This document shows positions 1 through 64,000 of a stretch of 64,000 nucleotides of DNA, piece after piece. The stretch lies in contig JABCZM010000002.1 of the NCBI GenBank assembly GCA_013289705.1, positions 78,848 to 142,847 on the forward strand, in the 5' to 3' direction. Position numbers and translations under genes: made by a program. Numbering within the stretch: position 1 is the stretch's first letter; every line of letters begins with the position of its first letter. This DNA comes from Candidatus Saccharimonadota bacterium (lineage in GTDB: Bacteria; Patescibacteriota; Saccharimonadia; Saccharimonadales; UBA4665). The notes under the pieces were generated by a model. That model saw only the letters and a list, made by a program, of their open reading frames with translations. It was not told where the DNA came from and did not search any database.

Positions 1-73
1 ACAGCAAGTCTTCGAGATATTTCTTACCGTAGGCAATCGCCTCTTCCATGGAATCGTTCAACGCGTCACTCAT
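1..73 (-). CDS. jag: Jag/KhpB-like RNA-binding protein, N-terminal fragment
   Basis: Only the first 24 codons lie in the window (MSDALNDSMEEAIAYGKKYL and four more residues); the rest runs off the left edge. Its ATG overlaps the yidC stop as ATGA, so the two are translationally coupled. In many bacteria the gene immediately after yidC in the rpmH-rnpA-yidC order encodes Jag (KhpB/EloR), a KH-R3H RNA-binding protein. The call rests on this position and on an acidic N-terminus like that of the Jag-N domain; no KH or R3H motif is visible here. Confidence 0.6.
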   Translation of the reverse strand, partial: MSDALNDSMEEAIAYGKKYLEDLL

Positions 74-1035
74 CGTTTTTTCCTCTTCTTGTGCTTGGCG
101 GCTGACGATTTTGAGGGTTTTGGAGCTTTTTTGGCCCCTGATGTCTTTAGTGTTTCGGCGGCTGCTTCAACAATTTCTGCTTCGGGGATGACATTCGGGT
201 CTTTAGTAGGCTTGTCGGCCATCGCTTCCATTTCCGATTCGTCCTCACGCAACACAATCGCTTGCTGAATAAAGGCCACCAAACCACCGACAAACCAGTA
301 CAAACCAAGCGCCGATGCGAAGTTCACGGTACCAAGGAAAATAACTACGGGGAACAAGAAGCGCGTGCTGCGACCAACCGCGGCGTTAACTTCGTTTTGG
401 TCTGTCTGATTGCCATCACCGGCGCCTTTAAGGATTTCGCGTAGTGACTTTGAATCTTTGCTGGTCGGCAGGAGCTGTTTACTCTGATAATACTGCGTAA
501 TAGCACTACCAAGTACGATGATCATCGCCGGCCAGTACACACCCATCTTGCCCAAGGCACTGCGGCTTAGATCAACAAAGCCAAACAACGTATTGTCAAA
601 AAGGTGGATATTATGTGCCAATTCCTTCATCCAAGGCAAATGCTGCATTGCCGGATAGGCAAAGGTGACCAGCTCGTGCGGATCTTTGATGACCTTGCGC
701 AAGCCACTAAAGAGGCCAATCAGCACAATAAACTGAATAATAAGCATCGGGAACGCGCCGTAAGCGTTAAAGCCACGCTCTTTGTACAGCTCCATAGTCA
801 TGGTCATCTCTTTTTGACGATCACCCTTGGTTTGTTGCTTGATCTTTTTAACTTCGGGTTGTAGCTTGCGCATCGTTTTGGTGTGATGCAACTGTCGTTT
901 GACGAGCGGCCACATAAGTAAACGGATCAGGACGGTGAAAATAATCAACGCCAAACCAAAATTATGACCCGGCAAAATGCCGTAAATTAAGACTAGTAGG
1001 TTAAAAATTGGCTGGACGACAAAAGTAGTAAACAT
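70..1035 (-). CDS. yidC: YidC/Oxa1-family membrane protein insertase
   Basis: 321 residues. Inserts and folds inner-membrane proteins, alone or with Sec. The protein starts with a hydrophobic segment (about residues 5-28) and a basic cytoplasmic loop, and has further hydrophobic stretches near residues 95-112, 168-185 and 228-260. The conserved central arginine expected in YidC transmembrane helix 1 can be placed at RLLMWPL. There is no large periplasmic domain, so it is the short Gram-positive type. The C-terminus is a Lys/Ala-rich tail ending in KHKKRKKR, typical of ribosome-contacting YidC tails. It lies between rnpA and jag in the classic origin-proximal order. No lipobox cysteine is seen at the N-terminus. 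Confidence 0.93.
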   Translation of the reverse strand: MFTTFVVQPIFNLLVLIYGILPGHNFGLALIIFTVLIRLLMWPLVKRQLHHTKTMRKLQPEVKKIKQQTKGDRQKEMTMTMELYKERGFNAYGAFPMLIIQFIVLIGLFSGLRKVIKDPHELVTFAYPAMQHLPWMKELAHNIHLFDNTLFGFVDLSRSALGKMGVYWPAMIIVLGSAITQYYQSKQLLPTSKDSKSLREILKGAGDGNQTDQNEVNAAVGRSTRFLFPVVIFLGTVNFASALGLYWFVGGLVAFIQQAIVLREDESEMEAMADKPTKDPNVIPEAEIVEAAAETLKTSGAKKAPKPSKSSAAKHKKRKKR

Positions 1036-1046
1036 AAATTTATATC

Positions 1047-1436
1047 TTATTCCTCGGTTTTTACTATAGCATGGGCTCGCTGGTTTTTGGGATCATATGC
1101 ACCGGCACGCGTAAGCTGTTCGAGCACGATGCGCTCCAATTTAGGCAACTCAAGGTCTTTAAATTGGGCGTGAAACACCGTAAATATTAAATCGTAGGGC
1201 ACTTTGATGCCCGTATCATGCAAGCGAACAACCTCGTATATCCGGCGACGAATACGGTTACGCACAACCGCCGACTTATCAACCTTACGACTAACCACCA
1301 CCGCAACGCGATAGGTTTGACGACGTTGATTCAGCGCGTATTTCAGCGACAGCTGGGCACCACGAACCGTCTGGCCATGCCGATAGGCATAGCTCAAAGA
1401 ATTTAAACCATGAAAACGGTGCTGACTCGCAAGCAT
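1047..1436 (-). CDS. rnpA: Ribonuclease P protein component
   Basis: 129 residues, near the family norm of about 115-125. Protein subunit of RNase P, which trims the 5' leader of pre-tRNAs with the catalytic RNA. The family signature is clear: VVSRKVDKSAVVRNRIRRRI (residues about 48-67), the RNR motif that contacts RNase P RNA. A GGAGGG ribosome site precedes the ATG. It lies between rpmH and yidC on the minus strand, the usual order, and is probably cotranscribed with both. The RNA subunit gene (rnpB) was not found in this window. Confidence 0.95.
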   Translation of the reverse strand: MLASQHRFHGLNSLSYAYRHGQTVRGAQLSLKYALNQRRQTYRVAVVVSRKVDKSAVVRNRIRRRIYEVVRLHDTGIKVPYDLIFTVFHAQFKDLELPKLERIVLEQLTRAGAYDPKNQRAHAIVKTEE

Positions 1437-1500
1437 GGTTGTTCGGCCCTCCTAGAAATTAGGATTAACAATTACGACGCAGGTGGACTATCGGGCGAAA

Positions 1501-1638
1501 CTAAGCTGTAAGTTTCGCACGGCCTTTGTTGCGACGGCGCTGCAACACGTTGCGTCCAGCTTTGGTGGCCATACGCTTCAAAAAGCCGTGTTCGTTTGCG
1601 CGGTGGCGCTTCTTGGGTTGGAATGTTCGCTTTGGCAT
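1501..1638 (-). CDS. rpmH: 50S ribosomal protein L34
   Basis: 45 residues beginning [20 protein letters not shown] and ending in the basic [10 protein letters not shown]. This is the full length of bacterial L34, a small basic protein of the large ribosomal subunit. It is the first gene of the minus-strand rpmH-rnpA-yidC-jag unit that points away from dnaA. The start is fixed by the family N-terminus. Confidence 0.97.
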
Positions 1639-1670
1639 ATTGGTCCTTATTGTATATTACGAGGCACCCT

Positions 1671-1750
1671 AGTTCCAACACATTTTGCCCCAAGACCTGC
1701 GCTCCGCTTCGGTGCTCTGTCTTGAACCAAACTGCACTAAAACTGGAAAG
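1671..1750. repeat. Dispersed hairpin repeat, short variant (copy 1)
   Basis: The stretch begins with CACATTTTGCCCC and ends with GAACCAAACTGCAC, both close to the ends of the longer copies at 29742, 32567 and 38360. It lacks the inner GTAC-loop-GTAC hairpin of those copies. Outer arms here pair only weakly (TTCCA against TGGAA). It lies between rpmH and the candidate origin. Confidence 0.6.
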
Positions 1751-1965
1751 CCCTACTCATTAAATTGCATTTTTGGGTCAATTTAACAATGTTTAGTCCA
1801 CTAATTCTACCAACTTTTCCACTTATCGGCAAGTATTTTCCACAGTTTCCCAGATTGAATGTCTGGCTGTGTACAAATCTACCCCAGTTTGGCATATTTA
1901 ATCTAAATTTCATGGGTCGTTTGTAATGACTTGTGGAAAAGTCTGTACTTTCTCTGCTATATTGA
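1742..1965. other. Candidate origin segment upstream of dnaA with DnaA-box-like sites
   Basis: AT-rich gene-free stretch between rpmH and dnaA. It contains TTTTCCACT at 1815-1823, TTTTCCACA at 1836-1844, TTGTACACA on the minus strand at 1868-1876 and TTTTCCACA on the minus strand at 1932-1940. All are one or two changes from the DnaA box TTATCCACA. The last one overlaps the region just before the dnaA -10 box, which would allow autorepression. Position next to rpmH/dnaA/dnaN is the usual bacterial oriC site. A GC-skew calculation would be needed to choose between this and 3394-3662. Confidence 0.55.
1955..1963 (+). promoter_or_regulatory. Extended -10 promoter of dnaA
   Basis: TGCTATATT is an extended -10 element (TGN followed by TATATT). 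Transcription would start near 1969-1970, after the first in-frame ATG at 1966, which argues for the ATG at 2008 as the true dnaA start. A DnaA-box-like site at 1932-1940 sits where RNA polymerase would contact the upstream promoter. Confidence 0.5.
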
Positions 1966-2007
1966 ATGGAGACAAACGAGCGAACAAGAGGGTTAAAAGG
2001 TCAAAGT

Positions 2008-3393
2008 ATGCAAGAGAGCGGTTTATGGCAGGCGGTTTTAGGCGAGATTGAACTATCAATATCTCGCGGTAACTTCGTGACATGGTTCAAAAACACCACT
2101 CTGGCAAGCTACGACAACCAAACCGCAGTCATTACCGTAAAAAATATCTTTGTTAAACAGCAGTTAGAAAAAAAGTATGGCGAGTTAATCAGTGAAACGC
2201 TCAAGAAAAACGGTATTAACCCCGTGCAGATCAATTATAAGATTGCCTCCGGCTCCAGTGTGAGTCGACCAGAAAACGACGAACCAGTGCTTGTTACTCA
2301 ATCTAGCGATCCCGGTCGTCGCTCCAGCAGCACGGGCACCATAGCCAAAACACCGAGCGCCCTGTCACACTCTTACCGTCAGGGTTTAAACGAACGCTAC
2401 ACCTTCGAAAACTTCATTGTGGGTTCGGGTAACGAGCTAGCTTTTGCCGCTTGCCAGTCAATTGCTGCTAATCCTGGCCACAAATACAACCCACTATTGT
2501 TATATGGCGGCGTCGGTATTGGCAAAACCCACCTTATTCAGGCTGTCGGCAACGCCATACTCCTCAATAACCCTGATGCTCGCATACTCTACATATCTTC
2601 GGAGCAGTTCGTCCAAGAGCTGGTTGATGCGATTCGCTTCAAAAAAACCGCCGACTTTGCCAGCTATTACCGAACAACCGATGTCTTAATTGTTGACGAT
2701 GTGCAGTTTATTGCTGGCAAAGAAAAAATGCAGGAAGAATTTTTCCATACCTTTAACGCACTACACCAAGCCAACAAGCAGATTATTTTAACAAGCGATC
2801 GGCCACCCCGCGACATTACGACACTCGAAGACCGTTTGCGTAGCCGTTTTGCCTGGGGCATGAGCATTGATATGCAAATCCCCGACTTCGAGACTCGCTG
2901 CGCCATCGTACAAACAAAAGCACACACCCAGGATATGGAGCTGCCAAACGACGTCGTCGAATATTTAGCGAACAATATTCAAACGAATATCCGCGAACTA
3001 GAAGGCGCCTTAAATCAGCTACTGGCATTCTGTGAAATGCGAGCCCTGGAGCCAAACATCGGCATTGCCACTAGCCTGCTCGGCATCGCCAAGACTCGGC
3101 CAAAGCACTTGAGCGCTAAACAAATCATCGAGCGTACGGCACGCCATTTTCAGATTCCCCTAGAAGACATACTTGGCCCAAAACGCGATAAAGACATTGT
3201 GGTGCCTCGGCAGATTGCCATGTACATGCTACGAAGCGAGCTACACCTCAGCTTTCCAAAAATCGCGCGTGAACTAGGTCGCAAAGACCACACTACCGCC
3301 ATTCATTCGGTCGAAAAAATCGAAAAAGAATCACGACTCGACGGCGATATTCGTGCAGCCATTACCGAAATCAAGGAGCGATTATATGCGTAG
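2008..3393 (+). CDS. dnaA: Chromosomal replication initiator DnaA
   Basis: 461 residues. Binds DnaA boxes at the origin, unwinds DNA and loads the helicase. Domain I begins MQESGLWQAVLGEIELSISR with the family WF motif nearby; domain III carries Walker A GGVGIGKTHL and Walker B LIVDDVQF; domain IV has the DnaA signature GRKDHTTAIHSVEKI. An in-frame ATG at 1966 would add 14 residues, but the extended -10 box at 1955-1963 puts the transcript start after it, and AAAAGG precedes the ATG at 2008, so 2008 is preferred. It is followed by dnaN and recF on the same strand. Confidence 0.97.
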   Translation: MQESGLWQAVLGEIELSISRGNFVTWFKNTTLASYDNQTAVITVKNIFVKQQLEKKYGELISETLKKNGINPVQINYKIASGSSVSRPENDEPVLVTQSSDPGRRSSSTGTIAKTPSALSHSYRQGLNERYTFENFIVGSGNELAFAACQSIAANPGHKYNPLLLYGGVGIGKTHLIQAVGNAILLNNPDARILYISSEQFVQELVDAIRFKKTADFASYYRTTDVLIVDDVQFIAGKEKMQEEFFHTFNALHQANKQIILTSDRPPRDITTLEDRLRSRFAWGMSIDMQIPDFETRCAIVQTKAHTQDMELPNDVVEYLANNIQTNIRELEGALNQLLAFCEMRALEPNIGIATSLLGIAKTRPKHLSAKQIIERTARHFQIPLEDILGPKRDKDIVVPRQIAMYMLRSELHLSFPKIARELGRKDHTTAIHSVEKIEKESRLDGDIRAAITEIKERLYA

Positions 3394-3662
3394 CTTTTTG
3401 GTCCGTGGAAACATTGGGGAAAACCAGCGTGCTCATAGTGCACAAACTAGTGTCTTATCCCCCACACTGCGATCCAATAATCGGGCATGGTGCATAAGTA
3501 CCGCTTTTCATGCACCGGTTCTACCCGCCTCATCCTCCACTTTTCCCACTATGCGTTACTCATTTCTATCTCTGTTAGTGGACCAGATTTCCCCACTATC
3601 CACAGGACCAATAGAGACCACAAAAAATGTATACATAAATTATTACTAATAGGAGCGAACGC
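3394..3662. other. dnaA-dnaN intergenic region with DnaA-box-like cluster
   Basis: 269 bases without a convincing gene. On the plus strand it has TTTTCCCAC near 3541, TTTCCCCAC near 3589-3597 and CTATCCACA at 3596-3604, the last being one base from the DnaA consensus. On the minus strand TTTTCCCCA lies near 3415-3423. The last ~40 bases are AT-rich and lead into the dnaN ribosome site AGGAG. This is a second candidate for oriC, or one half of a bipartite origin. Confidence 0.5.
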
Positions 3663-4754
3663 ATGAAGCTACAAGTCACTCAAGAAAATCTTAATCGAGC
3701 ACTCGGCACCGTGGCACGTGTTGCAAACAGTCGGGGTACCTTACCAATTTTGTCTAATGTACTCATCAAAACCAGTAATAATCGATTGAGCTTAGCGGCC
3801 ACCAACTTGGATATTGCTATCTCGCACTACATTGGTGCAAAAGTAGCCCAAGAAGGTGCCATCACCGTCCCTGCTCGCCTGATGCAGGACTTTATTAATA
3901 GCTTGCCAAGTGGCGTGATTGATTTGGAACTTGATGACTCAAAACTCAAGATTAGTACCGATCAATACCAGTCGACAATCAACGGTATTATGGCTGACGA
4001 CTTCCCTGTTATGCCGGCAATTTCGGAGGGTAAAACTTGGAGTGTCGACGGTTCGTTATTGAAAAAAGGCCTGCAACAGGTAGTGTTTGCTGCTTCATCT
4101 GATGAGTCTCGCCCTGTCTTAACTGGTGTGCTAATCCATAGTTCCGATGGCAAATTGTACCTGGCTGCAACCGATAGCTATCGCCTGGCGGAAAAAGAAA
4201 TCGGTGCCAGCAAGGACGACGTACGCATGTTGGTGCCAGCCACGGCTATGCACGATCTACTCCGCATTTTGGGTGATGCTGACGAAACTGTACATGTAAC
4301 ACACGACGATCAACAGGTGTTGTTTAAAGTAGGTGATGTTGAATTAGTCGCTCGCTTGCTTGAGGGTAAGTACCCCGATTATCGAAAACTTATCCCAAGC
4401 TCTTTTGCGGTACGGGCGGCACTGAAGCGGTCAGAGTTATTGAATGTCACAAAAGTATCAAGTTTGTTTGCCCGCGAAAGTGCCGGCAGTGTCACGCTAA
4501 AGGTTGATGAAAAAGACCAAACCTTGAGTATTCGATCGATCGCCTCACAGCTTGGCGAAAACACGGCTAGTGCCGCTGGTACAATTACTGGCGAAGGCGA
4601 AATCACGCTTAATTCTCGCTACTTGCTCGATGCTTTGCAGGCGCTATCGGGCGATGAAGTGTCGTTTGGTTTTAATGGTAAGCTCGAAGCAACTTGCCTG
4701 CGCGACATAAAAACCAGCGACTATACGCACATCATTATGCCACTGAAGAGTTAA
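3663..4754 (+). CDS. dnaN: DNA polymerase III beta subunit (sliding clamp)
   Basis: 363 residues, the normal clamp length (three repeated domains of about 120 residues). The ring tethers the replicative polymerase to DNA. N-terminal MKLQVTQENLNRALGTVARV, the internal LPILSNVLI and DSYRLAEKEI motifs and the C-terminal YTHIIMPLKS are typical of the family. AGGAG lies 8 bases before the ATG. It sits between dnaA and recF, and the upstream gap holds DnaA-box-like sites. Confidence 0.97.
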   Translation: MKLQVTQENLNRALGTVARVANSRGTLPILSNVLIKTSNNRLSLAATNLDIAISHYIGAKVAQEGAITVPARLMQDFINSLPSGVIDLELDDSKLKISTDQYQSTINGIMADDFPVMPAISEGKTWSVDGSLLKKGLQQVVFAASSDESRPVLTGVLIHSSDGKLYLAATDSYRLAEKEIGASKDDVRMLVPATAMHDLLRILGDADETVHVTHDDQQVLFKVGDVELVARLLEGKYPDYRKLIPSSFAVRAALKRSELLNVTKVSSLFARESAGSVTLKVDEKDQTLSIRSIASQLGENTASAAGTITGEGEITLNSRYLLDALQALSGDEVSFGFNGKLEATCLRDIKTSDYTHIIMPLKS

Positions 4755-4815
4755 TGAGAAAAACCGGCTACTCTTTTCTCTTTCGCTCAGTCATCAAACG
4801 CTATAAAGTTTAGAT

Positions 4816-5871
4816 ATGATTTCTGATATTCGGTTGCAGCAATTTCGTTCGTATATGGATGAAACATTTGAATGCAGTCCGTCAGTTAATATTATTGTTG
4901 GGCCGAATGCTAGCGGTAAAACAAACTTGCTTGAGGCCATACTAGTTGTTGCGAGGGGGTCTTCGTATCGGGCCAGAGACCAGGAGTTGGTTGCCTTCGA
5001 AAAACCTTGGGCACGACTAGATGCGCATGTTGGCAATGATCTGCGGACGGTCAAGATTGTGAGTGAACCCCAACCCGCCAAGACATACGAGTTTGATGGA
5101 AAAGTCTACAAGCGGCTCACTCAGCAACACACCCTCCCTGTCGTACTATTTGAACCAAATCACCTAACATTACTGAGCGGTTCACCCGATCAGCGCCGCA
5201 ACTACCTAGATGATCTATTAGAACAAACAATCCCTAATCACGCGGCTATGCGCCGCAACTATCGCCGCGTGTTAGCACAGCGCAATGCGTTACTCAAACG
5301 GGCACGTAAGCCAAGTAACGAAGAACTGTTCCCGTGGAATCTGCGCCTGAGTGAGCTAGGGGCTCTACTAGCACGTCGTCGGGCCGAACTCGCTGCAACC
5401 ATTGATAGCTTGGTTGGTGACCACTACCGGGCTTTGGCGAAGGCTACGACGAAAACAAGGCTCGAATACGGTGCACAGTTTCCACTGGAATCGTATGAAT
5501 CACGACTGTTAGAAAAGCTAGAATCGAGCCTGGCTGTCGATGTGATGCGCGGCTTTACGTCGGCTGGGCCGCACCGTGAAGATTTTACCGTGTTGTTTGA
5601 TGGTCATATTGCCGAAGAAACTGCGTCACGTGGCGAGACACGCACGTTCGTATTGGCGCTTAAAATTATTGAACTAGAAATCCTCAAACAGGCGCGTGAT
5701 ATGCCACCACTTTTGTTGCTCGACGACGTGTTTAGCGAACTAGATGGCGCCCGTCGCCATGCGCTGACCGATCAGCTGAAGTTGTATCAGACATTCATCA
5801 CAACTACCGATGCGGATATTGTGCTTAAGAACTTTATGGCTAAGGCGCAGATTATCCCGATAACTGGCTAA
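4816..5871 (+). CDS. recF: DNA replication and repair protein RecF
   Basis: 351 residues. An SMC-like ATPase that loads RecA at gaps with RecO and RecR. Walker A is GPNASGKTNLLEAI (residues about 29-42), the ABC-type signature region is SAGPHREDF, and Walker B is PPLLLLDDVFSELD. The ATG is 8 bases after TATAAA (4802-4807), so the gene may have its own near-leaderless promoter besides read-through from dnaN. The last four bases overlap the end of the convergent PIN pseudogene. Confidence 0.95.
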   Translation: MISDIRLQQFRSYMDETFECSPSVNIIVGPNASGKTNLLEAILVVARGSSYRARDQELVAFEKPWARLDAHVGNDLRTVKIVSEPQPAKTYEFDGKVYKRLTQQHTLPVVLFEPNHLTLLSGSPDQRRNYLDDLLEQTIPNHAAMRRNYRRVLAQRNALLKRARKPSNEELFPWNLRLSELGALLARRRAELAATIDSLVGDHYRALAKATTKTRLEYGAQFPLESYESRLLEKLESSLAVDVMRGFTSAGPHREDFTVLFDGHIAEETASRGETRTFVLALKIIELEILKQARDMPPLLLLDDVFSELDGARRHALTDQLKLYQTFITTTDADIVLKNFMAKAQIIPITG

Positions 5872-6299
5872 GAGGGGAGTTTGTAACTGTTCTTCTTGAA
5901 TGTTGCGTCAAACCCAAAAATGTATGTAGTTTGTTGCTCGTCGGCATGAGCCATGACCAGGCAATCGATAAATGATGGCCCGCCAGGTGCGCTATGTATT
6001 TTTTCGAGTCCAGCCTGTAGGATCTGTGGTTGGCTGGGGACGAACGTGAATTCTTGGCGGCTGTAACGTTGCATAAGTGTGTTGCCGACAATCTCTGCCG
6101 TATCTTTGCTAATTAGCTTACCCAGAGCGTTTAATGACTCCGCCAGAACCTCATATGGGAGCAAGAGACTCCAGTTGTTGGCAATAAGTAGTCTGGTGAT
6201 TTTGACGGCTTCGGCATGCAAGGTATTGTCGGGTCAGACTAGCTATATAAGGCCGCTCGAGTCCCGTATCGCAACCTTAGGGGTTTCAGTTTTTGCCAT
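5868..6299 (-). pseudogene. PIN-domain toxin gene with two in-frame stops
   Basis: Read from the ATG at 6299, the frame gives MAKTETPKVAIRDSSGLI, a TAG stop, LV, a TGA stop, and PDNTLHAEAVKI, then runs open to 5868. The pattern matches a PIN domain start (DSSGLIS-LVS-PDDTLHAEAV), so both stops fall where serine is expected. The remaining 118 codons keep the PIN acidic positions E (AESLNALG), D (SFIDCLVMAH) and D (GFDATF). A TTG at 6221 could still start a product lacking the first catalytic Asp, which would be inactive. It overlaps the end of the downstream-lying vapC-like gene by 14 bases. Confidence 0.7.
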
Positions 6300-6804
6300 C
6301 GCCGTACAAATAATTATCGAGATTACTGGCTAAATCACTTGGCCCACCCCTGATGCCAAGGTTTGCCAAGGTCGTTAATCCCTCATTGGCCTGACTAGTG
6401 TTGGCTTCTTGGATGGGCAATGAATTCAGGGTTAGGCCCTTAATCCCCGAAAAGTCCTTGTTGTTCGCCGTAAGTAAGGTGCCGCCACTTAGAATTGTGG
6501 TAGCGGCGATTGCCGCATCGGCTAGCCCGATGGGATTGTCGAGACTTCTGGCGATTTCGCCCGCTAATTTCGCGACTTCATAGTTATAGGGTAATATGCG
6601 AAGCGGGCTGATAGTTGCTAGTAGGTGTTGCTCCTTTTGGGTGTCTTGTGTACTACGGCCGGCATAGAGCTCCTGAATGGTTAGTATAGATATCGCTAGT
6701 GTTTCTTTCTGGTGTTGCTGTACGGCTCTGGTGAGCAACGACGAGGCCTGCTTGTTTTCGAGCCGGAGGTGGTCGATGATTACATTAGTGTCTAGTACTA
6801 CCAT
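6286..6804 (-). CDS. VapC-like PIN-domain ribonuclease toxin
   Basis: 172 residues, longer than the usual ~130. PIN ribonucleases cut RNA using four acidic residues that bind Mg2+. Here they are D5 (VVLDTNVIIDHL), E45 (ILTIQELYAG), D97 (LADAAIAATT) and D117 (TANNKDFSGI). About 40 extra residues follow the PIN fold. It overlaps the antitoxin gene by 7 bases, so toxin translation probably depends on the antitoxin. Together they form a type II VapBC-type module. Confidence 0.85.
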   Translation of the reverse strand: MVVLDTNVIIDHLRLENKQASSLLTRAVQQHQKETLAISILTIQELYAGRSTQDTQKEQHLLATISPLRILPYNYEVAKLAGEIARSLDNPIGLADAAIAATTILSGGTLLTANNKDFSGIKGLTLNSLPIQEANTSQANEGLTTLANLGIRGGPSDLASNLDNYLYGDGKN

Positions 6805-7106
6805 GCGTCTTTTCTCGCTTTAGCAGCCTTTAGCTCGATGTCTGACTGTATTTTTTCTTGTTTTTTTTCGTCCTTGGAGCCCTGGCCATTAGCCCAAGTT
6901 CCTTTTGTTGTTTCCAGGAGTTGCAAGTATGAACTCTCACCTTCCGTCTTGGTGATGAAGTCATCAATTGGGTAAATGTAGATACCGTTACCAGTTAGTC
7001 GGATGTTCAATATGACGTTGGCATCGATGCCCAAAGACTTACGCATCGCCTGGGGTATAACAATTTGCCCTTTTTCATTGGTGCGAGTGAAAGTTCCTAA
7101 TTTCAT
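6798..7106 (-). CDS. AbrB/SpoVT-family antitoxin (VapB-type)
   Basis: 102 residues. The N-terminal 50 residues are a swapped-hairpin AbrB DNA-binding domain: FTRTNEKGQIVIPQAMRKSL followed by GIDANVILNI. The C-terminal half is charged and would wrap and inhibit the PIN toxin. First gene of a two-gene operon with the PIN toxin; such antitoxins usually repress their own promoter. The start is supported by a -35/-10 pair ending 9 bases before the ATG. Confidence 0.85.
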   Translation of the reverse strand: MKLGTFTRTNEKGQIVIPQAMRKSLGIDANVILNIRLTGNGIYIYPIDDFITKTEGESSYLQLLETTKGTWANGQGSKDEKKQEKIQSDIELKAAKARKDAW

Positions 7107-7115
7107 ACTAATACT

Positions 7116-7145
7116 ATTTTATTACTTCTGATACCTAACTGTCAA
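7116..7145 (-). promoter_or_regulatory. Promoter of the vapB-vapC operon
   Basis: On the minus strand TTGACA (7145-7140) is followed after 18 bases by TAAAAT (7121-7116). The -10 box ends 9 bases before the antitoxin ATG and there is no Shine-Dalgarno sequence between, so the mRNA probably has almost no leader. Confidence 0.6.
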
Positions 7146-7326
7146 TTCTGCTTTCGTAAAGGCTTAGGTGTACCTACTATTGGGTAAGGAACGTCCCTAA
7201 TAAGCAAGCTCGACATAAGAATTCTGATCCGTTGATTTTTAAGCCTCAAGGCAAAGTCTAAACAGTCTTCACCTTTGTTGAGCGAACAAAATACGATCCT
7301 TATATCGAGTTCAGGTTAAGTAAGAG

Positions 7327-8814
7327 TTAGTAAGTTGCTTGAATAGTGAACGAGCTTGGATCGATGCCATCTGCCGTGAGCTGTTGCTTGAATGTGTTTA
7401 CTGCGTCCGCATCGGTTGGATTAATCCCACCTGGCGGATACACTAGGTTTAATTGAAAGACGGGTTTCGTAATATTTATGTAAACCACGGTGTTAACAGC
7501 TGGGTTGTTGGCCAGGCTATTTGTTAGAAAGCTAGCTAATTTTTTGGTCGTCGATGTATCAAGGGATGGTTTCTGGCTTATTTTATATGCGTTGCCATTA
7601 CCTTTTGAGTCGAGTGTCGTATATATGACCGACCCGTCCTTCTGTAGGGCGATCGATGCGGGTGGTGTCTGTAAGTCGATTGCGAGGGCACTGGAAGAAT
7701 CGGTTGTGATGTCATACTGCCATAGGTTGTTCCCAGACGCGTACAGGAAAGTTGTGTTTGAATTCCAAACGGGACTAAGTGTGGTTGGTCTTGGTGGGCT
7801 TGCCACCAAGCTTGTCTGAAGGCTAGCATTATTTATGCTATATAGTTTGCTGTCCGCTTGTTGACGATACTTTGCTACTAACTGTTTGCCGTCTGGACTG
7901 ATCGATGCATCAACAAGCACGTCGCCTAATTGAAACGATTTTTTACTTTGTACGTCAGCCAAAACTGGATATACCAGGTATTTTTTGGCGTATGCTGGTT
8001 TTAAATCGGTCGAGCTGTACGGCATGGTTGTGTCAAAGGCTAGGAATCGATTTCCACCGTAGACTAGACGATTAAAGCGTGTTTGTAGGGTGGCGATTTT
8101 GACTGGATCACTATCGACCGAATCGTAATGATAGATTGTTTGATTAACGGACATGACAAAATCGCCATTGCGGGGATTTGAACCAAACAGTATCTGTTCT
8201 TGGTTCAGGTTTGAGGTGTCGATGCCAGTCATGCTAAGCGGCTCTGCATCGGTGCTGTCGCGGAAGTATGGATTACCATCGGCGGTAACAAATAGCTCGT
8301 GATTGTTTGGTAGCGGGCTAATCTGGGTCACTTGATTGGTTCCGGCTTCGTCTGCGGTTGGCAGCAACGGTGTGGTTAATCCATCTGTCGAAGTGCTTGT
8401 GAATACGCCAGCCGCAGCGTCTAGATAGTAAAGAGTATTATTTTCGATGGTTGGTTCTAGAGCTGCAGCATTTGTGACTAGGTCTGACGTGTCTGGTGGG
8501 GTGGGGTTGGTTGGGGCTGTGAATGTCTGGTTGTCTCGAAGACCGAGGTTGTAGTTTTTGGCTATCACTCCACCGTTGGGGGCTGTAACTTCGACGGTAT
8601 AGGTTCCAGGACTTACGCGGAAATGTTGGGCTGTGGAAGATTGGCTGGCAATTATATCGGTGCCACCTTCGTAAATTATGACCTTGCTTACCTGCCCTTC
8701 AATAGAAATAACCGGCCTGAGTACGAACAAATAAACAGCCTCTGCCCCGCCCGCCAATAATCCTGCCACGACAACAAAACCAATCAGGAATGTCTTAAAT
8801 CTTTTCATGTTCAT
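7327..8814 (-). CDS. Membrane-anchored propeller-like protein in the secretion cluster
   Basis: 495 residues. One N-terminal membrane segment (about residues 8-30, FLIGFVVVAGLLAGGAEAV) leaves the rest outside the cell. Residues about 35-90 resemble a PEGA-type beta domain (VEVTAPNGGVIAKNYNLGL). The remainder consists of repeated beta-strand blocks such as SPLPNNHELFVTADGNPYF and SISPDGKQLVAKYR, as in TolB/WD40-like propellers. No catalytic motif is seen. It overlaps the preceding gene by 20 bases and is the last gene of the minus-strand secretion operon; role unknown, perhaps a surface scaffold. Confidence 0.7.
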   Translation of the reverse strand: MNMKRFKTFLIGFVVVAGLLAGGAEAVYLFVLRPVISIEGQVSKVIIYEGGTDIIASQSSTAQHFRVSPGTYTVEVTAPNGGVIAKNYNLGLRDNQTFTAPTNPTPPDTSDLVTNAAALEPTIENNTLYYLDAAAGVFTSTSTDGLTTPLLPTADEAGTNQVTQISPLPNNHELFVTADGNPYFRDSTDAEPLSMTGIDTSNLNQEQILFGSNPRNGDFVMSVNQTIYHYDSVDSDPVKIATLQTRFNRLVYGGNRFLAFDTTMPYSSTDLKPAYAKKYLVYPVLADVQSKKSFQLGDVLVDASISPDGKQLVAKYRQQADSKLYSINNASLQTSLVASPPRPTTLSPVWNSNTTFLYASGNNLWQYDITTDSSSALAIDLQTPPASIALQKDGSVIYTTLDSKGNGNAYKISQKPSLDTSTTKKLASFLTNSLANNPAVNTVVYINITKPVFQLNLVYPPGGINPTDADAVNTFKQQLTADGIDPSSFTIQATY

Positions 8815-9256
8815 CTGCCTCGTATGTTAAGATTGGCACCTTTTGGCTGGTAAATTTCAGTGAAACATCGTAGAACTGCTCATTGCTGTCAATAAATAGG
8901 CCGAACAGTATTTGGTTATTCTTTTGATGGACGTTGGCGATAACGGGATCTCGGGACTCGAAGTGGCTCTGCGTATTGACAAACTGCTTTAGTGACGTGA
9001 GTGTGTCGCTGTATTCGGTGCTGCTCATTAGGTCACTGAGCGCAGTACTGTTTACGAACACCGGTCCTGTCGACGGAACTTCGAGCCCCTTGTTTGCATA
9101 AAATATGCCACTGACGCCACTGACACTTTCGGTGTAATTTACTTGGTCGAGCGTTGCACTGTTGCCAGGCTTGTGCAGTAGGCCGACCAACAAGCCGAGC
9201 ACAAGAACCCCAATAACAGCCACAACTCCCCACTGTTTTATTCTGTAATTTTCCAT
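8795..9256 (-). CDS. Small single-pass membrane protein of the secretion cluster
   Basis: 153 residues. A transmembrane segment at about residues 9-27 (WGVVAVIGVLVLGLLVGLL) is followed by an extracytoplasmic domain of about 120 residues with no cysteine and no motif I recognise. It overlaps both neighbours (19 bases with the hydrolase gene, 20 with the propeller gene), so it is translationally coupled within the operon. The architecture (short cytosolic tail, one helix, small soluble domain) recalls bitopic T4SS scaffold proteins, but that is only a guess. Confidence 0.65.
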   Translation of the reverse strand: MENYRIKQWGVVAVIGVLVLGLLVGLLHKPGNSATLDQVNYTESVSGVSGIFYANKGLEVPSTGPVFVNSTALSDLMSSTEYSDTLTSLKQFVNTQSHFESRDPVIANVHQKNNQILFGLFIDSNEQFYDVSLKFTSQKVPILTYEADEHEKI

Positions 9257-11700
9257 GCCGACTGTCCGTTATTTGTTAGCATATCCCAGCCCCAGGGTTG
9301 GTTGGTTGTTGTGAGGCTGGACAGATTATTGTTTGGGTCACTAATGAGGAACTGTTTTGTTGCTGGATTGTAGCCCCGAATAAGAATGAAGTGTCCCCCG
9401 CTCGTGAATGGAGTAGTGCCTTGGCCAGAAACACCCACAAGCGCTCCGCTAGTCACCGCATCGACGATTTGCTGTATTTCGCTCGTGGACATGCCAGCTG
9501 AGCTGTGTGCAAAGAGCTGAGTTATGTTTAGGCCGTATTTGTCTCCGATCTTTTGCCAGCCGTTTATATCCCAGGTTGTGCCGTCACCTGCCAGCCCGTC
9601 TTGTTGCCAGTCTGGTAAAAGTGTTTGCGGTGTTATGCTTGGGTCGTTTTTGAGTGTGGCAATTGCCATGGCTGTGCTGGTTAGCCCGCAGCCGCAGTGT
9701 CCAACTGTGTCGCACTGAGAAGAAAATGTTAGGTTTGCCCACGGTCCTTCATATTGGCTATAATAGATGCTTTTTGTGCAGATAATTCCTGGATCGGTTG
9801 GACAGCTAATGACGGCGGCGTTGTCGCCGGCACTGGCACTGAAGCCGGCCGATGTTCCGCAACCCGATCCACCAGAGGAATCTGTGGCGACAGCAGCATT
9901 GGTACTAACCCCGCTGCTGCCATTATTATATTTGGCAAGTAAATTATCGACATTAGTGCTGTTCTTGGTATCTGCGTCAGGGTCGCTTGCTCCTTCGTAT
10001 ATTCTCAGCCAATCGTGTGCCACGGCTTTGGCGTCCGTATCTGCGTTTATGGTGCTTAACAGTGTAGGATAGCTAGGAATTTCCTGTTTCATGAAATCTA
10101 ATTGCAGACCGAGGTCTGTCCATGGTTTGTTTTGTTTGTCTGCAAACGCCTGTAGGTTAGCCCATCTTCCCTCTTGCCACTGGGCAATACCGTGCGCGGG
10201 GCCTCCAATTGCGGTTGGGTCAATATTCGTGCCGGATTCGCGTTGCAAATTGGCAGTGACACCAATCGCCTGCGTAAAGCCCATTCCTATGTTGGTTTGA
10301 AGGTAATTTAGCACGGTTGCAACGTTGTTTGTGCCTGAAACAATATTTGTGCCGGCAGTGCAGCTGCAGTTAAGTCCACCACCACTCGTTGTTTGGTCGC
10401 TTGTACCGCCTGGTCCTCCCACGGTAGTGCCGGTGACGGCGGACTTGTAGGTTGCGATCTTTCCCAAAGAAGCGGTGACGGCTGACATTGCGCCTGGATT
10501 ACTCCCCACGGCTGTGTCGACAGCGGTCATAAATGTTGTTGGGTCTCCGGTGAGTGTCACGAGCGGCATGTTTACGCCGGCGCTGAGCGCTGTAACAAGT
10601 CGTGCCCCGTCGGTGTTGCCATCGGCTAGGGCTGGCTGGTTGCTGCCTGCATCAAGCGGCACGCCCAGGTCGTCCGACATGATGACACCTTGAAAATTAA
10701 TGCCCGTGCTACTTCGGACGTAATGTACTGCATCGGCGCTCTCGCTCACAGGCACCTTACCACCGTCCCATGCGTCAACATGTGCATTGCTGAACATGAT
10801 TGCGCCATTATCTTTGTTTGCGAGTGCTTGGTACGGTGATAGGTCGTTGGTTATGTCTGCAAGTTTTAATGGGTTCGTGGCGCTTCCAAGTGAATCTCCT
10901 GTTCCGGTGTCAGTGTTAACAGTAAGCTGGCCGATACCCGGGAAGTGTTTGTAGACTATGCCAATACCGGCACTGTTCACGCCATCCGCAAAAGCCCCCG
11001 CTTTGTCGATGATGTTTTGTGCGTCGCTACCCTCTGTTCCTCCTGTGCCAAATGAACGAGAGTTGTTAAAGTCGGTTGAGCCCAGGTTGTCGGCGTTATT
11101 AGTGTTTTCGCTATGGTAGGTGTCCAGTACCGGCCCGAGTAGTGTATTAATGCCGGCCGCTTTCAGTTTAGTGCCAACATCCGTGCCGGTGGCCTTGTCT
11201 TGATCGGCGGTAGCCTTGCCCATGGTGCCCCCGGATGGTTCGCTGCCGCTTGCCAAGAAGCGGTGTATGTCACCGCCTTCGTCATCACTCGTTATGAGCA
11301 GTGGTACCTTGGCTTCCTGTTGAAGGGCAGTAAAGTAAGAAGGGCTAAAATCTGTTGTATCGGCGTCGCCATGGAAGAATATGCCACCGATGTAAGGATG
11401 GTCGTGAACAAAGGCTGTAAGTGCTTGTGAGTCCGCCAAGCTCGCATCGCTAAAGCCGACGATGAGGGTCTGCTCTATCTGATCGGTTACGGCTGTTGGC
11501 ATGGTACTGTTTACGGTCTGGCTTGTGCCATCTGCGCTACATTGGCTAGCCTCGGTGTTAAAATAATAGATGCCTTCGGAGAATGCGTCTTTCTGTGCTT
11601 GAGAAATTGCGGAAACTTGCTGAGTTACAAGCAGCGTTATTGAGAAAAACAGCGCACAAGCCCTGCCTAAAGAGTTGTTCTTCGGCTTGAATCTATTCAT
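9238..11700 (-). CDS. Three-module peptidoglycan hydrolase: GH3 + phage-type lysozyme + C39-like peptidase
   Basis: About 820 residues with a signal peptide or anchor (CALFFSITLLVTQQVSA). Module 1 (about 60-370) is a GH3 NagZ-like fold: LIVGFSDASL, DDEGGDIHRF, GIVYKHFPGIG, VIMSDDLGVPL; the usual NagZ DSH dyad is not obvious. Module 2 (about 455-590) resembles the phage tail lysozyme domain: GFTQAIGVTANLQRESG then GPAHGIAQWQEGRW. Module 3 (last ~170) is papain-like, C39_2 type, with Cys in CGCGLTSTAMAI, His in GGHFILIRGY and Asp in LISDPNN. The start at 11700 is chosen because an upstream in-frame start would add 13 polar residues inside the previous gene. It probably plays the VirB1 role of opening the wall for the secretion apparatus, in an unusually elaborate form. 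Confidence 0.82.
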   Translation of the reverse strand: MNRFKPKNNSLGRACALFFSITLLVTQQVSAISQAQKDAFSEGIYYFNTEASQCSADGTSQTVNSTMPTAVTDQIEQTLIVGFSDASLADSQALTAFVHDHPYIGGIFFHGDADTTDFSPSYFTALQQEAKVPLLITSDDEGGDIHRFLASGSEPSGGTMGKATADQDKATGTDVGTKLKAAGINTLLGPVLDTYHSENTNNADNLGSTDFNNSRSFGTGGTEGSDAQNIIDKAGAFADGVNSAGIGIVYKHFPGIGQLTVNTDTGTGDSLGSATNPLKLADITNDLSPYQALANKDNGAIMFSNAHVDAWDGGKVPVSESADAVHYVRSSTGINFQGVIMSDDLGVPLDAGSNQPALADGNTDGARLVTALSAGVNMPLVTLTGDPTTFMTAVDTAVGSNPGAMSAVTASLGKIATYKSAVTGTTVGGPGGTSDQTTSGGGLNCSCTAGTNIVSGTNNVATVLNYLQTNIGMGFTQAIGVTANLQRESGTNIDPTAIGGPAHGIAQWQEGRWANLQAFADKQNKPWTDLGLQLDFMKQEIPSYPTLLSTINADTDAKAVAHDWLRIYEGASDPDADTKNSTNVDNLLAKYNNGSSGVSTNAAVATDSSGGSGCGTSAGFSASAGDNAAVISCPTDPGIICTKSIYYSQYEGPWANLTFSSQCDTVGHCGCGLTSTAMAIATLKNDPSITPQTLLPDWQQDGLAGDGTTWDINGWQKIGDKYGLNITQLFAHSSAGMSTSEIQQIVDAVTSGALVGVSGQGTTPFTSGGHFILIRGYNPATKQFLISDPNNNLSSLTTTNQPWGWDMLTNNGQSAWKITE

Positions 11701-12172
11701 TCTGTGCCAACATCTTATCTTGTACGGCTTGTGGCACACCTTCGGTCTGAAGGTCGTTAGCCGAAGACGTTAGGCTCGGCTCACTGACCAACGTTAGTGT
11801 AGCGCCATTCTGTCTTAGTACGATGAACTCATTAGGGCCTCCGGCGGCAGACACGGTCACTAGATACCAGCCGCTCACAACTTGCTCGCTCGAAACGATT
11901 GTAAAGCCACCGCTTTTTAGTGATGGGTCGATGCTTTCTGTTTTCACAACATTCGTGATGCTACTGTTGCTAGGGTTTGTTGGTGATATTTGGCCCTGGG
12001 TGCTAGTTTTTTCTTGAGATTGTGGTGCCGCGGCAGGACTGGCGCTAAATGTTATAACACCGGAGTTGGTTTTGTTGTCTTGCCGTGGGGTTCGATGCCG
12101 AGCTAGCGCTAGTCCGATAATGACTAGTAACAGGCACCCCGTTAAGACAATAAACACCATCCGCTTTCTCAT
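11693..12172 (-). CDS. Bitopic membrane protein of the secretion cluster
   Basis: 159 residues: an N-terminal transmembrane helix (about 5-24, MVFIVLTGCLLLVIIGLALA), a Ser/Thr/Gln-rich linker (about 30-75) and a small globular end (GGFTIVSSEQVVSGWYLVTV). The cysteine in the helix is not in a clear lipobox. It overlaps the next gene by 8 bases and abuts the previous one (TAATG-type junction), so all are cotranscribed. I do not recognise the family. Confidence 0.65.
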   Translation of the reverse strand: MRKRMVFIVLTGCLLLVIIGLALARHRTPRQDNKTNSGVITFSASPAAAPQSQEKTSTQGQISPTNPSNSSITNVVKTESIDPSLKSGGFTIVSSEQVVSGWYLVTVSAAGGPNEFIVLRQNGATLTLVSEPSLTSSANDLQTEGVPQAVQDKMLAQNE

Positions 12173-15100
12173 TATTGATCTCCCAGGTCAATGTGCTGGT
12201 GTGTGCAGGTGTCGCTAAAGAACGTAATGCCCTGTGGTGCGGTGATGTCCGTCCGTCCAGTGCATTCGTTTTGGCCCATTTCGCTACCGCTAGGCAGGAT
12301 AGAGGCCATGTAGACGTAAAAGTCGTGATCCAACTGCTGGTTGTCGCCAGAAGTTCCGGGTGTAAAGTTGGTGGATGTTCCTGTTGAAAGATCTGTGACG
12401 CCGCCTAGGTCGGACGCTCGGCCCTTGGGGTGTAGAAACTGATCGCAGCCATGCCCTGTAACAATGTTGTCTAGAAATAGTTTGTACTTTGTGGTTGCGG
12501 TCAGGATTGCTTGTAGCAGATTACCGTTGATTGAGATGGTTTTTCCACAGGTGTCACTATTGGTAATAGTTTGTCCTTGGCTGGTTGCCGTAAGGTCCTG
12601 GGTCACGCCCGGGTTTCCGGTTAGGTTGCTATCAGAGAGCAGTCGGGTTGCTATTTGTGCAGCCGAACCACCGGTGACTGGCGTAGACGAGGTACTGGCA
12701 GTATTCGCCGAGCTATCGAAACCGTCGTTTGTGCAAGCTTCGGTGTCGTTGAGCTGATCACAGGCATAGCCTTCCATGGTGTTGGTGTCGAAAATGAAGA
12801 ATCGAATACGTAGCCAGTTTGGGTCCGACTGGCTTGACTGATTACAGTTTGCATTAATATAATCTTCACTGTTTGGGTTGACTCCTCCCTCTCCAGACAC
12901 GCTTTCGCTATCAGGCTTGTCAACTGTTGTTACCATCCAGTTTCCGGCACTATCTTTCTGTATGTCGTCACCAAAACAGTCCTGAACCCTTTTTACGTAG
13001 GTGTCCTTTGCGCTTGTGTCGAGTATGTTTGTTGCCACATATTGTGCATTATCGTAGGGGTTTGCTACTAGCGGGTTGTTAAGGTCCTCAAGACTAAAGC
13101 CATATTCCGGAATACCAAGACCAGAAACACCATTGGAAGGTTGGGCTGCTTGTGCGTGTGGTAAAAGCGCTCCAAACATACTGCCGAGAGAACTGCCTAT
13201 ACGCATAAATCCGGTCGATAGATTGCCAAGTGTGTTAGCTACGTTTTGCCCTACGTTTGGATTTTGTGTGTCGATGAGACGACCCGCCAGCGATCGATAA
13301 TCTTTTGTATCAAACATACGGCTTGCAAAGCTTTCGGACTGGAATTGAGCATTGTCGTCTAGGTTTTGCTGATAGGCCAGTTCGTCTGTTTGTCCTTGGC
13401 TTAGCTGTGTACCCCCGTCTCCCCTGTTTGCACTGTTCGCCACTTCAACTGCACCGAGCGCATCGGCGTTACCCCCTGCTATTCCCTGGTGGGGTATGCC
13501 ACCAAGAGGATCATCGGTGAGAGCTTTTGTTATGCCCTGCACGATGTCTCCAATGGCGTAGCCTGCGGCAACGGACGTGGCTATCTGGAGGCTCTTACTT
13601 GCGAGTCCTCCGACCCCCGTGAGTAATAGTGCACCGCCAACAACCGCTTGGGTGAATTGACCAACGGTGCTACAGAAGTAGCCTACGCCGAACGCGTCTA
13701 AGCCTTTTTCAAGACTTGCGGCGGTTGTGCTTGGTGAAAACGCCTGTCCAAGAGTCGAGCTCACGGCTCCGCCGCTGGGATTTGTTACTCCTTCCAGATG
13801 TTGAATGCCGGCACTTTGCCAAGGTGTGCCGCCTTTGGAGTCGGTAAAATTATCCACTACCGCACCTACATCTTGCTCACTCACATCTTGGCCAGCCATA
13901 ATTTGTCCCCCGATTGCCAGTGCATCTCCGGCTGATTTCATGGCGGGAACAACTACGTTCAGCCGATTTATTTCGGGAACAGCATGAGCAATTTCTTTTA
14001 CGCTACAGAGCACAGCGGTGGCTATTAATGTGCCGCCCACTCCTTTTCCTATGCCACTCGTTTTGTCTCTAAATTCTGTAATTTTTGCTTTCATTTCATC
14101 AGATGGCGTAAGAAGCTTTCCTAGCCGACTCTTCTCGTCTCCGTCAGCTTGCGCTTTTGCCTGCTTTGCGGTGATTTTATCTGCTATTTTCTGGTCAGTC
14201 TTGAGAGCAAGTTTTCGTAGCGGGTGGAGCCAGTTTGGTAAGCCTAACCGTTTGGTGAGTGTCCTAAATCTGGCAAAGCTTGAAATTTTGCCCAAGCTTT
14301 GATCGTCGACGAACCCGCCAATAATGTTCCTTTTAGCGGAGGTTTTTATATCCGAAACATCGACAGTGTAACTGGTGCTGCCTCGCACGAGGCTCACCCC
14401 TTTTGTTATTCTTGCTGGGTCTATTCCGTTGTCGGCCGCAATCGCTGCCTTTGCCTCGTCTGGATTCATACCGGCATATTTAGAATTTTCGGTTTCGATC
14501 GTGAACTTCTGGAATTGCCCAGTCTTGGGGTCCGGGGTGACTGTGATGCCTCGATCTGCAAAATCCGCTACGATTTTTTTATTTAATTTGCTCCCAAGAA
14601 AGCCTAAACGGGTTTCCCCAATATCTTTCGTTTTAGCCCAGCGTATTAGCTTTCCTACCTCGCTGGTGCTGGCGGTTTGCTGGTGCTCCGCAGGCTTCCC
14701 TAGAGTTTGTGCGTAGTGTATAAGTTCCAGGGGTCCAAGTGACAAAGAACCGAAAAGAAAACCACCTCCAATGAGTAGGCCTACAATGCCACCGATTGTG
14801 CTGTTTTTCTTGGTTAAACTTCTCGTAAGTAATTTACTAAATCTTCCGGCGGGGCTTGCATTACCAATGTCGGCTAGCTTACCTGCAACGCCGCCAATGT
14901 CTTTTGCGGGATTATAGAGGCCATTAACGGCGCTTGCTTCTGGGCTAGCACCTTCAGCTACTGCGGTCCCCCCAATTCCGCCAGCACCAGCACCTGCTTC
15001 TTCTGCACCATCAAGCTTTGATGGGCTAACAGCTTCCCCATCGTTTGGGTTATAGAAGCCACCTGTGGTTTCGCCGCCGCTACTTGACGCGCTTTCGGTG

Positions 15101-15309
15101 GACTGCCCGCCTATTCCGTCTGCCTCATTGGCGGCAGCGTTTTCGTTGAGGATGTCGTCTATGTTTGATGCAGACTGGGCTGCATCGTCACTTGCTCTCG
15201 TCGAAAGGTCGTTGACCGAAGTTGGTATGAGTGCATTCGGGTCGTCTTCATACATACCGCGATCGCGGTCTTGGCTAAAATTCGGTTTCTGTATTCTTTG
15301 TTGTCCCAT
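12172..15309 (-). CDS. Large multi-pass secretion-cluster protein with M15-peptidase-like C-terminus
   Basis: 1045 residues. The N-terminal ~170 are acidic, Gly/Ser/Ala-rich and probably cytosolic. Hydrophobic segments follow near 175-200 (GGIVGLLIGGGFLFGSLSLG), 430-450 (GTLIATAVLCSV) and 560-600 (VVGGALLLTGVGG). The C-terminal ~300 residues are Cys-containing and probably outside. Near residue 958 there is HPKGRASDLGG and near 1035 THQHIDLGDQ. The H-x6-D plus a distal HxH is the zinc-ligand layout of M15A D,D-peptidases, so the tail may cleave peptidoglycan peptides. Position right after virB4 suggests a core membrane component of the apparatus. Confidence 0.65.
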   Translation of the reverse strand: MGQQRIQKPNFSQDRDRGMYEDDPNALIPTSVNDLSTRASDDAAQSASNIDDILNENAAANEADGIGGQSTESASSSGGETTGGFYNPNDGEAVSPSKLDGAEEAGAGAGGIGGTAVAEGASPEASAVNGLYNPAKDIGGVAGKLADIGNASPAGRFSKLLTRSLTKKNSTIGGIVGLLIGGGFLFGSLSLGPLELIHYAQTLGKPAEHQQTASTSEVGKLIRWAKTKDIGETRLGFLGSKLNKKIVADFADRGITVTPDPKTGQFQKFTIETENSKYAGMNPDEAKAAIAADNGIDPARITKGVSLVRGSTSYTVDVSDIKTSAKRNIIGGFVDDQSLGKISSFARFRTLTKRLGLPNWLHPLRKLALKTDQKIADKITAKQAKAQADGDEKSRLGKLLTPSDEMKAKITEFRDKTSGIGKGVGGTLIATAVLCSVKEIAHAVPEINRLNVVVPAMKSAGDALAIGGQIMAGQDVSEQDVGAVVDNFTDSKGGTPWQSAGIQHLEGVTNPSGGAVSSTLGQAFSPSTTAASLEKGLDAFGVGYFCSTVGQFTQAVVGGALLLTGVGGLASKSLQIATSVAAGYAIGDIVQGITKALTDDPLGGIPHQGIAGGNADALGAVEVANSANRGDGGTQLSQGQTDELAYQQNLDDNAQFQSESFASRMFDTKDYRSLAGRLIDTQNPNVGQNVANTLGNLSTGFMRIGSSLGSMFGALLPHAQAAQPSNGVSGLGIPEYGFSLEDLNNPLVANPYDNAQYVATNILDTSAKDTYVKRVQDCFGDDIQKDSAGNWMVTTVDKPDSESVSGEGGVNPNSEDYINANCNQSSQSDPNWLRIRFFIFDTNTMEGYACDQLNDTEACTNDGFDSSANTASTSSTPVTGGSAAQIATRLLSDSNLTGNPGVTQDLTATSQGQTITNSDTCGKTISINGNLLQAILTATTKYKLFLDNIVTGHGCDQFLHPKGRASDLGGVTDLSTGTSTNFTPGTSGDNQQLDHDFYVYMASILPSGSEMGQNECTGRTDITAPQGITFFSDTCTHQHIDLGDQ

Positions 15310-15361
15310 AAATTAACAGGCTCGAATCCCTCACAAGTGCTTATGTCTATGTATTATACAG

Positions 15362-17281
15362 CTACGATCCCGGTGTTAGGCGATTACTCAAGTCAATCGT
15401 GCCCTGTGGGTCGCTCATTTCGCCTTGTTGGTTGATCTGCTGGACCTGTTGTGGGTTGGTAGTAATCAGGCTGGCTTCTGTTGGACTGGCCACGATTTGT
15501 ACGTGGACGTGGTTCTGTCCTGCAAAGAATAAACCTTGTCCAACTGGGAATTGGCTGAGACGCTTCTTTTCCTCGGCGGTGAGTTTAAACACGCTACTCA
15601 GCACGTCAACGGCCGACGAAGACTGCTTGAGCAAAATCTGCATTGAAGCGTTGGCAACGATTGCCCGACCCATGCGTGAGCCCATGAAGTCTTCGACGTC
15701 TTGGGTGATGGTGGTAATGCCCAGATTGTATTTTCGAGCGCGCTTTGCCAGGCTAAACATAAAGTTCGCAGAGTCTTCGTACTTCATCAATTGCCAGGCT
15801 TCGTCGACAATCAATATGCGCTTTTTCTGGTCAGATTTTGTCTTGTTCCAGATGTAATTGAGCACGATATACATGGCCACAGGGCGCAGTTCGTCTTCGA
15901 GGTCACGAATGTTAAACACCACCATCGGATTGTTAATGTCGATGTTGCTGGGCTGGCTAAAGATGCCGGCAAAAGTACCGGTGGTGTATTTGCGGAGGCG
16001 CTGAGCAAGCTGTGGACCACTGCTACCCATGTGCAAAAGTGTGTCGTAAAGGTCCATGATCGTTGGTGGCGGTGCGGTGTGTGTCAGCGGGTCGTTGGTT
16101 ATGCCTGCGCGGGCGTAAGTTTCAATTAATGCGCTGTCTAGGTCGGATTCTTCGGCCGGGCTGAGTGCGGGCATCATCATGCCGCCACCGCCACCTGCAC
16201 TTGCCATTTGGGCTTGGGCGCCGCCCATCATCAAACGAAGTAGGCCGTGGAGGGTGATAAGGTTGGAGCGTAGCGCATTATCTGCTTCTTCGACGTCAAC
16301 GACCTTTGGCAGGTCAAACGGATTAATACGCGTAGACGAGCTAAGACTGAGCCGTACGTAGGCACCGGCAACGGCGTCACACATGCGCTGATATTCGTTT
16401 TCGGGGTCGATAATGAACACTTCGGTGCCAAACATCATGCTTCGTAAGGCTTCGAGTTTGACAGTAAACGACTTACCGGCACCAGACTTTGCAAAGACCA
16501 CAGAGTTGCCGTTTTCTAGAGAGAATCGGTCAAAAATAACCAACCCAGAGTTGTGCATGTTAATACCGTACAAAATGCCGTTGTCTTGGGTTAGGTCGGC
16601 GCTAGTAAATGGGAAACTGGTACTCAGTGCACCGGTGCTAAAGTTACGGCGAATCTGCAATTGATCTACCAACTGTGGCACTGTGCTGTTAAGCCCCTGC
16701 TCTTGCTGGCTGGTAGCTGGCTTAGAATAAATTAATTGTTGCCCAAGCATCGATTCAACTTTGTGGGCTACAAACTCCAATTCTTCGAGTGATTCAGCAT
16801 ACAGCGTAAAATACAAACCAAAACGGAAAAAGCGCTCTTCGCCGACCTGTAATTTATCACGCATTTCTTCGGCGTCGATGATGGCTGCTTGCTTGCCAGG
16901 GTCGCGGATACGGCCTTTTTCGGCGTCGATTTGGATGCCAGCCTCAAGCTGGGTAACTTTTTTGCGGAGGTTTTCGAGGACCACCTGGCTTTCTACGGGG
17001 TAGACGTACATCGCCATATCAACCACTTCGTCGATGTTTACCATGCCAGATAACCAGCCAGTGTAAATTTGCCGTGGGTAGCCATACACGTAATAGGTGC
17101 GGGCAAAACGGGTGCCCAGGCGGAAATAGTTGCTCGAAAATTCAATAGAACTTGGCGCGATAAAGTCGCGAAGCGCGGTAATGCCCTTTTGGAAGGCGAT
17201 TTGTACTTCTTGCTCTTCACGGGCCTTTTGTGCCTGCGCAATCGCAACCGGATCTACTGCTTGTTTTTTACGCAAAGCCAT
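15362..17281 (-). CDS. VirB4/TraC-family secretion ATPase
   Basis: 639 residues. Hexameric ATPase that powers assembly of, and transport through, type IV secretion systems. Walker A is VVFAKSGAGKSFTVKLEALR (about residue 275-295); Walker B is KKRILIVDEAWQLM; a following TQDVEDFMGS matches the conserved sensor region. The C-terminal RecA-like half is complete. It starts at a TAATG junction with the upstream gene, which carries the remaining N-terminal VirB4-like region, so the protein is split compared with typical ~800-residue VirB4. A Gly/Met-rich insert (GGGGGMMMPALSP) lies in the ATPase domain. Confidence 0.92.
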   Translation of the reverse strand: MALRKKQAVDPVAIAQAQKAREEQEVQIAFQKGITALRDFIAPSSIEFSSNYFRLGTRFARTYYVYGYPRQIYTGWLSGMVNIDEVVDMAMYVYPVESQVVLENLRKKVTQLEAGIQIDAEKGRIRDPGKQAAIIDAEEMRDKLQVGEERFFRFGLYFTLYAESLEELEFVAHKVESMLGQQLIYSKPATSQQEQGLNSTVPQLVDQLQIRRNFSTGALSTSFPFTSADLTQDNGILYGINMHNSGLVIFDRFSLENGNSVVFAKSGAGKSFTVKLEALRSMMFGTEVFIIDPENEYQRMCDAVAGAYVRLSLSSSTRINPFDLPKVVDVEEADNALRSNLITLHGLLRLMMGGAQAQMASAGGGGGMMMPALSPAEESDLDSALIETYARAGITNDPLTHTAPPPTIMDLYDTLLHMGSSGPQLAQRLRKYTTGTFAGIFSQPSNIDINNPMVVFNIRDLEDELRPVAMYIVLNYIWNKTKSDQKKRILIVDEAWQLMKYEDSANFMFSLAKRARKYNLGITTITQDVEDFMGSRMGRAIVANASMQILLKQSSSAVDVLSSVFKLTAEEKKRLSQFPVGQGLFFAGQNHVHVQIVASPTEASLITTNPQQVQQINQQGEMSDPQGTIDLSNRLTPGS

Positions 17282-18282
17282 TATTGTAGCTCCCTTTGCA
17301 GGTGTGCCTGGGTTGCCACGCCGTCACCCTTGGTTATTATGTCCGCACTCAGGTCGTCGAAGTTTTTAAGCTGCTGGCGGGTGGCGGTATCGGGGTTGTA
17401 GGTGTCGTAATATAGTTCAATCAATTCTTGGGTATCGAGTGGTAACCCCTGGATGCTGCACTGGAGTAAGCCAGATAGCACGGACTGTACACGGTTACGC
17501 AACTCGGTCTTTGCTTTTTCTAGGTCGGCTTCGTTAATCACCACATGTTGTTCTTTGCTGTTAAATAGCCCCGCCAGGCCAGTAAAGAAGTTCTTGCTCT
17601 GCGTGATTGCCTTCTGCATGTCGGCAACTGGGAAATACGGCACCACCACGTAAAATCGTTTATCCATGATGTTTGTTTGCTGAGAAAGCTGGTCGATGTA
17701 GGTAATGTAATCTTCCATCAGGAGTGCTAACAGCATGTTGTCGTGCTCGGTGCGGATTTTATCGAGCTTTTCGATGTATGGCTGCAAATCAACTCGTTGT
17801 GAGCGGGTAAAGATCTGAATTGGAAAATACAATGAATTAAGAAACCCTTGGTAGCTGTATTCGACGGCTTCTTGCTCTTGCCCGCTCATCAGGTCGAAGT
17901 TAATGCTCTTGACCATGATAACCGATCGGAATGAGCCGTCGTTCATGATAACGATGCCGTCACGGATTTCGGCGATTTGTAAGGTGTTCTGGGTGCTGTT
18001 TGGGTTAGTTTTGTTGACAACGACCGCTTGCTGACCGCCTGGGCCTGCGGGCATTGCGCCACCACCGACCATTGGCTGGGCAACACCCGCAGACATACTA
18101 CCCATCATCGATGGCTGCAATCCTGGGGTGGCGGTTGGCGCAGCGGTGCCGGGTTGAAGAGGTTGCTGTGGAGCTGGCGGGATCTGTTGCTGAGGCACGG
18201 CACTAGGACCAGGGTACGGAGGTTGAGGTACCATGGGTTGCTGCGCATACTGCTGTGGCTGGTTTGGCGCTGATGGATTCAT
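17281..18282 (-). CDS. Secretion-cluster protein, probable detached VirB4 N-terminal domain
   Basis: 333 residues. The first ~85 are Pro/Gln-rich and disordered. From about 90 the fold starts: IAEIRDGIVIMNDGSFRSVI, then VEYSYQGFLNSLYFPIQIF and YVVVPYFPVADM, which is the pattern of the N-terminal domain of TraC/VirB4 proteins. There is no Walker motif. The ATG at 18282 is chosen over a TTG at 18315; neither has a strong ribosome site. Stop and start with virB4 overlap (TAATG), consistent with a two-chain VirB4. Confidence 0.75.
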   Translation of the reverse strand: MNPSAPNQPQQYAQQPMVPQPPYPGPSAVPQQQIPPAPQQPLQPGTAAPTATPGLQPSMMGSMSAGVAQPMVGGGAMPAGPGGQQAVVVNKTNPNSTQNTLQIAEIRDGIVIMNDGSFRSVIMVKSINFDLMSGQEQEAVEYSYQGFLNSLYFPIQIFTRSQRVDLQPYIEKLDKIRTEHDNMLLALLMEDYITYIDQLSQQTNIMDKRFYVVVPYFPVADMQKAITQSKNFFTGLAGLFNSKEQHVVINEADLEKAKTELRNRVQSVLSGLLQCSIQGLPLDTQELIELYYDTYNPDTATRQQLKNFDDLSADIITKGDGVATQAHLQRELQ

Positions 18283-18320
18283 GTCTAGTATTGCCCGCCC
18301 CCGTCCACCGGACAAAATAG

Positions 18321-19550
18321 TTAGTGTAGTGCTATGACTACTTCGTCCTCACCGAAGGTATCATCGGCTGCTTTGTGTGCTTGCCGAGCGATGGTTGCTA
18401 CGTTGAGGTCGTTGTTATTTGCAAGTTCTAGTATAGCAGGGTTGGGTGGTGGTGTCACCGGACTTAGTGGTGCCGCAACTGGTGTTTGTTGCACTGCGGC
18501 GGGCTGATTTATGGGAGTCGGTGGTAACGGTGCAGGCGCTGGCTGCGGTGGTTGTATGCCAAGTGGCTGAATGGTCTTGAGGTGTGCGTACGACGCATCG
18601 GGTTGGCTGTGTTGCTGTTTAAACTGTTCGCCCAGGGCTTCTTCTGCAGCGGTAGGCTCGGCAGCTTGGACGATACCAGGCTGCGGCGCGTCGGTGCCGG
18701 CACTCACAACTTGCGGCGTACTAAACATTGCTTGATCTTGCTTGAGTTTTGGCGGCTCAACGGGTTGGTTCAGGAACCAGTAATCTGCTGCTGGTGTGGG
18801 CACCGGATTGCCTACCTGTTGTTGCGTCTGAGCTTTTGAAAGCGGGGCTGCGGGTATTGCCATTGCTTGCGGCTGTGCCACCGGTGCAGCGGGCGCACTG
18901 GCCTGGTTCATCATGGCCATAATTTGCTGACGATGTGCCTGGGTCGAAGCATTAATCATTTCATCGAACTGGTGTGCGATGGGGTTGTTCTGGGCGTCCA
19001 GGATGTCGTCGGCAGCTTGGACGTCAATCACTTCTTGCGGGGCGTTGCTCATTTCAACTAATCGATCAGAGTCGGAATTAGCTTGTGTCCCAAAACCTGG
19101 CTGCGAATACACGCTCGCATTCACATTTTTGACCGACCAACCACGGCTATCAATGGTGTTTGCCAGCGTAGACAATCGGCTCTTCACCTCGTGCTGAGAT
19201 AGCCCGTTAGTCCGCATCTCAATGATTTTCTTAGGCACAGTAATGGTTACAAGTTCCTTGACGCCACTTTGGTCCCAGATACGTCGCCTTGGTTTGAATA
19301 GAAAACGCAACTTTGCCAGCGCCCATATTTCGGTTGGCTGATCTTTGCCAAATGGAAACGCAAAGAAGCCGGTAAACAGCGCTGGAGGTATGAAGATTAC
19401 GAGCAAAAAAGTCACATGCTTGCTAATGGAAAGGTAGCAAAAATACAGGAACAATACGGTAATGATGGCAAAGATAAACTGGCGCAGCGTTAATGGCCCC
19501 AGCAGCTTATCTTCCGCTTCGATATCTTGGATTACTTTATATGTTGCCAT
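18321..19550 (-). CDS. PrgI-family secretion protein with long disordered tail
   Basis: 409 residues. Residues 1-100 match the PrgI family of Gram-positive T4SS (VirB3-like position): two membrane helices in LRQFIFAIITVLFLYFCYLS and VTFLLVIFIPPALFTGFFAF, then a basic WALAKLRFLFKPRRRIW. The remaining ~250 residues are Gln/Pro/Ala-rich and low in complexity. First gene of the PrgI-VirB4N-VirB4 unit. On the minus strand TATACT ends about 13 bases before the ATG with no Shine-Dalgarno sequence. Confidence 0.85.
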   Translation of the reverse strand: MATYKVIQDIEAEDKLLGPLTLRQFIFAIITVLFLYFCYLSISKHVTFLLVIFIPPALFTGFFAFPFGKDQPTEIWALAKLRFLFKPRRRIWDQSGVKELVTITVPKKIIEMRTNGLSQHEVKSRLSTLANTIDSRGWSVKNVNASVYSQPGFGTQANSDSDRLVEMSNAPQEVIDVQAADDILDAQNNPIAHQFDEMINASTQAHRQQIMAMMNQASAPAAPVAQPQAMAIPAAPLSKAQTQQQVGNPVPTPAADYWFLNQPVEPPKLKQDQAMFSTPQVVSAGTDAPQPGIVQAAEPTAAEEALGEQFKQQHSQPDASYAHLKTIQPLGIQPPQPAPAPLPPTPINQPAAVQQTPVAAPLSPVTPPPNPAILELANNNDLNVATIARQAHKAADDTFGEDEVVIALH

Positions 19551-19764
19551 CTACGCATACAAGTATAAGGGTTAAGCGCAAACTCACAAATAGGTGCATG
19601 CAAGACCTTTAGATATTTACGGCAGTAATAATCCTGTCTTTGTTGGAATACATCCCGGACAATACGTAAGAATTAGCTAACTCCAAGTCCTTAGCCAACC
19701 ATACGTTGACACTGTTAGCTCTATAAACACTAAAAGCTCTGTAATTACACTACAGAGTATCTCT

Positions 19765-20247
19765 TTAAGGCACGATGATGCGTTTTCGTGCTGCAAGTGC
19801 AGCAAATAAAGAAGGTGGCAAGTTCTGAGGTTCGTATGTAAAACCGTCCGGCCTTGTGCCCATGTAGCCAATGATATCCGCTTGCTTGGTGAGTAGTTTG
19901 CCTTTTACAACAGAACGGTCGCGGATATCATCGGGTTCCGCATAACCACCACTAGTGTATCCGGGCTTTCTTTGCTCCTCGAGAACCCATCCTTCATAGT
20001 GAACGGATTCGCCTGTGACTTTATGCATACGCCCAAACAAACCGCGCTGGTATTGGTGTGGCGTATAGTCTATGGTTTTGTCAATCGGCACGGCATCACC
20101 AAGAAGTCTTGCAACAAGTGAGCTCACTATTGCAATATTCTCTGCTGTCCTGGCCTGTCTTTCGGCAATTGCAGCAGCTTCCCTAGCAGCTTTTACTGTT
20201 TGTTCTTGCTGTGCCTCTGCAATCAATTCGTAAAAATTCGTGGCCAT
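19765..20247 (-). CDS. Hypothetical cytosolic protein in the secretion cluster
   Basis: 160 residues, no membrane segment. Residues about 5-50 form an Ala/Gln/Glu-rich helix (AAREAAAIAERQARTAENIA) with coiled-coil character; the rest is a mixed domain I do not recognise. The start at 20247 is preferred over an in-frame start at 20286 because TATAAT (20263-20258) ends 10 bases before it, making the longer form untranscribable from that promoter. About 200 bases without a gene separate it from the PrgI gene, so it may be an independent unit. Confidence 0.6.
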   Translation of the reverse strand: MATNFYELIAEAQQEQTVKAAREAAAIAERQARTAENIAIVSSLVARLLGDAVPIDKTIDYTPHQYQRGLFGRMHKVTGESVHYEGWVLEEQRKPGYTSGGYAEPDDIRDRSVVKGKLLTKQADIIGYMGTRPDGFTYEPQNLPPSLFAALAARKRIIVP

Positions 20248-20322
20248 TGTGCTTACTATTATAACAAGTATCGGTAACTTATGCAAATTAAGCGGTTAAG
20301 TCTACGGCCACGACTCCAGGCT

Positions 20323-21585
20323 CTAGGGCCCCCAATATCCAGGACTATGAGGTCCAATCGTAGGTGCAGGTGCTGGACCTGGTGCTACACCTGGTGCAGG
20401 AAGAGGTATTGCGTAGGCATTCAGGTCGTTTCTAAGATTGACATCGGCTTCAATTTGCCTGACTCGGGCCTTAGCCTCCTGAGTGTTTTTGTACGCGCCA
20501 CCATCTGCTGTTGCGTATCCTGGCTGACCGCTAGCGGCGGCGCCCGCAGTTGCTGCCTTGGTCTGGTCGCCTGCAGCGAAATTCCGCAAGTTGTTCGCTG
20601 AGTTGGCTGCATTTTTACGAACTTCTTCATTGTGGACAAAAGTGCCACCAGTATCTTTTCTGAAGGCTTCCTGTATCGAGTTAAATTGGGTCTCAAAGCT
20701 CCCTTCTGTCAATGCAATTTGGTCGTAGGCTTTCGAGTTGGCGGTTTCTTTTAGGTGTGACTTCCAGTCGTAGCCATCCATACCGGCTGGTTGTACGAGC
20801 TGCCCACGCTCTCCTTCGAGCTTAAAGCGGCGCATGTCGGAACGAATACCCTTATATGGTATGGCGATGCCCTGCCATTTGCCGGTCGCGGTGTCCTTGT
20901 CCATGCCCATTTCATTGGCCATAAACTTGTAATCTTCCCATGCGTTGTCTTGCTCCTCTTTTGTCCCAGAATCGGCTTTTTCTAGGACGCGGCTGAAGGC
21001 ACCAATCTTTTGGTCTGGCGTGCTAAAGTGCTTGTTTGCAGCCCGTATTTCAGATTCAGTATGCCACGCACCGTCTGCAGAAGCCCACTGGTCATGCCCG
21101 CTATCATTGCCCGCCGTACCAGCCGCCCGATAGCGCTTAGGGTCACCACTCTGCCTTAGGGCAGCTAGTCTTTTAGGTGAAATGGTTGCAGCACGAACAA
21201 AGCCATCGTGACCATAATCGTTAGTGGTTTTCATGTGCTGCATAGATTTTTGTATATTAGCTGCTTGTCGGTCATAAATTGCTGGGCCACCACCAATCAT
21301 GCGGCTAGCTCTACCCAAGCCGAACCTGCGGTTGCCATTTCGTGTCTGGAACTGTGCCCGGCTTTCTACCACGCCTGCTCCTAACTTGGTTCTAACACGG
21401 TTGCGTAAACTGTTCTGATCGTTGGGGTTCCCCAGTATTCCCTGGTGGGCTTTTTTGCCATAGTTTGTGAGCAGGTCATGAGTCCTTCCCAAGATTCCGC
21501 CGGCAATTTTAAAAGCGTACGGAATAAGCAACAGCGGCGCGAGCATAGCAATGATGGTTACATAGATTGCGACTAGGTCTTTCAC
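20323..21585 (-). CDS. Secretion-cluster protein with N-terminal membrane helix
   Basis: 420 residues. A hydrophobic N-terminus (LVAIYVTIIAMLAPLLLIPY, about 4-23) is followed by a basic, mostly helical soluble region and a Pro-rich C-terminus (PLPAPGVAPGPAPAPTIGP). It overlaps the VirB6-like gene by 4 bases (ATGA), so the two are coupled. In other Gram-positive-type systems the gene next to virB6/trbL can encode an accessory of the channel. No enzymatic motif is visible. Confidence 0.65.
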   Translation of the reverse strand: MKDLVAIYVTIIAMLAPLLLIPYAFKIAGGILGRTHDLLTNYGKKAHQGILGNPNDQNSLRNRVRTKLGAGVVESRAQFQTRNGNRRFGLGRASRMIGGGPAIYDRQAANIQKSMQHMKTTNDYGHDGFVRAATISPKRLAALRQSGDPKRYRAAGTAGNDSGHDQWASADGAWHTESEIRAANKHFSTPDQKIGAFSRVLEKADSGTKEEQDNAWEDYKFMANEMGMDKDTATGKWQGIAIPYKGIRSDMRRFKLEGERGQLVQPAGMDGYDWKSHLKETANSKAYDQIALTEGSFETQFNSIQEAFRKDTGGTFVHNEEVRKNAANSANNLRNFAAGDQTKAATAGAAASGQPGYATADGGAYKNTQEAKARVRQIEADVNLRNDLNAYAIPLPAPGVAPGPAPAPTIGPHSPGYWGP

Positions 21586-23849
21586 GACAAGATATTCCCC
21601 ACAACAACAGACATAATGTTACCAAGCGCGAACAGCACGGTAATAATAGGATATACCAGTAAGGCCTTAAACAGCGCGTCCCACCACTTTTTGAAGTATT
21701 GTTCGGTGTTGGGCAGGCAGTACATGGCGAACGCAACCGGCGATACGGCTACCAGAAACACAATCAACGCCTGTCTTATTAATATGGTAAGCATTATGGC
21801 GAAGAGTATCAATATGGCTGGTAAGAGTACGAACACCGCAAATAATGCTGCAAGTTCGGGGATTATGCCCGATATGGCCCAGCCACCCAAGATCGCGGCG
21901 CCCCAAGCTAATGTCGAACCTCCAACCGTGACATTAAGCTGAAAGCCGCCAGATTGATGGAAAGGTGCTTGCAGGAGCTCTCGTAGTCCTCCTCCTGCGA
22001 CGTTCATGATATCCACGAGCGCAGCAACTATATAGAAAGAAAGATTTACAAGTATTCCGGCAATGAGTATTCTCGGCAGAACTTTCTTGGCGGTATATGC
22101 GTCAATTAGGCCGCCACCTATTGATTCGCCAAAGACAATAACAAGCAAAGCTATAACCAGAAAGGCATCTCCATAAACCCTAAAACTAGACCATGCCACA
22201 AAAATTTCGCTCGGATCACCAGCGGCGTTTTTAACAGTTAAAGGGTTTACTACCAGCAGGGGCGTAATAAAATTATTGTACAAACCATCTATGCTCGTAG
22301 CGAGCAAGTTAATACCCTGGCATATAATCCATGACAAGGGGAACCCACTACTTTCACATGTTGGCTTACTGGTATCGCTACAGTTCGGAGTTGTAGAAGT
22401 GCCGCACGCTCCTCCGATTGGAGCTGAAGTACTACTGTCCTCGATATAAATCTGTACGTTTGCTCTGCCATAGGCCGCACAGCCACTCTCGTTAATGCTC
22501 AAATTCCAGACGGCACTGACTGTGCTACCGGTCGTGGCGTTGGCCAAGCCACCTGGAATACTGAAAGACGGCCTGGCATTATCGCCCTGGCAGCCACTAC
22601 CACCCGTGGCTATGTAGTAATCCGTTGCGGTTGGGTCAGAGGCGTCATAGGGTTGGTCGATGACTTCTGTCTCATGGTTGTCGCCATTGCTGAAAATTGT
22701 CTGTATTTTCTTGTCTTTTGCCCAATAGTTTGCGACCAGGTTGTACGCGCCTTTATCTACGTTAAGCACGCTTTCCACTTGAAGGTTATTGACATGGCTA
22801 TTATGTAGATTGAACGTTGCGTTTGAATAGCCGCTAAAAGTGTTCATCTTATTGGCAAAATCGGATACCTTATTCAGGGTCAAGTTATCGTCCTTTATCG
22901 TGATGCTTGTGTACTCCTGGCTGTTGTCGTTGTATGTGGGCAGTGTTGGATCGAACAATGGTGCTGTTGTCATCGCGTATGTCTCGTGATCGTTACCATC
23001 CTTTCCCCATTTTTGCAATACAAACTGGGCACCGGCAAAGCTTATGGTACTCTGGTTTATATACTTAGCCGCATACTGTGCGTTGTTGCTAAAATATGTC
23101 AGGCAGTCTTGGAGTTGCTTGCTGTTATTGGTTACTTTGGAAAGTAAGCCACCCGTTGGGCACTTGTCACTGTTTCCACCAGCAATGGCACCACTAGTAA
23201 ATCGTGTAGCATCAAAGTTGTTGATGCCCATATTGGATACGGTCTTGCCGTCTATAGGATTATTAAAACTAATAGTCTGACTCGAGATGTCAACCCTTGC
23301 AGCCAGGAAATCAAAAATACAAACGTGGCCGAAAGTGTCACGATTATCACATTTTCCTTCCGTAATAAATCCATAGAATTGTAAAGGATCCGTTTTTGAC
23401 TGTAGCAGCAGTGCTGACTGCTTGCATTGCTTGCTATTATTAGCAGAGTCAAAGGTAATGATGGTGTACTGATTATTGGGGTCATTGGTACCCTTGAAAA
23501 CGTCCTTAAGGCTACTAGGTACTGGATGGCTACTTGTGTTATTGATGCTAGAACGTAGGTCATTTGTACCGTCTGTGCCACCATCTAGGCCATCGTAAGT
23601 TGCGTTGGAGTCCTGAATGAACATGTTGTTCTTTTGTGTCGCATCAATGACGCTTGTGGTGCCTCCCTGGAGTTCGGCATAACAGCTGTAGCCCGTTTTC
23701 TTGTCTAAGAGCGCAAGCGGTTGTTCGGTCTTTGAGCCGGCTGCATGGGCTATCTGAGCGGGGAACGATGTCAAGATACTCGAAGTGAGCAGGATAGCTA
23801 GTACCATGAGCCACTGCCAACGAATTGATTTTATAACTTTTTTCATCAC
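21582..23849 (-). CDS. VirB6/TrbL-like polytopic channel protein with large extracellular N-domain
   Basis: 755 residues. Signal sequence at the start (WLMVLAILLTSSILTSFPAQ, cut near AHA). Residues about 40-500 are a secreted-looking, Cys-containing domain. From about 505 six to seven hydrophobic helices follow, including VYGDAFLVIALLVIVFGESI, ILIAGILVNLSFYIVAALVD and ALIVFLVAVSPVAFAMYCLP, the layout of VirB6/TrbL. A Pro-containing CLPNTEQYFKKWWDALFKAL matches the family C-terminal region. It would form the inner-membrane translocation channel fed by VirB4. Overlaps both neighbours by 4 bases. Confidence 0.8.
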   Translation of the reverse strand: MMKKVIKSIRWQWLMVLAILLTSSILTSFPAQIAHAAGSKTEQPLALLDKKTGYSCYAELQGGTTSVIDATQKNNMFIQDSNATYDGLDGGTDGTNDLRSSINNTSSHPVPSSLKDVFKGTNDPNNQYTIITFDSANNSKQCKQSALLLQSKTDPLQFYGFITEGKCDNRDTFGHVCIFDFLAARVDISSQTISFNNPIDGKTVSNMGINNFDATRFTSGAIAGGNSDKCPTGGLLSKVTNNSKQLQDCLTYFSNNAQYAAKYINQSTISFAGAQFVLQKWGKDGNDHETYAMTTAPLFDPTLPTYNDNSQEYTSITIKDDNLTLNKVSDFANKMNTFSGYSNATFNLHNSHVNNLQVESVLNVDKGAYNLVANYWAKDKKIQTIFSNGDNHETEVIDQPYDASDPTATDYYIATGGSGCQGDNARPSFSIPGGLANATTGSTVSAVWNLSINESGCAAYGRANVQIYIEDSSTSAPIGGACGTSTTPNCSDTSKPTCESSGFPLSWIICQGINLLATSIDGLYNNFITPLLVVNPLTVKNAAGDPSEIFVAWSSFRVYGDAFLVIALLVIVFGESIGGGLIDAYTAKKVLPRILIAGILVNLSFYIVAALVDIMNVAGGGLRELLQAPFHQSGGFQLNVTVGGSTLAWGAAILGGWAISGIIPELAALFAVFVLLPAILILFAIMLTILIRQALIVFLVAVSPVAFAMYCLPNTEQYFKKWWDALFKALLVYPIITVLFALGNIMSVVVGNILS

Positions 23850-24277
23850 TTTTTTGTACTCGACGTGTCACTAGTATTATATACTGGGTTGCTTACAAAT
23901 GACCAGACCTTATAGCCGCTCGACCCCTCTTTTTCGAGTGTTACTAAGAACTCGTAACTCCCCTTTGTACCTTGGATACTGTACGTCATGACTTCACGAC
24001 CATCGACGATGGTCTTTGATATGTAGTGTGGCTTTTCACCTTGAAAGAATATATGTAGCTGCAAAACAGATTCTGCCCATTCACCACTACTCGTCTGCTG
24101 CATCGCCGAAGCGGTAAACAGTTTGTACGTTTCCGATGGTTTGTTTGCCAAGGCGAGATGCACGAATTGGTCGCTAACCGAAAGGTCTGCAGGCTTAAAG
24201 ATTGTCTTCGACACAAAAGTAATGGCTGTTATTAGGCCAATAACTAAAACTAAGGCTATCACCAACTTGCGCCGCAT
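23846..24277 (-). CDS. Membrane-anchored NTF2-like protein (possible VirB8 counterpart)
   Basis: 143 residues. One N-terminal helix (about 4-23, KLVIALVLVIGLITAITFVS) and a ~110-residue outer domain whose helix-then-curved-sheet pattern (SETYKLFTASAMQQ; YSIQGTKGSYEFLVTL; YKVWSFVSNPVY) fits an NTF2-like fold. VirB8 has this same topology, so it may be the VirB8 scaffold; this is inference from layout. First gene of the operon with the VirB6-like gene, and divergent from the pilin row. TACAAT (24290-24285) ends 7 bases before the ATG. Confidence 0.6.
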   Translation of the reverse strand: MRRKLVIALVLVIGLITAITFVSKTIFKPADLSVSDQFVHLALANKPSETYKLFTASAMQQTSSGEWAESVLQLHIFFQGEKPHYISKTIVDGREVMTYSIQGTKGSYEFLVTLEKEGSSGYKVWSFVSNPVYNTSDTSSTKK

Positions 24278-24335
24278 AGGGTATATTGTACATGCATATG
24301 ATATTTCCCACCACGTTTATGTCAAGCTTGAGCGC

Positions 24336-24344
24336 CTGATTTCC
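24336..24344. repeat. Left copy of the IS target-site duplication
   Basis: CTGATTTCC immediately before the left end of the insertion sequence; the same nine bases follow the right end at 25465-25473. A 9-bp duplication is typical of several IS4-family subgroups. Confidence 0.9.
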
Positions 24345-25464
24345 CTGACCCACCTGCACTTTAACGAGTTGCTGAACCTAAAAAGGTTTTGGTACCTTAT
24401 TTGTGTCGTCAAAAACATAAACAAGGAAACCAAAACCATGGATATTGTACGGGCTAGTGCCCAGTTTTTACAAACCGTTACGCCAGTATTTCCCCGTAAG
24501 GTGCGCGGTCTGGTAACGTTTGGCTACCAAGCCTTGAGCTTGCAGCGCATACAGAGCGTCAACAGCAACGCGAGAAGTGTTAACCTGAACCGTAAAACGG
24601 CCGAGAGTAGGGCCTACCGGTTAGCTAAATCCCAGCTACTCCGTCAGGCATTTCCAAGGCTCATTGACAAACTTGGTCTGGTACAGAACGGCGACCACAT
24701 CGCCGTTGACTTCAGTGACTTTGGTATTGTCCAGGCGCTCATGTTTGCGAAACGTACTGACGGTGGCCGGGCTTTGCCAATCTGGTTCAAGGTCTTGCCC
24801 TACGGTTGGACAAAAGAAACCAGCCAGAACGCATGGGTTAACCAAGCTATTAGTGAGTTCATGGAGACGGTGGGCGTACACGTGATGTTAGTCTTTGATC
24901 GTGGCTTTGCAGCACCAACCATTGTTGAATACCTGTGTCGGCAGGATATATTGTTTGTCGTACGTATTAAAGGCGACAAGAAGGTGCTCGGCCGCAAAGG
25001 GGGCACCAAAGCTCGCTGGCTGCCAGCCGGGCTGCACCCCGTGTGGCTGTACGGCAACAGGCTCAATCTGGTCGTAACACCAGAACCGGACGGTGACAGC
25101 GAACCGTGGTATTTGGTAACCAACAACCTGGGCCTGACCACCGAAACGGTAACCATTATCTACTACCACCGATTTGAGATTGAGGAAGTGTTTAAAGATG
25201 CCAAACATCTGTTTGGCCTGGAGTACATCCAGTTTAAGCTACCCGAACGATTAACGACGATACTGTGGTTTGTGTGCCTGGGCTTTTGGTTACATGACTA
25301 CCTTGAACGAACAATTGTGAGCAGTAGGACAGTAGTACAAAAAGCCAAACAAGGCCTCGTCCAAAGCCGCACCCATTACTGGTTAGAGCAGATTAAGCAT
25401 GCCTTGCAGGCTGAAGCCTTGGCAACGATTGCTGGAGCAGGTCGTTAAAGTGCAGGTGGGTCAG
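24345..25464 (+). mobile_element. IS4-family insertion sequence, complete
   Basis: 1120 bases. The left end starts CTGACCCACCTGCACTTTAA and the right end is its reverse complement; the inverted repeats match over at least 23 bases (to ...ACGA) with partial matching beyond. Flanked by an exact 9-bp duplication (CTGATTTCC). One open transposase gene fills it, so the copy looks intact and recently inserted. It sits in the divergent promoter region between the NTF2-like/VirB6 operon and the first pilin gene. Confidence 0.93.
24438..25448 (+). CDS. IS4-family transposase (DDE)
   Basis: 336 residues. Cuts and pastes its element using an RNase H-like DDE site. First Asp in HIAVDFSDFG, second Asp in VMLVFDRGFA, and Glu within YYHRFEIEEVFKDAK, which fits exactly the IS4 signature Y-2-R-3-E-6-K. 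The frame is open further upstream, but that part would lie across the inverted repeat and outside the element; the ATG at 24438 with AAGGAAA before it is inside. It stops 16 bases before the right end. Confidence 0.93.
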   Translation: MDIVRASAQFLQTVTPVFPRKVRGLVTFGYQALSLQRIQSVNSNARSVNLNRKTAESRAYRLAKSQLLRQAFPRLIDKLGLVQNGDHIAVDFSDFGIVQALMFAKRTDGGRALPIWFKVLPYGWTKETSQNAWVNQAISEFMETVGVHVMLVFDRGFAAPTIVEYLCRQDILFVVRIKGDKKVLGRKGGTKARWLPAGLHPVWLYGNRLNLVVTPEPDGDSEPWYLVTNNLGLTTETVTIIYYHRFEIEEVFKDAKHLFGLEYIQFKLPERLTTILWFVCLGFWLHDYLERTIVSSRTVVQKAKQGLVQSRTHYWLEQIKHALQAEALATIAGAGR

Positions 25465-25473
25465 CTGATTTCC
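25465..25473. repeat. Right copy of the IS target-site duplication
   Basis: CTGATTTCC directly after the right inverted repeat, identical to 24336-24344. Confidence 0.9.
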
Positions 25474-25533
25474 TTCTTGTCTTTTACGGAAAGTTATTCC
25501 ATAATGTCAGCAGAAGTCTAGTTACAAAAGAAC

Positions 25534-26394
25534 ATGAAAAAAATAAATATGCACCTCGCGGGCTTGCGATCTAGCCATAAACTCCTCTCCCCTCTTGTGA
25601 TTTTACTTGTGGTTTTTGGGGTCATGGGTCTTGTGCCGCAAAAAGCTTTTGCAGCAGATCCCGGGACTTGCGTTGTTACTGTGGAGCAAGGTGCGACGGT
25701 GAGCAAGGTCGGAAAATGTACTGATTACGTTAGTAATCCAGACGGTAACGGTGTAGCGGTTGACCCTACAAAGTGCTACGAGTTAAGCCAGCACAACGGG
25801 ACGGGAACCGTCACCAAAGAGGTTGCGTGTAGTGATGTTACTTCGTCGGGTCTGGCTGGAGTGCCTGATCCAACAAATTGCCCTGCCGGTCAGATTTATG
25901 GTAACGCCGCAGGCAAATGTATTGAAAATACATTTGGGTGCGTCGAAGAGTCAGGGGCAAGATACGATGAAATTGACGGTTGCGTGTATTCCGCTAGTGC
26001 ATTGGATACGCCAACAACTGTAACTTGTCCCGATGGATCAACGGCGGTGGCGCTAAGTGCCTGCCCTCCTTCCAAAAATCCTGAGTCTGGACCTGCCGGT
26101 GACACTTGTGGCGATCCGCCAATTGTAACAGCGATAAACTTTGGCTGTTCGCACAAGGGTAATCCCATCCTGGATCTTACCTTCGCCATTATTCGTTTTC
26201 TCTCTATCGGTGTCGGATTTGTTATAGTGGGTTCCATGATATGGGCTGGAATCCAATACACAACTTCTCGAGGTGACCCGAAGGCAACGGCTGAAGCGAT
26301 TGGGCGAATCCGCGCTAATGTCTTTGCTCTTTTGTTGTTCGTGTTTGCTTACGCTATATTAAACTATCTTATTCCGGGGGCGATTCTTAAGTGA
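25534..26394 (+). CDS. Pilin-like protein with Cys-rich N-terminal domain (pilin row 1)
   Basis: 286 residues, the largest of seven tandem pilin-like genes. Signal peptide (LLSPLVILLVVFGVMGLVPQ, cleavage near AFA-AD), a ~170-residue outer region with about twelve cysteines, then a C-terminal two-helix TrbC/VirB2-like unit: FLSIGVGFVIVGSMIWAGIQ, a short TSRGDPKATAEAIGRIRA loop, and LLLFVFAYAILNYL. The fusion of a disulfide-rich head to a pilin body suggests a tip subunit. It is the first gene after the insertion sequence, so its original promoter region has been displaced. Confidence 0.7.
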   Translation: MKKINMHLAGLRSSHKLLSPLVILLVVFGVMGLVPQKAFAADPGTCVVTVEQGATVSKVGKCTDYVSNPDGNGVAVDPTKCYELSQHNGTGTVTKEVACSDVTSSGLAGVPDPTNCPAGQIYGNAAGKCIENTFGCVEESGARYDEIDGCVYSASALDTPTTVTCPDGSTAVALSACPPSKNPESGPAGDTCGDPPIVTAINFGCSHKGNPILDLTFAIIRFLSIGVGFVIVGSMIWAGIQYTTSRGDPKATAEAIGRIRANVFALLLFVFAYAILNYLIPGAILK

Positions 26395-26774
26395 TGACGA
26401 ATTTCTTTTTGCGTTTTGGTACGGCAAATGTTCCTTGTGGGGATGGTAAGGGCTTCTTAGGTTTCCCTACCTGGTATCATTATCTTAATAGCATATCAGA
26501 TGCCTCTGCTGCTAAAACTTGTGTGCCACAAATCACCGGTATAAATGATATCTGGCTGATTGTGGCCGCGGTTATAGAGATACTGCTGAGAGTTGGAGTG
26601 TTGGTTGCGATTGGTATAATCATTTACGCCGGCTTTCAGTACGTTACGAGCCAGGGAGAGCCAGATAAGACCACTCAAGCCAGAAAAACAATCATTAATG
26701 CTGTCATTGGCCTAGTTATAACCATCTTCGCCGCCGCCATAGTCAATTTTTTGGCAGGGAGTTTCTCCTCGTGA
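26394..26774 (+). CDS. TrbC/VirB2-like pilin subunit (pilin row 2)
   Basis: 126 residues. Unlike its neighbours it lacks an obvious signal peptide; it starts MTNFFLRFGTANVPCGDGKG. Two helices, IEILLRVGVLVAIGIIIYAG and VIGLVITIFAAAIVNFLAGS, flank the conserved loop TSQGEPDKTTQARKTI. This hairpin is the form of VirB2/TrbC pilins. Start ATG overlaps the previous stop (TGATG). Confidence 0.7.
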   Translation: MTNFFLRFGTANVPCGDGKGFLGFPTWYHYLNSISDASAAKTCVPQITGINDIWLIVAAVIEILLRVGVLVAIGIIIYAGFQYVTSQGEPDKTTQARKTIINAVIGLVITIFAAAIVNFLAGSFSS

Positions 26775-27082
26775 TCGGTAATCTGGTTCTTCTGCTAGCC
26801 AGTGTGGCCGTAAAAGGTAATTGCGACACTGATTGTAGCACGGGCTTGCCGGGAGTAGAGGCTAGTAGTGTCAATGTACAGCAAATAATACAAATTGTCT
26901 TAGCTTCACTTGCGGCAATTGCCGTCCTCATTATCGTATTGGCCGGATTGAAGTTCGTAACCTCTCAGGGTGATCCGCAAGGCGTCGCCAAGGCTCGCCA
27001 GGCTATAATCTTTGCCTTAATTGGACTAGCCGTCGCGGTGAGCGCCGAAGCTATCGTAACGTTTGCATTGGGGCAAGCATGA
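26771..27082 (+). CDS. TrbC/VirB2-like pilin subunit (pilin row 3)
   Basis: 103 residues, the smallest of the row. Starts at GTG overlapping the previous TGA (GTGA). N-terminal hydrophobic segment, a Cys pair (NCDTDCSTG), then the pilin hairpin: ASLAAIAVLIIVLAGLKF, loop TSQGDPQGVAKARQAI, and ALIGLAVAVSAEAIVTF. The loop motif GDP-VAKAR is shared with the next genes. Confidence 0.7.
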   Translation: MIGNLVLLLASVAVKGNCDTDCSTGLPGVEASSVNVQQIIQIVLASLAAIAVLIIVLAGLKFVTSQGDPQGVAKARQAIIFALIGLAVAVSAEAIVTFALGQA

Positions 27083-27510
27083 TGAGAAAGAGGCTTCAGG
27101 TATTGATACTTGCCTTCTTGCTGCTTTCACCTACTGTGGCGAGCTTTGCTACTTCATCAGTAAGTGCAGCCTCACTTAATCTGTTTGATGGTATATGTAA
27201 TGGGCCTGATGGAAATAAGACGGGTACTGATGCAAGTCAGACCGATATTTGTAACGAAGAAAAAAACGCCGGCAAAGGCAAGACAAATCCAGTTATCACC
27301 GGGCTCAAAATAGCCATCACCATCACCTCCATCATCGTAGGCATATCGTCGGTCATAGTCCTCATCATCTCCGGTATGAATATGATCACCGCCAACGGTG
27401 ATGCGCAGAAGGTTGCTAAAGCTCGCACGAGCATCATCTATGCCCTAGTTGGCCTTGTTGTGACGGTGCTAGCAGTAACGGTAGTGGCCTTTGTGCTCAA
27501 TAAGGTCTAA
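27079..27510 (+). CDS. TrbC/VirB2-like pilin subunit (pilin row 4)
   Basis: 143 residues with a signal peptide (VLILAFLLLSPTVASFATSS), a polar region with a Cys pair, and the hairpin IAITITSIIVGISSVIVLII / TANGDAQKVAKARTSI / YALVGLVVTVLAVTVVAFVL. Overlaps the previous gene by 4 bases (ATGA); the five-gene block from row 1 to row 4 is tightly coupled. Confidence 0.72.
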   Translation: MMRKRLQVLILAFLLLSPTVASFATSSVSAASLNLFDGICNGPDGNKTGTDASQTDICNEEKNAGKGKTNPVITGLKIAITITSIIVGISSVIVLIISGMNMITANGDAQKVAKARTSIIYALVGLVVTVLAVTVVAFVLNKV

Positions 27511-27530
27511 GATTAAATGGAGAATACGTT

Positions 27531-28001
27531 ATGATGACGCGAAAAATAAAGTATCTTACACTCAGTTTGCTTGCGGCGCTCAGTATTGGCCTCTGTGCTG
27601 CACCGTCTTTAGTGTCGGCTACGCCAACTGATTTTAAGGGCGATGCTTGCTCAGGCGTGAACTCGCTGCAGGATTCTACCTCCACTACCTGTGCTACCAA
27701 TGGTGGCACGGCCATTAATAACATTCTAACTCTAGTGATCAACATTTTCTCGGCTATCGTTGGTTTCACGGCGGTCATTATGATGATTATCGCTGGTATG
27801 AAGTTTATAACCGCCAACGGTGATGCTAATGCCGTCAGTGCGGCTCGACAGACCATTATCTACGCTTCCGTTGGACTGGTGATTGTGGTCTTCGCACAGC
27901 TGCTTACGCACTTTATCTTGCAGCGAACGTCAACAGCGGGACTTTGTACTGTTGGCGCCAACGCCGGTAAGGTTCAGGGTTCAGACCCTGCCTGCAAGTA
28001 A
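27531..28001 (+). CDS. TrbC/VirB2-like pilin subunit (pilin row 5)
   Basis: 156 residues. Signal peptide (LLAALSIGLCAAPSLVSA), Cys pair (CSGVNSLQDSTSTTC), hairpin LVINIFSAIVGFTAVIMMII / TANGDANAVSAARQTI / YASVGLVIVVFAQLLTHFIL and a short tail containing two more cysteines. GGAG lies 10 bases before the ATG. The VGF(T/I/V)AV core is nearly identical in rows 5-7, pointing to recent duplication. Confidence 0.75.
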   Translation: MMTRKIKYLTLSLLAALSIGLCAAPSLVSATPTDFKGDACSGVNSLQDSTSTTCATNGGTAINNILTLVINIFSAIVGFTAVIMMIIAGMKFITANGDANAVSAARQTIIYASVGLVIVVFAQLLTHFILQRTSTAGLCTVGANAGKVQGSDPACK

Positions 28002-28070
28002 CGTGATTTGAATAGTGACGCCGTATTGTGCTATAGATATAAACTGAAAGAAAGGTAAACATATAAACTT

Positions 28071-28487
28071 ATGAAACGACTCAAAGAACTTTGTCTAACG
28101 CTCGGTATATTGGGCCTTGTGGCCGCTCCATTTGCCTTCACCGCTTCGGCATCTGCGGCCTTGGACCTCCAGGGTGGTGTGACGTGTGGTACAAACGGTG
28201 ACGTATCTGGCACGGGAACGTGTGCTACCGTGCAGGGCAATCCGGGTAAGAGCGTGAGCGACATTTTGGCGCTTGTTATTAACATATTGTCCGTTATTGT
28301 CGGTTTCATTGCGGTTATCATGATTATTGTTGCCGGTATTCGCTACATTACCTCCGGTGGCGAGTCGAGCAATGTGGCGACTGCTAAAAATACAATTATC
28401 TATGCCGTTATTGGTCTGGTGATTGTGGTCTTCGCACAGATCCTGGTTCACTTTGTGCTCAAGCAGACCTCTAATGTTGGTAAGTAG
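28071..28487 (+). CDS. TrbC/VirB2-like pilin subunit (pilin row 6)
   Basis: 138 residues. Signal peptide ending near ASASAA, Cys pair (CGTNGDVSGTGTC), hairpin LVINILSVIVGFIAVIMIIV / TSGGESSNVATAKNTI / YAVIGLVIVVFAQILVHFVL. GAAAGG ribosome site 12 bases upstream. Its loop and second helix match row 7 almost residue for residue. Confidence 0.75.
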   Translation: MKRLKELCLTLGILGLVAAPFAFTASASAALDLQGGVTCGTNGDVSGTGTCATVQGNPGKSVSDILALVINILSVIVGFIAVIMIIVAGIRYITSGGESSNVATAKNTIIYAVIGLVIVVFAQILVHFVLKQTSNVGK

Positions 28488-28581
28488 GTATCGTAGTAAA
28501 TAATAGATCACTATAGAGTCTATCGGCTTGAATAACGTTAGCTCCATGTGATATAAGTAAAAGAAAGTAACGAAAGGTAAT

Positions 28582-29043
28582 TTGATGCTTAAGAAGTTAA
28601 AAGATTTTTGTTTCGCGCTTGGCGTGTTTAGTTTGGTCGCAGTACCGGTTTTGATACCTGCTGCAGTTTCTGCCGATATTGCTGGCCAGCTCTGTAGTGG
28701 TGCCAACGCTAACAACCCAAGTACTACCCTTGATCTTACTGGTAACGGCGACGCAAGCTGTGCAAGTGACACATCAGGCAGCGGTAGCTCTATCCAAAAG
28801 GTTCTGTCGCTTATCATCAACATCTTCTCGATTATCGTTGGATTTGTTGCTGTCGTGATGATTATCTTTGGTGGTATTAAGTACATTACCTCCGGTGGTG
28901 AGTCGAGCAATATCTCTGGTGCCAAGAATACGATTGTCTACGCCATTATTGGCCTAGTGATCGTTGCTTTGTCGCAGGTGCTCGTGCACTTCGTGCTTGC
29001 CAAGACCGCAGCTACAACTTCTGGCAGCGGTTCAGCTGGCTAA
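28582..29043 (+). CDS. TrbC/VirB2-like pilin subunit (pilin row 7)
   Basis: 153 residues. Signal peptide (LGVFSLVAVPVLIPAAVSA), Cys pair (CSGANANN...GDASC), hairpin LIINIFSIIVGFVAVVMIIF / TSGGESSNISGAKNTI / YAIIGLVIVALSQVLVHFVL, and a Ser/Gly-rich tail. CGAAAGG precedes the ATG. Last gene of the pilin row; a strong terminator follows at 29069. Confidence 0.75.
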   Translation: MMLKKLKDFCFALGVFSLVAVPVLIPAAVSADIAGQLCSGANANNPSTTLDLTGNGDASCASDTSGSGSSIQKVLSLIINIFSIIVGFVAVVMIIFGGIKYITSGGESSNISGAKNTIVYAIIGLVIVALSQVLVHFVLAKTAATTSGSGSAG

Positions 29044-29068
29044 TCCTAGAACAGAACTACTCTGTACC

Positions 29069-29098
29069 AAAAAAGCTCCTCGATCGAGGAGCTTTTTT
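29069..29098. terminator. Bidirectional terminator after the pilin row
   Basis: A perfect palindrome, AAAAAAGCTCCTCG facing CGAGGAGCTTTTTT with AT in the loop, giving a GC-rich stem and a U-tract on either strand. Confidence 0.92.
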
Positions 29099-29171
29099 AA
29101 TGCCTGGGTTTCGAGCCGCGTCTGCCCTTCTCATTTAGGTCAGCTTACTCTAGGACATTACGGCCACCAAA

Positions 29172-29202
29172 TATAAAAGCCCTCCTAGCGAGGGCTTTTA
29201 TA
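29172..29202. terminator. Bidirectional terminator, mainly for hsp20
   Basis: TATAAAAGCCCTC and GAGGGCTTTTATA with a five-base loop (CTAGC). It lies 20 bases beyond the hsp20 stop on the minus strand and would also stop any read-through from the pilin row. Confidence 0.85.
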
Positions 29203-29221
29203 AATCATGTTAGTGATTGAC

Positions 29222-29713
29222 TTAGAGAACTTGAATCTTCTTCACGGTGTCTTGTTTGACCTTGCCGAAGCTAATAGTCAATACGCCGTCTTTTAACACT
29301 GCTTCGATGTCTTCTTCCTTTACAGGAACTGGCAAAGCGATGGTTCGCGAGAACTCACCCCAGTAGCATTCTTGCAAGAAGTAGTTTTCGACACCATCTT
29401 CGTTGCCAGCACTTAAGGTGCCATGAACGGTGAGCTGGTTGTCCGAGATGCTTACATCAAGATCATTCTTGTTTACGCCTGCGGTGCGGGCCTTTACGAC
29501 CAAGCGCTCCTTGGTTTCGTAGACGTCAACGGCTAGTTGTCCAGGAACGGCTTCGTCTTCGTCCCAGTCGTCAGTTGCTGGCTGTGCGGGTTGCGCCCCC
29601 TGCACTGCGACGCTTTCGACTGTTGCAGTACCTAAATCGTCATCACCCAAAAAGGCTGCCGTTAGTTCGTCTTCTTCCAAAAGCAAATCGTCATCGCGGT
29701 TGCGTCGTGCCAT
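29222..29713 (-). CDS. Small heat-shock protein Hsp20
   Basis: 163 residues. ATP-independent chaperone that holds unfolding proteins. The alpha-crystallin domain covers about residues 60-163: LAVDVYETKERLVVKARTAG, the VSISDNQLTVHG strand pair, WGEFSRTIALPVPV and the closing AVLKDGVLTISFGK. The N-terminal 55 residues are acidic and disordered (DDDLLLEEDE). No CIRCE site is seen before it; a 120-bp hairpin repeat lies directly upstream at 29742-29861. Confidence 0.92.
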   Translation of the reverse strand: MARRNRDDDLLLEEDELTAAFLGDDDLGTATVESVAVQGAQPAQPATDDWDEDEAVPGQLAVDVYETKERLVVKARTAGVNKNDLDVSISDNQLTVHGTLSAGNEDGVENYFLQECYWGEFSRTIALPVPVKEEDIEAVLKDGVLTISFGKVKQDTVKKIQVL

Positions 29714-29741
29714 TAATTAATTACCCTCCTTACTTGGGTGC

Positions 29742-29861
29742 GGACCTTTACATTCCCGCACATTTTGGCACAAATCTGGCGCCTTAATGCTCTCGTACCT
29801 CTATGTACGCTCTGCTTCGGGGCTCGACTTTGAACCAAACTGCGCAAAAATGTAAAGGTCC
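29742..29861. repeat. Dispersed hairpin repeat (copy 2)
   Basis: 120 bases with perfect 13-bp inverted ends (GGACCTTTACATT / AATGTAAAGGTCC). Inside them are the family-specific CACATTTTGG and GAACCAAACTGCGC, and a central GTAC-CTCTAT-GTAC mini-hairpin. It lies between hsp20 and the comF pseudogene, oriented away from both coding regions. Confidence 0.8.
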
Positions 29862-30054
29862 TGAATCAGCTGAAAAAAACTAGAATTGTCTTGCCTTTTT
29901 GTGTTATTAGCAGTATAGCTTAGTACCTTAAGAGTGTGCAACAGTAGATGGCGACATTTACAACACATTAAACACAACAACTATGTTTTTGGATACAATT
30001 TTAACTTGACTAGCCCCCTACGAGTGTCTGGTTGCGAAGCTAAAAGCAGTCTAT

Positions 30055-30615
30055 ATGTGTTCACGGTGTCAGACCAGCCTCGCGGTCATACCGGATCGCT
30101 GCTACCGCTGCCGCCGGATTAGCACTGGTGGCAAAACTTGCCAGACATATCACGCTCACATAGTCGTATACGCTGTAAAGTCTCGTACAGTGTACGAGGG
30201 TTTGGCAAAAGACCTGGTCTGGTGCCTAAATTTGGCAGTGCTCAAGCCACTGCACAGGAAATGGCAAGGCTTATGAAGACAATAATGTTCACGGACGAGC
30301 CGGTTGTACTAGTTTCTGTCCCAACTGCCTCGTCACGAGTCCGAAAACGTGGTTATGACCAGGCACAGCTATTGGAAGACGATTGCTCATGAAACACGCC
30401 TTCCCTACACCAACGCGCTGCGACGGTTTGGTCAACATCACCAAGTTGGCGCCAATCGTGCCCAGCGCCTTACCCAATCGCAACAAGCGTATCGTTGTGT
30501 GCGGTCCAAAGATCTTCAGGGCGCGCATGTTGTGCCTGTCGATGACGTCCTGACAACTGGCGCAACGCTCGAAGCCGCTACCCGTGTCAGCGGTTTAGTC
30601 TTTGCCCAAGCCTAG
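30055..30615 (+). pseudogene. comF: comF-like competence gene broken by two frameshifts
   Basis: ComF is a PRTase-like protein needed for DNA uptake in competent bacteria. The parts are in order but in different frames: a four-Cys zinc site (MCSRCQTSL...CYRC, then C) and YEGLAKDLV in one frame; from about 30225 KFGSAQATAQEMARLM, VVLVSVPTASSRVRKRGYDQ in the next frame; from about 30375 IAHETRLP, then the PRTase motif VVPVDDVLTTGATLEAATRV back in the first frame. Each piece fits the family, so two indels (or assembly errors) are the simplest reading. Confidence 0.8.
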
Positions 30616-30623
30616 ATTCCTGC

Positions 30624-30629
30624 TATAAT
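30624..30629 (+). promoter_or_regulatory. -10 box of tRNA-Ser(UGA)
   Basis: TATAAT preceded by TGC (extended -10), ending 13 bases before the mature tRNA 5' end. Confidence 0.6.
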
Positions 30630-30642
30630 CACCTCTGTTCTT

Positions 30643-30732
30643 GGAAGGGTGTCCGAGTGGTCGATGGAAATGGTCTTGAAAACCATCGTGCCAGCAATGG
30701 TACCGTGGGTTCGAATCCCACCCCTTCCGCCA
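30643..30732 (+). tRNA. tRNA-Ser (anticodon UGA)
   Basis: 90 bases including encoded CCA. Acceptor GGAAGGG pairs with CCCTTCC; anticodon loop CTTGAAA gives TGA; a long variable arm of the serine type is present, and the T-arm holds GGTTCGAATCC. Reads UCA and by wobble other UCN codons. Confidence 0.95.
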
Positions 30733-30854
30733 AGTTGTATTTCAATATACAATATCCCGAGCGAACTGCAGCTAAGGGAAAAGAGCAGCCGGAACGACGA
30801 ATTTATTCGGCGTCCCGCGCGATGAGGAAAACCGTAGGTTTGTCTCATTGTCCT

Positions 30855-30947
30855 GGAGAGGTACCCAAGTGGCTCAAGGGGATGGTTTGCTAAATCATTA
30901 GGGGGGAGCAATCTCCCGCGAGGGTTCGAATCCCTCCCTCTCCGCCA
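30855..30947 (+). tRNA. tRNA-Ser (anticodon GCU)
   Basis: 93 bases including CCA. Acceptor GGAGAGG / CCTCTCC; anticodon loop TTGCTAA gives GCT, reading AGC and AGU; class II long variable arm (GGGGGGAGCAATCTCCC); T-arm GGTTCGAATCC. Confidence 0.95.
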
Positions 30948-30950
30948 AAC

Positions 30951-30983
30951 AAAAAGATCTAGCCTTCAGTGCTGGATCTTTTT
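30951..30983 (+). terminator. Terminator after tRNA-Ser(GCU)
   Basis: AAAAAGATC...AGC and GCT...GATCTTTTT form a stem with a short loop, four bases after the tRNA CCA, with a T-run on the plus strand. Confidence 0.75.
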
Positions 30984-31032
30984 GATTTGTTGAGCGTGCG
31001 CCGAATCCCTCTTAAGCATTTTGGCGTAGAAA

Positions 31033-31386
31033 TTATAGGTACAGATGAACCTTGATGGCCTTATCAACCCGTTCCATTATGCTGGAGTCATCGATAAAAC
31101 CAACCAGCTGTCCGCTTATTCTCTTTTTATCGATTGTTTTAATTTGATTTGCCTTTATAACACTCGCGTTTTTTAGCCCTGCAATTCCTTTTTCTACCAA
31201 AACCTCGTAGGGGTAAGGGTTTTTAGTAGTAGAGCTAATGGGGAGAATTGTTACGAGTGGAGAATACTTATTGTTTATATCGTTAGATACCACCAGAACC
31301 GGCCTGGTTTTTTTAATCTCAGCACCAATCGTAGGATCCAAATTAACCCAATATATTTCACCTCTTTTAATCTGTTGCAAAGGCAT
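31033..31386 (-). CDS. MazF/PemK-family toxin endoribonuclease
   Basis: 117 residues, the usual size. Cuts mRNA at short sequences. Family motifs: RGEIYWVNLDPTIGAEIKKT at the start, RPVLVVSNDINN, and TILPISSTTK. A second conserved block is ASVIKANQIKTIDKKRISGQ. It follows its antitoxin by 5 bases and is the second gene of a type II module. Confidence 0.93.
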   Translation of the reverse strand: MPLQQIKRGEIYWVNLDPTIGAEIKKTRPVLVVSNDINNKYSPLVTILPISSTTKNPYPYEVLVEKGIAGLKNASVIKANQIKTIDKKRISGQLVGFIDDSSIMERVDKAIKVHLYL

Positions 31387-31391
31387 GGATT

Positions 31392-31622
31392 TTACTCTAC
31401 CCCATCGCCTATAGTGTGCTCAAGCTCTTTGTTAAGCTCAAGATCTTCTTTGGCAGTAGCTTTATAGCCCTCTTCTAGAAGAACTTCTAGGCGTCTTTGT
31501 TCCTCATGCGCAAATGTTTCTCGAAGAGACTCAGCAACAAGTCGACTTCTGTTTTTAGAAGCTTTGAGTTTAATGCCCAGCTCTTTTGGCAATGTTATGT
31601 TGAACCTCATAGTAGTACTCAT
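31392..31622 (-). CDS. Ribbon-helix-helix-type antitoxin of MazF
   Basis: 76 residues. The strand-helix-helix order MRFNITLPKELGIKLKASKN then SRLVAESLRETFA is that of RHH DNA-binding antitoxins; the acidic C-terminus would bind the toxin. The start at 31622 is set by a strong AAGGAGG six bases upstream, one of the best ribosome sites in the window; a longer reading to 31691 has no such support. Confidence 0.82.
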   Translation of the reverse strand: MSTTMRFNITLPKELGIKLKASKNRSRLVAESLRETFAHEEQRRLEVLLEEGYKATAKEDLELNKELEHTIGDGVE

Positions 31623-31811
31623 AGTGTACCTCCTTATACACACAATTATACACAATTTTTTTAAACTAGACAAGTCACGCTCTCTTCTCACACTGCATTT
31701 GTTGTTCCGAATCCTCCACCAGATAGCGCGATATCCCTACCCCTGAGAAATGACTGTGTTCCTTCCCTATCCGACTTTAGCTTTAATCAAGAACCATGTA
31801 CAATAACGCTT

Positions 31812-32558
31812 ATGGATGAGCCTAGCCCGGTTAATGGTGGAGTAGTACAGCAGCCGACTGAATTTAAGCCAGGTGATACCATATCGCCCAGCGGTGCTGT
31901 TGTTACCAATCCTACTGTTTCTCAGCCGACCGTATTAGTTGCAGCACCCGATTCTATTGCCCCACAACCCACGCAACCCACAACGGCAACACCCGCTGTG
32001 CCTGAACCCGCGCCAACACTTCCATCGCTAATTACTGAGTCCTCAAATACAAAGCCGGACGAACCAAGTTCTTCAGAATCCCAAGACGCCCAAGATGACG
32101 ACTCCATTACCTGGACAGCGTCTGAATTTATCGCCCATGCCAAATCACTGAACTGGTATCTAGCCCTTGGCCTCGTAGGGATTGTCGCGGCTGTGATCAT
32201 ATTTTTATTGACGGGTGGCGACAAAATCACGACCGGTGTGGTCGTTATCGCTTTCTTGTCTCTGGGCGCGTATGCCTCGCGAAAACCACGTGAACTACAG
32301 TATAGCTTGCAAGATGGTGGACTTTCTATCGGCGGTAAATATTTTCTGTACGATGAGTTTCGCTCATTTTCGATTGTCGACGATGGGGCACTCGCCAGTA
32401 TTGTATTCAGCCCCATGAAACGCTTCGGTCAGTTACTAACCGTCTATTTTGATCCTCGTGACGGCGACGCGATTATTGATTTATTGAGTGATCGGTTGCC
32501 TTTAGAAGATCGCCAGCACGATGCAGTAGAACGCCTCATGCGAAAAATCCGCTTCTAA
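31812..32558 (+). CDS. Two-helix membrane protein with PH-like domain
   Basis: 248 residues. About 110 N-terminal residues are Pro/Thr/Ser-rich and disordered, then two helices (LALGLVGIVAAVIIFLLTGG and TTGVVVIAFLSLGAYASR) and a C-terminal ~90-residue beta-rich domain (LQDGGLSIGGKYFLYDEFRS) that looks like a bacterial PH fold. Function unknown. TACAAT at 31799-31804 ends seven bases before the ATG. Confidence 0.7.
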   Translation: MDEPSPVNGGVVQQPTEFKPGDTISPSGAVVTNPTVSQPTVLVAAPDSIAPQPTQPTTATPAVPEPAPTLPSLITESSNTKPDEPSSSESQDAQDDDSITWTASEFIAHAKSLNWYLALGLVGIVAAVIIFLLTGGDKITTGVVVIAFLSLGAYASRKPRELQYSLQDGGLSIGGKYFLYDEFRSFSIVDDGALASIVFSPMKRFGQLLTVYFDPRDGDAIIDLLSDRLPLEDRQHDAVERLMRKIRF

Positions 32559-32566
32559 CCCGGAGG

Positions 32567-32688
32567 CGACCGCTGAATTTGGCACATTTTGGGCCGAAAA
32601 TCTCCGCTTCTCACTCCACCGTACCTCTAGTACGCTTCCGTTCCGATGCTCGCCTTTCATCCCAAACCGCACTCAAATTGAGTGGTCG
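32567..32688. repeat. Dispersed hairpin repeat (copy 3)
   Basis: 122 bases. Outer arms CGACCGCTGAATTTG and CAAATTGAGTGGTCG pair with two mismatches; inside are GCACATTTTGGG and CCCAAACCGCAC and the central GTAC-CTCTA-GTAC hairpin. It starts nine bases after the upstream stop codon and may act in RNA 3'-end formation. Confidence 0.82.
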
Positions 32689-32704
32689 TGGGCCCGTGGA
32701 ACGG

Positions 32705-32739
32705 AAAAAACGAGCCACCGGTGCTAAGGGTGGCTCGTT
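32705..32739 (-). terminator. Terminator of the 44-residue minus-strand gene
   Basis: AACGAGCCACC and GGTGGCTCGTT form an 11-bp stem with a nine-base loop; read on the minus strand it is followed by a run of six T. It lies 24 bases after the stop of the small gene at 32763-32897. Confidence 0.85.
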
Positions 32740-32762
32740 GGTTGGTGTATGGAATTGAAAAA

Positions 32763-32897
32763 TTAAGAAGATCGGTCGTGGCGGCGTTCTTTGGTAAACA
32801 GTTTGTGCTCCATGCGGGCTATGAAGTCGCGGCGCTTAGTGCGATTGTCCCACTTCTCATATTTGTCCATAATTTGCTGTGCGTTGTCTTCTGACAT
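32763..32897 (-). CDS. 44-residue charged protein of unknown function
   Basis: Encodes MSEDNAQQIMDKYEKWDNRT followed by KRRDFIARMEHKLFTKERRH and DRSS. Highly charged, helical, no membrane segment. A GGAGGG ribosome site lies four bases before the ATG and a strong terminator follows the stop, so it is a complete small transcription unit. It is too short for most gene callers. Family not recognised. Confidence 0.7.
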   Translation of the reverse strand: MSEDNAQQIMDKYEKWDNRTKRRDFIARMEHKLFTKERRHDRSS

Positions 32898-32996
32898 GCT
32901 ACCCTCCCTTTAACTTGTTTAGGTACGGCCATTATCGTACTGAAGACTAAAACAAGGCTGTAAACTTTCTTACATGATCGGTACAATGGAGCTAAT

Positions 32997-33857
32997 ATGA
33001 ATTTTATTGAGCGATATTTACACAAGATTGATCGCTACCAACAAAAACATCCGGCCATTGCCTTTTCGCACGCCGTGGTCAAAAAATACAGTGAAGATCA
33101 GGGTGGCTATCAGGCGGCGCTCCTGACGTATTATGCCTTTTTATCTCTGTTCCCACTGTTACTGGTCTTTACAACCATCGCCCAGTGGCTACTAGGAGCT
33201 GATTCGCATCTGCGGACGCGCGTTATTAACGGTGCAACTACCTATTTCCCAATCATCGGCAGTCAATTGCAGCACAATGTTCATGGCTTCAGCAAAACAG
33301 GTTTACCACTGTTAATTGGCCTACTCGTTTTATTGTATGGTGCGCGTGGCGTTGCCGACGCCTTTCGGCATATGGTAAATCACGTGTGGCGCGTGCCTAT
33401 TACTGAACGAAGCGGCTTTTTCCCGGCACTTGGGCGAAGTTTTAGCATTGTGTTCCTGGGTGGCTTTGGTCTTATTAGTTCGGCAATCGTCGCCAGCTAC
33501 GCCACGTCATCTGGTCGCGATTATGGCCTTAGGGCACTCTTTATCGCAATTAGTGCAATTGTGCTGCTCGCTTCCTTCTTATTCGTGATCAAAATGGCAC
33601 TCAATGGGCCGGCAAATATCCGCCAGATCTGGCTCGGCGCCACCATAGCCACTGTTGGCTTGCTCATCTTACAGAGTCTAGGAGGCTATCTTATTACCCG
33701 CGAACTAAAGAACCTCAATAGTCTATACGGCACATTTGCCGTGGTACTTGGTCTGCTCTTTTGGCTCTATCTACAAACGCAGATAATCGTCTACGCCATA
33801 GAAATCGACACCGTCCGGACCCTAAAACTCTATCCCCGTAGCTTCCTTGGTAAGTGA
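32997..33857 (+). CDS. YihY/virulence-factor-BrkB-family membrane protein
   Basis: 286 residues. The family was once called RNase BN but is now seen as polytopic membrane proteins of uncertain role. Six hydrophobic segments, the first in QAALLTYYAFLSLFPLLLVF, which is the family hallmark, with GARGVADAFRHMVNHVW and LYGTFAVVLGLLFWLYLQTQ later. TACAAT (32982-32987) ends nine bases before the ATG; a GGAG between them may serve as ribosome site. Confidence 0.9.
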   Translation: MNFIERYLHKIDRYQQKHPAIAFSHAVVKKYSEDQGGYQAALLTYYAFLSLFPLLLVFTTIAQWLLGADSHLRTRVINGATTYFPIIGSQLQHNVHGFSKTGLPLLIGLLVLLYGARGVADAFRHMVNHVWRVPITERSGFFPALGRSFSIVFLGGFGLISSAIVASYATSSGRDYGLRALFIAISAIVLLASFLFVIKMALNGPANIRQIWLGATIATVGLLILQSLGGYLITRELKNLNSLYGTFAVVLGLLFWLYLQTQIIVYAIEIDTVRTLKLYPRSFLGK

Positions 33858-33858
33858 G

Positions 33859-33913
33859 TAGGGCTTCGTAAAATAGCAGATGTTGCCCCAAACTGTGCTA
33901 CTTCAGGAAAGCC
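33859..33913. repeat. Dispersed hairpin repeat, internally deleted (copy 4)
   Basis: About 55 bases: GGGCTTCGTAAAATAGCA on the left and TGCTACTTCAGGAAAGCC on the right, with GTTGCCCCAAACTG between. GGGCTT and AAAGCC, and TAGCA and TGCTA, pair. The left arm resembles the arm of copy 5 and the centre keeps CCCCAAACTG, so it looks like a family member without the core. Confidence 0.5.
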
Positions 33914-34107
33914 GTAACTGCTCACTGCCTCAAGAACAGAGATGATAGTTGGCTTGCAAAGTCACGACCGAAAACTGCCTAATCTGTTGAGCCGTTGGCC
34001 AATCTATACTTATTACGGAAATCCCTCTGGCGTTTCTCGTGGTAATATGCTAAGATTACCCCTGTTGCATTTTCGATTTACCACTGGTAGGGGGAAAGAG
34101 CAGCCTT

Positions 34108-34184
34108 GTACCCGTAGCTCAGCTGGATAGAGCGTCGGCTTGCGGAGCCGAAGGTCGTAGGTTCGAATCCTGTCGGGTACACCA
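34108..34184 (+). tRNA. tRNA-Arg (anticodon GCG)
   Basis: 77 bases including CCA. Acceptor GTACCCG / CGGGTAC; D-arm GCTCAGCTGGATAGAGC with the A20 identity base; anticodon stem TCGGC / GCCGA with loop TTGCGGA, giving anticodon GCG; T-arm GGTTCGAATCC. Most bacteria use ACG (deaminated to ICG) for CGN, so GCG is unusual. Confidence 0.93.
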
Positions 34185-34303
34185 TTTTTGCAAAAATCGG
34201 CAAACAGTCACCAGCAACCCCTGTAGATCGCCAAAGGTCGCAGTCCTAACACCAGAGAACTGCTGTATGAAGTACTGACGATCCTCAGAGATATGCTGGA
34301 ACC
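34185..34303. other. Gene-free stretch between tRNA-Arg and a terminator
   Basis: About 120 bases with no open frame worth reporting, ending in a strong terminator at 34304-34338. Because the terminator has no gene before it, the stretch could be a tRNA trailer or a small RNA; I see no match to 6S, SRP or tmRNA. Confidence 0.3.
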
Positions 34304-34338
34304 AGACGGCTGGCTCATAACTGAGCCGGCCGTCTTTT
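34304..34338 (+). terminator. Terminator downstream of tRNA-Arg
   Basis: AGACGGCTGGCTC pairs with GAGCCGGCCGTCT (one bulge-free mismatch, T opposite G) around a six-base loop, followed by TTTT. Confidence 0.85.
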
Positions 34339-34413
34339 AGTTGGAAGTCACTTTCGAGTGTAAGAACTTTTGATTTTTATAATTACAACTAACAGATTAA
34401 ACAGATGCAATAT

Positions 34414-34452
34414 CCAGTAGGTTACGTATTTGCATAAAACGTAACCTACTGG
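34414..34452. repeat. 14-bp perfect inverted repeat upstream of a Phd/PIN pair
   Basis: CCAGTAGGTTACGT and ACGTAACCTACTGG are exact reverse complements 11 bases apart. No T-run follows. It ends 58 bases before the antitoxin ATG and 21 before the likely -35 (34474-34479), so it may be an operator. Confidence 0.6.
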
Positions 34453-34509
34453 TAGAGTAAGGCTCTGTAAAAGTTGGACTTTTGCTTTTTAAAGTAGTAA
34501 CATTTAAGT

Positions 34510-34776
34510 ATGAAAACAGTTACCGCAAAAGATTTCCAGCTTAACCAGTCGAAAATGATGAAAGAGGTAGCCAAAGGCACCATCTACCAAGTAACGTATC
34601 ATGGCAAACCATGGGTTGAGCTGCATCCTGGTTCAATGCAGTCCGGCCCCCGCCTAGGGTCAGTTGAAGCGTTTCGTGAATCATTGCGAACGGAGCTAGC
34701 CAGTACTCAGCTCTCTTCGGAGCCTGATTATAAAGCCCTGCGTCGACAACATATTTCTAAAAAATATTCAGAGTAG
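34510..34776 (+). CDS. Phd/YefM-type antitoxin
   Basis: 88 residues. The N-terminal MKTVTAKDFQLNQSKMMKEV and the following YQVTYHGKPWVELHP have the Phd fold pattern (VTA.DF..N......V..G..V.VT..GKP.V.L). The charged C-terminus is expected to neutralise the toxin. Sixteen bases before the PIN gene, same strand. Promoter TTGGAC-18-TAACAT at 34474-34503, with the -10 ending six bases from the ATG. Confidence 0.82.
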   Translation: MKTVTAKDFQLNQSKMMKEVAKGTIYQVTYHGKPWVELHPGSMQSGPRLGSVEAFRESLRTELASTQLSSEPDYKALRRQHISKKYSE

Positions 34777-34791
34777 GACACGGGCAGATAC

Positions 34792-35172
34792 ATGAAGAAA
34801 ATCTACCTGGATGCTAACGTATTACTTGAGATACTCTTTCACCGTGCTCGTTATGATAAAGTGGTAGATTTACTCGATACCATGCGTGATGTTCAATTTT
34901 GCGTGTCGGTATTGAGCATTGATTTAGTTATGTATTTTGTAGAAATCGAGAAGCAGTCAAAAGACAAAGCTTGGGAATTCCTCAGCAACTATCAAACACT
35001 GGACATGACAATAGATGACGCTGAATGGGCGCACGATAATGACCGGGGTGATTTTGAAGATGCATTACAGGTTAGTTGTGCACGACGTAACGATTGCGTC
35101 GTAATGATAACACTCGACCAAGGCCTAGGAAAAATGTATGGCAACTTCCTAACCGTTCAGACCATTCGGTAG
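34792..35172 (+). CDS. PIN-domain toxin ribonuclease
   Basis: 126 residues. PIN acidic residues: D7 in IYLDANVLLEIL, E13 nearby, D in GDFEDALQVSCA and D in MITLDQGLGKMY. It is similar in layout to the PIN gene at 59949, and both have a Phd-type partner just upstream, so they look like paralogous modules. Confidence 0.85.
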   Translation: MKKIYLDANVLLEILFHRARYDKVVDLLDTMRDVQFCVSVLSIDLVMYFVEIEKQSKDKAWEFLSNYQTLDMTIDDAEWAHDNDRGDFEDALQVSCARRNDCVVMITLDQGLGKMYGNFLTVQTIR

Positions 35173-35234
35173 TCTCGTAGCACTAGAATCATTCTGAATC
35201 GGATACAATAAATCCGCTCTGCTATGATTAGGGT

Positions 35235-35990
35235 ATGCTTAAATACCTCTTGATTTTGCCACTACTGGTTGTTCTGTTTGTATTGCTAGTCGGGGCTGAG
35301 GTGCTAATTGCCAAAGGTGGCCCGAAGCTGGAATTTACGAATCCTCCATCGGTACCAGCCAAGCTTGGGGCGGGTACTCCCCTTACCTACGTTGTTATGG
35401 GCGATAGCACCGCTGCCGGTGAGGGTGCTAGCAGCTATAAAACTGGCATTGCCGACACCACGGCCCGTTATTTGGCAAGGAACCATACGGTGACCTATGT
35501 AAACGTGGCAATTTCGGGTGCCCGCACTCACGATGTTTTGGCCACGCAAGTTCAAAAGGCCGTGAGCTACAAGCCAGACGTTGTATTGCTAGCAATCGGC
35601 GCTAATGACGTTACGCACGTAACCTCCAGCGGCAGTGTAAAGAAATCCGCGCAACAGATTATAAACCAGCTAATCGCCGCAAACTGCAACGTTAAAATCG
35701 TATTAACTGGCTCACCGGACATGGGGGCAGTCCCCCGCTTACTACAGCCCCTGAGGTGGCTTGCTGGCGCTAAGACCAACAGTCTGAATGCAACTTTTGG
35801 CGAGCTGGTGCGCGACAACAAACTTACCTTCGCGCCGATTGCCGCCAAAACTGGTTCCCAGTTCCGGCAAAACCACGCATTGTTTGCGGCCGACCACTTT
35901 CATCCAAATGACCAAGGTTATGCTACCTGGATGCCCGTACTAGAACCTGCTCTTGATGCAGCCCTCGAAAATCAGCCAACGCATTGCTAA
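35235..35990 (+). CDS. Secreted GDSL/SGNH-family hydrolase
   Basis: 251 residues. N-terminal hydrophobic anchor or signal (LLILPLLVVLFVLLVGAEVL). SGNH blocks: block I VVMGDSTAAGEGA (Ser nucleophile), block II Gly in VAISGARTHD, block III LAIGANDVT (Asn), block V DHFHPND (Asp-His pair). Such enzymes are esterases, lipases or acyl-deacetylases acting outside the cell. TATGAT with an extended TGC (35220-35228) ends six bases before the ATG. Confidence 0.9.
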   Translation: MLKYLLILPLLVVLFVLLVGAEVLIAKGGPKLEFTNPPSVPAKLGAGTPLTYVVMGDSTAAGEGASSYKTGIADTTARYLARNHTVTYVNVAISGARTHDVLATQVQKAVSYKPDVVLLAIGANDVTHVTSSGSVKKSAQQIINQLIAANCNVKIVLTGSPDMGAVPRLLQPLRWLAGAKTNSLNATFGELVRDNKLTFAPIAAKTGSQFRQNHALFAADHFHPNDQGYATWMPVLEPALDAALENQPTHC

Positions 35991-36045
35991 CTTTACCTCA
36001 ATAGCTTGGTAAAATAACAGATCAGGCAGTACAATAGCATCACGT

Positions 36046-36135
<90 letters not shown>

Positions 36136-36151
36136 AGTGATCGACGTTTGT

Positions 36152-36187
36152 AACCCTCGGCATGAGTTGACCTGCCGGGGGTTCTTT
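36152..36187 (+). terminator. Terminator after tRNA-Ser(CGA)
   Basis: AACCCTCGGC and GCCGGGGGTT pair with one mismatch, then CTTTT. It lies 17 bases beyond the tRNA. Confidence 0.7.
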
Positions 36188-36349
36188 TGTTGTTGCGCGG
36201 GGTGTGCTGCTCGTGGGCTATGACTGCCGCCACGACGGGTGTCGGAGCGGACGCTCAGTAACTAAAGAATAGCGGAGCCGTGCAGCTGCGCAGACGAGAC
36301 GTTTGAAAGGCTCTTTACAAATTATCGGGTTATTCTGTATAGTATAGTT

Positions 36350-37516
36350 ATGTATATATCTAGAGACATCGAGAACCAGATTAAAGACCTACTCGCAGAT
36401 AATAAAGTCATCATCTTGCTCGGTGCTAGGCAGGTGGGTAAAACCACCCTGCTTGAGCCGTTCGTGAAGGACCGTAATCTACTGCTCAACTGCGACATAA
36501 CGATAGATAAGACTCGTTTAGCCGCTGCGAGTACGCTAGCACCCAATGAAGCTATGCAATTTCTCGGTAATCCACCGCTTCTTGTCATTGATGAGGCGCA
36601 GGGATTTCCAGAGATTGGTCGGATTGTGAAAGGCTGGTACGATGCACGCGTAGCTACCAAAATCGTGCTGCTTGGCTCGTCGAGTCTTGATCTGCTTGAT
36701 GCTACAGCAGAACCGCTAACGGGCAGAAATGAAAAACAGTACCTAACACCGCTATTATTTTCAGAGATACTGAAAAGCCAGGCGTGGTACTCCCCGCAAA
36801 TAACCCCTGCGATGCTAAAAGATCAGTTTAGTGATCAAATCCAGACGTTACTGCTACAACAAATGGTATACGGATCATATCCGGCTACTGTTACGGCCGA
36901 CGACAAGGAGAAGTATGTACTAAACTTAGCCTCTGATTACTTGCTCCGTGACGTTTTACAGGGTGGACTTGTGAGATCACCAGAACCAGTCAAGCGACTA
37001 CTGGAGCTACTCGCACACCAAGCGGGCGGCGAAGTAAGGGTTGACGAGTTGCAGAGGATGTTGCAGATATCGCGGCCAACAATTGAGAGCTACCTTGATT
37101 TACTGGAGCGTTCCTACGTTATTTTCCGTGTTCGAGCGTATAGTACCAACCAGCGCAAAGAGATAGCCAAAAGTAGCAAAGTTTTCTTCTGGGATACTGG
37201 CATCCGTAACGCGCTGCTCAAAGAGTTCTCCATGTCGCCATTGCGTAGTGACGTTGGTTCTTTATTTGAAAATTGGGCAATTGCTGAGGTCGCTAAACGT
37301 AACCTCATGGCCGGAAACAGGGATACCCTATACTTCTGGCGCAAAACAGAGGGCAGCGAAGTTGATCTGATAGTCAAGGGAAAGGATACCTTTAGGGCTT
37401 ACGAGTTTAAGTGGTCGAAGCCAAGTGCCACGGCTGGCTCAAAGAGCTTTACGAACACGTATGGGATCCCAGTTGAGATCATCACCAGAGACACAATAAC
37501 GGATCTACTCTTATAG
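36350..37516 (+). CDS. AAA ATPase with DUF4143 C-terminal domain
   Basis: 388 residues. Walker A LLGARQVGKTTLLEPF (about 21-36), Walker B PPLLVIDEAQGFPE, sensor-like IVLLGSSSLDLL. The C-terminal ~200 residues match the DUF4143 pattern (nuclease-like WRKTEGSEVDLIVKG with a conserved Asp and YEFKWSK). The family is common and often variable between strains, with no settled role. TATAGT (36338-36343) ends six bases before the ATG. Confidence 0.9.
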   Translation: MYISRDIENQIKDLLADNKVIILLGARQVGKTTLLEPFVKDRNLLLNCDITIDKTRLAAASTLAPNEAMQFLGNPPLLVIDEAQGFPEIGRIVKGWYDARVATKIVLLGSSSLDLLDATAEPLTGRNEKQYLTPLLFSEILKSQAWYSPQITPAMLKDQFSDQIQTLLLQQMVYGSYPATVTADDKEKYVLNLASDYLLRDVLQGGLVRSPEPVKRLLELLAHQAGGEVRVDELQRMLQISRPTIESYLDLLERSYVIFRVRAYSTNQRKEIAKSSKVFFWDTGIRNALLKEFSMSPLRSDVGSLFENWAIAEVAKRNLMAGNRDTLYFWRKTEGSEVDLIVKGKDTFRAYEFKWSKPSATAGSKSFTNTYGIPVEIITRDTITDLLL

Positions 37517-37734
37517 CAGACAGGGAGAGAAACCTTGCTACGGACTAAATTTAAACGGCACCCTTAGGTTTCACCTTATCCGAACCACCGTGCTTTGCGC
37601 CGCACCCCCCTTCTCTCTTTATGATATTTCATGGTCCTTGCTGTTTTATTATCATAAGTATACCTGCTTCGATGAATTACCTATCCCCTGTCGTTTGGCG
37701 TAGTATCCCCCGAAGCGTAAACTATAGGCAGACC

Positions 37735-38148
37735 ATGAAAGACAGTATTTTTACCAAGATTATTAAGGGTGAAATCCCCTGCCACAAAATCTACGAAGAC
37801 GATAAAACCTTCGCCTTTCTTGATATATATCCTCTCATGCCTGGCCACGTACTGGTTGTTTCCAAATTACAGATTGACCAAGTAGATGATTTGCCCGAGG
37901 CGGACTACCAGGCCATCTTCAAAACCGTCCAGAAGGTTGCCAAGCGGGTGAAGGAAGTGTTTGGCACGAGTCGTGCAATCATACAAGTATTGGGATATGA
38001 TGTCCCCCACGCTCACGTGCACGTAATCCCTTCTGATGCTAGCAAGCCATTCTTCGAAGCCATCGCCGCTCATCTGCAGCACGACAGAATGGATGCCGAG
38101 CCCGATCACGTTGCGCTAGCCAAAATTGCCCAGCAACTCGCCTTCTAG
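37735..38148 (+). CDS. HIT-family nucleotide hydrolase
   Basis: 137 residues. Family start MKDSIFTKIIKGEIPCHKIY and the histidine triad PHAHVHVIPSD near residue 85-95, the nucleotide-binding and catalytic site of Hint-like AMP-lysine or dinucleotide hydrolases. The frame is open back to 37621, but the conserved N-terminus and TATAGG ending six bases before 37735 fix the start there. Confidence 0.93.
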   Translation: MKDSIFTKIIKGEIPCHKIYEDDKTFAFLDIYPLMPGHVLVVSKLQIDQVDDLPEADYQAIFKTVQKVAKRVKEVFGTSRAIIQVLGYDVPHAHVHVIPSDASKPFFEAIAAHLQHDRMDAEPDHVALAKIAQQLAF

Positions 38149-38177
38149 TTTGTGCTCTAAACTGTTACACTGAGCTT

Positions 38178-38360
38178 ATGTCTAATGGATTAGTTGCTTT
38201 GTTTTTTGGTGTCGGTGTCGGTGGCTGGGCTTACTCTCAGCTTGCGAGACGTAATGGTAATGCTAGCCCTGCTAGTAATGCTATGGCTGCTGCGGGGGCT
38301 GGTTTTATTGCCGCAATCTTTATCTTTACCTTCTTCAGATTCGTTCTTCATTTCAAGTAG
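38178..38360 (+). CDS. 60-residue membrane protein
   Basis: Starts MSNGLVALFFGVGVGGWAYS and continues with an Arg/Asn loop and a second helix (AGAGFIAAIFIFTFFRFVL). A two-helix hairpin with no motif I know. TACACT (38166-38171) ends six bases before the ATG. Its stop codon is the first base pair of hairpin repeat copy 5, which may terminate the transcript. Confidence 0.6.
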   Translation: MSNGLVALFFGVGVGGWAYSQLARRNGNASPASNAMAAAGAGFIAAIFIFTFFRFVLHFK

Positions 38361-38481
38361 GGCTTCCGAAAAGCAGCACATTTCGGGCGTAAATCTCCGC
38401 TCCTCATTCCACCGTACCTCTGGTACGCCTCCATTCCGGTGCTCGCTTTCCATCCCAAAATGCACCATTTTTCGGAAGCCC
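38360..38481. repeat. Dispersed hairpin repeat (copy 5)
   Basis: 122 bases with perfect 13-bp inverted ends (GGGCTTCCGAAAA / TTTTCGGAAGCCC). The core has GCACATTTCGGG and CCCAAAATGCACC, AATCTCCGCTCCTCATTCC close to copy 3, and GTAC-CTCTG-GTAC in the centre. Confidence 0.85.
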
Positions 38482-38549
38482 CGAAGCCCCAGGTAGCTGT
38501 TTCGTACTATTCGCTTTCCTAGTTTGGGTTGAACTGGTACTATATGGCT

Positions 38550-39389
38550 ATGGATGAGAAGGGGTTGGGTCGGCATTTACAGGCTGCGCGGCGGTCGGCA
38601 GGTCTCACGCAGCAGGATTTATGCCATAAGGCAGGTTTAAGCTATTCAACGCTTACCAAAATTGAGCGTGGCGCCATTAGGGCACCATCTATTTTCACGA
38701 TTCAGAGCATTGCTGAGGCACTTGGTGTGACCTTAGATGAATTACTCGGCGGTGCAATCACCCGTCACGCCGTAAAAGGTGTTTCCAGAGGCGGTGTGCG
38801 CTTTGTGTACTTCGATATGAACGATGTGTTGATCCGCTTTTATGCATCTGGTCTTACACAGTTGGCCCGCGACAGTGGTCAGCCAATCGATGTTGTCGAA
38901 TCGGTCTACATGCAGTACGACAGCCAGGCTTGCCGTGGCGACATCACCCTAGACCAGCTAAATACCGTCTGGGCCGAGCGTTTAGGCATTATGGTTGACT
39001 GGAAAAAGTACTATCTTGAAGCAGTCGACAAAATGCCCGGCATCGATGAGTTGGTCAAATGGACAGCTGAACGCTATCACTGCGGTATTATGTCTAATAC
39101 TATGCCTGGTTTTATTGCTGCCCTGCGCGAGCAATCGCTGCTCCCAGCGGTCAATTACGATGCAATTATCGACTCATCAGTAGTTCACGCCCTCAAGCCA
39201 GAGCTAAAAATGTTCGAGATTGCCGTCGCCAAAACTGGTCTGCAACCATCGGAAGTTCTCCTGATAGACAACGATCGCTCGAATCTAGTTGCCGCCGAAG
39301 CCGCCGGCTGGCGCACTATCTGGTTCGATAATTACCAGCCCAACACCTCAATCGAAAGCATCCGTACCGCTCTTGAACCCGCCAAATAG
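38550..39389 (+). CDS. HTH (XRE)-HAD fusion protein
   Basis: 279 residues. Residues about 5-62 are a Cro/CI-type helix-turn-helix (LQAARRSAGLTQQDLCHKAG, then YSTLTKIERGAIRAPS). Residues about 85-275 are a HAD-like domain: motif I FDMNDVLI, motif II IMSNTM, motif III KPELKMFEIA, motif IV LLIDNDRSNL. Motif I has Asn where catalytic HAD phosphatases have the second Asp, so activity is doubtful; it may be a ligand-sensing repressor. TACTAT (38538-38543) ends six bases before the ATG at 38550, which decides the start over 38529 and 38544. Confidence 0.85.
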   Translation: MDEKGLGRHLQAARRSAGLTQQDLCHKAGLSYSTLTKIERGAIRAPSIFTIQSIAEALGVTLDELLGGAITRHAVKGVSRGGVRFVYFDMNDVLIRFYASGLTQLARDSGQPIDVVESVYMQYDSQACRGDITLDQLNTVWAERLGIMVDWKKYYLEAVDKMPGIDELVKWTAERYHCGIMSNTMPGFIAALREQSLLPAVNYDAIIDSSVVHALKPELKMFEIAVAKTGLQPSEVLLIDNDRSNLVAAEAAGWRTIWFDNYQPNTSIESIRTALEPAK

Positions 39390-39434
39390 CCCAAAGGTAA
39401 CTAGCCGGTTCCCGCTAGCGGGAAAGCAGCTAAA

Positions 39435-42074
39435 CTAAGCCTTAGCAAACCGATCGTACTCCGCCTGAATACTAGCCAGTAGTTGTCTAGCCTCTTCAAG
39501 CTGACTATTCGTCTGTTCCACAATCTCCTTGGGCGCATTATCAACGTACGCCTTGTTGGCAAGCCGCTTCTCCAGCTGCTCCACAGCCCGTTTCTGAGCC
39601 TCTTGCTTGCCTTCTAGCTCCTTCAGGTAGCCTTGTGCTGTTTCAGTGTCAATATCCAGCCAGCAGCGCGCAGATGTGCTCGTTAGATACAAACCGTTCC
39701 CGTCACGCACCTCCGTCACATCTTTAAGCCGTGCTAATCGCTTAATAAGCTCAGCATTTTCACGCAATACCGACTCGTCCGTGTAATACAGTGTTGCTCC
39801 AGAAGTTTTGAGCGCAGTGGTAATAAAGCGCGATTCAGTCACGATAGCCTGAATTTCCTCAAACATTTTAGCGGCTTTAACGTTCGCCGAATGAATCTTT
39901 GGCCACTCGCGCACCGCCAATATCGAATCCCCTTCCCACGCCAGCGTTTGCCAAATCGTCTCTGTTACAAACGGCGCAAATGGATGCATGATCACAAGAA
40001 TTGCCTCCAGACAGTACGCCAAAAGCGGCAAATTCTGTTGAGCTTTGCTGGCTTCGATGTACCAGTCCGCAAAATCGTCCCACACAAAGTGATATAAAAC
40101 CTCGTAGGCTTCGCTGAAGCGATAATTATCCAGATGTTCACCAATCAGATCAGTAGAATGTTGTAATTTGCTCAATATCCAATGATCGGCTGCGGTCGCC
40201 GGTTCTGGCTTGGATGGTTTGTAGTTATCGCCAATCAGATCTTCAATATAACGAGCAATATTCCATAGTTTGTTACAGAAGTTACGGTTAGCTTCAATCT
40301 TGCCCCAGCCCCAACTCTGATCATTGCCCGGCGTAACCCCCATAATCAACGCCATACGCAAGGCATCGGTGCCGTATTTGGGGATGATTGTTAGCGGATC
40401 AATGATGGATTCCGGACGGCTCTTGCTCATCTTTTTGCCGTCTTCGGCGCGGATCATGCCATGCAAATACGTCGTCTTGAACGGGATCTCACCGGTGATG
40501 TACGTTGTTGTCAAGATCATACGGGCCACCCAGAAGAACAAGATGTCCCAGCCGGTTTCAAGCACGTTAGTGGGGTGATACGCCTGAAAATCGGCACTTT
40601 TCCGGAGTAGGTCGTCGAGTGTCAATGAATAATCCTGTGCCAAATCTTGGTCAATCAGTGTGCTCCACGTCCAAAGCCCCGAACTAAACCAGGTATCCAA
40701 GGTATCCGGATCCTGCTCCCACTCGTGCCAGCCCTCGCTTTCGTCGGTCGGCGGCTGAACGCCCGCATACGTCTCTTCCCTGCCGTCCGTATCCTTTCGG
40801 TACCAAACTGGGATGCGGTGTCCCCACCAGATTTGCCGGCTAATACACCAGTCGCGCAGGTTATCGATCCAGTGAAAATACACCTTTTCGAAGCGTTCGG
40901 GCACAATGTCGATGTCGTTTTCGCGAATAACTAGCTGCATCACCTCTTTCAGGCTACGTTGCTCCCCTTTCCACTCCACGGCTGGCTTGTTAACGTCAAT
41001 AAACCATTGCAAGCGAATCTGCGGCTCAATAACACCCTTGCCTCGCTCGTTTACCGCGATGTTGTGGGCGTAGTTTTCATCTGTTTTTACCAACAACCCC
41101 TTGCCTGCTAGCTTTTCAACGATCTTGTCGCGAGCTTCGGCAATCGGCATGCCAGCAAATTCTTCGGCAATCGGCAGTAAATTCCCGTGAAAATCAATAA
41201 TCTGCTCTTTGTCGAGCCCATGCCGCTCAGCAATCTCAAAATCCACCAAGCTATGCCACGGCGTAATCGTCATAACACCGGTACCAAACTGTGGATCAAC
41301 TGATTCGTCTTTGATGATCGTGGCGGTAATCGGCCCATTAATCCATTCGGTTTCAAAGGTGTCGCCGTGTTTGTATTTAGTATATCGTTTGTCGTCTGGG
41401 TGCATTACCACGTATTTATCGCCAAACTTGGTTTCCGGACGAGCCGTACCAATTTCAAATGGTCCGTACTTGAAGGTGTAAAATTTAGCCTTTTCTTCGA
41501 CATACACCACCTCGTCGTCAGATACGTTCGTTTCCAGGTTTGGGTCCCAGTTTACAATGCGGCTACCTCTGTAAATTAGCCCGTCAGCGTACATTTTTAC
41601 AAACGTTTCGTTTACGCAGCGATTCAGTGTGTCATCAAGTGTGTAACGCAAGCGCGACCAGTCAGCACTAGCGCCCATTGCGCGCATCTGGCCGAGCATA
41701 GTCTCGCGACTATTGCCCACAAACTCCCTGGTCCGTTCCAGGAAAGCCTCGCGCCCGATTTCATGCTTGGTAGTTCCCTCTTCGGTCAGCTTCTTTTCAA
41801 TAATGGCATTCACGGCCAGTGCGGCGTGATCCGTACCCGGCAGCCAAAGCACATCTTTGCCATGCAATCTGTTATAGCGAGCCATAATGTCCTGCAGTGT
41901 CAAAAACAGCGCGTGCCCAATGCTCAATGTTCCCGTTTCGTTTGGCGGCGGCATGGCAATAGAAAAATGCTCTTTTTTAGAGGTCGGATCGGCCAAAAAC
42001 ACCCTACTTTTCTCCCAAAGCGCATAAATATCGCTCTCGTACTCGCCTGGTTCATAAATTTTTGGCAACTTCAT
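39435..42074 (-). CDS. valS: Valyl-tRNA synthetase
   Basis: 879 residues, normal length. Class I synthetase that charges tRNA-Val and edits Thr. HIGH-type motif PPPNETGTLSIGHALFLTLQ (about 42-61), the CP1 editing domain with FGTGVMTITPWHSLVDFEIA, the KMSKS motif GKKMSKSRPE, an anticodon-binding domain, and a C-terminal coiled coil (AQKRAVEQLEKRLANKAYVD). On the minus strand TATACT lies about 40 bases before the ATG. It follows tsaD by 54 bases. Confidence 0.96.
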   Translation of the reverse strand: MKLPKIYEPGEYESDIYALWEKSRVFLADPTSKKEHFSIAMPPPNETGTLSIGHALFLTLQDIMARYNRLHGKDVLWLPGTDHAALAVNAIIEKKLTEEGTTKHEIGREAFLERTREFVGNSRETMLGQMRAMGASADWSRLRYTLDDTLNRCVNETFVKMYADGLIYRGSRIVNWDPNLETNVSDDEVVYVEEKAKFYTFKYGPFEIGTARPETKFGDKYVVMHPDDKRYTKYKHGDTFETEWINGPITATIIKDESVDPQFGTGVMTITPWHSLVDFEIAERHGLDKEQIIDFHGNLLPIAEEFAGMPIAEARDKIVEKLAGKGLLVKTDENYAHNIAVNERGKGVIEPQIRLQWFIDVNKPAVEWKGEQRSLKEVMQLVIRENDIDIVPERFEKVYFHWIDNLRDWCISRQIWWGHRIPVWYRKDTDGREETYAGVQPPTDESEGWHEWEQDPDTLDTWFSSGLWTWSTLIDQDLAQDYSLTLDDLLRKSADFQAYHPTNVLETGWDILFFWVARMILTTTYITGEIPFKTTYLHGMIRAEDGKKMSKSRPESIIDPLTIIPKYGTDALRMALIMGVTPGNDQSWGWGKIEANRNFCNKLWNIARYIEDLIGDNYKPSKPEPATAADHWILSKLQHSTDLIGEHLDNYRFSEAYEVLYHFVWDDFADWYIEASKAQQNLPLLAYCLEAILVIMHPFAPFVTETIWQTLAWEGDSILAVREWPKIHSANVKAAKMFEEIQAIVTESRFITTALKTSGATLYYTDESVLRENAELIKRLARLKDVTEVRDGNGLYLTSTSARCWLDIDTETAQGYLKELEGKQEAQKRAVEQLEKRLANKAYVDNAPKEIVEQTNSQLEEARQLLASIQAEYDRFAKA

Positions 42075-42128
42075 ATGAAACTCTTCCTACATTTTTTGAC
42101 GTTACTACCAGTATACCACCTCTGTAAT

Positions 42129-43190
42129 TTACATGCTCAAATTAGGTTCGATGTCGAGGGTGTAGGGGTTAGCGGCGGGTTGTCCCAGGCTGGCCTTAAA
42201 GTAGCCAAGTGTGGCAATCATGGCACCGTTATCGGTGCAAAGTTTAAAGTCTGGAAACTCGATAGGCAAGGGGAGTTTACTGGTTAATTGCTTGCGAAGC
42301 TCGCCGCTTGCAGCCACGCCGCCAGCTATCACAACCGAAGTGGGCGAGAACTCCTCAATAGCCAACAGTACCTTATCGACCATAGTTTCGACCGCAGTCC
42401 GCGAGAAGCTAGCTGCAATGTTGGCTTTCTGAGCTTCAGACAGTCGCTCTGGTAGCTTTGTAGAGGGAAACGTATAATCTTCCCCGATTTGTGCCTGCGC
42501 CAGCCGTAAAACGGCCGTCTTGAGCCCAGAAAAACTAAAGTCATACTTTTCGGCCATCTTAGCTTTCGGCAATTTGAAGGCATACGCGTCCCCAAGTTGA
42601 GCTATCTTCTCAACATTCGGTCCGCCAGGGTAGGGAAGCCCGATAATTTTGGCCACCTTGTCGAACGCCTCGCCAATCGCATCATCCTGAGTCTGCCCAA
42701 GCAGTGTGTAGTCAAAATGATCCCGAAACAGCACTAACTGACTGTGCCCGCCCGAAACAATGATGGCCAACATCGGAAAACTTGGTTGCGACTGGCGCAT
42801 CACAAGCCCAGGCAGGGAAGTGCTCGTCAAAAAGTTAGCATAGATATGTGCCGCAACATGGTTGATCGCATACAGCGGCTTATCATGCGCAATCGCCAGC
42901 GTTCGGGCCGTCAAAACACCCACGAGCAAGCTGCCACCCAGTCCCGCGCCATACGTCACCGCAATCGCATCAATATCGTCCCAGGTGCACTGCGCATCGT
43001 CTAGCGCCTGTTGGATCACTGGCAAAATCGCCTCAATATGGCTCCGCGCCGCAATTTCCGGTATCACCCCACCATATTTCGCATGCAAATCCATAGAACT
43101 AGCAACTGCATTGCTGAGCAACCTGTGCCCATCCTCAATAACAGCCGCAGCGGACTCATCGCAACTCGTTTCAATCCCCAAAACCTTCAT
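42129..43190 (-). CDS. tsaD: tRNA N6-threonylcarbamoyladenosine transferase TsaD
   Basis: 353 residues. Transfers threonylcarbamoyl to A37 of tRNAs that read ANN, with TsaB and TsaE. Start MKVLGIETSCDESAAAVIED, metal-site histidines in NHVAAHIYAN, the ATP-binding VSGGHSQLVLF and GGVAASGELR. TACACT ends nine bases before the ATG with no Shine-Dalgarno sequence. It is upstream of valS on the same strand; both serve decoding. Confidence 0.96.
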   Translation of the reverse strand: MKVLGIETSCDESAAAVIEDGHRLLSNAVASSMDLHAKYGGVIPEIAARSHIEAILPVIQQALDDAQCTWDDIDAIAVTYGAGLGGSLLVGVLTARTLAIAHDKPLYAINHVAAHIYANFLTSTSLPGLVMRQSQPSFPMLAIIVSGGHSQLVLFRDHFDYTLLGQTQDDAIGEAFDKVAKIIGLPYPGGPNVEKIAQLGDAYAFKLPKAKMAEKYDFSFSGLKTAVLRLAQAQIGEDYTFPSTKLPERLSEAQKANIAASFSRTAVETMVDKVLLAIEEFSPTSVVIAGGVAASGELRKQLTSKLPLPIEFPDFKLCTDNGAMIATLGYFKASLGQPAANPYTLDIEPNLSM

Positions 43191-43258
43191 ATGTTATCTA
43201 GTGTAGCAAACTACAAATTATTATAAACTTGACACAATAACAAATAAGTATAAAAATA

Positions 43259-43287
43259 TTGACAAATCACAAGCTTTTTGTTACTAT
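43259..43287 (+). promoter_or_regulatory. Promoter of the first paralogue (43353)
   Basis: TTGACA (43259-43264), 17 bases, TACTAT (43282-43287). A weaker TTGACA...TATAAA pair lies 30 bases upstream. Leader of about 60 bases, unlike the short leaders elsewhere. Confidence 0.7.
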
Positions 43288-43352
43288 GTACTCATCTCAC
43301 ACAAAAAACAAAAAGATAACGTAATAAATTTAAAAAGAGTGGAATAATCATC

Positions 43353-45104
43353 ATGTCAGAAGGAATACCAGTACAAGCACCAGACCAAGCCCCAACGACC
43401 ATACCGGACGTAAACCGTGATGATATCCTGGCTCAACACAGTCATATAGATGAATACGGCCCCGAACAGGACATCACGCTTGCAGATGCAACAGCCACAG
43501 AACAGGCTGATTTAGAGCAAGTTTTTAGTAAAGTTGCCGACTTTGCCACCAACCCCGACCGCAAGTTTGCCGCTGGTGGTGATATCATGAAGGCAACTGG
43601 CATGAATCACCAAAAGGCCTTGGAGCTTGGCTTTAAAGACTATGCTGACCTGGAGAAGAGCGCGCTCGGCTGGAAGGGTGAAAAAGACGCAGCGGAGGCT
43701 AAGGAATCCGCACAAGCTGCCGAAGAAGCAAGGCTAGCTAGCTATAAAGAAGAACTCGCCAGCAAAGATAAAGCGTGGCGTGCAGAACGCGACCAGTATC
43801 GCAATGACCGTGACCAAAAAGCCAAAGAAGCCTTGGGTGCAGGTTCGTATAAAGAAATGCTTGAGAATGGTGGTAAAATCGCTTACGAGAGTCGTCGCAA
43901 GGTAGCCGAAGAAGCAACCAAGCAGCCAGGTGTTCTTATTGTTCCAACTAACGAAGTTGCCGAAAAACGACAGGCCGAGTATGCGTCCATGCTTCGCAAG
44001 TTTGATAAAGCACTTTTGGCTGGTGCTAAAAATTCTAGCCCAGTTCCGGTGCCTCAGCCAGGTCCTGACAAAGACGAGCAAACTCCCGACGATGCAGGCG
44101 TACCAGGCCCTGAAGACCCAGTTATATTGACGCCTCACGTGACCCCACTTGACGTTCCTGGTCAAAACCCAGCAGACTATATACCAGATCCCACGCTTCC
44201 TACGGAGGTGCTCGACCCTGTCGTTCCGCAACCATATGTGCCGAGTGTGCCAGATGAGTCCGTCGCACCAACCCCTGATCCCAACAAATTAGGCATCTTT
44301 GAAAAACTAAAAATCAGTTTTGGATTTGCTGAAAAAGTATCAGAGGGTTATGACAGAGTCTTGATAGATGAAGCTAAGCAGGTTGCTGCAGTTTTCGGAG
44401 GTCTGAGGCGTCAATATGATGGTGGTGGCGCTGTCGAAAAGGCCAGGCTTTCTTTTTCAGAAACCTTTGCCCGTATGCCCGTGCCGCACACTGTAGCTGA
44501 TGCGCTTGAGAACATGCACGGTGCCTACCGGCGTGCGCGCTCATTCCTCATTGATAATAAAGACAAGCAAGACACCTACGCCACCGCAACAGTTGTGCAA
44601 ATAGTTGACGAGAACAACTTAAAGCACCTTATCGTCGGACATGCCGGTGATAACCCTATTATCTTGTGGCGTGATGGACAGAGCCAAGATGTTGTTCACG
44701 AGCATGGTAAAGGTGGTACGGCCTACAATGTTCTAGGTCACAGCCGTAGTATTGATATGGACGAGTTTGTTCCGGTGGAGCTGCAAGCTGACGATAGCAT
44801 TATGATAGGCACGGGCAAAAATCCCAGGGAGTTCCTTAGCGAAGACGAACTCTTATACGTTTTTAGTGCTCCAAATCCGCAGGAAAGCGCTAATAGACTG
44901 ATGCAGTTGAGCGGGGATGAAGACGATAAGTCGGTTATCGTAATTCATGTAGATGATCATCTTAGTCAGGCGTATCGTCTAGATGATGACTCTAAAGCCG
45001 TGTATCCTTCAGCAAACGTGAGTAAATCTCCTGTTCCGCAACCCCCCGTTGCACAAAAGACTCCTCGCCGTCGGATTCCTCGTCTTCGCCGCAAATCGCA
45101 CTAA
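43353..45104 (+). CDS. Paralogue A: shared N-module plus PP2C-like C-domain
   Basis: 583 residues, no signal peptide or clear membrane helix. Residues about 50-230 form a module shared with the next gene: VADFATNPDRKFAAGGDIMK, GMNHQKALELGFKDYADLEK, a Lys/Glu/Ala-rich coiled coil, and LGAGSYKEMLENGGKIAYES. A Pro/Asp-rich linker follows (about 235-315). Residues about 320-560 have a PP2C-like layout: ATATVVQIVDENNLKHLIVG, GHAGDNPIILWRDGQ, LQADDSIMIGTGKNP and DDKSVIVIHVDD; the usual DGHGG metal motif is not seen. The tail TPRRRIPRLRRKSH is strongly basic. It may be a degenerate phosphatase or a secreted effector; function unknown. Confidence 0.7.
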   Translation: MSEGIPVQAPDQAPTTIPDVNRDDILAQHSHIDEYGPEQDITLADATATEQADLEQVFSKVADFATNPDRKFAAGGDIMKATGMNHQKALELGFKDYADLEKSALGWKGEKDAAEAKESAQAAEEARLASYKEELASKDKAWRAERDQYRNDRDQKAKEALGAGSYKEMLENGGKIAYESRRKVAEEATKQPGVLIVPTNEVAEKRQAEYASMLRKFDKALLAGAKNSSPVPVPQPGPDKDEQTPDDAGVPGPEDPVILTPHVTPLDVPGQNPADYIPDPTLPTEVLDPVVPQPYVPSVPDESVAPTPDPNKLGIFEKLKISFGFAEKVSEGYDRVLIDEAKQVAAVFGGLRRQYDGGGAVEKARLSFSETFARMPVPHTVADALENMHGAYRRARSFLIDNKDKQDTYATATVVQIVDENNLKHLIVGHAGDNPIILWRDGQSQDVVHEHGKGGTAYNVLGHSRSIDMDEFVPVELQADDSIMIGTGKNPREFLSEDELLYVFSAPNPQESANRLMQLSGDEDDKSVIVIHVDDHLSQAYRLDDDSKAVYPSANVSKSPVPQPPVAQKTPRRRIPRLRRKSH

Positions 45105-45149
45105 TCAGCACGCGTTTTATCTAGGGTGGACCAAACGTAGTAATGCCAA

Positions 45150-45185
45150 ATACCAGACCGATCATTGAGCGGTCTGGTATTTTTG
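45150..45185 (+). terminator. Terminator after paralogue A
   Basis: ATACCAGACCG and CGGTCTGGTAT form a perfect 11-bp stem with a nine-base loop, followed by TTTTT. Confidence 0.93.
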
Positions 45186-45229
45186 TTGCGTCCAACAGGG
45201 TCAGGTTGTTTAGTAGCTTTAGGATAATA

Positions 45230-45258
45230 TTGACAAAATGCTAATGTTTTGCTATTGT
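45230..45258 (+). promoter_or_regulatory. Promoter of the second paralogue (45307)
   Basis: TTGACA (45230-45235), 17 bases, TATTGT (45253-45258), the same architecture as the promoter of paralogue A. Confidence 0.7.
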
Positions 45259-45306
45259 ATATATACAAAACATCAAAAATAAAACAACATTCAATGGCTA
45301 GCTATC

Positions 45307-47667
45307 ATGACAGAACAAGCACCTCAAACAAATCTACCTGACGGTGGGTTTCAGGCATACGAGCAACAGCAGTATGCTAGCGCTGTAGATCAAGAACCTG
45401 TGGCACCTACTGAGGCCGTGGAGAGACAAGCTGCGTTAGAGGCGGTGTTCGGTGATGTTGCAAGCTTTGCAGCCAACCCCGACCGCAAGTTCGCTGCTGG
45501 TAGTGACATCGCGAAGGCTACCGGCATGAACCACCAAAAAGCCATGGAGCTTGGCTTTAAAGACTATGCCGACTTAGAGAAGCACGCAGTTACCTGGAAG
45601 GCCGAAAAGGATGCTGCTGCAGCTCTAGAAGCTGCCGCAAAACAAGAAGCAGCCAAAGAGGCTGCATACAAGCAGGAATCAGAGGACAAAGATGCCGCAT
45701 GGAAAGCTGAGCGCGAAGAGTATCGCACAAATCGTGACCAAAAAGCCAAAAAAGCCCTGGGTGCAGGTTCGTATAAAGAAATGCTTGAGAATGGTGGTGC
45801 GCTTGCGTATGAGAAGCGCGCAAAGATTGCCGCAAAGGCTGCAAGGGAACCAAGTGTTCTTATTGTTCCAACTAACAAAGCCGCCGAAGAGCGCCAGGCT
45901 GAGTATGCGGCGCAACTCCGAAGTTTTGACAGGCAGCTTAATACTGGCAAGAATGCGAAAGAACCAGCAGCTTTGCATCATCCTAGCTCGGATGAACACG
46001 GTGCTAAAAACACTCAACAAGATCCAGGCGAGCAGCTCGATATTTTCTTGGATAAGTTATCCGACAGGGCACACGATGACGTGATTCTCGCACTCAGAGC
46101 GGTTGCTGGAAGTCATGCCGGTAGCGAGATTGATATGCATGGACTGTTTACTGGTAGTGTTCTTAATGCGCAAGAGCGCCAAGAGCTTTTAGAATTATTT
46201 GAGAAAGACGGTCGTATAGAGATCAACCGGACCGGTGACTGGCAGGATGATGACGGTTTGCCTAAATCGGTAAGGGTTCCCGGCGAGTTTACGCCAGGAG
46301 CTCCGGACCCGAATCCTTTTGTTGATCCTATGAGCAAGGAAGCTTTGGCTGAGTTTAGTCGTGATATTGAGCCTGATTTGTTGCGAGAACTGGGTACAGA
46401 GCTTGATGCGTATACGCGACTGGCTGCTGGCCGGGAGCGGGTGTCTATGGCATCACGCGAATTTAGCGATAGCAAGGTTGAGGCGGCTCGCACACGGTAC
46501 GAGACAACTAGACACAAAATAAATGTCCAGACTGCTATGAAAATGCGAGAAGCAGGCTATAGCGAAGTCGAAATTTATTCCGCTATGACGTTGAACGATA
46601 AGACCGAAGCCAAGCTGATTGCGCTGACTATACGCGGCCACGTTGAACAGCTGTCGAATCCGGAGGGCCGTTTTGCCGAGAAGCGTGCACGCATGCTTAG
46701 TTGGTGGGCAAAACAGGGTGGCGACATGCTGTTCAAGAAAAAGTTTGGCTTTGACCGTGAATTTTTCTCGAAAGACAACATTAACAGCGACTTCTTTAAG
46801 GCTAAGAGTCTACGCGGCACGCTAAAAAAGGCTGGCGTTATGGCTGCTGTTGGCCTGCCAGTTGGTATTATCGCTGGCGCTGCGGGGGCTGCACTGATTG
46901 GTCCTTTGGCTGGTGGTGCGCTGGCTGCTGCGGGGGCTAGGGGTGTGGCGCGCGGATTATTGTCTGCCAAAGTTAATCAGGCTGCTAACGCGTCTACGGT
47001 TGCCAAGCAGCAAGCTGAGCATCGTTTGCAGAAGCAGCTGGAGACCATCGATGCTAGGTATAACGGGCTGATTGCAACAGCTGCGAGTGGCGACAGGTAC
47101 GTATCGGTAACGGATCTGTTTGCCGAAGGTACGGCGAATTCTGTGGGGCGTAACCGCCGCCGCCTTGTTGGTAGCGCTGCGCTTGGTGCGGTCATGGGTA
47201 GTGTTGGTGCGAGTGTTGCTCATCACCTTATTGGTGGCAATAGTGGATCACACAAATCTGTTGGGAATCGACCTGGCGGCGTTCACGAATCGACTAGTCC
47301 GAAGCCAGCTCCGTCGAGTTCACAGGTGCCTGGCACAGGACGACCTTCGTCGCCTCCAGCTCAGACTTCTCCAACAAATCCTGGGAACGGTTTACCAGGA
47401 CCTGGCGAAAAGCCACCGGTTGGTGGCACTGGCAACGTGCGGTTTACATTGAGTAACGGTGGTGGCGATAGCTTGTGGAACGAGGTTTCGCAGTATAACA
47501 ATGGTAGCTTGAGCCAGGCACAGATCAACAGTGTGACGCGGGGAATTCTGAAAGCTAACAACCTTAGTTTGAGTCAGGCAAGGAACTTACCGGTAGGCTT
47601 TACGTTTAATATATCTCCAGACCAACTCCAGGCTTTGATCGACGAAGCTAATACGGCCAAGTCTTAG
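45307..47667 (+). CDS. Paralogue B: shared N-module, glycine-zipper helices and LysM-like end
   Basis: 786 residues. Residues about 40-215 match paralogue A closely (VASFAANPDRKFAAGSDIAK, GMNHQKAMELGFKDYADLEK, LGAGSYKEMLENGGALAYEK). The middle (about 235-500) is helical and charged. Around 515-560 there is a glycine-zipper pair (GLPVGIIAGAAGAALIGPLA) able to insert in membranes, then a second Gly/Ala helix near 625-640, a Pro/Ser-rich linker, and a C-terminal ~65 residues (GGGDSLWNEVSQYNNG) that look like a divergent LysM. No signal peptide. The glycine zipper plus wall-binding end would suit a secreted, membrane-inserting effector, but this is inference. Confidence 0.65.
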   Translation: MTEQAPQTNLPDGGFQAYEQQQYASAVDQEPVAPTEAVERQAALEAVFGDVASFAANPDRKFAAGSDIAKATGMNHQKAMELGFKDYADLEKHAVTWKAEKDAAAALEAAAKQEAAKEAAYKQESEDKDAAWKAEREEYRTNRDQKAKKALGAGSYKEMLENGGALAYEKRAKIAAKAAREPSVLIVPTNKAAEERQAEYAAQLRSFDRQLNTGKNAKEPAALHHPSSDEHGAKNTQQDPGEQLDIFLDKLSDRAHDDVILALRAVAGSHAGSEIDMHGLFTGSVLNAQERQELLELFEKDGRIEINRTGDWQDDDGLPKSVRVPGEFTPGAPDPNPFVDPMSKEALAEFSRDIEPDLLRELGTELDAYTRLAAGRERVSMASREFSDSKVEAARTRYETTRHKINVQTAMKMREAGYSEVEIYSAMTLNDKTEAKLIALTIRGHVEQLSNPEGRFAEKRARMLSWWAKQGGDMLFKKKFGFDREFFSKDNINSDFFKAKSLRGTLKKAGVMAAVGLPVGIIAGAAGAALIGPLAGGALAAAGARGVARGLLSAKVNQAANASTVAKQQAEHRLQKQLETIDARYNGLIATAASGDRYVSVTDLFAEGTANSVGRNRRRLVGSAALGAVMGSVGASVAHHLIGGNSGSHKSVGNRPGGVHESTSPKPAPSSSQVPGTGRPSSPPAQTSPTNPGNGLPGPGEKPPVGGTGNVRFTLSNGGGDSLWNEVSQYNNGSLSQAQINSVTRGILKANNLSLSQARNLPVGFTFNISPDQLQALIDEANTAKS

Positions 47668-47686
47668 AGTTTTTTGTGAGGCTTGG

Positions 47687-47715
47687 TTGGCTTTGATCGT
47701 CCAAGACCGTATACT
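47687..47715 (+). promoter_or_regulatory. Promoter of the MurE-like gene
   Basis: TTGGCT (47687-47692), 17 bases, TATACT (47710-47715). The -10 box ends seven bases before the ATG at 47723, so the transcript would start at or next to the start codon. Confidence 0.65.
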
Positions 47716-47722
47716 TTTGTCT

Positions 47723-49081
47723 ATGAATCCCCGTAAGATTGTAAAGAAGTTTATTCCGAAGAAGCTGTTTTCGGTCGTGGAGCCATATGGGCATTTGGGC
47801 GAAGCGGTGATTGAGAATGTGTTGTTTGGGTTTCCGGCGCGGAAGCTGAAGGTGATTGGGATCACCGGGACGGCGGGGAAGAGTACGACCTCGGCTCTGG
47901 TTGCGCATATGTTGCGCGAAAACGGCTATAAAGTAGGGTTAATGTCGACGATTTCGATTGATTACGGTGACGGCAAAGGTGCGGTGCACAATACGTCGCG
48001 CATGACATCGTTAGGTTCACTCAAGATGCTGCAGGCTATTAAACAGATGCGAGCTAATGGCGTTGAGTGGCTAGTACTGGAGACAACCAGTCATGCACTG
48101 GCGCAACATCGGGTGTGGGGCGTGCCGTATAGCATTGTGGCATATACCAATTTGAGTCACGACAATGCGGATTATCATGGATCGTTTGAGAATTATCGGG
48201 CAGCCAAATTGAGGCTGTTTAAGCAGTGCAATCGCAATAAAAGGGGCTTGCGGATTGGGGTGGTGAACGCCGATGACCCAAATGGTGTGTTGTTTGCGAA
48301 GGCGATTGCCAACCCGGTGACGTATGGGATTGAAGATGGTGATTTGCGGGCTAACGATATTGACTTGCAGCCAACACAGAGTCATTTTTTGGCTAAGGTT
48401 GGTGACGATGCGTATGAGGTGATGACGCAGTTGCCGGGGACGTTTAATGTATACAACTGTTTGGCGGCGATTGGCGTAGCGCGTGCCGCTGGGCTGAGCA
48501 AAGAACAGATTGAAACGTCGGTTGCTAGCCTCAAGAGTGTTGAGGGGCGAATGAATACGATTGATGAGGGCCAAGATTTTGGGGTGATTGTGGATTATGC
48601 CTGCACGCCTGATAGTTTTGAAAAAGTATTTGCGGCAGTGCGACCGATGGTGAAGAACGGTCGGATTATTACGGTGTTTGGATCGGCGGGACGGCGTGAT
48701 GAATTGAAGCGGCCGATTCAAGGCGAAATTGCTGGCAAGCAGTCAGATATTGTGATCTTGACCGAAGAAGACGACCGCGATCAGGATGGTATAAAAATCC
48801 TCGAAGAAATTGCTACTGGTGCAGAAAAGGCCGGCAAAGTTAAAGACAAGGATCTGTTTTTGGTTCACGAGCGTGAAGCGGCGGTGCAGAAAGCGGCTAC
48901 CATCGCTCGGGCAGGGGACATGGTGTTGCTGCTAGGCAAGGGCGAGGAAACGGTTATTATTACTAATAAGCCAGGGTATACGCCAGCTCCGGGGCATGTC
49001 TATAACGAATCGACTGATACGGTGCGCCGTGAATATAACGAAACTGATGTGGCGCGGGGCGCGTTGAAAAATCGTTCTTAA
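47723..49081 (+). CDS. MurE-like Mur ligase lacking the N-terminal UDP-binding domain
   Basis: 452 residues. Mur ligases add amino acids to UDP-MurNAc in peptidoglycan synthesis. ATP site GITGTAGKSTTSALVAHML (about 50-68), LETTSHALAQHRVWG, NLSHDNADYHGSFENYRAAK and VVNADDPNG are MurE-type. Only ~40 residues precede the ATP domain, so the MurE N-terminal domain is nearly absent. The motif usually read as DYAHTPD is VDYACTPDSFEKV, and the substrate-choosing DNPR region reads EEDDRDQDG. Start 47723 is set by the promoter and by the sequence MNPRKIVKKF. It may act on another substrate than UDP-MurNAc-dipeptide. Confidence 0.82.
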   Translation: MNPRKIVKKFIPKKLFSVVEPYGHLGEAVIENVLFGFPARKLKVIGITGTAGKSTTSALVAHMLRENGYKVGLMSTISIDYGDGKGAVHNTSRMTSLGSLKMLQAIKQMRANGVEWLVLETTSHALAQHRVWGVPYSIVAYTNLSHDNADYHGSFENYRAAKLRLFKQCNRNKRGLRIGVVNADDPNGVLFAKAIANPVTYGIEDGDLRANDIDLQPTQSHFLAKVGDDAYEVMTQLPGTFNVYNCLAAIGVARAAGLSKEQIETSVASLKSVEGRMNTIDEGQDFGVIVDYACTPDSFEKVFAAVRPMVKNGRIITVFGSAGRRDELKRPIQGEIAGKQSDIVILTEEDDRDQDGIKILEEIATGAEKAGKVKDKDLFLVHEREAAVQKAATIARAGDMVLLLGKGEETVIITNKPGYTPAPGHVYNESTDTVRREYNETDVARGALKNRS

Positions 49082-49150
49082 TGCCCTCTTGTCGGCGGCT
49101 CTGGATTAGTGCCGAGTAATGGAGTATGCTTATTTCAGTAAAAGGCAAAT

Positions 49151-49816
49151 ATGAATACTTTACTGAAACCGCTACAAGTTAGAGAAACCTTGCTTCAGAA
49201 GAAGGTTAGAATATTCACGGCGCAAGACTTTGAGAAAATATTTCAAACTACGGCTACGCAAGCGAAATACTTCTTGGAAACACAAACGAACCAAGGCTTA
49301 CTGACACGACTGAAGCGAGGTGTGTATGCGCTCAAGACCGATCTACCCAGCCAGGAAGAAATTGCGAACAGACTCTACAGGCCCTCCTACATTTCCTTTG
49401 AATATGCGCTAGCTTATTGGGGGATTATGCCCGAAATGCCATATACACTGACCTCGGCGACCACGAAACCGACGAGACAGTTCACGGTTAACGAAATATC
49501 CTACGCCTATTACAGTATTCAAGAGAAGGCGTATACCGGCTACATGCTCATAAATACTAATAGACGTATTTCAGAAAAGGGCAAAATAGCATCCTTAAAT
49601 GAAATGGTACAAAAAGACCTAAGTGTTGGCTCGTTTCTGATGGCTGAGCCAGAGAAGGCGCTTGTTGATTACCTTTACTTCGTAGCCCTCGGAAAGAGGA
49701 TGGAGAACGATCGCTTATTTATTGAGCCTGGTTCGATTGATAAGACAAAGGCGCATTCATATGCAAAGCTATACAACAAAAAGAAACTCACTGAACTTTT
49801 AGGAGGTCTCATATGA
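49151..49816 (+). CDS. AbiEi-like antitoxin / transcriptional regulator
   Basis: 221 residues. An N-terminal winged helix (IFTAQDFEKIFQTTATQAKY, then LTRLKRGVYALKTDL) is followed by a domain with YISFEYALAYWGIMPEMPYT and MAEPEKALVDYLYF, the pattern of AbiEi-type regulators. It overlaps the next gene as ATGA, the usual arrangement of type IV abortive-infection AbiE systems, in which AbiEi represses the operon. Confidence 0.85.
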   Translation: MNTLLKPLQVRETLLQKKVRIFTAQDFEKIFQTTATQAKYFLETQTNQGLLTRLKRGVYALKTDLPSQEEIANRLYRPSYISFEYALAYWGIMPEMPYTLTSATTKPTRQFTVNEISYAYYSIQEKAYTGYMLINTNRRISEKGKIASLNEMVQKDLSVGSFLMAEPEKALVDYLYFVALGKRMENDRLFIEPGSIDKTKAHSYAKLYNKKKLTELLGGLI

Positions 49817-50532
49817 TAGCCAATGATGTACTAGCAACAGTAGCTATTAAATATCAAACAACTGAGCTGAATGTACGACGTGAGTACATGCAGCACCTAT
49901 TTCTGTCTTACTTTTACCAGCAACCTCAAGCAAAAGAGATCTATTTTAAGGGCGGAACAGCACTGCGAATTGTGTATGGTAGCCCTCGTTTTTCAGAAGA
50001 TCTCGACTTCGGGTCAACGCTGCATGACATAGATGAAATCGAGAGGGCAGTTCTAGCCACTCTGATCGAGGTGCAAAGGGAAGGCATTTCCTCGGACATT
50101 ATTGAGTCGAAAAAGACAAGTGGTGGCTACCTTGCCGTTATTGATTTTGTTCTCGGAAAAACAGTAATCCGGCTACGATTTGAGGCATCTTTCAGAGAAA
50201 AAGAATTGGAAAGCGAGACTGAGACTATCGTCAGTGACTTCATACCGCCGTATATTATCAACAGTTTGGCGCAAGAGCAGTTGATAGGTGGGAAAATTGC
50301 TGCACTACTTGACCGTAGAAAGCCTCGAGATTTTTATGACCTCTACTATTTGCTACAGAAAGGGTTTGTTTCAACACAACAAAAGGCTCTGATGCAGCAA
50401 GTAGTACCGCTCATTGAGCAGACGGACATTAACTTTACCCAAGAGCTAAAACAATTTCTGCCCCAAAGCCAGTGGCCTATAATCAAGGATTTTAAAACTG
50501 TTCTAGGGCGTGCGGTTAAGAGGTTCGTATAG
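49813..50532 (+). CDS. AbiEii-family nucleotidyltransferase toxin
   Basis: 239 residues. Nucleotidyltransferase motifs: YFKGGTALRIVYG (motif I region), RFSEDLDFGS (metal-binding Asp pair), AALLDRRKPRDFYDLYYLL. Family members transfer nucleotides to tRNA or other targets and arrest growth on phage attack. AGGAGG sits six bases before the ATG inside the end of the regulator gene. Confidence 0.9.
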   Translation: MIANDVLATVAIKYQTTELNVRREYMQHLFLSYFYQQPQAKEIYFKGGTALRIVYGSPRFSEDLDFGSTLHDIDEIERAVLATLIEVQREGISSDIIESKKTSGGYLAVIDFVLGKTVIRLRFEASFREKELESETETIVSDFIPPYIINSLAQEQLIGGKIAALLDRRKPRDFYDLYYLLQKGFVSTQQKALMQQVVPLIEQTDINFTQELKQFLPQSQWPIIKDFKTVLGRAVKRFV

Positions 50533-50560
50533 AATATACGCATGCTCTGAAAATGCAAGT

Positions 50561-51505
50561 TTAGGGCTTGTTGTGGGCCATATAGTTGCTGTACCAACTA
50601 TAGTTGTGGCCCAGGAATTTGGCGATGAGTTCGATGCCCAGTTCGGCGGTTTTGTTTTTTTCGTCCTGGAGGGGGTTGTATTCGACGACATCGATGCCGA
50701 CAATGTTGACCCCATTGTGTAATTGACCGACGTATTCGGCTAGAGTGGAGATTTCGCGGTAACTCAGGCCTTTGGCGTTGGGCATGCCGGCGCCAGGGGC
50801 ATAGATTTGGTCGATGCTGTCTAGGTCGAGGCTGATCCAGATGTTGGGAACGCGGGCGGCTAGATCGTCGATAAGTTTGATGAGTTCTCCCAGGCCCTTG
50901 GTGAGTACGTCGAACAGACTAAATGAGGTGAGATTTTCACGGGCTATGAGGTCGAGTTCGGCTTGATCCCAGTCGCTACCACCGATGTGCAGGAGGTTTT
51001 CTTTAGCTAGTTTGGTGCCTTCGCCATGGACGTTTTTGAGTGCTGGTGCGCCAAAACCCATCAGGCTGGCAAGGTGCATGCCGTGGATATTGGCGGTTAG
51101 ACTGGTTTCGTCGGTGTTCATGTCACCGTGGGCATCGAAGTAAATGAGGCCTAGCTGGCCGTGTAATGCCACGCTGGCGCCAGATACAGCGCCGAGATTT
51201 ATGGAGTGGTCGCCTCCTAGAACAATGGCTTTTTGCCCACTGCGGACGCTTGACTCGACTTTGTCTGCTAATGCTTCGTTTACGCGGACGATTTCATCCA
51301 GATATGGAAGCCGAGGATTGCCGGGTTGCAGGTTACGACGGTCGGTAACGGCAATGTTACCCTCGTCATTAAGTTCAAATCCGACGCCAGTTAATTTATC
51401 GGTAATTTGTTGATGGCGAAAGGCGTCCGGACCGATGTCGACACCAAGGTTTTCGGCTCCGAGGTCTAACGGCACACCTATGAGTGTTGCTTGTGTTTTG
51501 CTCAT
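50561..51505 (-). CDS. Arginase/agmatinase-family ureohydrolase
   Basis: 314 residues. Mn-dependent enzyme that splits urea (or formamide) from guanidino compounds such as arginine. Metal ligands: LGGDHSINLGA, FDAHGDMN, SLDLDSIDQI, with the last acidic site in GIDVVEYNP. The exact substrate (arginine, agmatine, formiminoglutamate) cannot be told from sequence. TACAAT (51518-51513) ends seven bases before the ATG. It may be linked to the arginine-sensing attenuator at 57207. Confidence 0.92.
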   Translation of the reverse strand: MSKTQATLIGVPLDLGAENLGVDIGPDAFRHQQITDKLTGVGFELNDEGNIAVTDRRNLQPGNPRLPYLDEIVRVNEALADKVESSVRSGQKAIVLGGDHSINLGAVSGASVALHGQLGLIYFDAHGDMNTDETSLTANIHGMHLASLMGFGAPALKNVHGEGTKLAKENLLHIGGSDWDQAELDLIARENLTSFSLFDVLTKGLGELIKLIDDLAARVPNIWISLDLDSIDQIYAPGAGMPNAKGLSYREISTLAEYVGQLHNGVNIVGIDVVEYNPLQDEKNKTAELGIELIAKFLGHNYSWYSNYMAHNKP

Positions 51506-51540
51506 AGCGCTTATTGTAGCAAAGATTTAAGATCCTGGGC

Positions 51541-51570
51541 TTGACGTTAAGTCTGCACGTTAGGTATAGT
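51541..51570 (+). promoter_or_regulatory. Promoter of groES-groEL
   Basis: TTGACG (51541-51546), 18 bases, TATAGT (51565-51570). Transcription would start near 51577, just before the CIRCE operator. Confidence 0.75.
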
Positions 51571-51582
51571 TACTGAGGATAG

Positions 51583-51609
51583 TTGGCACTCTCATGGGTA
51601 AAGTGCTAA
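51583..51609 (+). promoter_or_regulatory. CIRCE operator (HrcA site) of groES-groEL
   Basis: TTGGCACTC, nine bases, AAGTGCTAA. The consensus is TTAGCACTC-N9-GAGTGCTAA, so there are only two changes. It lies between promoter and groES, where the heat-shock repressor HrcA would block transcription. hrcA itself is not in this window. Confidence 0.93.
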
Positions 51610-51638
51610 CGGACAAGTTTTAATAGGAGGATTTACAG

Positions 51639-51905
51639 ATGAGTACACCACTGCAGCCATTAGGCGATTATATTGTGGCACAGGCTGAAGAGGCAGAAAG
51701 TAAGACGGCGAGCGGGCTATATTTGCCTGGTAACGCGCAGGAAAAACCAAAGACTGCCAAGGTTGTGGCTGTTGGGCCGCTTGCAAAGCAAGTAAAGGTT
51801 GGTGAGCGGATTGTCTACAAAAGTTATAGCAACACCGATGTTAAAGTTGGCAAAGAAGAATTCATCCTTGTGAAGGAAGAAGACGTTTTAGCGACAGTGA
51901 AGTAA
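51639..51905 (+). CDS. groES: Co-chaperonin GroES
   Basis: 88 residues, slightly shorter than the usual ~95. Caps the GroEL ring. Family features: PLGDYIVAQAEEAESKTASG with the mobile loop ending LYLPGNA, KVVAVGPLAKQVKVGERIVY, and the C-terminal KEEFILVKEEDVLATVK. AGGAGG lies eight bases before the ATG, a strong ribosome site. Confidence 0.95.
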   Translation: MSTPLQPLGDYIVAQAEEAESKTASGLYLPGNAQEKPKTAKVVAVGPLAKQVKVGERIVYKSYSNTDVKVGKEEFILVKEEDVLATVK

Positions 51906-51920
51906 CTATGGAGAGTGCTA

Positions 51921-52034
51921 TGACGACAGGCAATGACTTTGGATTTCTTGTCGTTATCTTTTGGGCCATTGGTCTCATCATAGCAATCCCCGTATTGTCG
52001 ACAGCGCTAGTTATGTATAAAAAGAGCAAGATAA
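51921..52034 (+). CDS. 37-residue single-pass membrane protein between groES and groEL
   Basis: MTTGNDFGFLVVIFWAIGLI continuing IAIPVLSTALVMYKRAR. One hydrophobic helix (about 8-31) and a basic end, so it is likely inserted with its C-terminus inside. GGAG lies six bases before the ATG. The groEL ribosome site AAGGAG overlaps its stop codon, so translation of the two may be coupled. No family recognised. Confidence 0.55.
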
Positions 52035-52044
52035 GGAGAAGATA

Positions 52045-53691
52045 ATGGCTAAGAAAGTTTTTTATGATGATGATGCTCGCCGACGAGTGCTTGGCGGGGC
52101 AGAGATTTTGTATAGTGCGGTAAAGACAACTATGGGGCCTAAGGGTCGTAATGTGGTGATTAGCAAAAGCTACGGCTCACCTAGTATTACGCATGATGGC
52201 GTGAGCGTGGCTAAGGCTGTTGAACTGGCCGATGTTGATGACGAAACGTTGGGTTACAAGGTTGGTGCTGAACTGATCAAGCAGGCTGCTTCTAAGATGA
52301 ACGATGTTGCTGGTGATGGCACAACCACAGTTACGGTGTTGACGTATCATATCTTGAACGAGGCAAACAAGCTGATTGCTGCCGGGCATAACCCGATGTT
52401 GCTTCGCAAAGGGCTTGAATCTGCAGCACATGAGGTGCTGGGTAAGCTTGGTGGTATGAGCGAAGATATTCAGGGCAAAAAGACTCGTGTGGCCGAAGTG
52501 GCTACAATTTCAGCCGGTGATTCGGTCATTGGTGATCTGATTGCTGATGTGATTGAAAAAGTGGGCCGTGACGGCATTGTGACGGTAGAAGAAGGCCAAG
52601 GTTTGGCGTTGGAAGCCGAAGTTGTGGAAGGCTTTACCTTTGACCGTGGTTTTGTGAGCCCTTACATGGTAACGGATACGGCTCGTATGGAGGCTGTGTA
52701 CGACAAACCAGCGATTGTGATTACTGATAAGAAAATCACCTCAATTCAGGAATTTTTACCGCTGCTTGAGAAGTTGGCAAATGCTGGCAAGAAGGACCTA
52801 GTAATTGTTGCTGAAGATGTTGAGGGTGAAGCGCTTGGTACATTGGTACTAAACCGCTTGAAGGGTGTGTTTAATACCGTTGCAATCAAGGCTCCAGCCT
52901 TTGGCGATCGCCGCAAAGATGTGTTGAACGACATTGCTATTTTGACTGGTGCACAGGTAATTACCGACGACCGTGGTATGACATTTGAAAACGTTGAACT
53001 TGATGTAGTTGGTACGGCTCGTCGCGTTATTGTAACTAAGGACGAAACCACCATTATTGAGGGTGCTGGTTCTGAAGCTGAGGTGCAGGCACGTATTAAT
53101 CAGATTAATACGCAGACGGATGCTGCAACCAGTAGCTACGACAAGGAAAACCTAGAAAAGCGCCGCGCTGCATTGAGTGGTAAAGTTGCCGTTATTAAGG
53201 TTGGTGGCGCCACCGAGACGGAAATCAACGAAAAGAAAGATCGTGTTGATGATGCTGTGCACGCTGTAAAAGCTGCATTGGCCGAAGGTATCGTACCTGG
53301 CGGCGGCGTGACGTTGATTAACCTGACGAGTGCTGTAACTACATCGACTACTGATGATGACGCGGTGACGGCAGGCAAGGGCTTGCTTGTGAAGGCACTG
53401 GAACAACCGTTCCGTATTTTGCTGACGAACGCTGGCCTGAATGCAGACGAGTGGTTGCCACAAGTAAAGGCTGGCAAACCAGGGTTTGGTGTTGATGTGA
53501 ATAATGCTGCCAAATTAGTTGATTTGAAGGCGGTTGGCGTGATTGATCCAGCGCGAGTTACCAAAGAGGCCTTGCAGAATGCGGTGTCGATTGCCGGAAC
53601 AAGCATGACCATGGGTGCACTGGTGGTTGATGTGCCTGAGCCTAAGACTGCTGCTGCGCCTGATATGGGCGGCATGGGCATGGGAATGTAG
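52045..53691 (+). CDS. groEL: Chaperonin GroEL
   Basis: 548 residues, normal length. ATP-driven folding chamber. Motifs: GPKGRNVVISKSYGSPSITH, DVAGDGTTTVTVL (ATP site), the apical-domain AEDVEGEALGTLVLN, and GIVPGGGVTLI. It ends in a short Gly/Met tail (MGGMGMGM), as in other GroELs. Expressed with groES under CIRCE control. Confidence 0.98.
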   Translation: MAKKVFYDDDARRRVLGGAEILYSAVKTTMGPKGRNVVISKSYGSPSITHDGVSVAKAVELADVDDETLGYKVGAELIKQAASKMNDVAGDGTTTVTVLTYHILNEANKLIAAGHNPMLLRKGLESAAHEVLGKLGGMSEDIQGKKTRVAEVATISAGDSVIGDLIADVIEKVGRDGIVTVEEGQGLALEAEVVEGFTFDRGFVSPYMVTDTARMEAVYDKPAIVITDKKITSIQEFLPLLEKLANAGKKDLVIVAEDVEGEALGTLVLNRLKGVFNTVAIKAPAFGDRRKDVLNDIAILTGAQVITDDRGMTFENVELDVVGTARRVIVTKDETTIIEGAGSEAEVQARINQINTQTDAATSSYDKENLEKRRAALSGKVAVIKVGGATETEINEKKDRVDDAVHAVKAALAEGIVPGGGVTLINLTSAVTTSTTDDDAVTAGKGLLVKALEQPFRILLTNAGLNADEWLPQVKAGKPGFGVDVNNAAKLVDLKAVGVIDPARVTKEALQNAVSIAGTSMTMGALVVDVPEPKTAAAPDMGGMGMGM

Positions 53692-53739
53692 CAAACGCCG
53701 CCGCTTTGATATCTTGACGGGGCGTGTATACTTTACGAT

Positions 53740-54270
53740 ATGGGATTGTTTAATCGTCAAAAAAGCAGTGATATACCGGTAGAGTTGCGACCATACTATG
53801 ATCCGCCAGCTCCTGCAACACGGGGTTGGGTTCGATGGATTGTACGTATAATCGTGTTGCTAGTCATTGTTGGCTTGCTTGCGTTGCTTGTGGGATGGGC
53901 TTGGCACGAGTCGCACAAAACTAGCGGTGGCACATCTAGCCCAGCGGTCTCCACTAGTGGTGATGAAGGCTCGGCAACGTCGGGTTCTGGTGCTTCATCG
54001 GCACAGACGCCAAGTGCTAAAACTCCTTCGTCAGCGGCACAAAATAGTACAAATAGTGATAATTCGGGCGCAGCTTCGTCTTCGACACCAAACACTACAC
54101 CGGGCACTACACCGGCTGCTTCGGCATCGGCAGGCGCTGCGTCCTCTAGCGGCACGCCGGCTACAACCTTGCCAAGTACCGGACCTGCCGGTGAGCTTCT
54201 GGTATTTGTCGCCGCAGCCCTGATTGGTGCAAGCTTCTACCAGCTTCGCCTCCGCCAAAAAACCAATTAG
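53740..54270 (+). CDS. Cell-wall-anchored LPSTG protein, Ser/Thr-rich
   Basis: 176 residues. An N-terminal helix (VRWIVRIIVLLVIVGLLALL, about 28-50) and about 80 residues rich in Ser, Thr, Ala and Pro. The end has LPSTG (about residue 142), a hydrophobic stretch (LLVFVAAALIGASFY) and a basic tail (RLRQKTN), the three parts of a sortase sorting signal. TATACT (53727-53732) ends seven bases before the ATG. Alternatively the C-terminal helix just anchors it. Confidence 0.65.
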   Translation: MGLFNRQKSSDIPVELRPYYDPPAPATRGWVRWIVRIIVLLVIVGLLALLVGWAWHESHKTSGGTSSPAVSTSGDEGSATSGSGASSAQTPSAKTPSSAAQNSTNSDNSGAASSSTPNTTPGTTPAASASAGAASSSGTPATTLPSTGPAGELLVFVAAALIGASFYQLRLRQKTN

Positions 54271-54293
54271 CACAGATACCCAATATTATTGGG

Positions 54294-54875
54294 CTAGTTA
54301 GTGGTGTTGTTCTGTGTGAAGTAGTTAATTTCGTTGACGATATCGAGTAGGGCTTGGGCGCGCGATTTTTCGTTGCTAATTTGGCCAGCAACTTCGTAGG
54401 CGGTGCGAATTAGATCTTGGTTATCCGAAGCCTGGATCATCATCATGGTAGTACGGAATTTCTCTTCTGGAGATTGGTCGAGTTGACCAACCAGGGGGCT
54501 TAACTGCTGTAAAGCTTGTTGCTTGATGTCGAGCAGGTCATTTGCACTGATGGGTGGAGTGCTGGTGGCAGGGATTGTACTGACTACGATCGGGGCGGTG
54601 CTCGTGTCTAGTGAATCGTTTGTAGCTGACTCTGATGGTGTAGGATCCGAAATACTAGCCGCTAGAGTCGTGCCACCTACGTAGCCATCGGCTGCTTGGG
54701 CTTCAAGTAATGGTTCGCTGCTGAGTGGTGCAGACGGTGTAGCTGCTGCTGGGGGTGCAGCGACGTAGGAATTATCGGCTCCGGGTGCTGTTTGATCTAC
54801 AATGGCCCCTGCTGGCGGCTCGATATATGTACCGTCCTGTGGTTGTTGTGAATCGTCGTCTTGGTGCCCAAACAT
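54294..54875 (-). CDS. Hypothetical soluble protein with disordered N-terminus
   Basis: 193 residues. Residues 1-105 are low-complexity (Ala, Pro, Ser, Thr, acidic). The C-terminal ~80 residues are helical (DLLDIKQQALQQLSPLVGQL, then FRTTMMMIQASDNQDLIRTA), resembling a small bundle. No membrane segment or motif. Divergent from the isomerase gene, sharing a short intergenic region with a 6-bp palindrome (ATAGCG/CGCTAT, 54906-54921). Confidence 0.6.
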   Translation of the reverse strand: MFGHQDDDSQQPQDGTYIEPPAGAIVDQTAPGADNSYVAAPPAAATPSAPLSSEPLLEAQAADGYVGGTTLAASISDPTPSESATNDSLDTSTAPIVVSTIPATSTPPISANDLLDIKQQALQQLSPLVGQLDQSPEEKFRTTMMMIQASDNQDLIRTAYEVAGQISNEKSRAQALLDIVNEINYFTQNNTTN

Positions 54876-54918
54876 AAATACCCCCCTGAAGATCTATAAA
54901 GCTTAATAGCGCTTACGC

Positions 54919-54959
54919 TATACTATATAAAAATGAGTACTCGAACACAAGGCGGTTAA
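54919..54959 (+). promoter_or_regulatory. -10 box and 8-codon upstream reading frame before the isomerase gene
   Basis: TATACT (54919-54924) ends eight bases before ATG at 54933, which opens MSTRTQGG and stops at TAA 54957-54959. The isomerase ATG follows three bases later at 54963. The mini-frame would be translated from a leaderless mRNA and could hand ribosomes to the main gene. Confidence 0.4.
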
Positions 54960-54962
54960 TTG

Positions 54963-55994
54963 ATGTTGGATGATCTAAAAATGATTCACGAGCGTGACGC
55001 CCAAGATGCGCTCGGCATTGCCGAAAAACAATGGCAGCAGCTCGAGCGGCGATTTGCATACGCACCGCTGTTTACCACCGACCATATTTATAACGTTGTG
55101 TATGCCGGTATGGGTGGATCGGCTTTGGCGGCATTGCTAGCACAAACATGGCCGACTATTCAGGAGCCTTTTGAGGTTGCGCGAGGCTATGACATTCCGT
55201 CGTATGTTAACGGTGACACGCTGTTTATTGCGGCAAGCTACTCCGGAAATACCGAAGAAACGCTCGAAGCACTGGCGCAAGCCAAGGTAAAAGGTGCCCA
55301 GATTGCTGTCATTGCGGGCGGTGGCAAGCTGGTCGATATTGCTCGTGCCAAAAACTATCCATTGACCATACTTCCAAAAGTTGAACAGCCCCGATTTGCA
55401 GCTCTATATAATCTCAAAGCCTTGGTGGATCTGTTTGAGCAAGCTCACTTACTTCACGCAGACCAAGCTGAGCTTGGTCAAGCTGCAGATTTTTTGAAAA
55501 ATACCGTGTGCGATTGGCTACCTACCGTCCCGACGAAGCGTAATCTTGCTAAGCGCATCGCACTAGAATGTATTGGCAAATCGGTAGTTATCTACGCCGG
55601 CCCAAAGCTTTTCCCTGCGGCATATAAGTGGAAAATTGGCTTCAACGAGAACGCCAAACAGATTGCCTGGGTAGGCCAATTTCCGGAGTTTAATCACAAT
55701 GAATTTTTGGGCTGGAGCAAGCAGCCGGTCAGTAAACCGTATGCCGTTATTGATGTGCGCAGTAGTTTTGAGCACGAACGAGTCCAAAAGCGTTTTGCAG
55801 TGACCGAACGTTTACTATCCGGCCTGCGTCCCGCACCAATTGTGGTTGATGCTGTGGGCGAAAGCCTGCTCGCACAACTACTCTGGACCAGCGTACTTGG
55901 TGATTTTGTGACGATATATACGGCGCTGCTGAACGGGCTAAATCCTAGTCCTGCTGAGCTAGTAGAAAAGTTTAAGAAAGTCATGGAGGAATAA
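54963..55994 (+). CDS. Bifunctional phosphoglucose/phosphomannose isomerase-like protein
   Basis: 343 residues. Interconverts hexose-6-phosphates with the ketose form. Two SIS domains: the first has YAGMGGSALAALLAQ and IAASYSGNTEETLEALAQAK (sugar-phosphate binding), the second IGFNENAKQIAW with FNHNEFLGW, the archaeal/bacterial PGI/PMI signature. ATG at 54963 is chosen because AGGCGG precedes it and the upstream TTG has no support. The cupin-type gene follows three bases later. Confidence 0.9.
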   Translation: MLDDLKMIHERDAQDALGIAEKQWQQLERRFAYAPLFTTDHIYNVVYAGMGGSALAALLAQTWPTIQEPFEVARGYDIPSYVNGDTLFIAASYSGNTEETLEALAQAKVKGAQIAVIAGGGKLVDIARAKNYPLTILPKVEQPRFAALYNLKALVDLFEQAHLLHADQAELGQAADFLKNTVCDWLPTVPTKRNLAKRIALECIGKSVVIYAGPKLFPAAYKWKIGFNENAKQIAWVGQFPEFNHNEFLGWSKQPVSKPYAVIDVRSSFEHERVQKRFAVTERLLSGLRPAPIVVDAVGESLLAQLLWTSVLGDFVTIYTALLNGLNPSPAELVEKFKKVMEE

Positions 55995-55997
55995 GCT

Positions 55998-56444
55998 ATG
56001 GATACGAATGCCCAATCACCAATCTTCGACCCAAAAGATTTTAGTAACGAGCCATATGTGAAGCGAGTCGAAAAGCCGTGGGGCTATGAACTGCACTGGG
56101 TGCGTGAGAATGCACCGTACATGGGCAAAATTATGCACGTCGATGAAGGCGAAAGTCTAAGTTTGCAAGTGCACGATCAGAAAGAGGAAAGCTACTTTAT
56201 GATGGCCGGCAGGGCCAAGCTTATCTGGGAAAACAACAAGGGCGAGATGATCGAAACCGAAATGAACCCTGGCTTTGGCTATGCCACTCAGGTTGGCCAA
56301 AAACATCGCATCGAAGCGATCACGGATTGTGATGTTATAGAGGCGTCAACGCCAGAAAAAGGAACCACCTGGCGCCTCTGGGACAAGTATAGCCGTCCCG
56401 ATGAGACCCCTGAGCAGCGCAAGAAAGAGCGCGGCGAACGTTAG
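55998..56444 (+). CDS. Cupin protein, phosphomannose isomerase type II-like
   Basis: 148 residues. One cupin barrel: EKPWGYELHWVREN, LSLQVHDQKEESYFMMAGRA (metal-binding His and Glu), FGYATQVGQKHRIEAITDC. It matches the isomerase domain of type II GMP/PMI proteins. Next to the SIS isomerase it probably acts on mannose-6-phosphate or a related sugar. The tail is charged (PEQRKKERGER). Confidence 0.85.
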   Translation: MDTNAQSPIFDPKDFSNEPYVKRVEKPWGYELHWVRENAPYMGKIMHVDEGESLSLQVHDQKEESYFMMAGRAKLIWENNKGEMIETEMNPGFGYATQVGQKHRIEAITDCDVIEASTPEKGTTWRLWDKYSRPDETPEQRKKERGER

Positions 56445-56473
56445 CTCAAGCATTGCTATATAATAAGAGGTCT

Positions 56474-57166
56474 ATGAGGCAGTCATCGGTTCATCGGCAT
56501 CCGCGTACGCAGTTTCTGCAGATGTTACTGCTTTCTACGGCAACGAGTGTGGCCTTGTTTGGGGTTGGCGTGTACCGCAACCATAGCTGGGGCTTTGCGT
56601 ACCTCATTTGGAACCTGTTTTTAGCCTGGTTACCACTGTTATTTGCCGGTTGGCTGATTTATGTACTGCGCCGAAAATTATGGTCCAGCTGGGAGGCTTT
56701 AGTGGCTAGTTTTTTGTGGCTGGCATTTTTGCCCAACAGCTTCTATATGGTGAGCGATTTTATCCACTTGGAAGAAGTAAAACGGGTTGATATATTGTAT
56801 GACGCCGTGATGTTTACGTCTTTCATTTCGGTGGGCGTGGTGTTAGGTTTGACTAGCTTGTATCTGGTGCATCAGCAGTTTCGGAAACGTTTTTCGATTC
56901 GGAGCAGTAACGCCTGGCTGGGATTCATATTTTTGCTCTGTAGTTTTGCGATTTACCTTGGTCGTGACCTGCGCTGGAATAGTTGGGATATCCTGACTAA
57001 TCCCGGTGGTTTGGTGTTTGATGTGTCGGATCGACTATTGCACCCAAACGCCTATCCTCAGATGTTTGTAACAACCTTTACATTTTTAGTGCTGATTAGC
57101 ATGATGTATGGCCTGGCGTACAAAGCTGCCCAGCTGGTTATGTACGAAAAACCCGTTAAAAACTGA
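56474..57166 (+). CDS. DUF1361-family membrane protein
   Basis: 230 residues with about seven helices; family cues are FAYLIWNLFLAWLPLLFAGW, LWLAFLPNSFYMVSDFIHL and YLGRDLRWNSWDIL. The function of the family is unknown. The ATG at 56474 is preferred over a TTG at 56453, since TATAAT (56459-56464) lies between them, nine bases before the chosen ATG. Confidence 0.88.
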   Translation: MRQSSVHRHPRTQFLQMLLLSTATSVALFGVGVYRNHSWGFAYLIWNLFLAWLPLLFAGWLIYVLRRKLWSSWEALVASFLWLAFLPNSFYMVSDFIHLEEVKRVDILYDAVMFTSFISVGVVLGLTSLYLVHQQFRKRFSIRSSNAWLGFIFLLCSFAIYLGRDLRWNSWDILTNPGGLVFDVSDRLLHPNAYPQMFVTTFTFLVLISMMYGLAYKAAQLVMYEKPVKN

Positions 57167-57206
57167 GCCTTGCATAACGGATCTAATTATAGTATTGTAC
57201 TATCCT

Positions 57207-57278
57207 ATGAATCACGTAGTTTCACTAGTCTTAAACCGTCGCAGCTCACGTATTTTCGGGAGTTGTCCTTGTCGTTAG
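57207..57278 (+). CDS. Leader peptide with arginine codons (attenuator of GNAT-argS)
   Basis: 23 codons: MNHVVSLVLNRRSSRIFGSC then PCR and TAG. Arginine codons are CGT and CGC at 11-12 (57237-57242), CGT at 15 and CGT at 23, the last sense codon. The Arg pair lies just before RNA segment 1 of the attenuator. -10-like boxes TATAGT (57188-57193) and TACTAT (57198-57203) put the transcript start close to this ATG. Confidence 0.75.
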   Translation: MNHVVSLVLNRRSSRIFGSCPCR

Positions 57279-57328
57279 TATAAAAATAAAGTTCCTTTGA
57301 CAGCTCCCGGTAGGGAGCTTTTAATTTT
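57241..57328 (+). promoter_or_regulatory. Transcription attenuator with four competing segments
   Basis: Segment 1 GCAGCTC (57241-57247), segment 2 CGGGAGTTGTC (57257-57267), segment 3 GACAGCTCCCG (57299-57309), segment 4 GGGAGCT (57313-57319). 1 pairs with part of 2 (7 bp), 2 with 3 (11 bp, one G-U), and 3 with 4 (7-bp GC-rich terminator stem, loop GGTA, then TTTTAATTTT). A ribosome stalled at the Arg codons would cover segment 1 and free 2 to pair with 3, preventing termination; an unstalled one reaching the stop codon at 57276 would cover 2 and let the terminator form. Confidence 0.8.
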
Positions 57329-57342
57329 AAACGGAACATCAC

Positions 57343-57858
57343 ATGAAACCATATTTTAGAAACTACAGCCCAAAAGGCCCCGACTACGGGAAGATAATTG
57401 CACAGCTAAATACCTGGTCCGTGGGCTCAGGCACCATGAAAGAGATCACTGCAGAATCGGCAGCCGGCTATCCATATAGACTATCTGCACACGAGCCTGG
57501 AACGGGTGTATTACTTGGCAACATTGCCGTTACCAATTACCAGCTTGATGGTCACGTAACGCTGGGTGCGCACGTGACGAATCCGGCATATTTACGTCAG
57601 GGCATTGGTGCCGCCTTACTTGGTGAGGCGCTTGGTGAGCTATTCCATGTCTTGCCAGATATGCAGTCGTGTGTGGCGTATGTAAATAAGCAAAGTCTGC
57701 CAATCTATCTGGCTACAGGCGGGGAGCTGAACGAAAGAGAACGAGATGTCATAACTGGTTGTAACTACGTTGTTGACATGCTGGTTCCAGCTCAGGAAGC
57801 AGGTTGGGCGCGCGGCTATGGACTTGCCACGGTTCATTCGATAGCGGAGGTAAGATAA
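57343..57858 (+). CDS. GNAT-family N-acetyltransferase
   Basis: 171 residues. Acetyl-CoA-dependent transferase fold: VTLGAHVTNPAYLRQGIGAA contains the R/Q-x-x-G-x-G/A acetyl-CoA loop (RQGIGAALLGEAL). Substrate unknown. It is the first gene after the arginine-type attenuator and 29 bases before argS, so it may be part of arginine or arginyl-tRNA physiology; acetylation of arginine or of a peptide N-terminus are possible but unsupported. Confidence 0.8.
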   Translation: MKPYFRNYSPKGPDYGKIIAQLNTWSVGSGTMKEITAESAAGYPYRLSAHEPGTGVLLGNIAVTNYQLDGHVTLGAHVTNPAYLRQGIGAALLGEALGELFHVLPDMQSCVAYVNKQSLPIYLATGGELNERERDVITGCNYVVDMLVPAQEAGWARGYGLATVHSIAEVR

Positions 57859-57887
57859 GTGCTCGGCTTACTATATAATGGAGTGTA

Positions 57888-59558
57888 ATGAAACAAGAAT
57901 TAGAACAAGCCATGCAAGCGGCAGTGAAAGATTTGTTCGGTACAAGTATTGCGATTGAACTCACGCGGCCCGATGAACAATTTGGTGACTATGCTACCAA
58001 TGTGGCGCTGCAGCTGAGTAAACAGGTTGGCAAAAACCCGCGCGAAATAGCCGAGGCGCTAGCCGTGAAACTGCGTGAAACCCTAGCCAAGAAGCTCGCA
58101 TCTGTATCTGTTGCGGGGCCGGGTTTTTTGAACCTTACATTGTCCGATAATGCGCTCGTAAACGGGCTATTGAGCAAACCGGCACAGCCGTACGCTGGCA
58201 AAACGGTAGTGACGGAATACTCTGATCCAAACATCTTCAAGCCCCTACACGCTGGCCACCTCTACACAACATTGGTTGGCGATTGTGTATCGCGCTTATT
58301 TGAACGAGCCGGTGCCACGGTAGTACGGATTAATTACGGCGGCGATGTTGGCCTGCATGTTGGCAAGACTATGTGGGCGATTGTAAGGTATTTGGGTGGT
58401 GAGCACCCTGAAAAACTTAGTGAAGTTTTGGAAGCAGGGCGTGCAGCTTGGCTTGGTGCCCGCTATGTTGAAGGTAATGCTGCCTATGAGGACGACGAAG
58501 CTGCTAAACAGGAAATTATCGCTGCCAACAAGCATGCCTACCAGCTTCATGCCGAAAATGACTACGATTCAGCCTTTGCGCAGATCTACTGGACCTGCCG
58601 AACATGGAGCTACGATTACTTCGGTGTGCTGTACGAACAGCTCCAAGTGCATCCCTTTGAACGCTATATTCCAGAGAGCGAAGTAACTCCCATTGGCCTG
58701 CAGACAGTACGGGAACAATTAGCCGCCGGTGTGTACGAAGAGAGCGACGGCGCAGTTATTTTTGATGGCGAGAAGTATGGTTTGCATGCCAGAGTATTCA
58801 TCAACGCGGCCGGCTTGCCAACCTACGAAGCCAAAGAAGTTGGTCTGAGCATTATAAAGTGGCACGATTATCACCCCGATTTGTCGGTCATTATCACCGG
58901 CAACGACATTACGGAGTACATGAAGGTGGTCATGAAATCTATCGAGCAGTATGAGCCGGATTTTGCGCATGTCACCAAACATTTGCCACACGGTAATGTC
59001 AAATTGGCCGGTGGCGTAAAGATGAGTTCGCGCAAGGGCAACGTACTGCTTGCATTGGATATTATTGATGCCGCACAACAGGCTGGCCATGAGAGTGGTC
59101 GAAATCCATCCGAAGATAGTATCTTGGCTGCCGTTAAATATGCCTTGGTTAAAAGCCGCATAGGTGGCGATATTATCTATGATCCTAAGGAGTCAATTGC
59201 GCTAGAAGGGAATAGTGGCCCATATCTGCAATATGCCCATGCCAGGGCTCGCAGTATTTTGGCAAAAGCCGAATCTGCCGAGACCGAATTAAATAATCTG
59301 GAACCTGCGGAACGGTCGCTGCTACGAAAAATTACCGAATATACAGAGGTAATCGACAAGGCCGTGGCCGACCTGATGCCACATCACATCTGCACATATT
59401 TGTACGAGCTTGCCCAAACGTTCAACCGTTTTTACGAGCACAATCGAGTTATTGATGATCCGCGCCAGGCTGTTCGTTTGCAGTTAGTGACGCACTATGC
59501 AGAAACGCTGAAAAATGGCTTACAGCTTTTAGGGATTACTGCCCCAGAGCGGATGTAG
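57888..59558 (+). CDS. argS: Arginyl-tRNA synthetase
   Basis: 556 residues, normal length. Class I synthetase charging tRNA-Arg. N-terminal Arg-S domain with DEQFGDYATNVALQLSKQVG; HIGH motif PNIFKPLHAGHLYTTLVGD; KMSK-type KMSSRKGNVL; a DALR anticodon-binding domain at the end (YLYELAQTFNRFYEHNRVID). An internal TATAAT (57874-57879) ends eight bases before the ATG, so argS probably has both a promoter of its own and read-through from the attenuator-controlled unit. Confidence 0.96.
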   Translation: MKQELEQAMQAAVKDLFGTSIAIELTRPDEQFGDYATNVALQLSKQVGKNPREIAEALAVKLRETLAKKLASVSVAGPGFLNLTLSDNALVNGLLSKPAQPYAGKTVVTEYSDPNIFKPLHAGHLYTTLVGDCVSRLFERAGATVVRINYGGDVGLHVGKTMWAIVRYLGGEHPEKLSEVLEAGRAAWLGARYVEGNAAYEDDEAAKQEIIAANKHAYQLHAENDYDSAFAQIYWTCRTWSYDYFGVLYEQLQVHPFERYIPESEVTPIGLQTVREQLAAGVYEESDGAVIFDGEKYGLHARVFINAAGLPTYEAKEVGLSIIKWHDYHPDLSVIITGNDITEYMKVVMKSIEQYEPDFAHVTKHLPHGNVKLAGGVKMSSRKGNVLLALDIIDAAQQAGHESGRNPSEDSILAAVKYALVKSRIGGDIIYDPKESIALEGNSGPYLQYAHARARSILAKAESAETELNNLEPAERSLLRKITEYTEVIDKAVADLMPHHICTYLYELAQTFNRFYEHNRVIDDPRQAVRLQLVTHYAETLKNGLQLLGITAPERM

Positions 59559-59636
59559 CCGCTGGCTCAGGCAGTACATATTGACAGAGTTGCTCCTAAA
59601 GCGTACGCTAAAAGTATATTTAAAAGAGTAACTATT

Positions 59637-59939
59637 ATGACAACGGTTACAGCCAAACAATTACGCGAAAACTTGAGCCTGTATCTAGATCGTATGGAGG
59701 CTGGCGAAGAAATCGCGGTTATTCGGCATTCAGCAATAATTGGTCGGCTCAAGCCTGCTCAGAAAGCGCGGAAAGGTAATGGCATGGCGGTCGTGGCCGC
59801 AATAGGTGAATATCATAAATATCTAGATGACAATGGTATAAAGTTTGACGTTGACCTCAATAAATCAGTGAAAGAACTCTACCATGAGGCACTGAATAAC
59901 GATCCAAAATACGCACAATACGTCACGAAACGGCGGTAA
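59637..59939 (+). CDS. Phd/YefM-type antitoxin
   Basis: 100 residues. MTTVTAKQLRENLSLYLDRM and EEIAVIRHSAIIGRLKP give the Phd pattern (VTAKQLREN....L.....G..I.V.R....IG.L.P). The C-terminal half is longer than usual and Lys/Asp-rich. Nine bases before the PIN gene. Confidence 0.85.
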   Translation: MTTVTAKQLRENLSLYLDRMEAGEEIAVIRHSAIIGRLKPAQKARKGNGMAVVAAIGEYHKYLDDNGIKFDVDLNKSVKELYHEALNNDPKYAQYVTKRR

Positions 59940-59948
59940 GCGTTACTT

Positions 59949-60326
59949 ATGGAACGTATCTTTGTTGATGCTAACGTTATTTTAGAAATTATGCTTCGCC
60001 GAAGGCACTATAGGGAGGCGCTTAAGGCATTAGCTGTCCCTGACCGCTATTTTGTCATTAGCCCACTTACCGTACATCTATGTTATTACTTTTGTTTGCG
60101 TGAAAATGTTGATTTCAAAGCAGTTTCAAAAATTCTTGCTGCATTTGAAGTTTTGCCTATGAACGGGCAGACGGTGCAGCTAGCCCAGGAACGCTGTGAC
60201 GGGAATGATTTTGAAGATTGTCTCCAATCGGTTTGTGCCGAACTTGGTGGTTGTGATGGAATTATTACCTTGGATAAAAAGTTCCAAAAGTACAGTGGCA
60301 CTCCATTACCGGTAGCGGTTTTATAA
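59949..60326 (+). CDS. PIN-domain toxin ribonuclease
   Basis: 125 residues. Catalytic acids: D7 in IFVDANVILEIML, E13, D in NDFEDCLQSVCA and D in IITLDKKFQKY. Layout equals the PIN protein at 34792 (DANV-LEI, FED-LQ, TLD), so the two toxin-antitoxin pairs are related. Confidence 0.87.
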   Translation: MERIFVDANVILEIMLRRRHYREALKALAVPDRYFVISPLTVHLCYYFCLRENVDFKAVSKILAAFEVLPMNGQTVQLAQERCDGNDFEDCLQSVCAELGGCDGIITLDKKFQKYSGTPLPVAVL

Positions 60327-60374
60327 ATATGGCGGTTCGGCTGCCTTTTTTCTGGTGGTGTACAATAATAATTA

Positions 60375-60767
60375 ATGATAGATGTAACTGACGAGGAATG
60401 GAAAAAGAAGCTAACGCCGGAACAGTACTCCGTGCTACGTGAAAAGGCAACTGAGGCACCGTTCACCGGCAAGCTATTGGAAAACCATGATGGCGGGGAT
60501 TATAAGTGTGCGGCCTGCGGCCAGGTAGTCTTCAAAAGCGGTACCAAGTTTGAATCTGGCAGTGGCTGGCCTAGCTTTTATGACCCGGCAAACACGGATG
60601 CCGTGAAACTGGTCGAAGACAATAGTTATGGCGTGAGCCGTACCGAAGTTGTGTGCGCCAACTGCGGCAGCCATTTGGGCCATTTGTTCCATGATGCCTA
60701 CGACCAACCGACAGGCGATCGCTTTTGCATCAATTCTGCCGCGCTTGATTTTCAAAAAGAAGACTAG
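60375..60767 (+). CDS. msrB: Peptide-methionine (R)-S-oxide reductase
   Basis: 130 residues. Repairs methionine-R-sulfoxide in proteins. Zinc sites CAACGQ and CANCGSH, the core [13 protein letters not shown], and the catalytic Cys in [18 protein letters not shown] (60361-60366) ends eight bases before the ATG. It converges with the HxlR-type regulator, the stops overlapping by four bases. Confidence 0.96.
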
Positions 60768-61108
60768 CAGTTGCCGGTGTAGTATTTTTCGCCCCAAGCG
60801 GCCATTTTTTGTAGAACGGGAATTAAGTCTTCACCCTTTTGGGTGAGGGTGTATTCGATCCTGGGTGGCACTTCGGCAAAACTTCGTTTGGTGATAATAC
60901 AGTGTTCTTCTAGGTCGTCAAGGCGCTGGGAAAGGGTGCGCGGGTTGATGGTGCCAACAGATCGTTCTAGCTCGCTGAAACGCTTTGAACCAGCCGAAAG
61001 ATCACGCAAAATCAGGGCAGTCCATTTGCTGCCTATAATCTCCATGGCGCCGGCAATACAGCCAACTTTTGGTTCTAAACTGGTGTGAGTGGTTGTCGTT
61101 GATTTCAT
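60764..61108 (-). CDS. HxlR-family transcriptional regulator
   Basis: 114 residues. Winged helix with the family start [20 protein letters not shown], then [20 protein letters not shown] and the wing [21 protein letters not shown] cysteine at about residue 17 is in the position that senses redox or electrophile stress in related HxlR/QorR/YodB proteins. TATACT (61123-61118) ends nine bases before its ATG and is overlapped by a 7-bp inverted repeat, so it should repress itself and the divergent reductase. Confidence 0.92.
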
Positions 61109-61121
61109 ACTTTACAAAGTA

Positions 61122-61140
61122 TAGTATAGGCTTTATACTA
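61122..61140. promoter_or_regulatory. Likely HxlR operator
   Basis: TAGTATA, five bases (GGCTT), TATACTA: a perfect 7-bp inverted repeat in the divergent region between the regulator and the FMN reductase, touching the -10 box of the regulator. A near copy of the half-site (AAGTATAGC) is seen before the reductase ATG. Confidence 0.65.
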
Positions 61141-61178
61141 ACAATTAACTATAAAAAGTATAGCATAAAGGAGCCATT

Positions 61179-61757
61179 ATGACAAAACTAGCAGTAATTA
61201 TTGGTAGTACTCGCCAAGGTCGCCAAAGTGATCGCCTGGCCAACTGGGTCGCCAAAGAAGCCGCAAAAAAGGCTGACGTAGAAGTACTTGATTTACGCGA
61301 CTATTCAATGCCGTTTTTCGATGAGGCAATTAGCCCTCGCTATAACCCAGAGCGACAGCCAGTGCCAGAAGTGAAGAAGTGGCTCGACAAAGTTGCTGAA
61401 TTTGACGGTTACTTTGTTGTAACGCCCGAATATAACCGATCAACGTCGGCCGTGCTTAAAAACGCTCTTGATACCCTTGGTTACGAAGCCAACAAAAAGC
61501 CTTTTGCCTTGGTTGCTCACGGTTCAAGTGGTGGTGCGCAGGCTGTTGCTGGCCTTCGTATTACGCTGCCTGGTATCGGTGCCTTTACCATCCCAGAGGC
61601 GCTGTTCTTCAGTGACCACCTCGGTGAGTCAATTAGTGACGACTTCGAACTGAGCGACGAAAAGAAGGCCAACCCCTACGGCCCACAAACTCAGCTTGAA
61701 ACTCAAATCGATAGCCTAATTTGGTACGCCGACGCCCTCAAAGCTGCCAGTAACTAA
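61179..61757 (+). CDS. NADPH-dependent FMN reductase family protein
   Basis: 192 residues. Flavodoxin-like fold: LAVIIGSTRQGRQSDRLANW is the FMN phosphate-binding loop, YFVVTPEYNRSTSAVLKNAL the second FMN motif, and SSGGAQAVAGLRITL the third. Likely reduces quinones, azo compounds or flavins. AAAGGAG precedes the ATG by seven bases. Divergent from and probably controlled by the HxlR regulator. Confidence 0.92.
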   Translation: MTKLAVIIGSTRQGRQSDRLANWVAKEAAKKADVEVLDLRDYSMPFFDEAISPRYNPERQPVPEVKKWLDKVAEFDGYFVVTPEYNRSTSAVLKNALDTLGYEANKKPFALVAHGSSGGAQAVAGLRITLPGIGAFTIPEALFFSDHLGESISDDFELSDEKKANPYGPQTQLETQIDSLIWYADALKAASN

Positions 61758-61782
61758 CATAAGTTTGAGAGACGTATGTGTC

Positions 61783-61810
61783 AAAAGAGACCTTGTGAAA
61801 GGTCTCTTTT
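61783..61810. terminator. Bidirectional terminator between the reductase and G5-protein genes
   Basis: AAAAGAGACCTT and AAGGTCTCTTTT form a perfect 12-bp stem with a GTGA loop, with T-runs on both strands, between two convergent genes. Confidence 0.93.
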
Positions 61811-61811
61811 G

Positions 61812-62441
61812 TTATAGCCAGCTGTCTACGCCACCGTGATGTGAGCAGGTGCCAGAGCGACTTTGGCTGAAGCTATAGGAACCGTCTCGACACTGAGCGG
61901 TTGCCCCCTGTGGTGTACTTGAGCTGGCTTCGGGACTGCAGACTGTAGTACCTACAGAGTTGACATACGTGCCGTTAGTGCAGTTTGGGGTTGGTTCGGG
62001 CGCAGGCGTGGGTGCAACGGTGATTGGCGCAGGCTCAACAACGGGTTTGCGCGCCACGTATGTGCCAATACTGGTGATGGTGTTGAGCGGCTGCTGAGTA
62101 ACTGCTGTTCCTGTGTGTTTGCAGCCGCTTAGCTTACTTTTCTTATATGTAGCAGTATAGGTAATGAGTCGTTTTCCAGTGTGACCAACCTGGATGACAT
62201 TAGACGTGCCTTGGGCTAGGTTAGTATCATTTTGTTCAACCGATTTATATCCTATTACCTCTGTTTTTGTGATGGTTTTGGGTGTGTTTTGGCCCGCAAC
62301 TTTTTTTGTGCACGGTGCAAGCTGGGCTTTGGTTTGAGCCGCCGCCAATACAGGGCTTGTTGTAATAGAGCCGAGGACAAGTATGGCTAGTAAAGTGCTG
62401 CTTAATCGCCGGTAATTTGAGCTTTTTAGAAGTAGCTTCAT
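61812..62441 (-). CDS. Secreted G5-domain and DUF3761-like protein
   Basis: 209 residues. Signal peptide at the start (RLSSTLLAILVLGSITTSPV, cleaved near LAA). Residues about 55-105 fit the G5 domain (VIGYKSVEQNDTNLAQGTSN, then GHTGKRLITYTATYK), which binds wall glycans. A Pro/Ala linker leads to a Cys-rich end, GATAQCRDGSYSFSQSRSGT then CSHHGGVDSWL, the DUF3761 pattern. The start at 62441 gives a proper signal peptide; a longer reading adds 18 residues. Confidence 0.85.
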   Translation of the reverse strand: MKLLLKSSNYRRLSSTLLAILVLGSITTSPVLAAAQTKAQLAPCTKKVAGQNTPKTITKTEVIGYKSVEQNDTNLAQGTSNVIQVGHTGKRLITYTATYKKSKLSGCKHTGTAVTQQPLNTITSIGTYVARKPVVEPAPITVAPTPAPEPTPNCTNGTYVNSVGTTVCSPEASSSTPQGATAQCRDGSYSFSQSRSGTCSHHGGVDSWL

Positions 62442-62577
62442 GGCTAAGCGTAAGTATATACCAAAAATCTTAACCACAAACGTTTTCAGGGTCAATGAGT
62501 GCAGAGGTCTACGTACTAGACTATAGGGATAATAGTTTTTAGGGCTTCGGGGAAGGTTGGTGGGTTATAGTATACGT

Positions 62578-63126
62578 ATGAAGATTGATAAAAACGCTGC
62601 GCCAACTAAGTTGCTATGGGTAGATCTGGAGATGACAGGGCTAGATATTCAAAAAGACGTGATTATTGAAATTGCGGTGGAGGTGACGGATTCTACGACT
62701 TTCCAGACACTTGCCAGCTACGAAGCGGTGATTCATCAGCCGGAAGATAAGTTGCAGAATATGAACGAATGGGCAGCCAATCAGCACGCTATTAGTGGTC
62801 TAACGGAGCGCGTACGAACAGAAGGTAAGCCAGAAGCCGATGTGATCCATGAACTAGTCGGCTTTATTAAAGCGCAGTTTGGGGACGAGCCAGCAATTTT
62901 GGCAGGGAATTCGATTCATAACGATCGCAATTTTATCAAGCAGTGGTGGCCAGATGTTGAACAAGTTTTGCATTATCGGATGCTTGATGTCAGTAGTTTC
63001 AAGATAGTAATGCAGGCTAAATTTGGTGTGCAGTTCGAGAAAAAAGAGACTCACCGCGCGTTTGACGACATTCAGGCGTCCATTGCTGAGCTGCAATATT
63101 ACCTAGAATGGTTCCGTCAGAACTAA
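62578..63126 (+). CDS. orn: Oligoribonuclease
   Basis: 182 residues. Degrades RNA di- to pentamers to nucleotides, 3' to 5'. DEDDh exonuclease residues: LLWVDLEMTGLD (Asp, Glu), GNSIHNDRNFIKQW (Asp), and THRAFDDIQASIAELQYYL (His, Asp). TATAGT (62566-62571) ends six bases before the ATG, and the upstream in-frame GTG lies before that box, so 62578 is the start. Confidence 0.96.
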   Translation: MKIDKNAAPTKLLWVDLEMTGLDIQKDVIIEIAVEVTDSTTFQTLASYEAVIHQPEDKLQNMNEWAANQHAISGLTERVRTEGKPEADVIHELVGFIKAQFGDEPAILAGNSIHNDRNFIKQWWPDVEQVLHYRMLDVSSFKIVMQAKFGVQFEKKETHRAFDDIQASIAELQYYLEWFRQN

Positions 63127-63178
63127 GCCTGTCCGATAATAGTGCAGTTTGGTTGTGGAAAACTTTTATGACTATAGA

Positions 63179-63206
63179 CTGACAACCGAGAAAAAGCTTG
63201 TATAAT
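63179..63206 (+). promoter_or_regulatory. Promoter of the cohesin-domain gene
   Basis: CTGACA (63179-63184), 16 bases, TATAAT (63201-63206). The -10 box ends eight bases before the ATG at 63215. Confidence 0.65.
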
Positions 63207-63214
63207 GCAAGTAA

Positions 63215-64000
63215 ATGCTGCTAATGCTTAAGAAAAATAAAAATATGAATATGCGACGCAAATGTGTGCAAATGTCGGCGTTTATTCTCCTGTTTGTTGT
63301 AGCTAGCAGCACGCTGCTACTAAACACGGCTTCGGCGGCTATTGCAACTATCTCTGTAAGACCAAGTAGTCAAACTGTGCAGGTGGGCGCAATGTTTACG
63401 GTTGATTTACGTGTGGATCCCGGTACGTCCGTAAATATGGTCGAGGCGAATGTCAATTTTGACCCCGCACAGCTTGGTTATATAAATATTGATACCAGTA
63501 GTTCGGCCTTTCCTGACCAGTTAGCCCAGTCGGTGAGTAGTGGTACGATTAATTTCCAGCGAAGCGTTGGTGTAGGTGGTAACGATGTTAGTAGCGATGC
63601 ACGGGTGGCGATTATGACGTTCAGGGCGCTTACTAGTGGTAGCGCCTCGTTAACCATTAGCGGTGCCGACTCGCATAATGATGCCGGTTCGCTTATTAAT
63701 CTGTCGCCATTCAATACTGTGGTCACCGTATCGGTACCGGCCTGTCCATCGGGCCAAACCGGTACCCCACCGAATTGCGTAACTCCTGTAGCACCCACCA
63801 CCCCCACGCCTACACCACCCACACCAACGACACCAACAGCACCTACGGCAACTCCTGTGCCTCCAACCTCACCAAAAACCTGTCCATCGGGCCAAACCGG
63901 TACCCCACCAAACTGTAAGGCGGTCCCAATAACACCGAAGACCGGTGGCGCAACTAGTGCTAATCCCGTCGCAACGACAACACCACCAACAACGACGGTA
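63215..64000 (+). CDS. Secreted cohesin-domain surface protein, incomplete at right edge
   Basis: 262 codons in the window; the gene continues past 64000. Signal peptide (FILLFVVASSTLLLNTASAA). Residues about 45-175 fit a cohesin-type beta sandwich (VQVGAMFTVDLRVDPGTSVN, VNFDPAQLGY, DARVAIMTFRALTSG). A Pro/Thr-rich region follows, with CPSGQTGTPPNC twice (63747 and 63883), a repeated disulfide-like motif. The ATG at 63215 is nearest the promoter; an in-frame ATG at 63245 is possible. Confidence 0.85.
   Translation, partial: MLLMLKKNKNMNMRRKCVQMSAFILLFVVASSTLLLNTASAAIATISVRPSSQTVQVGAMFTVDLRVDPGTSVNMVEANVNFDPAQLGYINIDTSSSAFPDQLAQSVSSGTINFQRSVGVGGNDVSSDARVAIMTFRALTSGSASLTISGADSHNDAGSLINLSPFNTVVTVSVPACPSGQTGTPPNCVTPVAPTTPTPTPPTPTTPTAPTATPVPPTSPKTCPSGQTGTPPNCKAVPITPKTGGATSANPVATTTPPTTTV

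Follow-up and report, generated by a model that had tools for sequence, protein, structure and literature searches.

The T4SS of Patescibacteria, which includes the SEML1_0006-0019 locus of S. epibionticum, is the closest described counterpart of the cluster analyzed here (PMC10633639, PMC12102498). Its VirB4 forms a phylum-wide clade nested in MPF-FATA, accompanied by pilin arrays and located near dnaA, with the coupling protein (T4CP) far away (PMC12102498). The system is essential in S. epibionticum by Tn-seq, and PMC10633639 describes recognizable coupling and relaxase proteins as absent and suggests that the system exports proteins or has some other function. Contrary to PMC10633639 and PMC12102498, PMC12857230 counts VirD4- and VirB8-like parts among those of the S. 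epibionticum locus.

The MPF-FATA conjugation systems of the pCF10, pIP501 and CD1110 type provide a further point of comparison. In pCF10, the gene for the hydrolase PrgK follows virB4.

We analyzed a stretch of 64,000 nucleotides, referred to as the window. Judged by its genes, its secretion cluster is the already published Patescibacteria T4SS: it combines a VirB4 of the order-wide type with linked TrsD, PrgI, VirB6 and pilin array at the dnaA/dnaN/recF location. By PMC10633639 and PMC12102498, the two share VirB4, TrsD, PrgI, VirB6 and the pilin array, a lysozyme and a peptidase downstream of virB4, a place near dnaA, the lack of a relaxase, and a T4CP outside the cluster. Particular to the window are a GH3-lysozyme-C39 hydrolase, a split VirB6 and an insertion sequence between the two gene blocks. 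An earlier note on this DNA had overstated its novelty, as the missing coupling protein and relaxase, together with essentiality, are already in print in these two papers. With the MPF-FATA systems the cluster shares a VirB4 that passes the CD1110 cut-off, PrgI, a TrsD-like protein, a hydrolase gene after virB4 as for PrgK, and a VirB1-like peptidoglycan hydrolase recognized by Pfam domains and a predicted LAS fold. It differs from them in having no T4CP or relaxase within the cluster, in the presence of pilins, in its apparently exchangeable enzyme heads, and in its fixed chromosomal site. We interpret the cluster, with a probability of about 0.72, as a fixed chromosomal Gram-positive-type (MPF-FATA-like) T4SS of Saccharimonadia, a contact-dependent exporter that would penetrate the envelope with lytic heads fitted to the host.

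Layout and chromosomal place of the cluster

The cluster comprises two divergent blocks, bordered by dnaA-dnaN-recF on one side and an Hsp20 gene on the other:

1966-5871, plus strand: dnaA-dnaN-recF, fixed chromosomal neighbour (Pfam, synteny)
7327-8814, minus: membrane-anchored protein at the operon end, family in 9 of 88 loci, without a Pfam family of its own
8795-9256, minus: small anchored protein, no relatives in 88 loci
9238-11739, minus: three-module secreted wall hydrolase with GH3 N-acetylhexosaminidase, phage tail lysozyme and C39-like peptidase (Pfam)
11693-12172, minus: small anchored protein, one relative among 88 loci
12172-15309, minus: scaffold protein adjoining VirB4, 1045 aa (synteny, alignments, predicted fold)
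15362-17281, minus: VirB4 ATPase (Pfam, NCBIfam)
17281-18315, minus: TrsD-like protein, N-terminal half of a VirB4 (NCBIfam below cut-off, synteny)
18321-19550, minus: PrgI (VirB3-like) with a long low-complexity tail (Pfam PrgI, 4.1e-11)
20323-21585, minus: remainder of VirB6 in a separate frame, with the cytoplasmic tail and the last membrane segments of its C-terminal part (alignment to the VirB6 of relative L056)
21582-23849, minus: VirB6/TrbL-like polytopic membrane protein, main part (synteny, TrbL matches of relatives)
23846-24277, minus: anchored NTF2-like protein, candidate VirB8 (predicted structure, profile search)
24345-25464, plus: single-copy insertion sequence between the divergent blocks (DDE transposase, inverted ends, target duplication)
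25534-26394, plus: pilin-like gene 1 (T4SS_pilin below cut-off)
26391-26774, plus: pilin 2 (T4SS_pilin)
26771-27082, plus: pilin 3 (T4SS_pilin)
27079-27510, plus: pilin 4 (T4SS_pilin)
27531-28001, plus: pilin 5 (T4SS_pilin)
28071-28487, plus: pilin 6 (T4SS_pilin)
28582-29043, plus: pilin 7 (T4SS_pilin)
29222-29713, minus: Hsp20 chaperone gene, other border of the cluster, family in 38 of 88 loci

Pfam, NCBIfam and the relatives bear out most of the parts that the earlier note had listed, namely a VirB4 in two chains, PrgI, a VirB6/TrbL-like protein, seven pilins and a three-module hydrolase. In relatives, proteins encoded in the interval corresponding to 7327-8814 match beta-propeller Pfam models, and the window's own product may likewise be a beta-propeller.

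The synteny by which the earlier note wished its reading to be checked is kept across 88 loci (80 Saccharibacteria-type records and 8 more; L128-L135 and L137-L140 were excluded as the same records as loci already in the set). The families recur in 87 (TrsD), 81 (PrgI), 72 (scaffold), 66 (VirB6) and 61 (recF) of these loci, so the grouping of the genes is not due to chance. Where at least 8.5 kb of downstream sequence is available, recF or dnaN is present in 49 of 50 loci; where at least 9 kb lies upstream, two or more pilins are found in 53 of 58 loci and the pilins all lie on the opposite strand in 55 of 58. The fixed recF/dnaN site, together with VirB4 matches in 180 of the 196 genomes of the order as against PF13814 relaxase candidates in 40, agrees with the earlier view that this is not a mobile conjugative element.

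Motor, channel and pilins

VirB4 contains a TraG P-loop match (Pfam, E 1.9e-27) and scores 351.3 bits against the NCBIfam model conju_CD1110 (NF045971), above its cut-off of 325. Among the matches listed, it is 73-89% identical to its relatives, and its best plasmid matches, with 30-37% identity, come from organisms of actinobacterial and bacillus type. The second chain matches TrsD (NCBIfam, 2.1e-7) and aligns to the N-terminal end of conju_CD1110 (7.7e-5), both below cut-off. The main VirB6/TrbL open reading frame has no Pfam match of its own, and two of five scanned relatives match TrbL below cut-off (8.5e-4 and 7.3e-3). VirB6 is split here: the shorter frame overlaps the main one by 4 bases and aligns to residues 755-1126 of the single-frame VirB6 in L056. 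On the other strand, all seven pilins match T4SS_pilin, the first of them below cut-off; most loci carry five to seven.

For the NTF2-like anchored protein proposed by the earlier note, a low-confidence predicted structure (pLDDT 65.6) shows one N-terminal helix and a helix/sheet domain, and its fold matches are weak. The fold search returned no match at E<=0.001; the best alignment (Z 7.1) is to a designed protein, and that to TraM of pIP501 (Z 6.0, 3.6 Å over 90 residues) is tied with unrelated NTF2 folds. A profile built from four relatives matches in 27 of 196 genomes (E<=0.01), strongly only in G000, G070, G045 and G137, which are the alignment members' own genomes. Among the other 23, only in G015 and G017 does the match share a contig with VirB4 and lie no more than about 6 kb upstream of it, which leaves the published absence of VirB8 valid for most Saccharimonadia. 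A genome search for VirB11, also proposed in the earlier note, identified four PF00437 proteins above cut-off (368-601 aa) on contigs C3, C4 and C8, and none in the cluster.

Wall enzymes and their variable heads

The wall hydrolase contains Glyco_hydro_3 (2.2e-26), Phage_lysozyme2 (1.6e-23) and Peptidase_C39_2 (1.3e-14) domains (Pfam), with an NCBIfam PRK05337 match below cut-off. GH3 occurs in 4 of the 80 proteins scanned at this position; the scan covered 80 of 82 listed proteins, leaving out L100:16031-16987 and L147:16735-17961.

The adjoining scaffold protein consists of a low-complexity N-terminus, hydrophobic stretches, a fairly conserved body (residues about 150-790) and, by predicted fold, a C-terminal LAS/M15 peptidase head (about 880-1045). 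This tail, already called M15-like in the earlier note, has no Pfam match, and seven relatives of the window's head group show no M15-type match above cut-off (Pfam, E<=0.1); in L085, HH_signal reaches 0.059 without passing its cut-off, and the two weak matches of L057 are irrelevant. When the PDB was searched with a sequence profile, weak Hedgehog matches were all that emerged (E 0.066 at best). The predicted fold aligned best to MepA, to Zn DD-peptidase, to Hedgehog and to M15 endolysins, at Z values from 7.5 down to 5.5. Above Z 5, LAS peptidases or Hedgehog account for all or nearly all matches, with Z staying below 8 and a best Foldseek E of 0.02. The three zinc-ligand positions of the H-x6-D ... 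H pattern, H110, D117 and H189, show no variation among the aligned sequences (10 of 10). By the predicted model and these ligand positions, the tail is a LAS/M15 metallopeptidase fold, and the earlier designation holds.

In relatives, the protein after VirB4 carries other C-terminal enzymes on the fairly conserved body, including VanY, M23, amidase, GDSL, M14 and phosphoesterase domains, and close relatives differ in the head borne by their scaffold body. The heads are apparently interchangeable, with bodies and heads evolving independently, a feature that looks new. Among 150 sampled pairs from all-pairs body comparisons, 72 had clearly alignable bodies (z>=10) and 48 had bodies that could not be aligned (z<5); since the body itself cannot be aligned in many distant pairs, low head similarity there proves nothing. 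The case for head exchange was thus built on close-body pairs and reverse cases, and head clusters joining unlike heads through a common linker were excluded from the counts.

These features suggest how the exporter could work. The membrane motor and channel would be built from VirB4, TrsD, PrgI and VirB6, with a contact filament supplied by the pilins of the divergent block. Wall cutting would fall to enzymes carried by the scaffold protein and by the product of the next gene; by analogy, these two proteins would take the functional place of VirB1/PrgK in plasmid systems. On host contact, the lytic heads would open the thick wall locally and the channel would export substrates. The contact-dependent device of an episymbiont put forward in the earlier note agrees with the Tn-seq essentiality given in PMC10633639, and the breaching of a partner's wall that it envisaged would be the task of these heads. 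The hydrolases could also act on the epibiont's own wall. A device serving chiefly for adhesion, with a pilin filament and hydrolases used only for passage through that wall, would fit the five to seven pilins of most loci and a T4SS without a linked T4CP. We consider it unlikely, as some heads go beyond peptidoglycan hydrolases (GDSL, phosphoesterase, Exo_endo_phos) and heads vary between close relatives, neither of which a self-wall role needs.

Coupling proteins, relaxase candidates and the question of DNA transfer

None of the 20 cluster proteins scanned against T4CP families is a coupling protein, and Pfam scans found no relaxase among them. The earlier note's statement that no VirD4/TraD is visible is correct for the cluster and fails for the genome, which encodes three full-length T4CP-like ATPases, on contigs C3, C5 and C11; similarly, its missing relaxase holds for the cluster, and five PF13814 (MOBC-type) open reading frames lie elsewhere. 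The genome-wide relaxase search covered PF03432, with no matches, and PF13814.

The C3 ATPase adjoins gyrB/gyrA. The C11 ATPase belongs to a second, compact T4SS that is split over two contig ends (C2:171926-175097 and the end of C11), the only two contigs with VirB4 matches. The two ends have no common sequence, so their joining into one operon rests on the gene order in four relatives in which this system is contiguous (G146, G142, G187 and G106). It resembles the window cluster in its VirB4 (36% identical), TrsD (28%), PrgI, pilin and a CHAP wall enzyme, and differs in being compact, in having its own T4CP, and in the PF13814 genes nearby. On C5, genes for a T4CP, a PF13814 protein and a serine recombinase lie within about 13 kb without a VirB4, and the recombinase ends beside tRNA-Gln(CTG). 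PMC5357655 gives the same three gene kinds (VirD4, MobC PF13814 and serine integrase) for streptococcal IME class 8. The C5 locus differs in its Saccharibacterial host and is known from its genes; a search for att repeats gave one chance-like 12-base match there, with no convincing direct repeat, and none at the C1 locus. Its gene content is like that of a mobilizable element. The DNA-transfer genes outside the cluster thus look to belong to separate, mobile-looking loci, which also looks new.

T4CP-like ATPases occur in 194 of 196 genomes, and the exporter could also export DNA; an unlinked ATPase of this kind, if any, might feed the cluster. Import of host DNA or nucleotides, as by the archaeal T4SS-derived Ced/Ted importers, would suit a phylum in which nucleotide synthesis is often absent (PMC12102498). 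VirB4 has weak matches to the CedB and CedD models, the latter also found in T4CP-like proteins; these scores stay well short of the cut-offs and stem from the common ATPase domain, and transport direction cannot be read from sequence. We regard such an importer as improbable. For the earlier note, a VirD4 plus relaxase elsewhere in conserved linkage would have made the cluster an ordinary conjugative element. Such a conjugation system, its parts spread over the genome, could draw on the ATPases of C5, C11 and C3 and the five PF13814 frames. It is very improbable, given that these coupling proteins and relaxase candidates are linked to other loci (the second T4SS for C11, a PF13814 gene and serine recombinase for C5) or adjoin gyrB/gyrA (C3), that the cluster of the window stays at one site in the chromosome, and that PF13814, one of the two relaxase families searched genome-wide, is confined to the minority of genomes given above.

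The exporter reading admits a tentative extension, in which a polymorphic wall-penetrating injector would carry host-envelope-fitted heads recombining between lineages (peptidases, amidases and glycosidases for peptidoglycan, esterases or phosphoesterases for other envelope layers), and elements bearing T4CP, PF13814 and serine recombinase genes would borrow its channel for DNA transfer. Such borrowing is suggested by the single-contig genome G137, which pairs a window-type T4SS with a T4CP-PF13814-recombinase locus and has no other VirB4 match. A cultured Saccharibacterium depends on the T4SS for its growth. If the heads track host wall chemistry, they would offer host-range candidates readable from sequence for Patescibacteria without a culture; should the channel be used by elements that bring a T4CP and relaxase of their own, the chromosomal T4SS would still move DNA. 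Both ideas can be tested in cultured relatives.

The insertion sequence between the two blocks, absent from the earlier note, encodes a DDE transposase within 29-bp inverted ends and is flanked by a 9-bp target duplication, CTGATTTCC. Since it lies inside the divergent promoter region, one may ask whether the cluster is expressed normally in this strain.

A fixed chromosomal secretion system

The window type IV secretion system (T4SS; 7327-29043, two divergent blocks) is a fixed chromosomal system. VirB4 is present in 180 of the 196 genomes searched in the order. We sampled 88 loci for synteny, 12 further loci having been dropped as duplicates of the same contigs. Of these loci, 87 have TrsD, 81 PrgI, 72 a member of the scaffold family and 66 VirB6; recF is seen in 61, a hydrolase-family gene in 48 and Hsp20 in 38, many of the loci being cut off by contig ends. 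Where enough sequence was available, recF or dnaN lay downstream in 49 of 50 loci, and at least two pilins were found in 53 of 58. The window spans C2:78848-142847 of a genome of 1.24 Mb in 13 contigs, 97.4% complete. On its upstream side the cluster is bordered by dnaA, dnaN and recF, followed by a PIN/MazE pair. Records related to the locus are mostly from Candidatus Saccharibacteria.

Features of the cluster
9238-11739 (minus strand), hydrolase with GH3, lysozyme and C39 modules
12172-15309 (minus strand), scaffold protein, a body with a C-terminal enzyme head
20323-23849, VirB6, split into two ORFs
24345-25464, complete insertion sequence (IS) with a DDE transposase, between the two divergent blocks

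The T4SS parts named in the earlier note are present, on the evidence of domain matches and, for VirB6, of its relatives. That note's main point, a T4SS with neither coupling protein nor relaxase, is not new. According to the available text of PMC10633639, the T4SS of S. epibionticum is essential, as are its pilins, recognizable coupling and relaxase proteins are absent, the nearest kin are Gram-positive conjugative T4SSs, and the proposed role is protein export or another function. In the phylum-wide account, as available (PMC12102498), coupling proteins (T4CPs) mostly lie at a distance from virB4 and relaxases are few. Pilin genes form arrays of 2-11, VirB8 is nearly confined to ABY1, the lysozyme and peptidase genes that follow virB4 are essential, and added M23 and LysM domains are noted on VirB1 homologues. 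The point is therefore already in print.

Within VirB6, ORF 21582-23849 stops where the single-ORF protein of a compared locus (L056) runs on, and ORF 20323-21585, overlapping it by 4 bases, resumes the alignment 14 residues further. VirB6 is also divided at a similar point or loop in two other loci (L079, L105). Gene fission is a more probable cause here than sequencing error. Elsewhere, single clusters hold two VirB6-like genes of 840-1099 aa (L142, L143, L144 and L146; families f33 and f34), VirB6 lies downstream of VirB4 rather than upstream of PrgI (L111, L112, L115 and L116), or its C-terminus is a Peptidase_S74 (endosialidase-type chaperone) domain, unusual in a T4SS channel protein (L087:3794-7066).

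The IS is bounded by 29-base ends mismatched at two positions, is flanked by a 9-base target duplication and has one copy in the genome. Since just under 70 bases separate it from the start codon on either side, it must occupy what was once a promoter region common to both blocks.

Exchangeable enzyme heads

Across the window's scaffold protein and 70 complete relatives, the body (residues ~150-790) is moderately conserved and the end poorly so; fewer than 60 residues follow the body in 10 of the 71 proteins, and 60-120 in five. We scanned the C-terminal 400 residues of 64 proteins (the window's and 63 others) against Pfam. The heads, in counts that may overlap, matched VanY (16), M23 (7), GDSL (3), M14, Amidase_2 and Exo_endo_phos (2 each), and phosphoesterase, beta-lactamase-type and M74 domains (1 each); many of the 64 stretches gave no Pfam match. 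Outside this set, L144 has an NlpC/P60 match just below cut-off. The window's head, also without a Pfam match, adopts a LAS/M15 fold in its predicted structure (model pLDDT 80.4).

Heads and bodies do not keep company. Where body identity reaches 40% or more (14 pairs), the heads scored z<5 in eight and z≥10 in five. Heads are unlike in L048 and L071 although the bodies share 55% and VirB4 92% identity, and likewise in L057 and L069 (53% and 88%). Conversely, L048 and L102 have a common Amidase_2 head (122/195 residues) despite 34% body identity, and at least 15 pairs reach head scores of 265 or more with bodies merely 12-15% identical. The gene or genes between the scaffold gene and recF also vary: 80 of 82 listed proteins were scanned, matching Phage_lysozyme2 (32), M23 (13), GDSL (11), C39_2 (10), SLT_2 (7), Amidase_3 (6), SLT (6), NlpC/P60 (5) and GH3 (4). 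No description of head exchange in Patescibacteria or Saccharibacteria T4SSs turned up in searches of openly available PMC full text or of the available text of PMC12102498 and PMC10633639.

Judged by its domain content, by how the heads vary and by the essential status of the system in a relative, the window T4SS is best read as a contact device, as the earlier note had proposed. The filament and channel would make contact with the host cell, and the lytic heads would then open the wall. On sequence alone, that may be the host's wall or the cell's own.

Coupling proteins and a second T4SS

A T4CP query matched 194 of the 196 genomes. The window's own genome encodes three full-length T4CP-like ATPases, on contigs C5 (904 aa), C11 (891 aa) and C3 (1062 aa). 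A fourth match, on C1, is weaker and shorter. Five ORFs match PF13814, the MobC relaxase family in the available text of PMC5357655, one of them on C11 and one of the other four below the family cut-off; a search of the genome for PF03432 relaxases gave no matches.

T4CP-related loci beyond the cluster
L012:11927-14920 and L002:14658-19629, compact second T4SS that includes a coupling protein and a CHAP enzyme, one part at the end of contig C2 and the other at the end of C11
L163:8742-12778 (C3), T4CP-like 1062-aa ATPase with two small genes upstream, directly beside gyrB and gyrA

At its right end, C2 encodes a pair of pilin-type proteins, of which the second also matches TrbL, together with a PrgI-type protein and a TrsD-like fragment; the end of C11 encodes VirB4, 36% identical to the window's, the CHAP protein and the T4CP. 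Four relatives (G146, G142, G187 and G106; L207-L210) carry one contiguous run of VirB6-type, PrgI, TrsD, VirB4, CHAP and T4CP genes. PF13814 genes lie within ~10 kb of this run in G146 and G142; in the window's genome they are no more than ~3 kb from either half. T4CPs and relaxase candidates exist beyond the cluster; judged by the contiguous run and the nearby PF13814 genes, the linked T4CP and relaxase candidate are parts of the second T4SS. Copper-type metal genes, read from sequence, seem to adjoin that system in L208.

The T4CP-gyrB-gyrA arrangement of C3 recurs in G034 (L167; gyrase names read from sequence). On breadth only, a T4CP of the C3 class may serve the window T4SS as an unlinked partner.

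Putative mobilizable elements

Within the stretches fetched around nine C5-class T4CPs, a PF13814 gene lies near six (the window's genome, G137, G192, G033, G057 and G191) and a serine recombinase near four (the window's genome, G137, G033 and G188); the PF13814 gene of G188 is ~11 kb from the T4CP, outside the fetched stretch. The recombinase lies near tRNA-Gln(CTG) in both the window's genome (L010:2-12435, C5) and G137 (L169/L202). With T4CP, PF13814 gene and recombinase, these two loci look like mobilizable elements without a channel of their own. In gene content the putative element at C5 equals streptococcal IME class 8 as given in the available text of PMC5357655. G137 is a single-contig genome whose one VirB4 match is the chromosomal T4SS, the sole channel visible there should the putative element transfer. 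A full-text literature search pairing Saccharibacteria with the term 'integrative and mobilizable' returned one item, the review PMC12857230. A serine recombinase at L011:1414-2994 overlaps a tRNA-Glu (1380-1454), with a PF13814 ORF 6.5 kb off, and may mark a second integrated element.

Follow-up and report, generated by a model that had tools for sequence, protein, structure and literature searches.

Positions 57207-57328 (plus strand) of the window, by which we mean the whole 64-kb stretch of DNA that was analysed, precede two genes on the same strand: one encoding a GNAT-family acetyltransferase of 171 amino acids (57343-57858; a PF00583 match at E = 0.0063, which falls short of the curated cut-off) and argS, which encodes arginyl-tRNA synthetase (57888-59558; PF00750, PF05746, PF03485) and is the distal gene of the unit. 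A pair of genes for a Phd/YefM-like antitoxin and a PIN-domain toxin lies directly 3' of argS (59637-60326).

The region opens with a short ORF of 23 codons (57207-57278, with the stop codon at 57276-57278) for the leader peptide MNHVVSLVLNRRSSRIFGSCPCR, which carries Arg codons at positions 11, 12, 15 and 23 and has homologous leaders at 23 other places. Arg11 (CGT) and Arg12 (CGC), at 57237-57242, are the control codons, and this pair is present in all relatives; Arg15 (CGT, 57249-57251) also lies within the distal part of the first of three possible helices. In this helix (1:2, -10.4 kcal/mol) segment 1 (CAGCTC, 57242-57247), which begins at the last base of codon 12, pairs with segment 2 (TCGGGAGTTGTC, 57256-57267). 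Segment 2 can also pair with segment 3 (GACAGCTCCCGG, 57299-57310) in an antiterminator (2:3, -18.4 kcal/mol), and segment 3 with segment 4 (57313-57319) in an intrinsic terminator (3:4, -13.4 kcal/mol; AGCTCCC-GGTA-GGGAGCT with the tail TTTAATTTT, 57302-57328, stem 57302-57319). The terminator and its U-run end 14 nt 5' of the GNAT start codon, and a similar arrangement is seen in relatives. All of these elements, including the start of segment 1 on the last base of the second Arg codon, had been proposed in the original prediction and were confirmed base by base. When both strands of the 64 kb were scanned, 20 terminator-like sites were identified. An antiterminator of 7 bp or more lay upstream of two of them, and 57207-57328 alone combined this with a short ORF that traverses segment 2.

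The candidate -10 box of a leader promoter, read directly from the sequence, is TATAGT (57188-57193) or TATTGT (57193-57198), 8-13 nt 5' of the leader ATG. No promoter was reported at the leader by a simple sigma-70 search, and no Shine-Dalgarno sequence was seen before the window leader ORF on reading the sequence. In 13 of the 24 leaders, 6-7 nt separate the end of the best -10 match from the ATG, and most relatives show a 5/6 or 6/6 match to TATAAT near the leader ATG; this proximity suggests leaderless translation, and it seems likely, in the absence of a mapped transcription start site, that the leader ORF is read from a leaderless or nearly leaderless mRNA. More generally, -10 boxes stand 5-9 nt 5' of many start codons (argS and leader ORFs, in the window at 57867-57890 and in relatives), a spacing pointing to widespread leaderless mRNAs in the lineage.

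Occurrence and conservation of the leader

The GNAT homologue is rare, being found in 3 of 149 relatives, own genome included. In the two others (G031 and G118) a homologous leader and terminator occupy the same site after a DUF1361 gene and before the homologous GNAT gene, with the leader peptides MDFTVSPTTNRRSPRIPGGCPCN and MSKFTDNFEARRSSRIHGSWAFSC, respectively. In many other relatives argS directly follows DUF1361, with a TATACT box a few bases 5' of its ATG, so that the leader and its downstream genes fill a junction that otherwise holds nothing.

The three leaders were used to build a covariance model (R1), which yielded a distinct group of strong matches when searched against 393 genomes of the order; G162 was added to these as a secure match with a refined model (R2). 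This brought the total to 24 leaders (the three founders and 21 more) in 22 genomes and 9 families. Beyond the order, class- and phylum-wide searches gave no match better than about 1e-5. We note that E-values stem from short calibrations of the covariance models, and that Arg conservation, E-values and counts are not independent, owing to shared ancestry. Single weak matches, with bit scores under 40, were inspected individually and mostly discarded. The own genome carries two copies, the one in the window and a second (G000:C5:101916-102010) with the leader peptide MISNYSILVGIRRSYRITGGCS, which precedes genes for a GNAT-like protein and an AstE/AspA-like deacylase. It also holds a weak R2 match of 37 bits (G000:C4:52647-52743), in which an overlapping ORF, MQYIQLPATGTAKKATSGSCFAIA, has no Arg codons and a strong terminator stands before a 360-aa gene.

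All 24 leaders consist of an ORF of 15-25 codons with at least three Arg codons and an Arg cluster immediately before segment 1, typically RRSxRI, the cluster being shifted in some cases (YRRLSPRI in G016, RSSRRI in G116, SSRRTRI in G134 and VRRTRI in G162). Arg accounts for 80 of 517 leader codons (15.5%), versus 4.0% in the downstream ORFs. The third base of these codons varies (CGC 37, CGT 36, CGA 7), while CGG, AGA and AGG, which account for 46% of the Arg codons of the downstream ORFs, are absent from the 80 leader Arg codons. The window encodes a tRNA-Arg with anticodon GCG, expected under standard decoding to read CGC and CGT. Since Arg11 lies outside all helices, decoding is the best explanation for its conservation, whereas that of Arg15, which also takes part in the distal 1:2 helix, is partly structural; conservation of codons 13-20 likewise arises in part from RNA structure.

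Covariation was analyzed on an RNA alignment of 23 leaders that had been fitted to helices 1:2 and 3:4, but not to 2:3. Unconstrained RNAalifold recovered 2:3 from these 23 leaders, and 6 of its 10 pairs showed compensatory changes; 95.2% of its cells were paired, and its covariation was 0.418 versus 0.230 (sd 0.021) in shuffles. The corresponding values were 83.3% and 0.280 versus 0.210 (sd 0.021) for 1:2, where 4 of 6 pairs showed compensatory changes, and 95.6% and 0.343 versus 0.150 (sd 0.025) for 3:4 (3 of 7 pairs). Control helices slid along the alignment scored far lower in all three cases. Compensatory changes in relatives thus back the mutually exclusive 1:2, 2:3 and 3:4 pairing that had been predicted from a single sequence, and the losses that would have refuted it, of the leader frame, the Arg codons or the 2:3 and 3:4 pairing, were absent from the aligned relatives.

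The geometry of the leader is likewise maintained. In nearly every leader the distance from the first Arg-cluster codon to the start of segment 2 is 19-21 nt, and all rows of the alignment are ungapped from the Arg codons to segment 2. The leader stop codon lies 2-18 nt 3' of segment 2 where segments could be reliably assigned, and inside segment 2 in G134 and G163 (for G163, G165, G181 and G134 segments were taken from the alignment and not from the automatic assignment). This placement fits a ribosome that hides segment 1, and not segment 2, when stalled at the control codons, and hides segment 2 when it reaches the stop codon.

Downstream genes and a second arginine leader

Arginine genes predominate behind the leader (argB, argC, argD, argF, argG, argH, argJ and argS). 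The order in G020 is argH-argF-argJ-(gap)-argD-argC, with argS further downstream; others are argH-argG-argS (G174a, G168, G162), argG-argH (G181), argG alone (G163) and argB-argS (G016). GNAT genes are followed by argG (G134, G118), by argB-argS (G031) or, where the product is a GNAT or GNAT-like protein, by argS (G170, G117, G158 with a truncated or frame-shifted GNAT, and the window); in G180 and G165 the target is a GNAT gene. In G151, G157 and the second own copy a GNAT gene precedes one for an AstE/AspA-like deacylase, and in G116, G140, G164, G145 and G174b the target is an Asp/Glu-racemase-like gene, in some cases behind another small gene. Arginine forms the common thread of the regulated genes, a link that is not established for the racemase-like and deacylase targets. 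That relatives place genuine arginine-biosynthesis genes under the same element lends support to the attenuator reading of the original prediction, although the response to arginine starvation is untested.

The GNAT homologues of G031 and G118 precede argB and argG, respectively, and the GNAT is possibly an N-acetylglutamate synthase-type enzyme, an inference that rests on gene neighbourhoods only. Profile searches with the GNAT gave only a generic GNAT match, and a PDB search with ten leader-linked GNATs returned generic acetyltransferases, with acetylglutamate synthase as a weak match (E = 0.0094). The GNAT alone gave a poor structure model (pLDDT 43), and a search of the genome contigs with its protein sequence produced no match. 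It had also been suggested that an internal TATAAT before argS may partly bypass the terminator and leave the GNAT as the main target. Such a promoter-like box is indeed present at 57874-57879, 8 nt 5' of the argS ATG, and has a TATACT equivalent in relatives without the leader, where argS follows DUF1361; it indicates that the attenuator mainly controls the GNAT here.

Among 295 genomes of the order, 22 carry argG above the cut-off, and the own genome is not one of them. Seven of the 22 have an Arg leader of the window type. Four more, all of family f35, have a different leader with RRR or RRRR before argG-argH operons (L173, L174, L175 and L176; among them the leader peptides MTYRHNIVIVARRRRSDSEG, MTYRISTSVIRRRSLS, MTTTHNVIRRRRSLAEG and MSYHQFADFRRRLRH). 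Each combines a terminator with a GAGGGC/GCCCTC antiterminator, and this type could not be aligned with that of the window; a model of the RRRR leaders (R3) found with confidence only its four founders. Two unrelated leader types that have in common only Arg codons and logic argue strongly for Arg decoding as the signal. No Arg leader was found before the argG type of about 550 aa (G006, G077, G020, G022, G046, G018). This longer argG, which extends beyond the 394-position model, occurs in family f1 (L148, L151, L154, L155, L166 and L167).

Proposed mechanism and alternative explanations

The sequence, its conservation, the covariation, the placement of the codons and the identity of the downstream genes are direct observations. 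On their basis we interpret 57207-57328 as a putative ribosome-mediated transcription attenuator that senses charged tRNA-Arg, a reading to which we assign a probability of roughly 0.88. Leader translation, ribosome stalling, termination and the direction of the response are inferred, with no transcript, ribosome-profiling or expression data at hand. Transcription would start at or shortly 5' of the leader AUG, with a ribosome trailing the polymerase. With ample Arg-tRNA, the ribosome would pass codons 11-12 and reach the stop codon, covering segment 2, so that the 3:4 terminator could form and the transcript would end near 57328. If Arg-tRNA were scarce, the ribosome would stall with Arg11 or Arg12 in its A site and cover segment 1, leaving segment 2 free; the 2:3 helix would then form first and block the terminator, and the polymerase would continue into the GNAT gene and then argS. 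In the absence of translation both 1:2 and 3:4 would be expected to form and terminate transcription. Low Arg-tRNA should therefore open expression of the GNAT and partly of argS, and ample arginine should shut it.

Folding of the RNA left free by the ribosome footprint was examined for these states. If the ribosome stalls at codon 11 or 12, the RNA is free from about 57251-57254, and 2:3 is the predicted fold until segment 4 is present; with the ribosome at the stop codon segment 2 is hidden and only 3:4 can form. When the codon 11-12 footprint was removed and the complete downstream RNA folded, the terminator was slightly favoured (-19.5 kcal/mol), which implies that antitermination would be kinetic and would need 2:3 to form first, as in the model of the trp attenuator (PMC1183508). 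Some observations count against the proposal: the own genome has no argG, and the organism is thus probably not a full prototroph; the benefit of regulating a lone GNAT is not evident; and some leaders precede racemase-like or deacylase genes without an established link to arginine.

Most of the 24 leaders resemble one another in the RRSxRIxG(G/S)C segment, including Cys residues near the end, as would be expected if the nascent peptide, alone or with a ligand, arrested the ribosome, or if the Cys codons close to its end sensed cysteine. However, the conserved codons 13-20 overlap segments 1 and 2 and are constrained by pairing, and the leaders of G163 (RRRSTRI) and G134 (SSRRTRI) stop ahead of the Gly-Cys tail, which in G162 is replaced by ESGACNI. 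Moreover, the Arg leaders of family f35 share only their Arg run (MTTTHNVIRRRRSLAEG and MSYHQFADFRRRLRH), the Arg-Leu-Arg motif of the macrolide type is absent, and the genes controlled relate to arginine and not to cysteine. We thus consider an arrest peptide or a cysteine sensor improbable.

Still less credit can be given to the view that the terminator merely ends the DUF1361 transcript, that the leader frame and alternative pairing arose by chance, and that the GNAT gene and argS depend on other promoters. The element does lie just 3' of DUF1361 in the window and in the two closest GNAT loci, and the folding energy of the whole leader is unremarkable (z = -1.42); the latter is what is expected of a switch, and stability by itself is therefore uninformative. 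Against this, the element occurs at 24 places, most of them with quite different upstream genes, all three helices covary, and relatives without the leader have DUF1361 followed directly by argS without a terminator, so that the comparative sequence data already contradict this explanation. Control of the terminator by a T-box, a riboswitch or an RNA-binding protein, with no role for the ORF, is similarly hard to sustain. Other RNA control of arg genes does exist in the order, as indicated by a T-box-like element before argH-argG in G191 (L170:3528-3665, minus strand; RF00230, 32.7 bits, below the curated 93). Nevertheless, no Rfam family matched the window leader at gathering thresholds, the T-box covariance model (RF00230) had no match in the window, and the space between the leader ATG and the terminator is too small for T-box domains. 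The first and second positions of Arg11 are conserved, its third is free, and it lies outside the helices, which points to decoding of the ORF.

Relation to known attenuators and other leaders

Arginine control in bacteria is usually ascribed to repressors of the ArgR/AhrC type or to T-boxes, and we know of no codon-reading bacterial attenuator for arginine biosynthesis. The putative Arg attenuator of the window resembles the amino-acid attenuators of E. coli trp and his and of actinobacterial trp, trpS and leuS (PMC1262725; model in PMC1183508) in its short leader ORF with clustered control codons adjoining segment 1, in its exclusive 1:2, 2:3 and 3:4 pairing and terminator, and in controlling genes for the synthesis or use of the amino acid that is sensed. 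It differs from them in that its leader ORF appears to be nearly leaderless and its targets include GNAT, deacylase and racemase-like genes; in addition, it occurs in Saccharibacteria and would be specific for arginine, which is absent from the attenuators listed in PMC1262725. According to that survey, arginine operons of Actinobacteria have no conserved upstream RNA structures, and only T-boxes are named for arginine elsewhere (PMC1262725); arginine is unmentioned in a broad terminator survey (PMC2965389), and a survey of non-coding RNAs in 26 genomes includes no arginine leader peptide (PMC8632094). Literature searches for arginine attenuators in Saccharibacteria, which did not cover most subscription journals, gave nothing relevant.

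The closest counterparts differ in mechanism or in amino acid. Salmonella speF orf34 is a short upstream ORF with two consecutive Arg codons (12, 13), in which pausing at low arginine alters RNA folding, but it controls an ornithine decarboxylase through Rho, sequestration of the ribosome-binding site and RNase G, with no intrinsic terminator switch (PMC6386406). This type is defined by the core HIRRT of DUF2618 and by an ornithine decarboxylase gene behind it (PMC6386406), a definition that does not fit the window, which has RRSSRIFGSCPCR and GNAT-argS. Arginine T-box leaders (mentioned in PMC1262725) likewise read Arg-tRNA charging and switch a terminator before arg genes, but do so by direct binding of uncharged tRNA and without a leader ORF. 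The uORFC-8-2 before cysS shares tandem cognate codons ahead of a synthetase gene, but concerns cysteine and alphaproteobacteria (PMC8632094).

Since no earlier arginine case emerged from surveys or searches, the element would represent a classical mechanism with a new amino acid in a new phylum, extending leader-peptide control to Patescibacteria. With nine families carrying it and a second, independent type in a tenth, the reduced, host-dependent Saccharibacteria probably sense arginine actively. The long-standing question of arginine exchange with their hosts thereby becomes testable, and the element can serve as a marker in the annotation of GNAT, racemase-like and deacylase genes of unknown function that share this switch. 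We offer only as a working hypothesis, somewhat short of even odds, that Saccharibacteria possess a leaderless Arg-attenuator starvation regulon that spans biosynthesis, GNAT-deacylase pairs and Asp/Glu-racemase-like enzymes of unknown function and amounts to a means, not described before, by which host-dependent cells without argG obtain or spare arginine. The scaffold may likewise have been re-coded for other amino acids, given the Trp- and Phe-type leaders of the same genomes.

Leaders with other codons were also observed in the order. A second family has Trp codons at the place of the Arg codons and the same antiterminator/terminator logic (L133 in G099, L134 in G119, L135 in G006, L142 in G175 and L143 in G046; leader peptides MKTTTIITNFGQQGAWQSSRYLRESI and MKQKIVITGFGQQGAWWNSRYAWECS among others). 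Some of these leaders carry a Shine-Dalgarno-like GAGGAAACAGTAATG, the third gene in G099 is TrpS-like, and they are probable Trp attenuators. The leader MKQIMHYYFGFWFTDTAKAASF with its terminator (L187, G174:C21:9600-9697), a probable Phe-type attenuator, precedes LysE-like transporter and prephenate-dehydratase-like genes, named by eye only. Short ORFs followed by a terminator also stand before genes of unknown function, one rich in Leu/Val (MKSVMKNNLLLVEVLITR; L185, G031:C51:1466-1565) and one rich in Phe (containing TAAVFFGFTSFIQAV; L183, G104:C9:13703-13802). Finally, the leader MSNPNCNSHHNNHYRVRISGGCS (L144, G029:C47:3535-3624) combines several His codons with Arg on the same scaffold, a possible case of mixed or changed specificity, and is followed by a 474-aa ORF, with argS further downstream.
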